Source: a virus
Strand: one strand, 5' to 3'
Length of the DNA: 31,310 nt
Virus record (IMG/VR): IMGVR_UViG_3300027791_003652
Coordinates: 1 to 31,310 of that record
The notes beneath the pieces were generated by a model. That model was not told the DNA's origin and did not search any database. It saw nothing but the letters and a program-made list of their open reading frames with translations. The translations under genes and the position numbers were made by a program. This document shows, piece after piece, positions 1 to 31,310 of the stretch. Numbering within the stretch: position 1 is the first letter of the stretch; each line of letters starts with the position of its first letter.

Positions 1-2
1 AT

Positions 3-716
3 TATATAGATTCAGTCTCTGATAGTACAGTCGAACAACCAAATGTAAATTGGGATTTAGACTTCAAAATAAATGAAGACTATAAATTGACACCAAATCA
101 GGTAGATTTTTTAGTTAAAGCCTTAAATCAAGATACCCGAATGTGTATGGTCGACGGTCCAGCAGGTACAGCAAAAACATATCTGGCTGTATTAACAGCA
201 TTAAAAATGCTAAATAGAAAACAAATAGATAATATAATTTATATTAGGTCTATTGTTGAAAGTGCTTCTAGAAGTATGGGTGCGTTACCAGGTGAGTTAG
301 AAGAAAAATTTGCTCCATGGTCAATGCCTTTGATTGATAAACTTGAAGAAATAACAACTGCAGGGGCTGGTGGTAATCTAATGAATAAAGGTTATATTAA
401 GTGTATACCGGTTAACTTTACAAGAGGTCTTACATTTAAAAATGCTTGCGTTATTATTGATGAAGCGCAAAATATGACAAATTCCGAACTAACTACTATT
501 TTAACACGTTTTGGTGAGGATAGTAAATATCTAGTGGTTGGAGATACACAGCAAGCTGATATCGGTGTAAAAAGTGGGTTTAAAAGCATATTAAAAGCTT
601 TTAATGACCCGGTATGTGAAGATGAAGGTATATCGACGTTTAAATTTGATGAAGAAGATATTGTTAGAAGTAAAATTTTAAGATTTATCGTCGGAAGACT
701 CAACACTATCCAATAA
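3..716 (+). CDS. phoH: PhoH-like P-loop ATPase (5' end outside window)
   Basis: PhoH-family nucleotide-binding protein, common in marine T4-like phages; its role there is unsettled, with RNA-associated ATPase/helicase activity or phosphate-stress response proposed. The reading frame is open back to the first bases of the window, so the true start lies upstream; the TTG at 87 is only the first start-like codon and is not convincing. The Walker A motif GPAGTAKT is encoded at 156-179. The Walker B segment (VIIDEAQN) lies near residues 123-130 counted from the TTG, followed by a T-x-GD-x-QQ segment typical of PhoH. About 237 residues are visible, close to the usual phage PhoH length. The 3' end overlaps the converging 89-residue gene by 39 bp, and a strong terminator follows the stop. 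Family assignment is firm; biological role is not. Confidence 0.93.
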   Translation, partial: YIDSVSDSTVEQPNVNWDLDFKINEDYKLTPNQVDFLVKALNQDTRMCMVDGPAGTAKTYLAVLTALKMLNRKQIDNIIYIRSIVESASRSMGALPGELEEKFAPWSMPLIDKLEEITTAGAGGNLMNKGYIKCIPVNFTRGLTFKNACVIIDEAQNMTNSELTTILTRFGEDSKYLVVGDTQQADIGVKSGFKSILKAFNDPVCEDEGISTFKFDEEDIVRSKILRFIVGRLNTIQ

Positions 717-947
717 TTCTTTCATAGCTTGAGCAAGACCTACCTGTTGTAAATTAATATTAGGTAGGTCTTTTTTTTGTCCCTGTTCTTGAGGTTGAGA
801 TACCTCTACCATCTTACTAAACACATCCTGTTCTAGTTTAACTTGTTGTGGGTCACGTTCTCTAGTAGAAGGTATACCGCTAGATATACCAGTTTGTATA
901 ACAGGGTTTTTGTTTACATTATTTTGATAAACGTCCCCTATATCCAT
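678..947 (-). CDS. Hypothetical protein, 89 aa
   Basis: Small acidic/polar protein of unknown function, rich in Gln, Ser and Asp, with no membrane segment or recognisable motif. The N-terminal half is probably disordered (residues about 1-60, with Q- and E-rich stretches); a short amphipathic helix may form near the C-terminus (AQAMKELLDSV). It starts 2 bp after the stop of the queD-like gene, so the two are probably co-transcribed. Its 3' end overlaps the phoH 3' end by 39 bp, and residues around 58-72 (DLPNINLQQVGL) are encoded by the phoH terminator hairpin. Its reality rests on the open frame, the tight spacing to queD and an ATG start; a spurious frame is possible but less likely. Confidence 0.6.
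   Translation of the reverse strand: MDIGDVYQNNVNKNPVIQTGISSGIPSTRERDPQQVKLEQDVFSKMVEVSQPQEQGQKKDLPNINLQQVGLAQAMKELLDSVESSDDKS
735..778 (+). terminator. Intrinsic terminator of phoH
   Basis: A perfect 11-bp inverted repeat, AAGACCTACCT (735-745) and AGGTAGGTCTT (762-772), encloses a 16-nt AT-rich loop. It runs into an uninterrupted T tract (771-778) on the plus strand, 19 bp after the phoH stop. On the minus strand no U tract follows the hairpin, so it should stop only plus-strand transcription. It lies wholly inside the coding region of the opposing 89-residue gene. Confidence 0.9.
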
Positions 948-949
948 TA

Positions 950-1603
950 CTAGTTACCCCATGAAGTACCAGCGAACGGGTTACCAATACCTTTTGATGT
1001 TTGGTTATATAGAGGAGGTGTTTTCGGACCTTGATCTTCTACCGGTTCATTTCTAACTTCATCATTAATAATAGCTGAGGCTTCTATTTCCTGTTCTTTT
1101 AGTTCATGGAGACTTTTAGCAGTATCTACATTTTGAAGATGGCCTTCATCTTTAATTGTATTCAATAATTCTTCATATATAGCACTATTACCTTCATGCT
1201 CCCAAACTTCTACTTTAATAACTCTTACACGGTTATTAGTTTGTTCGGTTACAAGCTTATTTGCATTTTCATATACCCATTCAGCAGTTCTTTCAATACC
1301 AACACCTTTATCAGCAATACGTAAATCAATCATACCCTTTTCAGACATTAACTTAAATGTATCTAACTCTGGATCATCAGCAGCTACTACAGTTGTATGG
1401 TCATATTGCTTCTCTAAAAGATTTTTAATCTCTTTACAACCACCAAAATCATAAATCCAATTCTTTTGATCTAATTCATCTGCTGTAAACCATAACTTAC
1501 ATTGTAATCTATAGCCATGAATTAATTTACAATGACTGTCTGCTCTCCACTGACGAAAGGCTGTACTACCCATCGGTATAATTTTTGTTGATACATATCT
1601 CAT
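950..1603 (-). CDS. queD: QueD/PTPS-like 6-carboxytetrahydropterin synthase
   Basis: Member of the 6-pyruvoyl-tetrahydropterin synthase/QueD family, which converts dihydroneopterin triphosphate to 6-carboxytetrahydropterin, the second step toward 7-deazaguanines (queuosine, preQ0, deazaguanine DNA bases). Visible are the catalytic-Cys region (H24-C25-K-L-I-H29-G-Y31), the D68-H69 pair and the late V-x-V-W-E segment (about residues 151-155). The usual zinc motif HGH is HGY here, and the first zinc His is not clearly placed, so zinc binding may be altered. From about residue 165 there is a roughly 50-residue charged, proline-containing tail ending in NPFAGTSWGN that normal QueD proteins (about 120-140 aa) lack. 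FolE2, encoded nearby at 2919-3971, would make its substrate. A specialised paralog is possible. Confidence 0.75.
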   Translation of the reverse strand: MRYVSTKIIPMGSTAFRQWRADSHCKLIHGYRLQCKLWFTADELDQKNWIYDFGGCKEIKNLLEKQYDHTTVVAADDPELDTFKLMSEKGMIDLRIADKGVGIERTAEWVYENANKLVTEQTNNRVRVIKVEVWEHEGNSAIYEELLNTIKDEGHLQNVDTAKSLHELKEQEIEASAIINDEVRNEPVEDQGPKTPPLYNQTSKGIGNPFAGTSWGN

Positions 1604-1608
1604 ACTAT

Positions 1609-1637
1609 TATTATGATAACAATTTAATGAAAATCAA
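1609..1637 (-). promoter_or_regulatory. Candidate promoter of the queD-like gene
   Basis: On the minus strand, TTGATT (1637-1632) is followed by a 17-nt spacer and ATAATA (1614-1609), then only 5 nt to the ATG at 1603. This is a plausible sigma70-type promoter with an almost leaderless start. The 112-bp region 1604-1715 holds nothing else clear apart from a weak 6-bp TCAACT/AGTTGA inverted repeat followed by TTTT on the minus strand, which might act as a poor terminator for the upstream gene. Confidence 0.4.
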
Positions 1638-1715
1638 CTTTTTTTTAAAATAATAGTTGACTCTAGAAAAAAAAATTTTATAATATCTTTAGATAAGAGA
1701 GAAGGGACGAGATAA

Positions 1716-2885
1716 TCATCTATATCTTTTTATAATATCCTCAAAATTTTCTTCACTTGAATCTAAAGGTAATTCTTCTTGAGTAGGTTGCTGTAATTGA
1801 TTTGCAAATCTGTATTGATTAACATTATTCTTATCTTTTAAAGTCATCATACCAGTTTCTTGATCTATATCTTGCAAAATATATGCTGCTCCACTAGTAC
1901 CTTTAACTTCTTTACCTATTTGATCTCTAAATCTGTTAGCTTGTCTAATCATTTCTGATCTTTGTTCTTCTAAAGATCTACCAGCTTGTGATGCTGCAAC
2001 TTTTAATTTATCCATTACATTTCTAGGACTTAATTTTGGACTTCTTTTAGAACCTGGTTGTCTTTGCTGGCTTTTCATACCTTCAGGTATATTATCAAAA
2101 AGAATTTTATGTACTTTTGGATCTTTTGTTTGACTTTGTGATTTAATATATTTTATAAAGGAATTAACTTCATTAGGATGCTTTTTAAATATTGGTGTTA
2201 ACTTATTTGTAGCTAAAGTTACTATTTCAACATCAGTTGGTTTACCATAATTATCATCTTGTAATAAAAATTTTATATAGATATCTTTATCTGTTTTATT
2301 TTTTGGATCTGTAAAAAATTTACCAATTTCTGGAGCTGATTGACTTGTACCATCTATAAAAGTTTTTTCTGTTTGTTGAGCTATTTCTTTTTTAGCCGCT
2401 TCTTTACCTGCTTCAATATCAACACCTTTTATTGCAGCATCAACCTTTTTCATACCGTTTTTATAATCTGCGTCTTCAATTGAAGTTAACTGTTCACCTC
2501 TAGCTAATTTATCATATGCATTCTTAAATTTAAGATCACCCATATAAACTTTTTTCAATTCTGGGCTCATTTCAGATTTTCCTTGTATACCACCACCTTT
2601 TAATTCTTGTTGTTGTTTTTTTGCTTTTAATTCTTCTTGCTTTGCTAAAGCTTCTTGTTTTCTAGCTTCTGCACTTCTCATTCTATACCCTCTAGTACCA
2701 GGAATAGCTGCAGCAGCTCTATTTAAAAAACTACCTACACCAGAACTAACAGGTCCTGGAGAAGATGGTCCTCTAATTTCGTTAATAACTTTTTGAAATT
2801 TTGTTTTATTAAATCTTTCTAATTTAATAGCTTTTTCAGGAAAAAATTTTTTTTCAACTTTCTCAAATAATTCTTTATCGGTCAT
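1716..2885 (-). CDS. Hypothetical Lys/Gln-rich protein, 389 aa
   Basis: Not recognised. Residues about 60-100 are a low-complexity basic Ala/Lys/Gln-rich stretch likely to form a coiled coil, preceded by a Pro/Gly/Ser linker (about 40-55) and followed by mixed helical sequence. A second basic linker lies near 275-290, and the C-terminal end is acidic. There is no signal peptide or membrane segment. The N-terminus MTDKELFEKVEKK has an L-F-E near residue 8, like other candidate head-targeted proteins here. A TAAATA box lies exactly 5 nt upstream of the ATG, which favours late expression and a virion or assembly role. It is divergent from folE2 and shares a 33-bp intergenic region with it. Function is inferred only from context. 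Confidence 0.7.
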   Translation of the reverse strand: MTDKELFEKVEKKFFPEKAIKLERFNKTKFQKVINEIRGPSSPGPVSSGVGSFLNRAAAAIPGTRGYRMRSAEARKQEALAKQEELKAKKQQQELKGGGIQGKSEMSPELKKVYMGDLKFKNAYDKLARGEQLTSIEDADYKNGMKKVDAAIKGVDIEAGKEAAKKEIAQQTEKTFIDGTSQSAPEIGKFFTDPKNKTDKDIYIKFLLQDDNYGKPTDVEIVTLATNKLTPIFKKHPNEVNSFIKYIKSQSQTKDPKVHKILFDNIPEGMKSQQRQPGSKRSPKLSPRNVMDKLKVAASQAGRSLEEQRSEMIRQANRFRDQIGKEVKGTSGAAYILQDIDQETGMMTLKDKNNVNQYRFANQLQQPTQEELPLDSSEENFEDIIKRYR

Positions 2886-2912
2886 TGAAATATTTAATCT
2901 ATACGGTATAAT
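2885..2912 (+). promoter_or_regulatory. Near-consensus sigma70-like promoter of folE2
   Basis: TTGAAA (2885-2890), a 16-nt spacer and a perfect TATAAT (2907-2912). The folE2 ATG begins 6 nt later at 2919, so transcription should start at or next to the initiation codon. No Shine-Dalgarno sequence is present. The -35 box overlaps the start of the divergent minus-strand gene and the spacer overlaps that gene's late box, so the two promoters physically compete. This suggests early host-polymerase expression of folE2. Confidence 0.7.
2891..2896 (-). promoter_or_regulatory. T4-type late promoter box, N5-ATG
   Basis: TAAATA on the minus strand, preceded by AT, followed by 5 nt (TTTCA) and the ATG of the 1716-2885 gene. 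It matches the T4 late-promoter core and the spacing used at other genes in the window. Confidence 0.55.
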
Positions 2913-2918
2913 AGATAT

Positions 2919-3971
2919 ATGTCCGATAAAAATAATAATTATGAGTGGTTAGGTGATGATGTAAGTGAAAGTGAACTTACTGGTGAAAAAGATATTATTG
3001 CAAAAGAATTAATGGGTGAAGAATATAGTAAGGGTTATTTTCCACCTATTAGAGTTTATGATAATAAGGTTAAAGCTGATAGAAAATATATTTCATCGCT
3101 ACCTGACCTACAGAATGGACCATCAAGTTTAATTCAAGGGGCTGCAGTACCTATTCAACAAGTAGGTATACATAATTTTAAGTTACCTCTAACATATAAG
3201 AAGAGAGATGGTAAGACCATTAATCTTGAAACTAGTGTAACTGGTAGTGTTAGTTTAGAAGCTCATAAGAAAGGCATTAATATGTCTCGTATAATGAGAA
3301 GTTTTTATGACCATAAGGATGATATTTTTAGTATTAATAATATTAAAGATGTATTAGAGTCGTATAGAGAGAATCTTAAATGCTTCGACTCAAGAATTAT
3401 GCTTAAAATTTCATATCCTATTAAGCAAACTAGTTTACGTAGTGGGTTAGAAGGTTATCAATATTATGATGTAGTATTTGAAGGTGATGTAACTAAGGAT
3501 GGAGAATTTAAGAAGTATATTCACTTTGACTTTGTATATTCATCTGCATGTCCTTGTAGCTTTGAATTGAGTGAGCATGCTGAGAAGTATCGTAACCGTG
3601 CTACTGTACCTCATAGTCAACGAAGTGTTGCAAGAGTTAGTGTTAAGTTTGACGATATGTTATGGGTAGAAGATATACAAGAGTTATGCTTAGCTGCTTT
3701 ACAAACTGAGACTCAAGTTATGGTTAAGAGAGAAGATGAGCAAGCGTTTGCTGAACTAAATGGTTCTAATCTAAAGTTTGTTGAAGATGCGGTACGTTTA
3801 ATGTATGAAAAGCTTAGTAGTGAGTCTCGTATTAAAGACTTTAAGATTGTAGCATCTCATAATGAAAGTCTACATAGTCATAATGCTATATCAGTTATAG
3901 TTAAAGGTGTTGAAGGAGGATTTTCAGCAGGTGTTGCAAGAGATGTATTTGAAACTACTGGTTTAAGATAA
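2919..3971 (+). CDS. folE2: GTP cyclohydrolase FolE2 (type IB)
   Basis: GTP cyclohydrolase IB (FolE2/MptA family, COG1469), which converts GTP to 7,8-dihydroneopterin triphosphate, the shared precursor of folate and 7-deazaguanines. Family marks are the GIHNFKLPL segment (83-91), KGINMSR (118-124), the active-site S-A-C211-P-C213-S motif, PHSQRS (231-236) and the C-terminal N-E316-S-L-H319-S-H321 metal/substrate motif. At 350 aa it is longer than typical bacterial forms because of an acidic N-terminal extension of about 70 residues. The ATG at 2919 fits the promoter 6 nt upstream. With the queD-like gene it provides the first two steps toward 6-carboxytetrahydropterin. The later genes (queE, queC, queF or transglycosylase) are not in the window. 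Confidence 0.9.
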   Translation: MSDKNNNYEWLGDDVSESELTGEKDIIAKELMGEEYSKGYFPPIRVYDNKVKADRKYISSLPDLQNGPSSLIQGAAVPIQQVGIHNFKLPLTYKKRDGKTINLETSVTGSVSLEAHKKGINMSRIMRSFYDHKDDIFSINNIKDVLESYRENLKCFDSRIMLKISYPIKQTSLRSGLEGYQYYDVVFEGDVTKDGEFKKYIHFDFVYSSACPCSFELSEHAEKYRNRATVPHSQRSVARVSVKFDDMLWVEDIQELCLAALQTETQVMVKREDEQAFAELNGSNLKFVEDAVRLMYEKLSSESRIKDFKIVASHNESLHSHNAISVIVKGVEGGFSAGVARDVFETTGLR

Positions 3972-4403
3972 TTAATCTAAATTACCTTCTTTACTTACAT
4001 CGATCACACCACCAAGTTGTTCAATAAACTCTTTACCTACGAGTATCTTATATTCATTATCTTCTCTTGAACCTATAGAGAATTTAGTATTAGAATAGGT
4101 CTTACCACCGATTTCAATATCAAATTCAACAACAGGACGGTTATCAATAGTAGGCTCTCCATCTGGACCTGAACCTACATTTATATCGATATATTCTTTA
4201 ATAGGTTTAGTTAAGGTTTTATTATTAACTGTTTCAAAAGTTACCTGTTCTCTATTGTCTTGAATATTAATACCATGCAAGACATTATAAGCCCCGTTGC
4301 CGCTATCAATCTTAGCTTCAACGGGACCCAATTCTTTAAATGTTATAGTTTCTATCAAACCGAGAGGTTTATTAGACTCAAAGAATTTTTTAAAAGTAAT
4401 CAC
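3972..4403 (-). CDS. Retropepsin-like (RimK-associated/Zn_protease-type) domain protein
   Basis: Resembles the small retropepsin-like family (PF05618, annotated as ATP-dependent zinc protease). The pattern is G-L-I-E-x-I-T-F near the start, then A-K-I-D-S-G with the putative catalytic Asp in D-S-G (about residues 32-35), a V-L-H-G-I-x-I segment, and a late I-L-V-G-K-E-F segment. The N-terminus MITFKKFFES closely resembles the capsid-targeting peptide of T4 internal proteins, with a possible cleavage after F-F-E (residue 9). The start is taken as GTG at 4403: the nearby ATG is followed directly by a stop, and the TAAATA box lies exactly 5 nt upstream of the GTG. It abuts folE2 end to end. Protease activity is inferred, and peptide cleavage by a packaged enzyme is only a possibility. 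Confidence 0.6.
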   Translation of the reverse strand: MITFKKFFESNKPLGLIETITFKELGPVEAKIDSGNGAYNVLHGINIQDNREQVTFETVNNKTLTKPIKEYIDINVGSGPDGEPTIDNRPVVEFDIEIGGKTYSNTKFSIGSREDNEYKILVGKEFIEQLGGVIDVSKEGNLD

Positions 4404-4408
4404 ATTAT

Positions 4409-4414
4409 TATTTA
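4409..4414 (-). promoter_or_regulatory. Late box fused to the stop codon of the H1-like gene
   Basis: TAAATA, whose first three bases are the TAA stop of the 4412-4600 gene, followed by 5 nt (ATAAT) and the GTG start of the retropepsin-like gene. Confidence 0.6.
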
Positions 4415-4600
4415 TGCTTTATCAGCATTCTTTACATCTTGTATATCTTTTCTAATAGCTTTTGTTAGTTTAGCTATTTCTAATAATGCTTTTCTTGCTC
4501 TTGTACCTGCAGCAGCAACACCCTTTTCATTAAATTTTTGAATTTCTTCATCAAAAGAATTAAACTGCTCAGTTATATTTTTAATATTTTCTTCATTCAT
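4412..4600 (-). CDS. Histone H1-like (Hc1-type) DNA-binding protein, 62 aa
   Basis: Short, helical, Lys/Ala-rich protein whose centre and C-terminus (F-N-E-K-G, A-A-G-T-R-A-R-K-A-L-L-E-I, K-A-I-R-K-D-I-Q) follow the pattern of bacterial histone H1-like Hc1 proteins (PF07432), where the A-G-T-R-x-R-K core is characteristic. Such proteins bind DNA non-specifically and compact it. The N-terminus is acidic and has I-T-E at residues 9-11, a possible prohead-protease site. If so, it would be packaged with the phage DNA. It starts after a TAAATA box (N7), and its own stop codon forms the next late box. The family call is from the motif only; the length matches the family. Confidence 0.7.
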   Translation of the reverse strand: MNEENIKNITEQFNSFDEEIQKFNEKGVAAAGTRARKALLEIAKLTKAIRKDIQDVKNADKA

Positions 4601-4607
4601 AATAATC

Positions 4608-4613
4608 TATTTA
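4608..4613 (-). promoter_or_regulatory. Late box fused to the cassette's last stop codon
   Basis: TAAATA whose first three bases are the TAA stop of the 4611-5360 gene, followed by 7 nt (GATTATT) and the ATG of the H1-like gene. It marks the downstream edge of the glycan/radical SAM cassette. Confidence 0.5.
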
Positions 4614-5360
4614 ACCATTATAGTTAAAAATACCATACCACGAGTTTCTATAATCTCCTAAAAAACCATTTTTATACAAATAACATATATCGTAATCGGG
4701 ATTATAATTTGAAACAATATCAATTTCATAATCTTTATATAAGTTGGTAATTTCATCTAAAATAGGTATAAATACTTTTCTATTAATATTTAAGTTTGCT
4801 TTATTTAAAGTAAAGGAATTTTTTTCTTGAAATATTTTATAAAAATAACTTTTTTTAATATCATCAGTTATAATTTTTTTATGTTTTTTGGTACCACAAA
4901 AAGCCAAATTAGTTACGATTGTTATTTTTTTAAAGTTATTATTCTTTATTTTTTTATCTATAAGTTTTTTATAATCAAAAAATATATTATTTTTATATGT
5001 AATTTCTTCACCATACCAATTAATAACATGGTCTCCTAATCTAAAATAAATTACTAATTCATCATCATCTGGTAGTATTAAACTATTTAAATTATTTTTA
5101 ATATATTTATCAATTGATATTTTTAATAAAGGGCCTGAATAACCTGGTTCATATAATTTTTTTAATATATAAGGGTGTCTAAAATATATACCTAAAATAG
5201 TGTTTTTGTATTTTCCATCATACGCTAAATTTTTTCTATTTATTTTAGTATATGGGTCATAAGTTTTATTAAAATCACCAATCAATATATTAGCTACATT
5301 ATAATCTAACATATCTTCAGTAATTTTAATTTTATTATATAATTCTTCGCTTTTTTTCAT
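4611..5360 (-). CDS. Putative fucosyltransferase-like glycosyltransferase
   Basis: Probable glycosyltransferase related to the gene at 7193-8035. Both share an acidic turn followed by E-L-V-[IV]-[YH]-[FL]-R-[LC]-G-D-H and then a K-I-[TV]-I-V-T segment. Here the motif is Y-F-R-L-G-D-H at residues 105-111. An H-x-R-x-G-D motif is known from GT11-type alpha-1,2-fucosyltransferases and relatives, where the Arg contacts the nucleotide sugar; the first position is Tyr here. The start is set at the ATG at 5360, which overlaps the upstream TGA (ATGA), rather than the TTG at 5369. It is the last gene of the cassette and is very rich in Asn, Lys, Ile and Tyr, as expected from AT-rich DNA. Donor and acceptor are unknown. 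Confidence 0.5.
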   Translation of the reverse strand: MKKSEELYNKIKITEDMLDYNVANILIGDFNKTYDPYTKINRKNLAYDGKYKNTILGIYFRHPYILKKLYEPGYSGPLLKISIDKYIKNNLNSLILPDDDELVIYFRLGDHVINWYGEEITYKNNIFFDYKKLIDKKIKNNNFKKITIVTNLAFCGTKKHKKIITDDIKKSYFYKIFQEKNSFTLNKANLNINRKVFIPILDEITNLYKDYEIDIVSNYNPDYDICYLYKNGFLGDYRNSWYGIFNYNG

Positions 5361-5989
5361 TTTACCCAATTATTATCACATAGATGTATACCATAAACAT
5401 CATCATAATATTTTAAATTTTTTTTAGTTATTATTTTATCACTAATAACATCCACATCATCACCAACTGTAAAGTTTTTTGTTAAAAATGCAGGACCTGC
5501 AACTTCCATATTATCATATACATTATTATATTTCTTATTATTACCATTAGTATGTAATTTTTTAATAAGTTTTTCTAAAAATTTATTTTTTGGAGATGAA
5601 TACATAATCATAGGGTCTATATATTTTTCATATTTTTTTACTGAAAAATAATCATTTATAGCTTTTTGAGAAAAAAGACAACACTTACCTTTAGATAATA
5701 ATTTAGTAATATCCTTTTTAATTATAATATCTAAATCTAAATACAAACCACCATATTCATAAAGATAAAAATATCTAACTGCATCAACCCTATTAATATA
5801 ATGATTGTAATTTTTATATATTTTATAAAAGGATGGGTATTTATTTTTTATAAAAAAATCATTTTCATCATCTGTCCATAGTTTATAGTTCCAATCTTTA
5901 AAAAATTTTTTATTTTGTATTTTTATTTTTAAATATTTTGCTGGTAATATTTCAGTAGACCAACTTTGATGAATTGTTTTATATATCAT
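5357..5989 (-). CDS. GT32-type glycosyltransferase with DXD motif
   Basis: Glycosyltransferase of the sugar-binding-region/DXD family (PF04488, GT32; Och1- and capsule-transferase-like). The N-terminal I-Y-K-T-I-H-Q-S-W (2-10) is the typical family start, and R67-V-D-A-V-R-Y...Y-G-G-L-Y-L-D85-L-D87 is the signature with the metal/nucleotide-binding DXD. A helical C-terminal half contains a P-x-F-L-T-K segment. At 210 residues it is a compact, complete-looking version. It overlaps the deacetylase upstream by 11 bp and the next gene by an ATGA. It probably transfers a hexose in a surface glycan; the sugar is not predictable. Confidence 0.85.
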   Translation of the reverse strand: MIYKTIHQSWSTEILPAKYLKIKIQNKKFFKDWNYKLWTDDENDFFIKNKYPSFYKIYKNYNHYINRVDAVRYFYLYEYGGLYLDLDIIIKKDITKLLSKGKCCLFSQKAINDYFSVKKYEKYIDPMIMYSSPKNKFLEKLIKKLHTNGNNKKYNNVYDNMEVAGPAFLTKNFTVGDDVDVISDKIITKKNLKYYDDVYGIHLCDNNWVK

Positions 5990-6509
5990 TTATATCAATC
6001 CTTTCAGCACTGTAAAAATTTTTAAAACCTTTTAAGTTTAATATTTCTTTATAAAGAGGGGTTTCATAATTATATGGAAAACAGAAATTATCAGGTATAA
6101 AATCTAAATTTTTTATAAATTCATAATGCATTTGTTTATTATCTTCAATAATACATTCAACACAATCAGCTGTCTTCAATTTATGGTAATGGCTATGGCA
6201 ACCGATATAACAATTTGGTTTATTAAAAATTTCTTTTATTTGAGACCATTTCATATAATTAGTAAAATTACCTTTAAAAGCTTTTTTGTGAGCATTATAA
6301 GAAGTTATATAAGTATTATCTTGTTTTGTAGTTTCTTCACAAACTATACCACTACTAATAAAAAAATATTTATCGGTATTAATTTTTAACAACTCATCTA
6401 AAAATAGATATTGAGTATATAAACCATCATCGAATGTTAAAATATAATCTTCTAAATTTAAGTTTAAAAAATCTTCTTTAAACTCATGGATCATTAAAAT
6501 AGGTTTCAT
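5979..6509 (-). CDS. NodB-type polysaccharide deacetylase
   Basis: Carbohydrate esterase family 4 (NodB homology) deacetylase. Motif 1 is L-T-F-D-D-G (24-29), with the catalytic base and a metal-binding Asp. Motif 2 is H105-S-H-Y-H109, supplying two metal His ligands. A C-F-P-Y-N-Y motif follows (about 144-149), matching motif 3 with Asn where Arg/Gly is more usual. At 176 residues it is shorter than many CE4 enzymes and ends soon after motif 3, so motifs 4-5 are missing or diverged. There is no signal peptide, so it should act in the cytoplasm on a lipid- or nucleotide-linked sugar. It starts on the base after the PIG-L gene's stop. Family call firm; substrate unknown. Confidence 0.82.
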   Translation of the reverse strand: MKPILMIHEFKEDFLNLNLEDYILTFDDGLYTQYLFLDELLKINTDKYFFISSGIVCEETTKQDNTYITSYNAHKKAFKGNFTNYMKWSQIKEIFNKPNCYIGCHSHYHKLKTADCVECIIEDNKQMHYEFIKNLDFIPDNFCFPYNYETPLYKEILNLKGFKNFYSAERIDINDI

Positions 6510-7157
6510 TTAAATATCTTTTTTATATATACAAATAAATGGTTCTGCTTTTTTATTACCTGATATACTACCAAAATAATTATCTCTATATTTAATAAAA
6601 TTTACATTCAAAGGATCAGGTAAGTTATTAATTTCTGTTTTATATCTTTTTATACATTTATATTTCTTTTTTGAGTGTTTAGATATATCTATAAAAGTAT
6701 TATAATTTACATTTTTAAATGACCATTCCGTACTACCTGGTATCGGAAATTCATATAAAGCTTCAATTGTACTATTATTTCTCGGTCTACAGCTTACTTT
6801 TACTGCTTTTGATAGGGTATAATGGTCAATATGTACATCGTTTTCATGGTTTGTAAAAACTATTTGTGGTTTAACTTTATTAATGATTTCATTTAAGTAG
6901 GAAGTAATTTTTATATGTGGTATGGTATCTAAACTAACATCATCAAAATTATTAATATATAATTTTTTTATACCTAAAGTTTTTATATTTTTATGTAAAG
7001 CTTTTATTCTTTTATTTTCTACATATTCTTTCCCAGGTTTATTACCTTTGCATAATATACATAGAGTTATATCATTATTTTTAGATAACTTACTGATAGT
7101 ACCACCCATACCTAACTCTGCATCATCTGGGTGTGCTGCAATTATTAAAATATTCAT
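6510..7157 (-). CDS. PIG-L (LmbE-like) N-acetylsugar deacetylase
   Basis: PIG-L/LmbE family zinc deacetylase, which removes acetyl groups from GlcNAc-type substrates. The N-terminal A-A-H9-P-D-D12-A-E-L-G-M-G-G-T motif and H104-E-N-D-V-H-I-D-H112 carry the expected zinc ligands and catalytic Asp. The length of 215 aa is normal. It lies directly before the NodB-type deacetylase, so two unrelated deacetylases are coupled. A TAAATA box on the minus strand lies 17 nt upstream of the ATG, within the palindrome at 7174-7187, so this gene probably begins a separate transcript. Cytoplasmic. Confidence 0.88.
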   Translation of the reverse strand: MNILIIAAHPDDAELGMGGTISKLSKNNDITLCILCKGNKPGKEYVENKRIKALHKNIKTLGIKKLYINNFDDVSLDTIPHIKITSYLNEIINKVKPQIVFTNHENDVHIDHYTLSKAVKVSCRPRNNSTIEALYEFPIPGSTEWSFKNVNYNTFIDISKHSKKKYKCIKRYKTEINNLPDPLNVNFIKYRDNYFGSISGNKKAEPFICIYKKDI

Positions 7158-7173
7158 TATTGAATAGTAATTG

Positions 7174-7187
7174 TATTTAATTAAATA
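7174..7187. promoter_or_regulatory. Palindromic double late promoter TATTTAATTAAATA
   Basis: A perfect 14-bp palindrome in the 35-bp gap between two divergent genes, presenting a TAAATA box on each strand. The plus-strand box (7182-7187) is followed by exactly 5 nt and the ATG at 7193. The minus-strand box is 17 nt from the ATG at 7157. It could drive both transcripts. Confidence 0.6.
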
Positions 7188-7192
7188 ACTGA

Positions 7193-8035
7193 ATGAGTCA
7201 AATTAAGTATGATATAATAAAATTTAAAAATTTTAATATTATATTATCACCTCATAATAGAATATATTGTTTGGGAGATATATTATATCAAATATTTGAT
7301 TATAAATATAGAATAAGAAAAATTTTAAACGACCCTGTATATAATAAAAGTTTAATTTTTAAATACTTAAATAAAATACATGCAAACGGGCTTAAACTTG
7401 AAAATGGTAGAAACATAAATTTTGGAATAGAAAAAAGACCCAATTTAAGTAAAAATCAAAAAGAAGCTTTAAAATGTTCTATTTATGATTTTTTAAAAGA
7501 AAATAATTTAAATTTTTATCGTGATAAAAATGAACTTGTAGTACATTTAAGATGTGGTGACCATATAGTTGATTCATCTGATGAAGTAATTACTTTTTTA
7601 AAAAAACATAAAAATATAACTTCAATAAAAATCGTAACATCTATTGTTTTTCTAGGTAAAGGTTACGTAGATGTAATACGTAAAATGTGTAAAATTAAAA
7701 AATATTCAAGATTTTTTAATAGTAAAAAATATAATTTATTAAATGATGACTTTACAAAAACGGAAATAAAAGTTAATAATTGTATAAACTATTTAAAATA
7801 TTTTTTTAATAAAATTGAAAAATACAAAAAAATAGATATTAATATATCTTCAAACGAAACGGATATTGATTTTATTAATTTAGTAATGGCTGTTAATTTA
7901 ATTGGGTCCGGAGATTCTGGCTTTTCGAAAGCTGCTATAGAAATGAATACATATTTAAATAATAATACAAATACGGTTTTAATGGATGTCGGTAAGCTTA
8001 CATTGAACCGCGACGAAAAAATATATTTTAAATGA
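7193..8035 (+). CDS. Putative fucosyltransferase-like glycosyltransferase (inverted gene)
   Basis: Paralog of the 4611-5360 protein. It carries E-L-V-V-H118-L-R120-C-G-D123-H-I followed by an S-I-K-I-V-T-S segment, and a C-terminal G-S-G-D-S-G-F-S-K-A-A segment (about residues 239-249) like the nucleotide-sugar-binding C-terminal end of GT11-like or GT-B enzymes. The N-terminal residues Y-C-L-G-D-I resemble the G-x-G-N/D loop at the start of fucosyltransferases. It is the only plus-strand gene in the 17.6-kb cassette, has its own late box at the N5 distance, and ends 10 bp from the converging epimerase gene. The specific sugar is unknown; membership of a fucosyltransferase-like fold is inferred from one motif. 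Confidence 0.5.
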   Translation: MSQIKYDIIKFKNFNIILSPHNRIYCLGDILYQIFDYKYRIRKILNDPVYNKSLIFKYLNKIHANGLKLENGRNINFGIEKRPNLSKNQKEALKCSIYDFLKENNLNFYRDKNELVVHLRCGDHIVDSSDEVITFLKKHKNITSIKIVTSIVFLGKGYVDVIRKMCKIKKYSRFFNSKKYNLLNDDFTKTEIKVNNCINYLKYFFNKIEKYKKIDINISSNETDIDFINLVMAVNLIGSGDSGFSKAAIEMNTYLNNNTNTVLMDVGKLTLNRDEKIYFK

Positions 8036-8045
8036 TATTAAATTT

Positions 8046-8633
8046 TTATGTATATAATTTTTTAATATCCGATATTGTTTTACAATCGAGATTATGGTAA
8101 TCATATATGATGTTTCTATCATTTATAACACTCAAAGTTTTATCAATAAAATTATTTAAAGTTAAAAAATAAATTTTATTGTTCATATCTTTTTCTGGAA
8201 TTAAATCTAATCTAATTTTTTTCATTAATCCCTTTTTCCTTGTTTTATCATACACTCTAGGTATTCTTAAAATAATCCAATTATCATAATTATCTTGAAT
8301 ATATTTTTCCATTAATAACTTACTGTAACAATAAATGTTATTCGGAGCTTCAACCCCTTTTGTACTGGCAAAAATAAATTTAGCATTCGATTGTTTTGCA
8401 AGTTGTAACATATTAATTGTACCATTTATAATTACATCTACAACTCTATTACTATCTTTAAAATCAAAATCATCACTTGGCCCAGCAAAATGAAATATTT
8501 TATTTATATGATTATACTCTTTATATAATAAAACATCACCGTAATCATAATTTATACCTTTTATTTGGTTTTTTAAGTTACTTGCTAAAAACCCCTTTTC
8601 AGCTCCTGTAAATATATTAATCGATTTTGTCAT
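8046..8633 (-). CDS. NAD-dependent epimerase/dehydratase (extended SDR)
   Basis: Short extended-type SDR, probably a nucleotide-sugar epimerase, dehydratase or reductase. A glycine-rich dinucleotide loop T-G10-A-E-K-G14-F-L-A-S sits at the N-terminus, followed by an I-F-H-F-A-G segment, the catalytic S90/T91 and the Y101-x-x-x-K105 pair. The start is set at the ATG at 8633, because the open frame to 8702 adds 23 residues with no family match and lies inside the upstream gene. Even so, there is a 17-bp overlap with the radical SAM gene. At 195 residues it is much shorter than typical epimerases (300+), and the substrate-binding C-terminal part is reduced. Confidence 0.8.
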   Translation of the reverse strand: MTKSINIFTGAEKGFLASNLKNQIKGINYDYGDVLLYKEYNHINKIFHFAGPSDDFDFKDSNRVVDVIINGTINMLQLAKQSNAKFIFASTKGVEAPNNIYCYSKLLMEKYIQDNYDNWIILRIPRVYDKTRKKGLMKKIRLDLIPEKDMNNKIYFLTLNNFIDKTLSVINDRNIIYDYHNLDCKTISDIKKLYT

Positions 8634-9669
8634 ATTTAGGATTAGTTTTAGAGAATAAAAACATGGTATCACATGAACACTGAGTAAGGGGACATTTAAC
8701 ACATTTAGTTAGATGTTTTTTATTAAGTTTTGTTATAGGTACAACTTCATTAGTACATGAATTTTTTATAGTACCGTCCATATTAATAGTGTACATTAAT
8801 GATTTACAACTCCAACCTTTAAATCTATTAAGCTTATATTTATTAATGTCAGCTTCTGATAATATATATTGTCTTTCTTCATCATCAATATATTTGATAT
8901 TGGTTGTTATTTCATTAGCATGTTCATTTAAATATAATGTTGCATTTTTAATACCTACACCTTTACCGTAATTTAATTTTTCCTGCTCCACCGGGTTAAT
9001 GTAATCATGAAAATATTTCCAAAAATCATTTGTATAATTTGGGTCCCAACCCCCTACCGGGCCGGTACCAACACTTTGCAAAAAGTTAAGACTAATAAAC
9101 ACATTATTTTTTTTAAATTTATCAATAAGATCTTTTGTTTGCTTCCAATGTTTTTGATCATCTGGTAGATTTATATTTGAAAATATACTTATATATTCTA
9201 AATTATTATTTAAATCTATAACTTTTTGAATATATTTATTTCCACAATATTCAGGGTGATGAGATGCTTCTATAGTCAGTTTACTATTTTCTTTAACATC
9301 TAACTTTTTATAAAAATCGTAAGGTTTTGCTAAATTAGTAATTAAATCAACTTGTATACAATATTTATCCTTAACTGCTTCTGAGATAATATTTTCAATA
9401 TCCGGGTGTAAAGTCGGTTCACCACCAAGAATTTCAATTGCATATGGAGTTTTAACCATTAACTTTAAAAATTTAATAGTGTTTTTCCATGCTTTAATAA
9501 AATGAGGTTTTTTCTTAAATGTGTTAAGATTAAAATTCATTGCACTGCAATAACTGCACCTATACTGACAAATATCAATAAGATTCCATGAAAACGTAAT
9601 TAAATTATAATCTTTATCACCGGCTTCTTTAACATTATTAATATTTAAATTATCTAAATTTTTTACCAT
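8617..9669 (-). CDS. Radical SAM enzyme A, C-terminal Cys cluster
   Basis: Radical SAM protein: C34-x3-C38-x2-C41 binds the [4Fe-4S] cluster that cleaves SAM, and L-G-G-E-P-T (81-86) binds the SAM amino group. The C-terminal part carries G-W-S-C288, C305 and C323-x2-C326-P-L-T-Q-C331-S-C333-D, suggesting a SPASM/twitch-like domain with an auxiliary cluster. It is a close paralog of the gene at 19322-20239: both begin A-G-x-K-D-Y-N-L-x-T-F-S-W-x-L-I-D-x-C, and both have the C-P-L-T-Q-C-x-C-D tail. It overlaps the transketolase C-half by 7 bp. The reaction is unknown; given the neighbours a sugar or glycan precursor is the likeliest substrate, which is inference. Confidence 0.88.
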   Translation of the reverse strand: MVKNLDNLNINNVKEAGDKDYNLITFSWNLIDICQYRCSYCSAMNFNLNTFKKKPHFIKAWKNTIKFLKLMVKTPYAIEILGGEPTLHPDIENIISEAVKDKYCIQVDLITNLAKPYDFYKKLDVKENSKLTIEASHHPEYCGNKYIQKVIDLNNNLEYISIFSNINLPDDQKHWKQTKDLIDKFKKNNVFISLNFLQSVGTGPVGGWDPNYTNDFWKYFHDYINPVEQEKLNYGKGVGIKNATLYLNEHANEITTNIKYIDDEERQYILSEADINKYKLNRFKGWSCKSLMYTINMDGTIKNSCTNEVVPITKLNKKHLTKCVKCPLTQCSCDTMFLFSKTNPKYDKID

Positions 9670-10139
9670 TTACAGTTATCCCAACCTAATCTTATAAAAT
9701 TTGTTTTATTATCTTTAATAGATTCTGTTAAAGTGTTAAGAAATTCTGAACGTGTTGTAGGTTCATGACAATTAATATTGAGAGCATTCATTAGTTTATA
9801 ATCATCATCAGGTAAATGACCTATACCACATCTATTATAACAACCGTTTGCACCGGCATTAACTAACGTTACATTTTTACCAAAATTAACCACACTAAAT
9901 TTTAATTGTTCATAAGCACGTTGGTAAACAAAACCTGCTACCCCGTAAATAATTACCTTTTTACCTTGACTAGCTAACCCTCCAGCAACGTTTACCATAT
10001 TAGTTTCACCAATACCAAAATTTAAACATCGTTCAGGGTATTTAGTTTTAAATTTTTCGAAGCTCCACATATCAGCATGTAAAAAATATAGATCTGGGTT
10101 GTTGTATTTTGATAAAAATATATCTAATGTATTTCTCAT
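9663..10139 (-). CDS. Transketolase-like protein, pyrimidine-binding half
   Basis: Matches the central (pyrimidine-binding) domain of transketolase/DXS-type thiamine diphosphate enzymes. F-G-I-G-E45-x-N-M-V-x-x-A-x-G-L-A (41-56) contains the Glu that activates the cofactor, followed by A-x-E-Q-L and G-I-G-H-L-P-D-D-D. The start is the ATG at 10139, 1 nt after the upstream stop; the longer frame to 10193 would add 18 residues overlapping the U32-like gene. The 158-residue protein ends right after this domain, so the third, C-terminal transketolase domain is absent. It should pair with the N-terminal half at 11012-11704 in an alpha2beta2-type enzyme moving or adding a two-carbon unit. Role inferred. 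Confidence 0.8.
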   Translation of the reverse strand: MRNTLDIFLSKYNNPDLYFLHADMWSFEKFKTKYPERCLNFGIGETNMVNVAGGLASQGKKVIIYGVAGFVYQRAYEQLKFSVVNFGKNVTLVNAGANGCYNRCGIGHLPDDDYKLMNALNINCHEPTTRSEFLNTLTESIKDNKTNFIRLGWDNCKW

Positions 10140-10140
10140 T

Positions 10141-11022
10141 TTATTTATAAACGTCTTTAAGATAAATATTAAGTTCACTTGAAAAATCTTCAAATGTCAT
10201 TTCACGACCAGTAATTTTGAAGTTATTTACACCTTGTTTCATAAGTTGCTTTATTTGTGATATTTTTAAATCCATACCATAAGAATCTCCTAATTTTTCA
10301 ATAACCTTTTTTTGACCAATATCTGGATCAAATCCTTCCGGTTTTTTATATGTAGATCTTTCAGATAACCAACACTCTTCTACTTCATACATCTTCTTTT
10401 TACCGGCATCAACCCACGGATTTTTATAAAGTATATTTTGTTTAGCTATTTCTTCAAAATGTATACCGTAATACGGGCAATTATAAATACATGTATCATT
10501 AAGCATAATTTCATATTTATTTTGGTCTAAATCTATAAATCTTTTATCAAATATATGTTCGCATCTGGGTACAATATAATCATATTGTTTTTCAAGTTGT
10601 TTATATAAATTAAAATCATCATCTGTCATTGGAACGTTTATCTTACCAAAGCTTGTAATTGATCTTGTATGCTTATATAAGGGATATTTTTCTTTGATAT
10701 AATTAAGTAATGTTTCGTTTGCAGTAATTATAACATTACCCTCTCTATGAAATTTTTTAAGTAATTTATTACCTATTTTATCGGTAATATCAATAACTGG
10801 ATTGGTAAATGTAAGTGCAATTGAAATATTATTACGGTAATAAAAATTTATAACTTTATCATCATAAGATATATCTCTATTTATACGACCACCATTCCAT
10901 GGGCAATTATTAATACCATCATAAACCGTTATATCAAAATTTTTAATTATATCTTTATGTTTAAAAAAATATAATCTTAGTTCTTTACTTTTACTAAATG
11001 CGCCTGCTATATTAAATCTCAT
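10141..11022 (-). CDS. Peptidase U32-like TIM-barrel protein (putative)
   Basis: Probably a U32-family-like (UbiU/UbiV-like) barrel protein. The N-terminal M-R-F-N-I-A start, an early N-C-P-W-N-G-G-R segment, the middle T-N-P and S-I-T-S-F-G segments, and late conserved Cys (C-I-Y-N-C-P-Y-Y-G-I-H, then E-C-W) recall environmental U32-like proteins whose Cys bind an iron-sulfur cluster. The C-terminal Q-G-V-N-N-F-K-I-T-G-R-E segment fits the end of that barrel. It lies between the two transketolase halves, overlaps the N-half by 11 bp and ends 1 bp before the C-half, so all three are probably made together. The ATG at 11022 is preferred over the in-frame GTG at 11025. Family call moderate, reaction unknown. 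Confidence 0.5.
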   Translation of the reverse strand: MRFNIAGAFSKSKELRLYFFKHKDIIKNFDITVYDGINNCPWNGGRINRDISYDDKVINFYYRNNISIALTFTNPVIDITDKIGNKLLKKFHREGNVIITANETLLNYIKEKYPLYKHTRSITSFGKINVPMTDDDFNLYKQLEKQYDYIVPRCEHIFDKRFIDLDQNKYEIMLNDTCIYNCPYYGIHFEEIAKQNILYKNPWVDAGKKKMYEVEECWLSERSTYKKPEGFDPDIGQKKVIEKLGDSYGMDLKISQIKQLMKQGVNNFKITGREMTFEDFSSELNIYLKDVYK

Positions 11023-11704
11023 CACTATCGATAGTTTTATAATGCCACTTTACAGGGTCATCTTCCATATATTTTACACCTTTACCCTTTTTTGTTAAAA
11101 AATTAATTAATATAGGTTTTTTAATTTTATCTAAATTACTAAGCTTTTTTAAAATAGTATTTTTACAGTGACCATTTACTGTTATTACATGCCAATTATA
11201 ATTTTGGGCTAACTTTATAACAGGTTCAACAGTTAAAACATTATTTGTATTACCTGTTACCTGATAATTGTTATTATCAATAGTTAATAAAATATTATTA
11301 ATACAATTATGACCGATATATTGTATAGCTTCTAAGGTACTACCCATTTGCAAAGTCGCGTCGGTTATATTTACCCAAACTCTTTTACCTTTATTTGATA
11401 ATGCTATACCGGAACCGACCCCTAATGCGTTACCCATTGTTTCCTCCCCATAATCAACAAAATCGATTTCATTATGCTTAACCCCTACAGAAAGATTATT
11501 TATATCTTTCAATAAACCCATTTTTTTCCATAATATATAATATGTTTGAGAGCCAAACGGTTTACCTAATACTATTTTATCTCTATATGGTACTATTATT
11601 TTGTTTTCAAATAAAAATTCTACATAGGTCGACATTGATAAAGCTGATGGTATATGGGTCAACCCTTTATCCCGTGAATAAGTAACTATTTCATTACTAA
11701 TCAT
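11012..11704 (-). CDS. Transketolase-like protein, thiamine-diphosphate-binding N-half
   Basis: N-terminal half of a transketolase-type enzyme. It has H17 in L-T-H-I-P-S-A-L-S, the diphosphate/metal site T114-D115-A-T-L-Q-M-G followed by A-I-Q-Y-I-G and T-I-D-N-N-N-Y (about 141-147), and a final T-K-K-G-K-G-x(11)-W-H-Y segment. The canonical G-D-G of this site is T-D-A here: the metal-binding Asp and the later Asn are kept, but both glycines are gone, so activity is likely but not certain. At 230 residues it is slightly short for a half-enzyme. It starts 1 bp after the upstream gene. It acts with the 9663-10139 protein; substrates unknown. Confidence 0.83.
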   Translation of the reverse strand: MISNEIVTYSRDKGLTHIPSALSMSTYVEFLFENKIIVPYRDKIVLGKPFGSQTYYILWKKMGLLKDINNLSVGVKHNEIDFVDYGEETMGNALGVGSGIALSNKGKRVWVNITDATLQMGSTLEAIQYIGHNCINNILLTIDNNNYQVTGNTNNVLTVEPVIKLAQNYNWHVITVNGHCKNTILKKLSNLDKIKKPILINFLTKKGKGVKYMEDDPVKWHYKTIDSDEI

Positions 11705-11705
11705 T

Positions 11706-12341
11706 TTATTTTTTTTTGTTTAAATAAAGAAACTTAATTTTTTCGTCATCGGTAAGCTCTTCTTTAATTCTTTTTTGTTCTAACTTTGTAGTATTAAAGA
11801 ATTTTTCTTTCCATCTTGGAGCTTTAACCTTTTCTTTAAAAAACTTAAACACATGGTCGATTACACTATTAGATACATCCTCTGTTTGATGATTTCGAGC
11901 TAAATAAAATAATAACGCTAATTTTTTAAATGAATCATTAGAATATTTACTCGGTTCAAAGGAATGTATATTACTTTCAAAAACTATATTTGTTAAAATT
12001 ATATTATTTACAGTCGCATGATGCCAGTGGTTTATAAACGCAAATTGCTCTTTAGTAAATTTATATCTACCATCTGATTTAATAAATGATTTCACCCAAT
12101 CTGGTGATAATAATCTAGTATGTTCATATGTTTCATAAGATTTTGAAATAATATTTCTTTTTAAATAATTTCCAAGTTCTTCTGACATTGCATCATTTAA
12201 TTTTAAATAAAAATTAAACGTTTTAATTATATTTAAAATACCTTTTTCTTCCGGAAAGTATTCAATTAAAAAATTATCTACCATCTTTAATAGAAGTAAT
12301 GATAGATCACTACCGGATATATTTTCAATACAAGTTGACAT
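11706..12341 (-). CDS. Hypothetical helical protein, 211 aa
   Basis: Not recognised. Predicted mostly helical and cytoplasmic. Visible features are an acidic amphipathic N-terminus, a conserved-looking W-H-H-A-T-V-N-N segment near residues 110-117, another R-N-H-Q-T-E segment near 148-153 and a Lys-rich C-terminus. The His-rich segments could bind a metal, but no known motif fits. It is the first gene after a 54-bp gap and precedes the transketolase half by 1 bp, so it may start a sub-operon; a near-match late box (TAAATT, then 5 nt) lies before its ATG. Possibly a partner or scaffold of the transketolase complex, a guess from position. Confidence 0.6.
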   Translation of the reverse strand: MSTCIENISGSDLSLLLLKMVDNFLIEYFPEEKGILNIIKTFNFYLKLNDAMSEELGNYLKRNIISKSYETYEHTRLLSPDWVKSFIKSDGRYKFTKEQFAFINHWHHATVNNIILTNIVFESNIHSFEPSKYSNDSFKKLALLFYLARNHQTEDVSNSVIDHVFKFFKEKVKAPRWKEKFFNTTKLEQKRIKEELTDDEKIKFLYLNKKK

Positions 12342-12346
12342 ATATT

Positions 12347-12352
12347 AATTTA
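12347..12352 (-). promoter_or_regulatory. Imperfect late box before the 11706-12341 gene
   Basis: TAAATT (one mismatch to TAAATA) on the minus strand, then AATAT and the ATG at 12341, the same N5 spacing as the virion genes. It could be an internal promoter of the cassette. The 54-bp gap 12342-12395 holds nothing else clear. Confidence 0.3.
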
Positions 12353-12395
12353 ATATTTTTTTTTGAAAAAACAAGCATCACATTTTTAATAATAT

Positions 12396-13343
12396 TCATT
12401 TAAATTTTTCTACATAGAATTCACCTTTACAGCAATCCCATTTACATTTAGTATAGTTATTAACTTTAAAATTGAATATTTTTTCATTTTTTAATAAATT
12501 ACCAGAAGGTAGTGTTAATGTATTTGCACAACACATAAAATAATTACCATCTCCGTTTATTATAATATATTTTTTACCTACGGAACATGTCCAGCCTTTA
12601 AATGATATACCCTCACTATAAAAATCATTAGTATTATATATTTTTACATCACCGTTAGAATGAGTTACTTCATAATTTTCATGAAACATATGTTCTTTAT
12701 ATTCTTCCATTAAATCTTTATAATAATTAGTTGAATTATCATAATCAATAAACCCGTGTATTAATTCCACTCTTTTAGAATAATCTTTATTTAAAAGTTT
12801 TTTACTATTTTTTATAATGTTATCTACTTGTGTTTTATCATGCTCAAGCATAATATCAATTTTACCTAAAACATTATTTTCATGTAGTATATCTATTTTT
12901 TTTAATAACTCATCAAAATCTTTTACAAATTTATCATGGTATGATACATTAATTTCTAATTTATTATGCTTAAATCTATCTATTAAAGACTTTATATATT
13001 TTTCACCTACCGATAAATTAGTTTGAAATTCTACTATTATATTTTTATTAAAAGAAAAAATATATTCAATAATGTCTCTGCATTTAGGGTGTGTTGTAGG
13101 TTCACCACCATGAAAATAAATTCTATAATTTTTATGTTTAATGTTTTTTAAAGCTATAGATATCGTTTTTTTAATATCTTCAAAATTATAATGATGACCA
13201 TACTTCCAGTGACAATAACTGCAATCATAATTACAATAGTCTGTAATTCTTAATTGAAATTCATAAAAATCTTCACCTTCAAAATCATGAATACCTTGAA
13301 GACCGTTAGCTTTTAAAATTTTATAATCTTTAGGGTATATCAT
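12396..13343 (-). CDS. Radical SAM enzyme B
   Basis: Radical SAM protein with C37-x3-C41-x2-C44 (followed by H-W) and H-G-G-E-P-T (78-83). The C-terminal region has K-G-W-T-C253-S-V-G-K-K, then F-M-C271-C272-A-N and K-C300-K-W-D-C304-C305, a SPASM-like set of Cys likely to hold an auxiliary cluster. Its closest relatives here are enzymes D (14166-15110) and E (15676-16692), which share the C-K-x2-K-C-type ending. A 35-bp gap separates it from enzyme C upstream; the gap holds no clear promoter. 315 residues, complete. Substrate unknown. Confidence 0.88.
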   Translation of the reverse strand: MIYPKDYKILKANGLQGIHDFEGEDFYEFQLRITDYCNYDCSYCHWKYGHHYNFEDIKKTISIALKNIKHKNYRIYFHGGEPTTHPKCRDIIEYIFSFNKNIIVEFQTNLSVGEKYIKSLIDRFKHNKLEINVSYHDKFVKDFDELLKKIDILHENNVLGKIDIMLEHDKTQVDNIIKNSKKLLNKDYSKRVELIHGFIDYDNSTNYYKDLMEEYKEHMFHENYEVTHSNGDVKIYNTNDFYSEGISFKGWTCSVGKKYIIINGDGNYFMCCANTLTLPSGNLLKNEKIFNFKVNNYTKCKWDCCKGEFYVEKFK

Positions 13344-13378
13344 ACATTAATACTAATTATATATGTGTTCCCACTTTT

Positions 13379-14161
13379 TTAAAGGTATTGTTTTACTTTT
13401 TTCTGTATGTTATTATGTATACCGCAAGTTAACTTACAGCTGTCACAATTAGTTTTATCAAATTTTGTAATACTTTTAACAAGTTTACTATTTATAGTAT
13501 ATTTAGGTGTATAATCGTTATTTTTAAATTTATTAGGCAATAAATTACAACAAGGATATATATAACCGTTTAAATCAAATAAAATAGGTAATTCATCTGA
13601 ACCGGATCGGCATTTAAATTTATTTACATTTTTAAACGTTTTATTTATTTTCTTCCACGGCTTTTCAAATAGTGTTGATATATTATTTTCTTTACAAAAA
13701 GTTAGTATATCTTTTTTTTCTTCTCCCGTAATATAATCAAATAAAATTGTTTTATATACAGCCGTGCAATTTTTCATTAATGTTAAATGCTTTAAAGCTC
13801 TTTGCAAGTTACCATTTATACGATATTTTTTATAAGTTTCCTGGTAAAACCCATCTATTGAAAAATTTATAACATCTAATTTATTCATATATTTATCAAT
13901 TTTAACCACAACCGGTAGTTGACCATTTGTATCCATTTGTATTAAAATGTCTTTTAATTTTATAAATTTAACAATTTCAATAATTTTTGTATGATATGTA
14001 GGGTCGCCGCACTTACCACGTAATACAACCTTGGATGGTTTATATTTGTTAATTATACGTCTCAATAATGTTAAAGGCATTTCTCGTTTTGATCTACCTT
14101 CGAGAAAACATCCAGGGCATTGCAAGCTACAATTTTCAGTCAATTCTATATCAATAACCAT
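13379..14161 (-). CDS. Radical SAM enzyme C (SPASM-type, compact)
   Basis: Radical SAM protein starting almost at the cluster motif: C11-x3-C15-x2-C18, with C-G-D-P-T (51-55) in the place of GGEPT. The barrel is short (260 aa total). C-terminal Cys (K-C-R-S-G, Y-P-C-C-N, N-C-D-S-C-K-L-T-C-G) fit a SPASM domain. It differs from the other eight in the barrel sequence (E-L-T-E-N-C-S-L-Q-C-P-G-C) and looks more like general SPASM oxidoreductases such as those maturing peptides or dehydrogenating substrates. It ends 35 bp before enzyme B and starts 4 bp after enzyme D's stop. Substrate unknown. Confidence 0.86.
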   Translation of the reverse strand: MVIDIELTENCSLQCPGCFLEGRSKREMPLTLLRRIINKYKPSKVVLRGKCGDPTYHTKIIEIVKFIKLKDILIQMDTNGQLPVVVKIDKYMNKLDVINFSIDGFYQETYKKYRINGNLQRALKHLTLMKNCTAVYKTILFDYITGEEKKDILTFCKENNISTLFEKPWKKINKTFKNVNKFKCRSGSDELPILFDLNGYIYPCCNLLPNKFKNNDYTPKYTINSKLVKSITKFDKTNCDSCKLTCGIHNNIQKKVKQYL

Positions 14162-14165
14162 AATA

Positions 14166-15110
14166 CTATTGCTTTACTCTATCAACCCATAAATCCCAAT
14201 TACATTTTGTATATTTACATATACAACTAGTTGATGTTATCATTTTTATAAACCTATCATAATTAGTAAAAATATTTTGTTTTACGGTATCATAAAAATA
14301 ACTACTCGTGCATTGGTTAAAATTGCCTTTATTATCGATAATAACCATTTTACTACCTGCATTGCATTTCCATCCATTAAAATTTAAATTCATTTGATAT
14401 AATTCCGATGCATCTTTTATACTTATATCTCCATTATCAATACTTATTTCATAATCTTCAATATCTTTACATTTTTCGATACAATCTTTAAAACTATCAT
14501 ATAGTAGTTTTGCATCTGAATATTGTTTTTTAAAATCTGGTAGATTCATATAACCAAACGTTGGAGTTATAACGGGTAATAGATTTTTATCTTCCAACAT
14601 TTTAAAAAAAATTTTTTGTTTCTTTATATTTTTTTCTTCAAACATAAAATCGATCCTATGTAAAATGTTATAATTGTTTAGCAATAATATATTTTTTAGT
14701 ACTTTAGTTATCGATTTTATATTATTGTAATGTATTGAAACAGAAACATTAATATTATATTTTTTAATTTGTTCAATAATAATAGGGTTTAATTCCCCAT
14801 GCGTTTGCAATTCAACGGTCATTGATTTTGGTTTATTTTTAAAAATATATTCAATTAACTCTTTAAAATATGTACATAAAGTTGGTTCACCACCAAATAA
14901 AAATAAATTTGATTTTTTTCTTATTTTAAACAAATTATCTAGTATCTGTTTTTGTATTTCAAAACTATTTTCTTTATATTTTAAATCTCTCCAAGCGCAG
15001 TAATCACAATTATAGTTACAGGTACCTAGAAGGTAGTATATTATTTCAAGTGGTTTATCATAATTACCACCACATGGTTTGAAATGTGTTATATTGTTCG
15101 TTATATCCAT
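14166..15110 (-). CDS. Radical SAM enzyme D
   Basis: Radical SAM protein with C31-x3-C35-x2-C38 (A-W follows) and F-G-G-E-P-T (72-77). The C-terminal half has N-G-W-K-C-N-A-G-S-K, F-N-Q-C and a terminal C-I-C-K-Y-T-K-C-N-W segment, the SPASM-like layout shared with enzymes B and E. It overlaps the 3' end of the unknown gene upstream by 10 bp, giving strong coupling. 314 residues; no sign of damage. Probably acts on the same class of substrate as B and E, perhaps at successive steps; this is inference from paralogy and adjacency. Confidence 0.88.
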   Translation of the reverse strand: MDITNNITHFKPCGGNYDKPLEIIYYLLGTCNYNCDYCAWRDLKYKENSFEIQKQILDNLFKIRKKSNLFLFGGEPTLCTYFKELIEYIFKNKPKSMTVELQTHGELNPIIIEQIKKYNINVSVSIHYNNIKSITKVLKNILLLNNYNILHRIDFMFEEKNIKKQKIFFKMLEDKNLLPVITPTFGYMNLPDFKKQYSDAKLLYDSFKDCIEKCKDIEDYEISIDNGDISIKDASELYQMNLNFNGWKCNAGSKMVIIDNKGNFNQCTSSYFYDTVKQNIFTNYDRFIKMITSTSCICKYTKCNWDLWVDRVKQ

Positions 15111-15676
15111 ACGTCTTTATTATCAAATTCAATACGTTGTATATCGAGAGGATCTATACCAAAATTATTATAGTTTATAAAGAAAAATTGATTAGTATTT
15201 CGATTAATGATAAGATCATTAACCCTTAAATTTGTAACGACATTAATGTAAAACTTTATATTTTCAGGGTAATCTATATGTTTTTTAAGTTCTTTTAATA
15301 TTAAATCATTATCAATTTTTTGTTGTTTATCATGTAATTCTTTTACCCTTAAAATGTATGGGTGATTTTTATTTAATTCCTTTTCTTTTTTAAAAAAAAA
15401 GTTAATAAGTTTTGACTTAGAAGTGCTAAAATCATATTCACTATAAAATTTAAATTTACATGTTGTGTTGTGTGGGAATTCAAAATATAAATAATCCTGA
15501 GTTATTGAATGATATTTTAGTAAAAAATTAGCTTTTGTATGATTATAATAATTTTCAAAATATGCTTTTTTGTAATCATACTTACCTTGTAATAATTTAC
15601 ATTTAAGAAATAGTTTACCTTTACGATAAAAAATAGTATTATTACCTATTTTATATATATCTATATCTAATTTCAT
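15101..15676 (-). CDS. Hypothetical protein between radical SAM genes, 191 aa
   Basis: Not recognised. A Lys/Tyr/Phe/Asn-rich soluble protein. The N-terminal third looks like beta strands (alternating hydrophobic and charged residues to about residue 85), the middle is helical with a charged E-x-K-E-L segment, and the C-terminus V-N-D-L-I-I-N-R...F-F-F-I-N-Y-N-N-F-G-I-D is faintly like the D-x3-N-I-I...I-D segment of small-molecule kinases. The similarity is too weak to call. It is coupled on both sides to radical SAM genes (10-bp overlap with D, 1-bp overlap with E), so it could be a kinase-like or accessory protein for their substrate. Confidence 0.6.
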   Translation of the reverse strand: MKLDIDIYKIGNNTIFYRKGKLFLKCKLLQGKYDYKKAYFENYYNHTKANFLLKYHSITQDYLYFEFPHNTTCKFKFYSEYDFSTSKSKLINFFFKKEKELNKNHPYILRVKELHDKQQKIDNDLILKELKKHIDYPENIKFYINVVTNLRVNDLIINRNTNQFFFINYNNFGIDPLDIQRIEFDNKDVWI

Positions 15677-16692
15677 TATATTTTTCTTTCTATACTATTT
15701 TTTTTATTTAGTTTAGATATTTTAGAAACCTTTCTTCCTATATTTATTTTCTTACTTTCTATATTGAAAAAACATTTACTAAATTTGCATATTTTTGGTT
15801 TTATATCCTCAAAATATAATTTATAATCATTTTTTTCATTTATATTAAAAACTGGTTTAGTGTCTGAAAATAAATGGCTCTCACAAAAAAAACAACTACC
15901 ATCCCAATCGATAACGATTCTATCTAAAGGAGCATTACAAAGATAACCTGTAAAGGTATTATCATTCGAAAGCCAGAAACTAAATCTAGATCTTTTTTGA
16001 TCATCTACTGTTATTGTATCATCAAAAAAGAAACTATGTTTTTTTAATTCATTTACATCTTCATTTTCTTTGATATATGATACTTCAGCTATATCACTTT
16101 CTAATGGTTGTGAAACTCTACTATCAATTAAAGGACATATTTCGCAATGTTTATCACCAAGTATTTTTGTTGCAAATTTAAAATCCGGCATAACATTTTT
16201 TTTACGGTTATACATAAGAGATATCATATTAAGCATGCCATATTTTTTTAATATCAGTGCTTTTTTAATAAACGTGTATATATTTGTTTGCGTATTATGG
16301 TAACTTCCACATACCTTTATATAGTGATTTTTGTCTGAATATTTTTTACAAAATTTATCCCACCAACTATTTTTCAATGATAGATTCGATTGTATATCAA
16401 TTTCAATTTCTACGTCACAATCTACTCCTCCTATAAGACCATCTATATAATCAAAGAGATATGGGTATATTGTCGGTTCACCACCGTATATATACAAGTA
16501 TATTGGTTTGTTAAAATGTTTATATGCTGTATTTATAAGTTCACATATATGCTTTACATTATGTACTACAAACGGTACTTTATTGTAATGAAGATCAGTG
16601 CAATAATAACAATTATAGTTACATTTTGATGTTAATCTAACCTCAATAGTGAATATATCTTGGTCTTGACCGACTGTTTTATAGTTATGCAT
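15676..16692 (-). CDS. Radical SAM enzyme E
   Basis: Radical SAM protein with C24-x3-C28-x2-C31 and Y-G-G-E-P-T (69-74). The C-terminal part has T-G-Y-L-C-N-A-P, C-F-F-C-E and I-C-K-F-S-K-C-F-F, again the SPASM-like pattern of enzymes B and D. A basic, Lys/Arg/Ile-rich tail of about 25 residues follows and is missing from the others. There is an extra Cys pair in the middle (E-I-C-P-L, about residue 184). It overlaps enzyme F by 8 bp. 338 residues, intact. Substrate unknown. Confidence 0.87.
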   Translation of the reverse strand: MHNYKTVGQDQDIFTIEVRLTSKCNYNCYYCTDLHYNKVPFVVHNVKHICELINTAYKHFNKPIYLYIYGGEPTIYPYLFDYIDGLIGGVDCDVEIEIDIQSNLSLKNSWWDKFCKKYSDKNHYIKVCGSYHNTQTNIYTFIKKALILKKYGMLNMISLMYNRKKNVMPDFKFATKILGDKHCEICPLIDSRVSQPLESDIAEVSYIKENEDVNELKKHSFFFDDTITVDDQKRSRFSFWLSNDNTFTGYLCNAPLDRIVIDWDGSCFFCESHLFSDTKPVFNINEKNDYKLYFEDIKPKICKFSKCFFNIESKKINIGRKVSKISKLNKKNSIERKI

Positions 16693-17653
16693 TTACACCT
16701 GCCTTCTCTTTATATATTTTTAACAGACCATCGCAGTTACAACTGGTATGTGGGCATGATACAGGACAAATTTTACCAATATTTCTAAAAAAGAAAGGAT
16801 CTTTTAATAAATCAGATCTTTGTTCAAAACAGACCCGGTGCACTATACCAGTATATGATATTTCATAATTATTATTCCAGCAATCCCAATCTTTAAAATT
16901 GGTAAATTTATTTTCAAAAATATTATAGTCATTATACATTTTTTTATCACCGTTTTTATTTTCAAAAGTAAAATAATCTGGGTAATCTTTAAATCTTTCA
17001 AATTCTTTATAAAAATCATTACCATAATCTTGAAGCTTATGTACATCTCCATCAGCATATAAAAAATGAGGGTGAATATTAATTCTATCGCCATATTTTT
17101 CTAATTGGTCAACAAAATCATGAGTTTTTTGCCAAAGTTTTTTATTATAGTGAAGCATGACGTTAACCTTTACTTTAAAACCTCTATTAACTGCGATATC
17201 AATATTTTTTAAAAGAATTTCAAACCCTTTTTTATATTTAAATTCGTATTCAGAATGAAAACTAAAAAGAAAATATAGTCTATCATCGTATTGGTGGTTT
17301 TGAAAGATGCTACTTTTAGAAGAACCGTTAGTAGTTATATATAACCTACCATCTGGATGTTTTTTAACCACTTCTAAACACTTATCTATTAGTTCAGGGT
17401 AGTGTGGGTGTATTGTAGGTTCACCACCCAGTAACCCAAGAAATACCGGTAATTTAGCTCTACCTAAACTTTTTATAACATGCTTTTGTTTTTTCCAATC
17501 ATCTATTTTACCCCATTCATCCCCGTAGTCTTTCATTGCATAACAATAGGAACACTTAAATTGACACTGTGTACTTACATCCCAGTGCACATAAAGCCTT
17601 TGTATCTTATGCTTTACATCATATTGCTTTATGTAGTTAGTACTTTTTTTCAT
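16685..17653 (-). CDS. Radical SAM enzyme F
   Basis: Radical SAM protein with C30-x3-C34-x2-C37 (Y-A-M follows) and L-G-G-E-P-T (75-80). The C-terminal Cys-rich segment C296-P-V-S-C300-P-H-T-S-C305-N-C307-D-G resembles the C-P-L-T-Q-C-x-C-D tail of enzymes A and H, with W-D-C and V-C-F upstream of it, so A, F and H form one subgroup. The frame overlaps GT2 by ATGA and enzyme E by 8 bp. 322 residues, intact. A common substrate class with A and H is inferred from the shared tail. Confidence 0.88.
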   Translation of the reverse strand: MKKSTNYIKQYDVKHKIQRLYVHWDVSTQCQFKCSYCYAMKDYGDEWGKIDDWKKQKHVIKSLGRAKLPVFLGLLGGEPTIHPHYPELIDKCLEVVKKHPDGRLYITTNGSSKSSIFQNHQYDDRLYFLFSFHSEYEFKYKKGFEILLKNIDIAVNRGFKVKVNVMLHYNKKLWQKTHDFVDQLEKYGDRINIHPHFLYADGDVHKLQDYGNDFYKEFERFKDYPDYFTFENKNGDKKMYNDYNIFENKFTNFKDWDCWNNNYEISYTGIVHRVCFEQRSDLLKDPFFFRNIGKICPVSCPHTSCNCDGLLKIYKEKAGVNA

Positions 17654-18303
17654 TCAAATCTTTTGTCTTTATTAAAAATTCTGAAGCTTATATTATCTTT
17701 ACCATCTGTTGTTTGTACCCATAATGGTTTGGAAATATAAAAAATTGTTTCAAGTTCTAAAGATTTAAAAATTTTATAGTCATTGAAAATATTATCTTCT
17801 GTAGGCCAATATTTAATACCGTTTTTTTTAAAAACTATTTGACTAAATTGAAAGTCTCTTGGCTCATATATATTTAAAAATTCAGATAAATTATTAATTT
17901 TACTTAAAGACTTAAATTTATTAAAAAATCTTTTATAGTAAGATGCTAAATTTCTTTTATAGGTTAAAATATCTTTAGACAGATAGTTTAAAAAATTTAT
18001 ATCATAGTTAAAATTTAAAAACTTAAAAAAATTAGACTTTATATAATCATCATCTTCAAGGTAAAATATATATTCTCCTTTACTCTTTTCATATAAAAAT
18101 TTATATGTATCGGTCAATTTTTTATTCTTTTCATAGTAATAATAAATATTAACTTTATCGTTATATATTTCTGTTATATCATTACTATCATTATTTACTA
18201 AAATTTCAATATCATAATTAGGTAAATTATTCAATACACTATTTATACATCTTTCAAATAAAAGAGGCCTGTTATGGGTTAATATTAATATTGATAGTTT
18301 CAT
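17650..18303 (-). CDS. GT2-type glycosyltransferase
   Basis: Family 2 glycosyltransferase (GT-A fold). The N-terminus M-K-L-S-I-L-I-L-T-H-N-R-P is the typical nucleotide-binding start, a V-N-N-D-S-N-D segment (36-42) follows, and G-E-Y-I-F-Y-L-E-D84-D85-D86-Y (76-87) is the DXD-like metal site. At 217 residues it holds only the catalytic domain; there are no transmembrane segments. It lies between radical SAM genes with ATGA overlaps on both sides (18300-18303 and 17650-17653), so the glycosyl transfer is tied to the radical SAM steps. Sugar not predictable. Confidence 0.85.
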   Translation of the reverse strand: MKLSILILTHNRPLLFERCINSVLNNLPNYDIEILVNNDSNDITEIYNDKVNIYYYYEKNKKLTDTYKFLYEKSKGEYIFYLEDDDYIKSNFFKFLNFNYDINFLNYLSKDILTYKRNLASYYKRFFNKFKSLSKINNLSEFLNIYEPRDFQFSQIVFKKNGIKYWPTEDNIFNDYKIFKSLELETIFYISKPLWVQTTDGKDNISFRIFNKDKRFE

Positions 18304-19325
18304 ATTTTAACCTTTTTAAAATCTAACCCGTCAAAGCATGCATTTAATAAACATATTTCACATTTATTTAAATAACTTTTAAAATTTAATTCACTTAACT
18401 TCATTTGTTTTATATTTTTATAATTATAATCATTACATCTATAAACATATAAATTATGGTCTATCACAATATTTTTTTTACCAGCAGAACATTTCATATA
18501 TTTAAATTTTTTATGAATATTATTACCTTTAACATCAGAATAATTCAAAGTACTGTCTCCGTTAATTAAAAAATTCCAACCTTTTTCAAAATAATTTCTT
18601 AATTCTGGGTAATATTTCATCCAATAGCGATATTCTAAACTTTTACCGCAATCATTTCCAATAAGATATTTATCTTTCTTTAATTCTTCATAACCTTTAA
18701 TAGATTTTAATGCTAAATTTTCAATTTCAGTGAACTTCATTACTAGTTTTTTAGGGTATTTTTCAATTATTGCGTAAAGCTCTTTAAGCATTTTTTCTTT
18801 TTTTGGTATTTCTGTACTAAAAAAACAATAACCTAAGCTATTATAACGATTACATATATCCATTTTTTCGATATACAGTTCTACAGGCTGTTTATCGATA
18901 TGGTAGCTATTACATATATTAATTATATGATTAGATTTTTTTATTTTATTTACTTTCTTTAAAAACGTTTCTAGTCGTCTCTTTGATAAACTAAGATTAG
19001 TATGGGTTTGTAAAAATAATTCTTTTTTTGGAAACATTTCAATTAACTTGTAGTTTAAATATTCCCAATGTTTACTTAAAGTTGGTTCGCCACCATAAAA
19101 ATAAAAAAATATTTTCTTTTTATCTTGAGGTATCTCTTTGAGTTTTTGCAGTACATAGTCGCATTGTTCTTTTGTCCAAGTTTTAGTATTATTACTATAC
19201 TCATTACAAAACCAACATTTATGGTTACATCTAAAACTAGGTTTTAAAGTAATCTTTAAATCATAATCTGGCCATTCACCTGTTTCAATAATTTCAAAAC
19301 TTTTAATATTTTTAAAATTATTCAT
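18300..19325 (-). CDS. Radical SAM enzyme G
   Basis: Radical SAM protein with C33-x3-C37-x2-C40 (C-N-H-K-C-W-F-C) and Y-G-G-E-P-T (77-82). The C-terminal region has M-K-C-S-A-G-K-K, Y-R-C-N and K-C-E-I-C-L-L-N-A-C-F-D-G, a SPASM-like arrangement intermediate between the A/F/H and B/D/E groups. It is coupled by ATGA overlaps on both sides (enzyme H and GT2). At 341 residues it is one of the longest of the set. Substrate unknown. Confidence 0.87.
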   Translation of the reverse strand: MNNFKNIKSFEIIETGEWPDYDLKITLKPSFRCNHKCWFCNEYSNNTKTWTKEQCDYVLQKLKEIPQDKKKIFFYFYGGEPTLSKHWEYLNYKLIEMFPKKELFLQTHTNLSLSKRRLETFLKKVNKIKKSNHIINICNSYHIDKQPVELYIEKMDICNRYNSLGYCFFSTEIPKKEKMLKELYAIIEKYPKKLVMKFTEIENLALKSIKGYEELKKDKYLIGNDCGKSLEYRYWMKYYPELRNYFEKGWNFLINGDSTLNYSDVKGNNIHKKFKYMKCSAGKKNIVIDHNLYVYRCNDYNYKNIKQMKLSELNFKSYLNKCEICLLNACFDGLDFKKVKI

Positions 19326-20239
19326 ACTTTAGTTTTTTCATAATTCCATTGTATATCGCAACCGCATTGGGTTAATGGACATTCAACACATTTTTCTTTA
19401 CTTATAAAAGACAGAGCTTCACCAGTACACGCATTATATATAGCACCAAAATGATTTATTTTATATCTTAAAGGTTTACATTTCCAACCTTTGAAGTTAT
19501 AAAAATTATTATCATATATATCATGTTTTGTTAAACTATAATTATTTTTTTCAGTTTCGAAGTTATATCTATTATTATCTCTTTCAGTTAAAGGTTTTAT
19601 TTTTTTAAAAAAGTTTTTTTCATAATTTACTTTATAGCCGCATTCAGAAGTTAAAAACGATACGGTAAATTCAATTTTTTCATTTGTAAGGATATTTATT
19701 AACTCAATTATTTTACTATAAAATTTAGGATTATCGTGTACCATAACAATAGGTATAAATTTTGTATTTTTAAATTTACTAATATCTATAATTTTGTTTA
19801 GCAGCTTATCATTGTAATAATCCATATGTATAGATGGACATATTAAAAGTTTATCCATTTCAGGTTTATCAAACTTTTTAAAATATTCGTAAGATTTTTT
19901 TAAATTTGTTATTAAGCTGATCTCTCTACTATTTTTAAAAGAGCAAAGAGTTTCAATTATTTCATAAATATCTGGATGTAGAGTAGGTTCACCTCCTAAT
20001 ATATCTACATCAAACTTATCTTTATTTTTTATTTTTAATAATTTAAGAACGTTTTTATATGATTTTTTTTGAATATCATTTTTAAAAAAGGTAGATTTAG
20101 GTCTATGTATATCTGAACCATATCCTTCACCGCAATATTTACATGCTTGGTTACATACGTCTATCAAATACCATGAAAAAGTTTTTAAATTATAATCTTT
20201 TACACCAGCTTTTATTATTTCTTCATTTTGATATTTCAT
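19322..20239 (-). CDS. Radical SAM enzyme H (close paralog of A)
   Basis: Radical SAM protein with C29-x3-C33-x2-C36 and L-G-G-E-P-T-L-H-P-D (81-90), at the same distance from the start as in enzyme A. The C-terminus has G-W-K-C254, C271 and C284-V-E-C287-P-L-T-Q-C292-G-C294-D. The shared N-terminal A-G-x-K-D-Y-N-L-x-T-F-S-W segment and identical tail make A and H likely products of a duplication, now about 9.6 kb apart. 305 residues. It overlaps the upstream GT-B-like gene by 17 bp. Substrate unknown. Confidence 0.88.
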   Translation of the reverse strand: MKYQNEEIIKAGVKDYNLKTFSWYLIDVCNQACKYCGEGYGSDIHRPKSTFFKNDIQKKSYKNVLKLLKIKNKDKFDVDILGGEPTLHPDIYEIIETLCSFKNSREISLITNLKKSYEYFKKFDKPEMDKLLICPSIHMDYYNDKLLNKIIDISKFKNTKFIPIVMVHDNPKFYSKIIELINILTNEKIEFTVSFLTSECGYKVNYEKNFFKKIKPLTERDNNRYNFETEKNNYSLTKHDIYDNNFYNFKGWKCKPLRYKINHFGAIYNACTGEALSFISKEKCVECPLTQCGCDIQWNYEKTKV

Positions 20240-21194
20240 TTCGTATTATATCTACAATTTTATCGTTATTTTTTAAGATAATACTATTAAAATCGTTTTC
20301 TATATCTAATTTTCTATATTTTAACCCAGTATCTACGTCTAAATAGTTTTTATCTATATTATGGTATATAATATCTTTATTATAGTACTTACACTCGGCT
20401 ATAAATCTTGGACTACAGTCAAAACAACCTAATTCTTGTTTAGTCACCGAATAAGTTGGGGTATATATGTAAGTATCAAACTTTTCAAATATATTATCTA
20501 AAGGCATAGCAGGGAAAGTTACATTTTTTATATTTTTAAATTGTTCCTTGTATAATTCTGGCTGATTAGTTAAAATTATATAATTTTTAAACTTATACTG
20601 CATAACTACATCAAGTAAATAATTACTACACAGTTTTCTACAGTTTGTAGTTACATATAACAGTGCAGTTTCAGTTTTTACCTTTTTAATATTATTATAA
20701 ATGTTAAACTTTATTTTTTTCTTATAATCTATAGCTATTTCATTATCTTTATCATTATAAACCCTTTGATCTTGTAGTAAAGTTATATTTTTATAAGGTA
20801 AATTATAGTGGTAATCTTTATTAGAACATCTAAATGAAAATATATTATGAAAAGATAAAACTATACCGTCCCTTAACGAGGTTCTAGTAAACCCTCCATC
20901 GACAAATAATATATTTTTACCTGATACAAACTTAGGCCGATTACAAAAAATAGTATTACTTTTAATTTTATTAATTATATCATTTTTTATATTATATTTT
21001 GATTTAATTGCTTTTTCTATTGTATTCCAATCCATATCTTCGCATATTAATATACCAATTTTCATATACCGGCTTAATACCAAGTAATATTCTAATATTT
21101 CATATAAATGACCAGATATTCCGTGATTATTATCATTATTCCATGTCATTGATAAAAATAAATCATAACTTTTATCTAATTTTAAAAATCTCAT
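20223..21194 (-). CDS. Putative GT-B-like glycosyltransferase
   Basis: Probable glycosyltransferase, not assigned to a family. The N-terminal half has a G-I-S-G-H-L-Y-E-I-L-E-Y-Y segment (about 25-37) like the acceptor-side start of GT-B enzymes. The C-terminal half has D-T-Y-I-Y-T-P-T, then D-C-S-P-R-F-I-A-E-C-K-Y-Y-N-K-D-I-I-Y, the kind of conserved loop-helix that holds the sugar nucleotide in GT-B donors. There are no membrane segments. It overlaps radical SAM I by ATGA and H by 17 bp. An alternative is a non-catalytic sugar-binding protein. 323 residues. Confidence 0.5.
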   Translation of the reverse strand: MRFLKLDKSYDLFLSMTWNNDNNHGISGHLYEILEYYLVLSRYMKIGILICEDMDWNTIEKAIKSKYNIKNDIINKIKSNTIFCNRPKFVSGKNILFVDGGFTRTSLRDGIVLSFHNIFSFRCSNKDYHYNLPYKNITLLQDQRVYNDKDNEIAIDYKKKIKFNIYNNIKKVKTETALLYVTTNCRKLCSNYLLDVVMQYKFKNYIILTNQPELYKEQFKNIKNVTFPAMPLDNIFEKFDTYIYTPTYSVTKQELGCFDCSPRFIAECKYYNKDIIYHNIDKNYLDVDTGLKYRKLDIENDFNSIILKNNDKIVDIIRNEISK

Positions 21195-22219
21195 GAGTAA
21201 AAATCTTTTCTATAATGATTAACATCTCGTATTTTATCACCAGGTTCGGGATAAACTTCCATATCTAATTGTTTTTCAATACCATCACAAATATAAAAAT
21301 ATTTACACTTAAAACAGGCCAAAGATTTCTTATAATCAGTGAGTCTATCATGTCTAGCTTTAGCATATCCCAATTCTATTTTTTGATTATGTGTATATGT
21401 TTCGGTTACATCAATATCATAGTCATATATTTCTTTATTCCAATCGTATACATCATACACATGTTGATATTGGTTACATACATATTTTTCATAACCTTTC
21501 ATAAAGCAATAAGGTGTATATCTAACGTTAATATATTTTACATCATTAACTATTAAATCTATACATCTTTTTATATTATCGGTTAGTTTATTATAATCAT
21601 CTATAGGTTCAAACGTTTTATTATCATCCCAGTAGTTTAAAGTAAGAAAATTTACTTGAAAAGGTTTAATTTTTTTAATAATATCAGCATAAGCTACTAA
21701 CCCTGAGTAGTTTTTCTGATAAACTGTACAGTTTATTCTAACTCGTATATCATGTTTATTGCAAAGGTCTATTGCTTTATTAATTTTCTTCCAACCATTC
21801 TTTCTACCTACTATATCATCATGAACTTCTTCATTATAACCATGTAAACTAAATAAAATTTCCTTTAACCCATGTTTTTTTGATTTTAATAAAAATTTTT
21901 CATTAGAAAATACTGAACCATTACTTAAACAGCTTATATTTTTAAATTTACCATTACAATAATCTAATATTTTAAACCAATCTTTATGTATGGAACTTTC
22001 TCCACCTGATAAGTCTACTTCATCTATACCATAAGAGTGTAAAATATCTATACGCTCTTTAATAGTATCATATGATGTTTTCTGATCCAGTTTATCTAGA
22101 TAATAGCAAAACTCACAGTGATAATTACAATGAAACCCGGTATCTAACTTTGCTCTATTGTTTCTTTTAGTGGTATAATCAACATTAAATCTATTGATAC
22201 TAATTTTATTAATATCCAT
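21191..22219 (-). CDS. Radical SAM enzyme I
   Basis: Radical SAM protein with C31-x3-C35-x2-C38 and D-L-S-G-G-E-S (69-75), closer to classical MoaA/SPASM-type proteins than the G-G-E-P-T group (S-N-G-S after the second strand; F-S-L-H-G-Y in mid-barrel). A C-terminal C302-F-K-C305-K-Y-F-Y-I-C311-D-G segment is a short Cys cluster, less elaborate than in A-H. It is the first gene of the cassette, 12 bp after the stop of a late gene; only a weak TAAAAT lies before its ATG at 22219, so it is probably transcribed from the late promoter of the gene upstream. 342 residues, intact. Confidence 0.88.
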   Translation of the reverse strand: MDINKISINRFNVDYTTKRNNRAKLDTGFHCNYHCEFCYYLDKLDQKTSYDTIKERIDILHSYGIDEVDLSGGESSIHKDWFKILDYCNGKFKNISCLSNGSVFSNEKFLLKSKKHGLKEILFSLHGYNEEVHDDIVGRKNGWKKINKAIDLCNKHDIRVRINCTVYQKNYSGLVAYADIIKKIKPFQVNFLTLNYWDDNKTFEPIDDYNKLTDNIKRCIDLIVNDVKYINVRYTPYCFMKGYEKYVCNQYQHVYDVYDWNKEIYDYDIDVTETYTHNQKIELGYAKARHDRLTDYKKSLACFKCKYFYICDGIEKQLDMEVYPEPGDKIRDVNHYRKDFYS

Positions 22220-22231
22220 GGTAGCTTAATT

Positions 22232-23104
22232 TTATTGATTTGCTTTATCAAGAATTTCTTTTATTTTATCTATTACCTTAGTAATAACATAATTTGTATC
22301 TTTTATTTCAGATACTTCATCATAAATTTCTTGAAGTTCATTAAATGTCATTGTTTTAATTAAAGATAAGGCAGCATCTAAGGTATTATCACTAAAACTA
22401 TTAATGTCATCTTTAATACTACTAAATTCACCAGGTAATGGTAAGAGTAGCGGTGGATATGTATCAATTACATCAATTAAATTTTTACAATCACTTAAAT
22501 CTATTTCAGTGATTGTGTCGTTAAACATTTCTATAATAGAATTAATATCTTCAATATCTTCTTCATCATCAGCCTCATTTTTTATTTCATTTAGTTCGTT
22601 AACATTTTCATCAATTTTAACTTTTATTGTTTTTCTCCATACATTTTGTATATTATCAACATTAGAAATAGTATTTGCTTTTATTTCATAGTCTCTTACA
22701 GTAAATTCAAATTTTTTACATATATTAAATATATTTTTTTCAGAATTAACTAAATAAACTTCGTTTTTTAAATAATAATCTTCTAATTCATCTTTAGATA
22801 TGTATTCTAAACTACAATCATTTAAATCTGAATTTATAGTATCAATATAGCCTAAATTAATTTCTATATTATTATTATCGATACCATGGACTGTTATTTC
22901 TTCAATTTCACTAAAATATATATTTTCTATTTTTTTTGATAAAAGATTATATACTTTTATTTTATCAATTTTATCTGAGTTTTTTAATGTTATTTTACAA
23001 ACATCTTTTAAAGTAGTATACGGTTTACTAATTTCTTTAATTTTTAAAAAACATATATAATTAGACAGTTGTTCTATGGTATAATTTTTAGTGTCGTTAT
23101 CCAT
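22232..23104 (-). CDS. Hypothetical acidic protein, 290 aa
   Basis: Not recognised. Strongly acidic, rich in Asp, Glu, Ile and Asn, with a very acidic stretch near residues 172-187 (E-A-D-D-E-E-D-I-E-D), and otherwise a mix of beta (first 120 residues) and helical (last 80) sequence. No signal peptide or membrane segment. A TAAATA box 5 nt upstream of its ATG, fused to the previous stop codon, marks it as a late gene, and it lies next to virion-type proteins, so an assembly or structural role is likely. The glycan cassette starts 12 bp downstream of its stop. Confidence 0.65.
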   Translation of the reverse strand: MDNDTKNYTIEQLSNYICFLKIKEISKPYTTLKDVCKITLKNSDKIDKIKVYNLLSKKIENIYFSEIEEITVHGIDNNNIEINLGYIDTINSDLNDCSLEYISKDELEDYYLKNEVYLVNSEKNIFNICKKFEFTVRDYEIKANTISNVDNIQNVWRKTIKVKIDENVNELNEIKNEADDEEDIEDINSIIEMFNDTITEIDLSDCKNLIDVIDTYPPLLLPLPGEFSSIKDDINSFSDNTLDAALSLIKTMTFNELQEIYDEVSEIKDTNYVITKVIDKIKEILDKANQ

Positions 23105-23109
23105 TTACT

Positions 23110-23115
23110 TATTTA
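23110..23115 (-). promoter_or_regulatory. Late box fused to stop codon
   Basis: TAAATA whose first three bases are the TAA stop of the 23113-23823 gene, followed by AGTAA and the ATG of the 22232-23104 gene at 23104 (N5). Confidence 0.65.
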
Positions 23116-23823
23116 TGGGTAAGACATTGAAGTTCCATATGGTCTACCACTAGGGTCTTGTAAACCTTGTAACAAATATAATGGAATAGATGTTTTACCT
23201 TTACCAGCACCATCGGTATATGTAAAACTAATAGGTGAATCGCTAGAACCAAATGAACCTATACCTGTTGTATTTTGACCTCTTACCTCCCCGGCCCCTT
23301 CATATGCAACTGTAACTTTAAATGATGCACTTGGTTGAGCTACCGTTTCATCGGTATCGAAAGATGAAACTACCATATTATATTGAGTACCAGCTGGTAA
23401 ACCGGTGAACGATACTGCCTGACCGTGTAAAGCAATCTTTTGTTGGTTATTCATAGCAAAATAATATTTGTATTTTTCACCAAAGATACCTTGTATATTG
23501 ACTTTTGCATCATTATTAGTACCATACGTAGAAGATGATTCATTAACTGTAGTGACTACTACCCCTAGAATAGTTGTGTCGTGGAAATCACTTAAATTAA
23601 CTTGTTGACCAGAACTCTTTGCATTACTAAAATTGCCTGATGTACCTACATACGTTCTAAACCAGTTTCTTAAAGAATTTACACTACTGTTAACCTGAGT
23701 TCGGCTTGTACTAGTTTTTATATTTTTAAGTAAATTTATACTTCTATTAGCACCTGTATTTCCAGGGCTTAATTCTCCTGATTTAGGTATTCCTTTTGGT
23801 GCCGAACTGTCATCTACTGCCAT
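23113..23823 (-). CDS. Putative virion protein with FN3-like segment
   Basis: Probable structural protein of unknown place in the virion. The N-terminus (first 45 residues) is Ser/Gly/Asn-rich and probably flexible. Residues about 85-180 alternate hydrophobic and polar residues with a G-L-P-A-G-T-Q-Y-N-M-V-V-S-S-F-D turn-strand pattern like fibronectin type III or other Ig-like folds of phage surface and tail proteins. The tail is Gly/Ser/Pro-rich. Codon use is less extremely AT-rich than in the cassette. TAAATA lies 5 nt upstream of the ATG. The FN3-like label is from the strand pattern only. Confidence 0.6.
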   Translation of the reverse strand: MAVDDSSAPKGIPKSGELSPGNTGANRSINLLKNIKTSTSRTQVNSSVNSLRNWFRTYVGTSGNFSNAKSSGQQVNLSDFHDTTILGVVVTTVNESSSTYGTNNDAKVNIQGIFGEKYKYYFAMNNQQKIALHGQAVSFTGLPAGTQYNMVVSSFDTDETVAQPSASFKVTVAYEGAGEVRGQNTTGIGSFGSSDSPISFTYTDGAGKGKTSIPLYLLQGLQDPSGRPYGTSMSYP

Positions 23824-23828
23824 ACTAT

Positions 23829-23834
23829 TATTTA
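23829..23834 (-). promoter_or_regulatory. T4-type late box, N5-ATG
   Basis: TAAATA, then ATAGT and the ATG of the FN3-like gene at 23823. It lies 1 nt from the TAA stop of the upstream gene at 23836-23838. Confidence 0.6.
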
Positions 23835-23835
23835 A

Positions 23836-24111
23836 TTATTTACCCTGTTTATTCCATGATACCCGTTTAGAGCTTTTCTTTTTATACATTTTACCTTTTA
23901 TTTTATTGCAAGCTGCTTTTGTAGGTCTACATGCAGGGTAACTTCCGCCTGATTTTTTAGATTTTCTACCACAAGGTCCTCCAGTCTTGCAATTTATCCA
24001 ACCACTAAATTTTTTACCTGTTTTTGGATCTTTACCACCACGTTTGAACCATTGATGAAGGTTATCACTAGCTTCATTTACATAAAACTCATATAGTTCA
24101 TCAAAATTCAT
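23836..24111 (-). CDS. Small basic Cys-rich phage protein (DUF5872-like), 91 aa
   Basis: Basic Cys/Lys/Gly-rich protein of a type common in marine T4-like phages. The core is L-H-Q-W-F-K-R-G-G-K (18-27), then G-W-I-N-C-K-T-G-G-P-C-G-R-K and Y-P-A-C-R-P-T-K-A-A-C, a pattern I associate with DUF5872-like proteins; the four Cys could bind a metal. The N-terminus M-N-F-D-E-L-Y-E-F-Y-V-N-E-A resembles a capsid-targeting peptide with cleavage after V-N-E (residue 13). Its ATG overlaps the stop of the 53-residue gene upstream (TAATG). Probably packaged in the head or bound to DNA. Confidence 0.7.
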   Translation of the reverse strand: MNFDELYEFYVNEASDNLHQWFKRGGKDPKTGKKFSGWINCKTGGPCGRKSKKSGGSYPACRPTKAACNKIKGKMYKKKSSKRVSWNKQGK

Positions 24112-24272
24112 TATTTACCAGCTTTACGCATCTTATTAGAATGCAATTTATCACCTGATTTTTTGGCGGCCTTGTAAGCCTTTGAACCTTTCTTAGCTGA
24201 TTTGCGTCCAGATTTTCTTTTCTTATTAATGTTAGCCCAAAGACTTTCTAATATTGTATCAAATTTATTCAT
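24111..24272 (-). CDS. Small very basic protein, 53 aa
   Basis: A short open frame, easy to miss, that fits exactly between its neighbours: its ATG (24272) overlaps the stop of the 182-residue gene (ATGA) and its TAA overlaps the next ATG (TAATG). The product begins M-N-K-F-D-T-I-L-E-S-L-W-A-N-I and continues as a Lys/Arg/Ser/Gly-rich tail ending N-K-M-R-K-A-G-K. The L-W-A-N-I-N-K-K-R-K segment and M-R-K end resemble small basic proteins of T4-like cyanophages. I-L-E at residues 7-9 is a possible prohead-protease site. A DNA-binding packaged peptide is the likeliest role. Confidence 0.75.
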   Translation of the reverse strand: MNKFDTILESLWANINKKRKSGRKSAKKGSKAYKAAKKSGDKLHSNKMRKAGK

Positions 24273-24817
24273 TTCTTTTTCCATATTTTACCTTTTCTAC
24301 ACCTTACAATAGCTCCTGATTTATAGGCTGAAGTCTTTTTACCATATGCACTATCAGCTTTTCTCTTGCATCTATCTTCGGCATCTTCAGTGGAGGTTAA
24401 ACTATCAATATAAAAGTCACCCTTATGATAGAGATTACCATCTTTACGGTAATGTAAATTAGTATTAATTCTTAATCCATTATCGAGAGTAATTACATCA
24501 TACTGTTTGTTGTGGTCGACAACTTTACCCTTTGATGTAAAACTAGTTATACCACCACCTGATGTGTCTTTAGTTGCATATACTATATTTTTTCCAATAT
24601 AATCTCCATCATTTTCTTCACTTTCCGAGCTTAATGGTGATTTTTTAAGGTGATCGTAAATAGCAGCTACCTTTTGAGCTTTTTCAAGCTTTTTATTAAG
24701 CATATCGACATATGCAGTACCACCGTATTCTTTAACCCTTTGAGGGTCTGGATTTGAAATTAAAGCTTTTAAACTTTCAATTTCTGTTTGTTCAAAAAAT
24801 ATTTTAAATGTTTTCAT
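24269..24817 (-). CDS. Basic-tailed phage protein with capsid-targeting-like N-terminus, 182 aa
   Basis: The N-terminus M-K-T-F-K-I-F-F-E-Q closely resembles the capsid-targeting peptide of T4 internal proteins (M-K-T-Y-Q-E-F-I-A-E). Residues about 70-135 form a beta-rich segment (G-K-N-I-V-Y-A, G-K-V-V-D-H-N-K-Q-Y-D-V-I-T-L-D-N-G-L) like a small barrel. The C-terminal 35 residues, D-R-C-K-R-K-A...T-S-A-Y-K-S-G-A-I-V-R-C-R-K-G-K-I-W, match a short Cys/Arg/Lys domain seen in many T4-like marine phage proteins. The gene is in a tight run of basic-protein genes: 6 bp after one stop, with a 4-bp overlap to the next. Probably an internal head protein. Confidence 0.7.
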   Translation of the reverse strand: MKTFKIFFEQTEIESLKALISNPDPQRVKEYGGTAYVDMLNKKLEKAQKVAAIYDHLKKSPLSSESEENDGDYIGKNIVYATKDTSGGGITSFTSKGKVVDHNKQYDVITLDNGLRINTNLHYRKDGNLYHKGDFYIDSLTSTEDAEDRCKRKADSAYGKKTSAYKSGAIVRCRKGKIWKKK

Positions 24818-24823
24818 AATAAA

Positions 24824-25135
24824 TTACCATTTTTTGCATGACCAGTAGCCTGCAGTTGTTCTATCCTTCTTCTGATCACATTTATGACGTGCTCTAAAAG
24901 ATTTACGAGCTCCTGGGTTAGATTTACGTATTCTCATTGTTTTTCTTTTTGCAGAAGTACCACCATGACCAAAATTAACCTTCTTAACGTTACCGGTCTT
25001 AGGGTTTTTTACATACACCTTAAACTTCTTAACATCACCTCTTGTAGGTTTATTAAGAGTTACTTTTCTACCTTTATATTCTGCGTCTTCATCGAATGCT
25101 TCCATAAGAGAAGAGTATAGTTTATCGAATGTCAT
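24824..25135 (-). CDS. Conserved small basic phage protein, 103 aa
   Basis: Conserved phage protein of unknown function. G-R-K-V-T-L-N-K-P-T-R (22-32), K-V-Y-V-K-N-P-K-T-G and the C-terminal S-F-R-A-R-H-K-C...G-Y-W-S-C-K-K-W segment are familiar from T4-like marine phages. It is strongly basic. The N-terminus M-T-F-D-K-L-Y-S-S-L-M-E-A carries L-M-E at residues 10-12, a good T4 prohead-protease-type site. A TAAATA box lies 5 nt upstream of the ATG, in the bidirectional promoter region. It is the first gene of the basic-protein run. Probably a head-internal, DNA-associated protein. Confidence 0.78.
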   Translation of the reverse strand: MTFDKLYSSLMEAFDEDAEYKGRKVTLNKPTRGDVKKFKVYVKNPKTGNVKKVNFGHGGTSAKRKTMRIRKSNPGARKSFRARHKCDQKKDRTTAGYWSCKKW

Positions 25136-25140
25136 TTAAT

Positions 25141-25153
25141 TATTTATTAAATA
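25141..25153. promoter_or_regulatory. Overlapping divergent late boxes
   Basis: In the 23-bp gap 25136-25158, a minus-strand TAAATA (25141-25146) and a plus-strand TAAATA (25148-25153) lie back to back. Each is 5 nt from a start codon: the ATG at 25135 on the minus strand and the ATG at 25159 on the plus strand. This supports the start of the plus-strand gene at 25159. Confidence 0.65.
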
Positions 25154-25158
25154 ATAAT

Positions 25159-25704
25159 ATGGACAATGAATCTAATTTAATTTTTGAGCAATATAAATCA
25201 TTAAATGAAATGAGCGGCCTCAATCGTGCGATGGGTAAAATGGTAAATGTACCTGGACCAGGTTCGCAAAATACTGCTTCTAAAGTAGTGGTAATGAAAA
25301 TTGGTGATAAAGAAGGTTTAGCAGATTGTGAAGATGCTGAAAAAGAAGAAGAAACAGTTTTTATTCAAGCTGGTGATCAAGATGAGTGTCAAAGTGATTG
25401 CGATTGTAACGACTGCAATAATGATTATGATGGTGAATTAGATATGGCAAGATCTGAATTACTTAAAGCTGCAGAATATGCAACTAAATTATTTAACCAT
25501 CTTGAAAATTTAGATAATTTAGAAGGTTGGACAGCTTCCAAAATAACTAAAGCTGCTGATTATCTATCATCAGTTTACCATGCATTAGAGTATGATAATT
25601 TAGATGCAGATGTAGAAGATGAACAAGATTCTGAAGATGATGATTTAGAACTAGACGTCGATGATATGACTAAAACTGCTAAAGAAACTGGTTTTGGTGG
25701 CTAA
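25159..25704 (+). CDS. Conserved acidic marine-phage protein
   Basis: Acidic protein conserved among T4-like marine phages (my recollection of the family), of unknown function. A Cys/Asp-rich middle (D-E-C-Q-S-D-C-D-C-N-D-C-N-N, about residues 74-87) could bind metal. A helical domain follows, A-R-S-E-L-L-K-A-A-E-Y-A...L-E-G-W-T-A-S-K-I-T-K-A-A-D-Y-L-S-S-V-Y-H, the recognisable conserved part, then an acidic D/E-rich tail. The start is the ATG at 25159, with TAAATA at the N5 distance; the open frame from 25129 would overlap the divergent gene. I-F-E (8-10) and L-N-E (15-17) could be prohead-protease sites. Possibly a scaffold/core or head-internal protein. It converges on the 665-residue gene with a 4-bp overlap. 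Confidence 0.72.
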   Translation: MDNESNLIFEQYKSLNEMSGLNRAMGKMVNVPGPGSQNTASKVVVMKIGDKEGLADCEDAEKEEETVFIQAGDQDECQSDCDCNDCNNDYDGELDMARSELLKAAEYATKLFNHLENLDNLEGWTASKITKAADYLSSVYHALEYDNLDADVEDEQDSEDDDLELDVDDMTKTAKETGFGG

Positions 25705-25712
25705 ACCAGTTT
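25685..25712. terminator. Hairpin over the convergent stop codons
   Basis: A perfect 10-bp inverted repeat, AAACTGGTTT (25685-25694) and AAACCAGTTT (25703-25712), with an 8-nt loop holds both stop codons of the two converging genes (25701-25704). The U tracts after it are weak on both strands (TTTCTTT on the minus side), so it may be a weak two-way terminator or an mRNA 3'-end protector. Confidence 0.55.
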
Positions 25713-27698
25713 ATTATCGAATATACGTTTAACTTCCTCATCCATTGAACCGTAGAGATCTTGAATAAGATCTCTTCTTTCCTTTTCATCTAAACCTTTG
25801 TATAATTCTCTTATTTGGGATGCACTTCTAATATCTTTACCGAGAATACTAAAATCCATAGTAGGTAATGTTGCTATATAACCATGTTTATTACCACTAG
25901 TTAATTTTTTAGATTTATCATATGGTTGGAAATAACTAGGCTTACCATCTTTCTTTAAACCAAAAGCAAATCTAGGTCTATCTCCTTGCATATCTTTTTC
26001 AGATACAGCAAATATAAGTTTAGTTTTTTCTAAATCATAATTATCAATAATTTCTTTTGCTAAATAAGGATTTTTTGTCATTTCAACAAAACTCGGATCA
26101 ATACCAGCACTTTGTATCATCATTCTCTTTTCTTCAAATTCAAAAGGTGAATTAGTGTCATTAGTTTTACCAGATGTAGAAATAAATACATCAGCTGTAG
26201 GAAATTCTTGTTTTAATTTATTATATACTGATGCATGACCTTTATGGAACGGGTGAAATCTACCTGGGTAAATTACTACCGTTTTTGTTAAATCTTCTGC
26301 ATCTTCAAATTCATTTAACATTTCATACATCTCATTAAAAGCTCCAATTTTTTTACCCCCTGTTGGGTTAGATTGTAATCTTGTACCTTCTCCTCTATTA
26401 AATACCGGGGGATTAGTAATATATGATTCTTGGTTTTCTGGTGATGTGGGTTTACCAGTACCAAAATTGGCCCGACTAAATTCTTCTCTATCAACTAATT
26501 TAGTAATTTCTGCACCTGCTGCAGTAACTTTAGATAGTGCAAAACCTTCAGGGGCAGTAGTTTGCCAATTATTAGGACTTTCTTCAAGATATGTACCTAA
26601 TAGATCATTTTTAGTTATTTCATTAAAAATTTTAATAAGGTTATTTTTTAAATTAGCTATGATTTTAGTAATTTCAAAAGCATTTTTTATTGAAGGTTTA
26701 AGCTTTTGTAAGGTTTTTAAAGTTACTTTCATTTGCTCAGTCTTTTTAGCTTTACCTTTTTCACTCTTTAGCTTTTCTAATTCTTTTGTAAAACGATTCG
26801 AAATATAACCGACATATTCTTCTGTAGACATCGCTGTATCTTGCAAAAATCTTCCAGATCTGATTTCAGAGTTAATATAAGATTTTAAAGTACTAGTATA
26901 ATCATCTAATGCACTAAAATCGACTTTATCAGCCAACTTAAGTAATTGTTTCTTTTTTGTTTTAACATCCTTTAAAAGTAATTTACTAAAAGATGATTTA
27001 TTGTTTTTAGGTTTATTTGCCAATACATTAAAAACAAACACTGTATTAGATGGGGTAAATTCATCTGTTGAAGAAGTATATTTTTTAACTTTTAATATAC
27101 CGTTTTGAACCATATACTCAATATGAACTGCAACTCCTATCTTGGATCTAGCTATTTGATCACCATAGGGGCTATTTTCTGTAACAGCATACTTAATAGT
27201 ATTTGGAGTAAAAGTTAAAAATTTATTTTCATTTTTTACACCATCAATAGTTTCAGGGGTTTCAAATATTTTCATTTGAGGGTCAAACATATAATCCATT
27301 TGATAAATCCCTTTAAGATTTAAAGATGGTAAATAACGTAAAGCTAATTTTAATTTATCTGCTAACCCACCGGTACCATGATTTGTGGTAATATCTTCCT
27401 CTGTATAATTAATTTTAGGATTTTTAGCAAAAGCTGATTTACTTGCTACAAAAAATTTATTATTAGTATCTATACCTGCAACGATAGCAGGTGCTCCATC
27501 AAACTTAGTAGATATTTTATAATCAGATTCGTCTACAAAATATGATATAGAAGATTCTATTTGGTTAATAGCTTCTATAACACCTTGCTTACCTTTATTA
27601 AGTATATTTTCTTCTAAATGATCAATATGCTTTACTGCTCCATCTATTGCATCAAAGAATTCTAACAGTACTGTATGGTGCTGTTTAAAGTTCATCAT
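25701..27698 (-). CDS. DUF6267-like plus NMN adenylyltransferase-like fusion, 665 aa
   Basis: Two-part protein. The N-terminal part (about 1-230) has S-T-K65-F-D67-G68-A-P-A-I-V-A-G, S-K-S-A-F-A-K-N-P and a V-H-I-E-Y-M-V segment: the phage DUF6267-like domain, whose K-x-D-G motif is like that of DNA/RNA ligase-type nucleotidyltransferases. The C-terminal part (about 474-665) is a cytidylyltransferase/NMN-adenylyltransferase-like domain with Y-P-G-R-F-H-P-F-H-K-G-H (477-488) and S-A-S-Q-I-R (about 625-630, in place of I-S-S-T-x-I-R). It may act on NAD or another nucleotide. The middle is helical and basic. The N-terminus has V-L-L-E-F, with L-L-E at 11-13, a possible head-protease site. It starts in an ATGA overlap with the upstream gene. 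NAD-related enzymes are known in T4-like phages; the reaction here is inferred. Confidence 0.8.
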   Translation of the reverse strand: MMNFKQHHTVLLEFFDAIDGAVKHIDHLEENILNKGKQGVIEAINQIESSISYFVDESDYKISTKFDGAPAIVAGIDTNNKFFVASKSAFAKNPKINYTEEDITTNHGTGGLADKLKLALRYLPSLNLKGIYQMDYMFDPQMKIFETPETIDGVKNENKFLTFTPNTIKYAVTENSPYGDQIARSKIGVAVHIEYMVQNGILKVKKYTSSTDEFTPSNTVFVFNVLANKPKNNKSSFSKLLLKDVKTKKKQLLKLADKVDFSALDDYTSTLKSYINSEIRSGRFLQDTAMSTEEYVGYISNRFTKELEKLKSEKGKAKKTEQMKVTLKTLQKLKPSIKNAFEITKIIANLKNNLIKIFNEITKNDLLGTYLEESPNNWQTTAPEGFALSKVTAAGAEITKLVDREEFSRANFGTGKPTSPENQESYITNPPVFNRGEGTRLQSNPTGGKKIGAFNEMYEMLNEFEDAEDLTKTVVIYPGRFHPFHKGHASVYNKLKQEFPTADVFISTSGKTNDTNSPFEFEEKRMMIQSAGIDPSFVEMTKNPYLAKEIIDNYDLEKTKLIFAVSEKDMQGDRPRFAFGLKKDGKPSYFQPYDKSKKLTSGNKHGYIATLPTMDFSILGKDIRSASQIRELYKGLDEKERRDLIQDLYGSMDEEVKRIFDNKLV

Positions 27699-28777
27699 GA
27701 TAATTTTAAATCCTTTTTAAATTTTGCATTTACATTACTTCCTGGATAACCTATATAAACACCATCTCCATCAAAATCAAAAGCTATAAAGTTGTTTTTG
27801 ATAGCATTTACAATATTAGAATAACTATTAACATTTAAATAACGTGCTTTGTCAAATGTACCATCCCCAGCAACGCTTCCTGCCTTCCTAGTAAAACCTT
27901 TTTGATAGACATATAATACTATATCAAAACCTTCATTACCATATTCATTTAACATTATACCAGCAAAATGCTGCATTCGTTTAACTGGGTCTGTAATATT
28001 TTGATCAATAAACTGTTGTAAAATAGAACTATTATTAAAAGCTCTTTTCATTACATCGCCGGTGAACTTAGCCTGTTGTAAATCTTCAATAGATAAATCA
28101 GGTTTAGCAGCAAACCCTTTAAGTTTATTGAGATCATTTTTAAAGCCTCCACCTCTAGCACTAATAATTCTACCTTTACCTACCTTTAATTCAACGTTTA
28201 AACCGCTAGGCGTCTTTAAATCACCAACATCTCCTTTAAAACATTCAGTAAATAAGCTCAATAACAACTCACCATCACCAACACTAACATTACCTTCAGA
28301 AAAACTTTTTACAAATAATGAATTATAAAATTGTTCTAACTTTTCTGGGGTTTCGTTAGCTAATATTTTTCTTAAGACCGGAAACACAGCTTCATGTAAA
28401 CTAAACTCGCCTTGAACCCCGTTTATTTTACCGGTAATACTATTTAATTTTTGCTTGATTTGGGATAACATCTCTATTTCACCATAATTAACATCAAAAT
28501 CTGCAAAATAATTCTTAATATAGCGAGTTTGGTCTTCAAAACCAGATTGTCTAACAAGGTCTTCGATAGATTTATCGCCTTCCTTTTTAACTATATTAAC
28601 TATCTTTCTGTAGTCTTTATCATCTACAGCACCTACAAATTCATAATTATTATCTTGATCACCTCTAAACAAGTTTGTATTTTCATAAAACAAATTTATC
28701 TTTTGACGAGGCAGTTTTTCTACTTTTTTATTAGCAGATTCATTTAAGTATACTTGATCTAATGGTTTCCAGCTCAT
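27695..28777 (-). CDS. PD-(D/E)XK-like putative nuclease, 360 aa
   Basis: Unknown protein with a segment like a PD-(D/E)XK nuclease core: V-G-D-G-E170-L-L-L-S-L-F, then G-D-V-G-D186-L-K-T-P-S-G-L-N-V-E196-L-K198-V-G-K-G-R, giving the pattern E...D-x9-E-x-K that binds metal in such enzymes. The C-terminal part is mixed alpha/beta. The N-terminus M-S-W-K-P-L-D-Q-V-Y-L-N-E-S has L-N-E at 11-13, again a possible head-protease site, so it may be injected with the DNA. It overlaps both neighbours by 4 bp (ATGA). Nuclease activity is inferred from one motif; no other domain is recognised. Confidence 0.6.
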   Translation of the reverse strand: MSWKPLDQVYLNESANKKVEKLPRQKINLFYENTNLFRGDQDNNYEFVGAVDDKDYRKIVNIVKKEGDKSIEDLVRQSGFEDQTRYIKNYFADFDVNYGEIEMLSQIKQKLNSITGKINGVQGEFSLHEAVFPVLRKILANETPEKLEQFYNSLFVKSFSEGNVSVGDGELLLSLFTECFKGDVGDLKTPSGLNVELKVGKGRIISARGGGFKNDLNKLKGFAAKPDLSIEDLQQAKFTGDVMKRAFNNSSILQQFIDQNITDPVKRMQHFAGIMLNEYGNEGFDIVLYVYQKGFTRKAGSVAGDGTFDKARYLNVNSYSNIVNAIKNNFIAFDFDGDGVYIGYPGSNVNAKFKKDLKLS

Positions 28778-29082
28778 GTTGCAACGTCAATATCTCGTGA
28801 ATATTTTTTCATTATATTAATTAATTGTTCTAAAGAAGATTTTGCATTTATTTCATTAATATCTGATAATTCACTTAGTGTATCAACATCGCTTGAATCT
28901 ATTTTGGTAACTAAAGCTTTTTTAATTAATCTTATAAGTAAGACTTCACCTTCAGGGGATAATTGTTGAACTTCTGGTTCAGGTTCTGCTACTGGATCCG
29001 CTTCAGGTTCATCAACCGGGACTTCCATTTCTATATCATCTTGTTCTAAGATATTGTTGTATGCTTTTATAAATTTTTTCAT
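28774..29082 (-). CDS. Small acidic phage protein, 102 aa
   Basis: Acidic, proline/glutamate-rich protein (residues 18-42: D-E-P-E-A-D-P-V-A-E-P-E-P-E) followed by a helical C-terminus. The N-terminus M-K-K-F-I-K-A-Y-N-N-I-L-E-Q carries I-L-E at 11-13 like the T4 capsid-targeting peptides. No known family. TAAATA lies 6 nt upstream of the ATG. It precedes the PD-(D/E)XK-like gene with an ATGA overlap. Possibly a scaffold/core or head-internal protein. Confidence 0.65.
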   Translation of the reverse strand: MKKFIKAYNNILEQDDIEMEVPVDEPEADPVAEPEPEVQQLSPEGEVLLIRLIKKALVTKIDSSDVDTLSELSDINEINAKSSLEQLINIMKKYSRDIDVAT

Positions 29083-29088
29083 TTTATA

Positions 29089-29094
29089 TATTTA
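29089..29094 (-). promoter_or_regulatory. T4-type late box, N6-ATG
   Basis: TAAATA (in CTTAAATA) on the minus strand, then TATAAA and the ATG at 29082. The only other gap nearby, 29083-29112, holds nothing else. Confidence 0.5.
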
Positions 29095-29112
29095 AGGTTA
29101 GTGCAATTCAGC

Positions 29113-29985
29113 TCAGCTTTTTTCTAATGCAGCATATTGTTTTTCAAGCTTTTTAGTTAGTGCATTATAAGCTGGTATTGCTTTTACATATACTTGATTA
29201 CGTTTCTTTATAGCTTTTTGTGCTTTTTTTGGGGCTCCTTGAAAATATCTAGCTAGAGGACCTAAATTAGGGTCATCTGCTTTAGCTGCTAAAGCTGCGA
29301 GACCTTTTTCTGCACTATCCAGATCAACTTGAGAGCTTTCTTGATCTTCAATTCTACTACCCCTCATAGAATTAATTTTATTATACATATCTTCGAGTTC
29401 TTTAAATTCATCACTTCCATCATTAACTAATTCACCTTGTTCAATAGGTCTATTATGGTAATCGTCAATTGATACATCTTCTTTCTTATAAAGAGCTCTT
29501 CTTGCTTCAGCATATTCACTATTATTTCTAAAAGCATTCATCTTTTGTCTTAATTCAGACTTTTTTTCAGGATCTTTTTCTGTCATCTGTTGACGAAATA
29601 AATCTCTACGTTCTTTTTCCCTTTCAAGATGCCCTCGATAATCATACTTGTTTTTAAACTCATCAGTTTCAGCTGCTCCTGAACGTAAGGTTGTGATATC
29701 CTGATTTACAAAATCACCAAACTTAGATAAAAATCTACTTAATAACACTTCAGGGGCATCTGGAGAGTTCTTATTACCCCCTATACCGTGCATGTTCATA
29801 GAATATAATCTTGCAAAACTTCCAGAATCTAAAATATCTTTTCTAGACTTGCCTACGAGACTTCTCAAAAAATCACCAAAAGATTTACCAGATTGCATTT
29901 GACTCATTATTTCATTATTTTCTTTAATAGTATTTCTATCTATCTTTCTCAAGGTACTATTAGCTAGCTGGTTAAACATGTCCAT
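29113..29985 (-). CDS. Hypothetical helical protein, 290 aa
   Basis: Not recognised. Strongly helical and charged, with likely coiled-coil stretches (H-L-E-R-E-K-E-R-R-D-L-F near residues 118-130; E-K-K-S-E-L-R-Q-K-M-N-A-F near 140-155) and a basic C-terminal region (P-K-K-A-Q-K-A-I-K-K-R-N). Its TAAATA box overlaps the stop codon of the upstream gene and is 5 nt from the ATG at 29985. The late box and the neighbouring virion-type genes favour a structural or assembly role. Confidence 0.65.
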   Translation of the reverse strand: MDMFNQLANSTLRKIDRNTIKENNEIMSQMQSGKSFGDFLRSLVGKSRKDILDSGSFARLYSMNMHGIGGNKNSPDAPEVLLSRFLSKFGDFVNQDITTLRSGAAETDEFKNKYDYRGHLEREKERRDLFRQQMTEKDPEKKSELRQKMNAFRNNSEYAEARRALYKKEDVSIDDYHNRPIEQGELVNDGSDEFKELEDMYNKINSMRGSRIEDQESSQVDLDSAEKGLAALAAKADDPNLGPLARYFQGAPKKAQKAIKKRNQVYVKAIPAYNALTKKLEKQYAALEKS

Positions 29986-29990
29986 ATTAT

Positions 29991-29996
29991 TATTTA
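29991..29996 (-). promoter_or_regulatory. Late box fused to stop codon
   Basis: TAAATA preceded by GA, whose first three bases are the TAA stop of the 29994-30554 gene; ATAAT and the ATG at 29985 follow (N5). Confidence 0.65.
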
Positions 29997-30554
29997 TCTA
30001 ATTAGAAGTAGTTTTGTAGATAGTCTATTAAAGTAATCTTTATTCAAAAAAGTTAATTCATACCGTTTAGTAAATTTCTTAACACCGGAAAACGTATACT
30101 TCCCTATATCCATATTATTAATCTTGCTTATCATTGAATTTATAGTAGTTTGAGCTTTACCATCGTTTATATCTATAAGGTGATCAAGATATAATATCGA
30201 ATATTTACTAATGAATATTTTTATAGGTAGTATTCTATCTACTTTACGTAAAAAATTAGTAAAGAATACTAATATTTCATTTTCCTTATAGTATTTTGTT
30301 AATTCACAGTCATCTAACTGTGTATTATTAAAGTAAATAATAGATTTTGACTTACTAGTAAGCAATTTTTGACATATATTGTATATAGTATAGTGGTATA
30401 TAAACTTTTTAACTTGTAGATTGTTAATACTTTTTTCTAATAAGTTAAATTCATGTAAAGAATTAATTATTTGTGGTTGTATTTCGTTTATTAATAACTC
30501 ATTGAAGTCAATTATAGTAAAATCATAGTTTTCTATATGCAAATCAGCCATCAT
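29994..30554 (-). CDS. Hypothetical protein, 186 aa
   Basis: Not recognised. Ile/Leu/Lys/Asn-rich, soluble. The N-terminal part Y-D-F-T-I-I-D-F-N-E-L-L-I-N-E-I (about 9-24) and a later S-I-I-Y-F-N-N-T-Q-L segment look like a strand-helix alternation, as in PIN-like or Rossmann-like folds, without a motif that proves one. The ATG at 30554 is preferred; a GTG at 30557 and an ATG at 30551 are in frame. It overlaps the GIY-YIG-like gene by 11 bp. The pairing of this gene with a GIY-YIG-like gene may be conserved, but no function can be given. Confidence 0.6.
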   Translation of the reverse strand: MMADLHIENYDFTIIDFNELLINEIQPQIINSLHEFNLLEKSINNLQVKKFIYHYTIYNICQKLLTSKSKSIIYFNNTQLDDCELTKYYKENEILVFFTNFLRKVDRILPIKIFISKYSILYLDHLIDINDGKAQTTINSMISKINNMDIGKYTFSGVKKFTKRYELTFLNKDYFNRLSTKLLLIR

Positions 30555-30978
30555 CACTTTTATTATAGTACTGTTCCAAAAACAATTTAGGTGCTTTACC
30601 TATTCTACAGTTTATAATACCATTATAATAATTTTCACTCAATAGAACATCCTTTTCAAACTGCATTTTAGTTTCAAAATATGATAATTCAAATTTACTA
30701 TTGCAAAATTTTAAAATTTTAAAGTTAAATTTATCTAAACCAAGTAAAGAAATATCATTATTGAGGGCATCCGACGAACCGGTATAGGTTTTCCAGTCAC
30801 TTTCAATAAAATCGATCCGTTTACGTTTTTTACCTTTTAATGGTTTACGTTTTATTTTACGTACCATTTGCTTTTTACCGATATATTTTTTATTATTAAT
30901 AGTGTTAATAATTTCATATATAAAACCGAAAGTTCCTTCCGGTATTGGTTTATATACCTCCCATATACCTGTATCCAT
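30544..30978 (-). CDS. GIY-YIG-like putative endonuclease, 144 aa
   Basis: Resembles the GIY-YIG-like proteins of T4-like cyanophages. G18-F-I-Y-E-I (18-23) and K-K-Y-I-G-K-K (30-36) replace the two half-motifs, followed by a basic stretch (R-K-P-L-K-G-K-K-R-K-R), E-S-D-W-K-T-Y-T-G-S-S and F-K-I-L...Y-F-E-T-K, the likely place of the catalytic Glu, then Y-Y-N-G-I-I-N-C-R-I. At 144 residues it lacks a DNA-binding domain. It may be a homing endonuclease remnant or a conserved phage nuclease; it has its own late box at N5, which argues for a late role rather than a mobile intruder. Confidence 0.75.
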   Translation of the reverse strand: MDTGIWEVYKPIPEGTFGFIYEIINTINNKKYIGKKQMVRKIKRKPLKGKKRKRIDFIESDWKTYTGSSDALNNDISLLGLDKFNFKILKFCNSKFELSYFETKMQFEKDVLLSENYYNGIINCRIGKAPKLFLEQYYNKSDDG

Positions 30979-30983
30979 TATGA

Positions 30984-30989
30984 TATTTA
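30984..30989 (-). promoter_or_regulatory. Late box fused to stop codon
   Basis: TAAATA whose first three bases are the TAA stop of the 30987-31256 gene; TCATA and the ATG at 30978 follow (N5). Confidence 0.65.
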
Positions 30990-31256
30990 CTTTTTATTCT
31001 TCGATTTTCTAGTTTTTCTTTTTTTCTTACCTACTTTACCTTTTCTGGAATACATTGCACCTAAAGCTGTCGGTCTTCTAAAATCCCCCGGGGCGTAAGC
31101 ATCAGTACCTGGTGTACCACTGACTGTCGTACCATATCCTGTTGCTGCTGCAGAACCTAGAGCACCTCCACCAACTGTATTTTCATCTTCTTCTGGTGTC
31201 TTTTTCCTTTTAAGGCTTCTTTTAAATGCTTTTTCAAATAAAGTTGTTTTCTTCAT
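30987..31256 (-). CDS. Small basic Gly/Ala-rich protein, 89 aa
   Basis: Not recognised. A basic N-terminus (F-E-K-A-F-K-R-S-L-K-R-K-K, with L-F-E at 6-8), a Gly/Ala/Thr-rich low-complexity middle (about 28-55), and a C-terminal Lys/Arg tail of about 20 residues (G-K-V-G-K-K-K-R-K-T-R-K-S-K). Composition suggests a DNA- or capsid-binding virion protein. It has the best late promoter in the window, TATAAATA, 5 nt upstream. Confidence 0.65.
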   Translation of the reverse strand: MKKTTLFEKAFKRSLKRKKTPEEDENTVGGGALGSAAATGYGTTVSGTPGTDAYAPGDFRRPTALGAMYSRKGKVGKKKRKTRKSKNKK

Positions 31257-31261
31257 AATAG

Positions 31262-31269
31262 TATTTATA
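31262..31269 (-). promoter_or_regulatory. Consensus T4 late promoter TATAAATA
   Basis: Full TATAAATA on the minus strand followed by CTATT and the ATG at 31256. This is the exact T4 late consensus and identifies TAAATA elsewhere in the window as the late-promoter core. The remaining bases to the window edge (31270-31310) hold nothing clear. Confidence 0.75.
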
Positions 31270-31310
31270 ATTAATAAGTGAGTTTATTAGACCAATATAT
31301 AGATGAAATA

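Follow-up and report, generated by a model that had tools for sequence, protein, structure and literature searches.

Start-phased promoters point to leaderless messages in a clade of uncultured T4-type phages

The hexamer TAAATA, which recurs exactly five bases (N5) ahead of start codons in a clade of T4-type phages, very probably forms the core of a late promoter of the T4 type, dependent on gp55, with its transcription start (+1) on the start codon, and messages of all promoter classes in these phages would be leaderless. The sequence evidence comprises motif positions and their statistics, the split of promoter classes by gene function, the absence of Shine-Dalgarno (SD) sites, conservation and the presence of gp55. 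The pattern is wider than first stated, with strong support for start-phased promoters that would cover every promoter class of a phage clade. We further consider it likely that this deep T4-type clade expresses its early, middle and late genes via three start-phased promoter types, with most primary mRNAs leaderless and SD-directed initiation lost.

Position of TAAATA relative to start codons

The window, the whole stretch of DNA analyzed here, is a complete IMG/VR record of 31,310 bases (26.6% GC), and its relatives assign it to the T4-type phages. One of its proteins joins DUF6267 with a cytidylyltransferase domain, and related proteins occur in cyanophages, HTVC008M and Melnitz. TAAATA occurs 110 times in the window, and because the hexamer is common in DNA of this GC content, only its position is informative. 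Ten of the 37 predicted starts have TAAATA at N5, where about 0.065–0.08 are expected per offset (P about 1e-18), and 12 of the 110 copies lie at N5-7 of a start (Table 1). The sequence-only reading had listed these ten N5 starts, two looser spacings, a full late-promoter octamer, TATAAATA, and a lack of visible SD-like motifs at the TAAATA sites; each of these holds. No other copy of the octamer in the window stands at N5 of a gene, and it thus accounts for one of the ten N5 sites.

Table 1. Start-phased promoter elements in the window (spacing counted from the end of the element to the start codon)
Feature	Position	Strand	Details
sigma70-type promoter, queD	1610..1637	-	GTTGA, with TTGA 1634-1637 (-34); CATAAT 1610-1615 (-12); N6 to ATG 1603
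sigma70-type promoter, folE2	2885..2912	+	TTGAAA 2885-2890 (from -34); TATAAT 2907-2912 (-12); 16-bp spacer; N6 to ATG 2919
TAAATA, putative late promoter core	2891..2896	-	N5 to ATG 2885; gene 1716-2885
TAAATA	4409..4414	-	N5 to GTG 4403; its TAA doubles as the upstream gene's stop codon
TAAATA	4608..4613	-	N7 to ATG 4600
TAAATA	7182..7187	+	N5 to ATG 7193
TAAATA	23110..23115	-	N5 to ATG 23104; overlaps the upstream stop codon
TAAATA	23829..23834	-	N5 to ATG 23823
Two-way putative late element TATTTATTAAATA	25141..25153	both	minus-strand TAAATA 25141-25146, N5 to ATG 25135; plus-strand TAAATA 25148-25153, N5 to ATG 25159
TAAATA	29089..29094	-	N6 to ATG 29082
TAAATA	29991..29996	-	N5 to ATG 29985
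TAAATA	30984..30989	-	N5 to ATG 30978, SegE-type GIY-YIG endonuclease gene; overlaps the upstream stop codon
Full TATAAATA	31262..31269	-	N5 to ATG 31256

We compared the window with long records of relatives reached via the DUF6267 and gp18 genes (144 loci, 1.8 Mb). These contain 362 distinct open reading frames led by TAAATA-N5-ATG, while most other spacings have about 5-10 each, forming a spike a single base wide; among the relatives, 87 distinct cases carry the full TATAAATA at N5 to ATG. Individual relatives repeat the pattern: G001 has 54 occurrences, 46 at gene starts, and there are 45 in G002, 30 in G003, 20 in G004, 15 in G007 and 12 in G008, where background spacings contribute a few each; G012 has 49 with an open frame. 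The spacing noted in the window therefore persists, and is even stronger, in a motif scan of whole genomes. The N5 peak is absent from P-SSM2, S-PM2, Syn9 and T4.

Divergent start codons in the clade lie as close as 22-23 nt to each other, with TAAATA at N5 on both strands and one two-way box between them. In the window, TATTTATTAAATA separates two start codons 23 nt apart; in G001, two-way layouts occur at 119371/119394 and 84602/84626, the latter in the same arrangement as the window pair 25135/25159. The motif-supported start of the plus-strand gene in the window is 25159, and an alternative opening of the same frame at 25129 would overlap the divergent gene.

Promoter classes and Shine-Dalgarno usage

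Genes lacking TAAATA were examined with an unbiased k-mer scan in which the start was taken as the most upstream ATG or GTG, irrespective of any motif. In seven relatives the scan returned TTGA at -34 and TATAAT, or part of it, at -12, and in G001 and G002 it also returned AGGAA at -23. The folE2 and queD elements of the window coincide in position with this clade consensus. The sequence-only reading had assigned both genes non-late promoters with the geometry of the TAAATA sites, queD at N5; the start-phased, non-late promoters are there, but both are sigma70-type rather than TAAATA-type and both stand at N6. Starting from the promoter side, 60 of the clade's 103 TTGA-N18/19-TATAAT sites are followed at N5-7 by an ATG or GTG that opens a reading frame, compared with 3 of 103 in HTVC008M, Melnitz, C48C1, Syn9, S-PM2, P-SSM2 and T4 (Fisher P about 1e-19). 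Of the AGGAA-N6-TATAAT sites in G002, 47 of 61 are phased to a start codon in the same way. As SD sites are missing, we also considered promoters of the Bacteroidota type (TAnnTTTG), which we ruled out: the k-mer scan returned TATAAT with TTGA, not TTTG.

The motifs divide by gene function. TAAATA precedes the structural (virion) genes gp13, gp15, gp18, gp20, gp21 and gp25, and also CsgF, while the TTGA/TATAAT type precedes gp55, UvsX, gp32, gp61 and gp41 in several relatives and the AGGAA type precedes gp43 and RNase H, none of these having TAAATA. PhoH and NrdA are exceptions with the late-type motif. A 'late' site at +57 codons of G001 gp23 was judged spurious. The clearest example is gp18, where TAAATA adjoins the start at 48 of the 49 distinct loci. 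Distances in that comparison ran to an aligned residue; the ATG itself follows the box by 5-7 nt in nearly all and by 8 nt in one clade pair (L203). Melnitz gp18 has an SD site at the same place. A gp55 gene is present in all relatives checked (G001-G004, G007, G008 and G012), and none lies in the window fragment. With HTVC008M proteins as queries, blastp found no match for gp45 or gp33 in G001 and G002, and found the clamp loader gp44. The -35 region of the late sets of G001 and G002 has no conserved position. Across the clade, 572 of 936 called genes (about 60%) have neither exact motif; many of these overlap the preceding gene, yet some are leading genes.

An SD-like motif (GGAG, GAGG or AGGA within -18 to -5) precedes 2-9% of genes in the window and seven relatives, about equal to a control region. 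Elsewhere the share is 54% in T4, 46% in Melnitz, 44% in Mosig, 41% in HTVC008M, 34% in C48C1 and 22-25% in cyanophages. Ribosomal protein S21, considered as a phage-encoded modifier of translation, has no credible match in the clade and is present in HTVC008M, Mosig and Melnitz.

The clade is monophyletic. It forms one branch with 100/100 support in both TerL and DNA polymerase trees, apart from the Kyanoviridae members and T4 used for comparison; the Far-T4 phages are a group defined by capsid or portal phylogeny inside Far-T4 clades (PMC4360716). Its members are widespread uncultured T4-like water phages. A host scan of GTDB genomes with DUF6267 returned no relative, and one with gp18 returned a single 28% match in a Lachnospiraceae MAG, so that no host was obtained; isolates among the TerL matches listed were all at about 33-38% identity and gave no host lead.

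Probable leaderless initiation and competing readings

The T4 late box is 8 bp long and lies at -13 to -6 (PMC2988020), which for a box at N5 sets +1 on the A of the ATG if T4 coordinates are carried to this distant relative. The sigma70 -10 box spans -12 to -7 (PMC2988021), which places +1 after six further bases and predicts N6 for TATAAT. Both predicted spacings are found in the clade, TAAATA at N5 and TATAAT at N6. With the single-base spike, the gene-class split and these phased sigma70 elements behind it, the leaderless late-promoter interpretation that the sequence-only reading had put forward is the best supported one, and its geometry is correct. Beyond the view of that reading were the like phasing of early and middle sigma70-type promoters across the clade and the genome-wide lack of SD sites.

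In the mechanism we propose, a gp55-type box at -13 to -6 would start transcription on the A of the start codon, and late mRNAs would be leaderless as a consequence of this placement; at the N6-7 sites, transcription would start 1-2 nt before the codon and leave leaders of 1-2 nt. Early genes would likewise start on the codon from a sigma70-type promoter with TTGA at -34 and TATAAT at -12, as would a second, possibly middle class with AGGAA at -23 and TATAAT at -12. The first gene of a transcript would then be translated straight from its 5'-terminal AUG or GUG without an SD site, and downstream, often overlapping genes would be read by coupling or another SD-independent mode of initiation. 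The exact 5' ends, the binding of gp55 and the mode of ribosome engagement are what we infer here.

The promoters could instead be real but followed by a short leader, with the transcription start 3-5 nt off the prediction or the used start codon further downstream. The exact +1 in the clade is a predicted one, and the N6-7 sites, about a third as numerous as the N5 sites, leave some room for such leaders. Against this, the gp18 start is unambiguous in four clade genomes (G001, G002, G003 and G012), where one in-frame start precedes a conserved SPG motif and TAAATA lies just upstream, and in HTVC008M TAAATA stands at N5 of 11 of the 142 deposited starts that were checked, gp2, gp4, gp25, gp48 and csgF among them. 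Position -1 is a pyrimidine in 92% of cases (77% T, 15% C), and a pyrimidine there followed by a purine at +1 fits transcription starting on the codon, in agreement with the start-codon bias. We consider a short leader quite improbable.

The alternative named by the sequence-only reading was an AU-rich translation signal. TAAATA at N5 would then act on leadered, SD-less mRNAs, as in Bacteroidota, with the promoters further upstream. Some SD-independent initiation must indeed operate, since SD sites are absent from the clade, and the region is A/T-rich. However, independent sequence tests strongly disfavor this account. Other genes show a different hexamer at the matching -10 positions together with a -35 element, which a translation signal has no reason to include, and which genes carry the motif depends on their class. 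N5 spacing is in excess before ATG (458 vs 11.1) and GTG (27 vs 2.2) but not before TTG (3 vs 4.9) or CTG (2 vs 2.0). A Kozak-like preference for A is also missing at position -3, where A makes up 48% and T 45%. TAAATA also precedes only 1 of 258 overlapping genes versus 97 of 232 divergent genes, a contrast that is supportive only, because coding constraint also purges TAAATA from overlaps. We give a translation signal very little credence.

The spacing might be put down to chance, to base composition or to overlap with stop codons in A/T-rich DNA, given the 110 copies of TAAATA in the window and the several sites that share their TAA with the stop codon of the previous gene, but the counts refute it: the spike is a single base wide and 40 times background, is present before divergent genes too, and is missing from P-SSM2, S-PM2, Syn9 and T4.

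Relation to known systems

As in T4, where late transcription involves gp55, gp33 and gp45 (PMC2988020), late structural genes of the clade have a TATAAATA-type box without a -35 element, the relatives encode gp55, and we noticed no phage RNA polymerase. The clade box is mostly (A/T)(A/T)TAAATA, in contrast to the strict TATAAATA of T4, and the placement differs: T4 and cyanophages have leaders, the distance from TATAAATA to ATG peaking at N22-28 in T4, with its many SD-led genes, and at N20-25 in P-SSM2, as opposed to N5 without SD sites in the clade. The AGGAA class resembles T4 MotA middle promoters (PMC2988021) in that a second box replaces the -35 element at a fixed distance from TATAAT; the clade's AGGAA lies six bases before TATAAT, whereas the T4 MotA box, TGCTTTA, is centered at -30 and is absent from the clade's AGGAA class.

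A likeness in geometry is found in the TA-led genes of bacteria (PMC3160421), which that study recognizes as leaderless by the lack of an SD site and by a -10 box some 12 bp ahead of the start codon. The clade boxes occupy this position, with TATAAT at -12 and TAAATA at -11 to -6. TA-led genes are a minority of cellular genes with sigma70 boxes, whereas the clade consists of phages with both sigma70-type and gp55-type boxes. AR9 was considered as a precedent and ruled out, as its leaders are 26-491 nt long (PMC5312081).

The cultured Pelagibacter phage HTVC008M has the late half only of the clade pattern. Its gp2 and gp4 share one two-way element, none of its 17 sigma70-type promoters is start-phased, and SD-like motifs remain common among its genes. 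For pelagimyophages, a survey reported no success in predicting late promoters (PMC7029224), possibly because the boxes sit at start codons.

Isolated examples of leaderless mRNAs are known from phages, beginning with one in lambda by the account cited in PMC3160421. A full-text literature search, with most subscription journals outside its reach, turned up no account of late messages lacking leaders in either T4-type phages or pelagiphages, and no T4-type clade with all temporal classes leaderless was found in the literature searched. HTVC008M offers a cultured system in which putatively leaderless late genes and SD-led early genes could be compared within one infection. More broadly, in common uncultured phages start-phased boxes make both transcription units and start codons simple to read. 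If the leaderless reading is true, these phages appear to have abandoned the usual bacterial ribosome-binding leader and the ribosomes of their hosts would start readily on a 5'-terminal AUG, so that how translation begins in the host becomes a question open to test.

Spacing of promoter elements in the clade

We found that the distance from TTGA to TATAAT, the sigma70-type elements of this T4-type clade, peaks at 18 (a 16-bp spacer) in the relatives G001, G002, G003, G004 and G007. By contrast, the peak lies at 19 (a 17-bp spacer) in T4-type phages outside the clade (HTVC008M, Melnitz, C48C1 and cyanophages), a difference that may reflect the sigma factor of the clade's host.

A second arrangement, AGGAA-N6-TATAAT, is strictly spaced, with 61 copies in G002 (L077-L086) and none at most other spacings. 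This element may be a new type of middle-promoter box. Sites occur in both G002 and G001 (L067-L076), for example 5' of gp43 and RNase H homologues.

Late boxes and neighboring gene ends

At three late boxes (TAAATA) in the window, the TAA serves at the same time as the upstream gene's stop codon, which fuses the gene end with the next promoter. Separately, a AATTGGTATAATTTTT-like stretch recurs approximately 20-45 bases 5' of the gp18 start, beyond the late box, at many loci among L200-L252; this stretch may represent either an additional promoter or the end of the gene before gp18.

Gene content

Coordinates of features in the window
Feature	Position	Strand	Remark
Long island: many radical SAM proteins, glycosyltransferases, PIG-L deacetylase, sugar epimerase, split transketolase	4611-22219	minus	
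queD, folE2	950-1603 and 2919-3971		7-deazaguanine (preQ0) pathway steps
TAAATA sharing TAA with upstream stop codon	4409-4414, 23110-23115, 30984-30989		

We predicted 23 tRNA genes in G002 (L079:10788-18893 and L085:11887-12868); none was predicted within the 180 kb of G001 scanned. In the window island the transketolase is broken into at least two genes, and the predicted gene content possibly indicates a role in sugar or glycan modification. The presence of queD and folE2 suggests that phage DNA or tRNA would be modified.

Follow-up and report, generated by a model that had tools for sequence, protein, structure and literature searches.

A multi-gene radical SAM cassette of a T4-like phage as a probable exchangeable sugar-modification island

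Introduction

The Campylobacter group II phages CP220, CPt10 and CP21 (Firehammervirus) were described in 2010 as carrying 11–12 radical SAM (rSAM) genes each, including an exchangeable five-rSAM module (PMC2853527), and the reason for a dozen such genes in Campylobacter phages has been a standing question since then. T4-like marine phages also have a hypervariable tail-fibre island with glycosyltransferases: according to the available excerpt of its description, the host-recognition cluster of pelagimyophages lies between VrlC and gp14 together with tail fibres, added rSAM cassettes distinguish two of its genomes, and its authors read their glycosyltransferases as remodelling the host envelope, while a conserved rSAM/GT-B/transketolase core is not described in that excerpt (PMC7029224). 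In freshwater SAR11 (Fonsibacter), split, truncated transketolases were located beside glycosyltransferases and epimerases in a glycosyltransferase-rich hypervariable region, an arrangement like the one reported here except that the island is bacterial and not of phage origin (PMC6811365).

Here we analyze the 31,310-nucleotide IMG/VR record IMGVR_UViG_3300027791_003652 (the window), a contig of a T4-like phage that infects bacteria. We read its rSAM cassette as an exchangeable sugar-modification island that makes and attaches unusual sugars (probability roughly 0.6). The initial annotation of the window took more than one or two rSAM genes to be rare in a phage, which overlooked CP220 and CPt10.

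Layout of the cassette

All genes given below are on the minus strand. Nine PF04055 matches (E 3.5e-21 to 3e-6), with no internal stops, were found at 8617–22219. Eight passed the Pfam cut-off, one of these only together with its frame neighbors; the ninth, rSAM E (15676–16692, E 3e-6), fell under the cut-off with its motif intact and has orthologues in two related contigs (G004, G005). The others were rSAM A (8617–9669, E 2e-8), B (12396–13343, orthologues in G005 and G011), C (13379–14161), D (14166–15110), F (16685–17653, 50–88% identical orthologues in five contigs), G (18300–19325), H (19322–20239) and I (21191–22219, E 3.5e-21). C-x3-C-x2-C and C-terminal Cys clusters were present in all nine and GGEPT in seven, with GGESS in rSAM I and GKCGDPT in rSAM C, where GDPT replaces GGEP. 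These matches and motifs bear out the nine complete genes, GGEP-like motifs and C-terminal Cys of the initial annotation. Its reference to SPASM-type enzymes was not borne out, as the Pfam SPASM domain was matched by none of the nine at E 0.01; an auxiliary cluster of some kind is suggested by the Cys clusters at the C termini. Seven rSAMs (all except C and D) had an orthologue pair fit for dN/dS estimation, and the values were 0.03–0.31, so by this measure the genes are under purifying selection wherever orthologues permit testing.

Interleaved with the rSAM genes were those for a GT-B-fold glycosyltransferase (20223–21194), a GT2 glycosyltransferase with a DDD motif (17650–18303, PF00535 E 6e-11), two transketolase halves and a short NAD-dependent epimerase/dehydratase with YxxxK (8046–8702, PF01370 E 2.1e-6), in agreement with the initial annotation. 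The deacetylases that it also listed as interwoven lie just outside 8617–22219, at 5979–7157: a PIG-L-type de-N-acetylase with HPDD (6510–7157, PF02585 E 1.8e-21) and a polysaccharide-deacetylase-like protein (5979–6509, PF01522 E 1.1e-4, slightly under the Pfam cut-off). A DXD sugar transferase (5357–5989, PF04488 E 2.4e-15) and a 252-aa protein, encoded by a conserved island-edge gene in the nearest relatives (4611–5369), follow. Within the block are also genes for a 191-aa protein found in four related records (15101–15676), a 211-aa protein without Pfam or NCBIfam matches (11706–12341) and a 294-aa protein between the transketolase halves (10141–11025). No nucleotide-sugar pyrophosphorylase was recognized within the block.

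The transketolase halves comprise an N-terminal, ThDP-binding part (11012–11704, PF00456 E 6.5e-11), in which the metal-site Asp and Asn are kept, and a pyrimidine-binding part (9663–10193, PF02779 E 9e-7), in which the catalytic Glu is kept; the motifs are DATLQ...DNNN in one half and GETNM in the other, with GDG changed to TDA. The pair is a putative split ThDP enzyme, with the metal-binding D...N and the catalytic Glu divided between the halves.

The ATGA overlaps noted earlier were found at four junctions (4 bp), several more genes overlapped by 1–17 bp, and the longest intergenic gap within the block was 54 bp. This spacing bears on whether a phage structural protein acquires cross-links, epimers or thioethers from several of the rSAMs, in RiPP fashion. 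A classical RiPP is disfavored, as the initial annotation had argued: a precursor ORF is absent beside the maturases and the intergenic gaps are too short for one, although one might be encoded at a distance; in addition, no RRE-type (PqqD-like) match was obtained with Pfam models, and the constant partners of the rSAMs are sugar enzymes. Peptide or protein modification is unlikely on these grounds, even though the C-terminal Cys clusters, weak PapB/AlbA-type profile matches and the resemblance of the rSAM H fold to SkfB, SuiB and EpeE speak for it.

Identity of the rSAM proteins and predicted folds

Curated NCBIfam cut-offs were reached by none of the nine rSAMs (NF033640, 39 versus 170; viperin, 59 versus 180; AlbA, 72 versus 850), and identity with QueE, NrdG, MoaA or viperin was ruled out for all by scores far under the cut-offs. 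For rSAM I, the best solved sequence relative was viperin, a nucleotide enzyme, and the top NCBIfam match was the peptide maturase AlbA, far under its cut-off. In the phylogenetic tree, rSAM I fell in a clade of 17 rows (support 100/100) and rSAM G in one of 12, while C and D had no close orthologue. Recent tandem duplication was rejected for most of the genes because seven of the nine cluster with genes of other phages and not with one another; the nine are intact, distinct and anciently diverged from each other. Among the matches listed, a bacterial source for the family came down to one full-length match (L056), the others being generic domain matches. L056 carries a near-identical copy of the cassette of a related phage contig (G003) on a short contig binned as Neomarinimicrobiota and is therefore probably a misbinned phage contig.

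The AF2 model of rSAM H (pLDDT 84.7) had an rSAM barrel fold, with Z scores of 11–17 against many rSAM structures. The closest solved fold was BlsE, a sugar-nucleoside decarboxylase (7vob; Z 16.9, rmsd 3.5, 257 aligned), followed by SkfB, MoaA, DesII and SuiB. A structure check proposed in the initial annotation thus placed a sugar enzyme first, but only slightly above the peptide maturases SkfB, SuiB and EpeE. The fold is common to the solved rSAM sugar enzymes BlsE, DesII, BtrN and SpeY, which differ from rSAM H in being antibiotic-pathway enzymes with known substrates and share only ∼8%–17% alignment identity with it. The model of 20223–21194 (pLDDT 87.9) matched PimA (2gej; Z 16.1, rmsd 3.6, 271 aligned) in a list dominated by GT-B-type entries; the protein is predicted to fold as a GT-B glycosyltransferase. 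Searching PDB sequences with it gave nothing useful.

In the scheme that we infer, with sugars as the rSAM substrates, a fixed core of rSAM I, the GT-B and GT2 proteins, the two-part transketolase-like enzyme, the epimerase, PIG-L and the second deacetylase would build and attach sugars, and the variable rSAM set would edit them via hydrogen abstraction, by dehydrogenation, epimerization, deoxygenation or C-C rearrangement, with methylation perhaps occurring in a relative that has a B12-binding rSAM. The ThDP pair would transfer two-carbon units, and the glycosyltransferases would place the finished sugar on a cytoplasmic acceptor.

Distribution and module exchange

The same gene order was present, at 98%–100% protein identity, in a separate 25-kb IMG/VR contig (IMGVR_UViG_3300009422_001976), and a second contig (3300025652_009266) was largely syntenic at 70%–80% nucleotide identity. 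A chimeric assembly was rejected because the block recurs in an independent contig. Conserved order in other viral contigs, a check named in the initial annotation, was therefore found, and neither membership of families such as QueE or NrdG, nor a lack of synteny, nor chimerism emerged.

The core occurred in 25 uncultivated phage contigs with 1–13 rSAMs per contig. CPt10 and each of 16 related contigs had one copy of rSAM I. In a 17-record comparison, the GT-B partner was present in all 17 and both transketolase halves in all 12 records having either; the epimerase, PIG-L and deacetylase were in most. Nine additional contigs with the partner transferase had 5–13 PF04055 matches each. The gene for the 294-aa protein was in six of the 17 records, with further matches in L163 and L168; four Cys are invariant in four aligned relatives. 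A PDB search found no sequence relative of this protein and a genome scan no bacterial source; distant matches in unverified fecal "phage" contigs were set aside, being surrounded by ordinary-looking bacterial sequence. The sugar enzymes conserved alongside the rSAMs in many phages, GT2 transferases among them, make a phage-encoded glycan pathway, as first proposed, the best-supported reading. Approximately 100 diverged rSAM sequences were present in the compared contigs; should their substrates be sugars, these would constitute a large untapped set of glycan-editing rSAM enzymes.

In one relative (G002), the flanks were 95%–99% identical to the window in nucleotide sequence and most of the cassette middle had no homology; the middle is exchanged among otherwise near-identical phages.

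The cassette is flanked by QueD and FolE2, G003 additionally has QueE and QueC, and dADG has been reported for Campylobacter phages (PMC6884629), all of which fit a role in elaborating 7-deazaguanine bases of phage DNA. However, the true QueE of G003, with its QueC, is encoded away from the cassette, while the cassette varies, and PIG-L and the polysaccharide deacetylase have no evident part in such a pathway, making DNA hypermodification very unlikely.

Relation to the Campylobacter phages

rSAM I was 48% identical to CPt10 gp166, and rSAM G matched phrog_24890 (E 1.9e-56) and was 37% identical to CPt10 gp086. The GT-B partner had homologues at 28% identity in Campylobacter phages and, among named phages, matched 15 records, all Campylobacter. 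By these comparisons, the cassette is related to the Campylobacter-phage rSAM core, sharing anchor rSAM I and the GT-B partner in a multi-rSAM phage. CP220, CPt10 and CP21 are likewise T4-like, with a swappable module, and hold both transketolase halves, an epimerase, PIG-L and a polysaccharide deacetylase; in these phages the components are scattered over the genome, with one cluster that includes an amidinotransferase, whereas in the window they form one continuous block. The 2010 question is thereby narrowed to a defined core, made up of the anchor rSAM, GT-B protein, split transketolase, epimerase and deacetylases, that cultivated phages share with uncultivated ones.

For CP220 and CPt10, Timms et al. 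connected the rSAM enzymes with low oxygen, proposing what amount to independent enzymes aiding host metabolism under that condition (PMC2853527). This explanation is highly improbable for the window, since none of the known metabolic equivalogs reached its NCBIfam cut-off, and neither module exchange nor tight packing in one operon beside sugar genes sits well with independent helpers.

Tail-fiber linkage and the acceptor

No flippase, polymerase or initiating polyprenyl transferase was seen: across 13 records, none of the 312 cassette ORFs had at least three hydrophobic segments, whereas in the control locus, the E. coli O16/colanic region, 4 of 16 proteins did. The acceptor is therefore probably cytoplasmic. 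Two candidate acceptors seem about equally likely to us, each a tentative variant of the sugar-modification island: on the phage side, the tail fiber or the small proteins that accompany it; on the host side, lipid-linked glycan precursors.

With the host as acceptor, sugars would be added at the cytoplasmic face to the LPS core or undecaprenyl-linked O-units, altering the receptor and excluding competing phages. Glycosyltransferases and sugar enzymes are present, the cassette is hypervariable, and LPS-core transferases require no phage flippase. The host-recognition islands of pelagimyophages, with their glycosyltransferases and extra rSAM cassettes, have been so read (PMC7029224). Against this possibility, which the initial annotation had included, are the lack of multi-span membrane proteins and the benefit to an apparently lytic phage, which would be confined to the infection period; the fiber adjacency in relatives equally fits virion decoration.

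In five relatives (G008–G012), an S74 long tail fiber lay immediately upstream on the same strand and began the operon, tying the core to the tail-fiber operon; VrlC and gp14, the genes between which the pelagimyophage cluster lies, were not located. The order in G008–G010 and G012 was fiber, small protein, 290-aa protein, rSAM I, and G011 differed only in the small protein. In the window, the 290-aa protein is encoded at 22232–23104 (ahead of rSAM I in 13 records, behind the fiber module in relatives) and a fast-evolving 236-aa protein at 23113–23823 (homologue directly after the S74 fiber in four relatives). Decoration of the fiber or these companions, which would alter host recognition or protect the fiber, is consistent with this order and with a cassette devoid of membrane proteins. 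Conversely, no tail-fiber gene adjoins the cassette in the window itself, co-location could merely reflect joint exchange of host-range genes, and the parts are dispersed in Campylobacter phages, setting the linkage apart as a feature of several uncultivated relatives.

Extending the sugar-modification reading across what would be a widespread lineage, Campylobacter phages and uncultivated T4-like phages might use the rSAM pathway to fix otherwise unknown sugars on their own tail fiber, swapping rSAM sets like host-range cassettes and giving a variable glycan coat at the receptor-binding tip; we regard this as speculative and somewhat doubtful. The 290-aa and 236-aa proteins had no relative among named phages and diverged faster than adjacent backbone genes, being 62%–82% identical to their G002 counterparts versus 92%–100% for the backbone genes nearby, a further point in favor of virion decoration.

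Radical-SAM genes of the block

A profile search of the window's own record returned nine PF04055 matches between 8617 and 22219, all on the minus strand with no internal stops, and single-protein Pfam scans concurred. All nine radical-SAM (rSAM) proteins, lettered A to I from rSAM A (8617–9669) to rSAM I (21191–22219), contain C-x3-C-x2-C and cysteine clusters at the C-terminal end; seven carry GGEPT, rSAM I has GGESS and the product of 13379–14161 has GDPT. The initial annotation's claim of nine rSAM genes with C-x3-C-x2-C, GGEP-like and C-terminal Cys motifs was thus borne out. None of the nine reached an NCBIfam cut-off or matched the Pfam SPASM domain. Genes within the block overlap or are separated by gaps of at most 54 bp, and G+C is ~0.19–0.29 per gene, below most flanking genes. 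For the rSAMs with orthologue pairs (all except 13379–14161 and 14166–15110), dN/dS was 0.03–0.31, and these genes are therefore maintained.

Relation to Campylobacter phages

The statement that phages rarely carry more than one or two rSAM genes has a known exception in Campylobacter phages CP220 and CPt10, in which Timms et al. (2010) described 11 and 12 rSAM proteins, termed highly unusual, together with an interchangeable module that contains five of them (PMC2853527). Our own profile search gave 11 PF04055 matches in CPt10 and 11 in CP21. CPt10 gp166 is 48% identical to rSAM I and gp086 37% to rSAM G (18300–19325), and CPt10 proteins are 28% identical to the GT-B protein (20223–21194), 36% to the transketolase N half (11012–11704) and 35% to the second half (9663–10193); CPt10 likewise has an epimerase, PIG-L and polysaccharide deacetylase. 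Among named phages, GT-B homologues were found in Campylobacter phages only. Through its rSAM I, rSAM G, GT-B protein and transketolase N half, the window is related to this Campylobacter exception. This kind of system is already known from Campylobacter phages; as far as we could find, the literature searched holds no description of the contiguous, fibre-linked form with its shared core.

Conserved core and exchanged middle

rSAM I was present in 16 IMG/VR contigs with 1 to 11 PF04055 matches each, and nine further contigs, reached via the GT-B protein, had 5 to 13. In most records rSAM I and the GT-B gene lie no more than two genes apart, and in a 17-record set the transketolase halves occur together in 12 of the 12 records having either. 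Gene orders in related IMG/VR contigs, a comparison proposed in the initial annotation for marine viromes, reveal a core of rSAM I/GT-B, GT2 (17650–18303) and transketolase halves, with the epimerase, PIG-L and deacetylase genes closing the opposite end and the intervening rSAMs varying in number and kind. In a maximum-likelihood tree of 99 rSAMs, the rSAM I clade had full support and one member per contig, CPt10 among them; most other window rSAMs grouped with counterparts in other contigs and not one another. Flanks of the related contig G002 are 95–99% identical to the window in nucleotide sequence, whereas across most of 8.6–20.2 kb nucleotide homology is absent or confined to short stretches of 67–74% identity, so the cassette middle has been exchanged. 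The best-supported reading, to which we assign a confidence of 0.6, is that the block is a swappable sugar-modification island; a metabolic boost is less likely.

The G002 cassette also includes an rSAM of 602 aa that contains a B12-binding domain (21310–23118; L024:6310–8118), a class different from the window's nine. The 294-aa product of 10141–11025, in which four cysteines are invariant and the motif VYDGIN.C.WNGGRIN occurs, had no relatives in Pfam or NCBIfam and none significant by sequence in the PDB; it is possibly a metal-binding enzyme.

Predicted folds

A model of the GT-B protein, for which sequence comparison gave no relative in the PDB, had a pLDDT of 87.9 and matched PimA (Z 16.1) along with numerous further GT-B enzymes. 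rSAM H (19322–20239; pLDDT 84.7) was nearest to BlsE (Z 16.9, rmsd 3.5, 257 aligned), closely followed by SkfB, MoaA, DesII and SuiB. The substrates of BlsE and DesII are sugars and those of SkfB and SuiB are peptides; since both kinds are among the matches, the modelled fold favours a sugar substrate without proving it, and peptide modification is the less likely reading.

Acceptor and tail-fibre link

No ORF among 312 in 13 cassettes had at least three hydrophobic 19-residue segments; as a control, the script found 4 of 16 in the E. coli O16/colanic region (Wzy, Wzx, WzxC and WcaJ). The cassette by itself does not seem to suffice for flipping or polymerising a surface glycan, and the acceptor would therefore be soluble (e.g., a virion protein) or consist of host lipid-linked precursors within the cell. 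Within the sugar-island reading, decoration of the virion is roughly as likely as remodelling of the host envelope. In four relatives (G008, G009, G010 and G012), an S74-terminated long tail fibre is followed by homologues of 23113–23823 and 22232–23104 and then rSAM I, all on the same strand, with most of these genes overlapping or lying a short distance apart. The first small protein is replaced in G011 by a 515-aa product that has no Pfam hit, and G014 has a 2296-aa tail-fibre-like protein at the opposite cassette edge. Fibre genes in relatives also have PHROG tail-fibre matches. In the window, as in the two relatives nearest to it, both small proteins are adjacent but a fibre is not; in these two relatives the small proteins are 62–82% identical, more divergent than most neighbouring backbone genes.

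Genome and flanks

The window's record is an IMG/VR contig of 31,310 bases. On its flanks the block has PhoH, a QueD-like PTPS, FolE2 and a phrog_455/cytidylyltransferase protein. Flanks of G003, a near relative of 185 kb, are ~86–89% identical to the window in nucleotide sequence; its major capsid protein is T4-type, with cyanophage proteins (~33% identical) as best listed matches, which places the window in a deep lineage of T4-like phages. QueD and FolE2 (950–1603, 2919–3971) border the cassette, and G003 additionally has QueE, adjoining PhoH, and QueC (65950–66642 and 101552–102199). This full preQ0 set suggests that the DNA carries 7-deazaguanine modifications, which Campylobacter phages are reported to have (PMC6884629); as a reading of the block itself, DNA modification is less likely than sugar modification. 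The 665-aa product of 25701–27698 fuses a phrog_455 domain, common in cyanophages, to a cytidylyltransferase-like domain. At the edge of the island, 4412–4600 encodes a 62-aa histone H1-like Hc1 protein (PF07432, E 1.8e-17) that is conserved among relatives, and 30544–30978 matches PHROG homing-endonuclease families. A near-identical copy of the G003 cassette occurs in L056 (NZIV01000084.1), a contig binned as Neomarinimicrobiota MAG MED589; the contig was probably misbinned, or else it hints weakly at the host.
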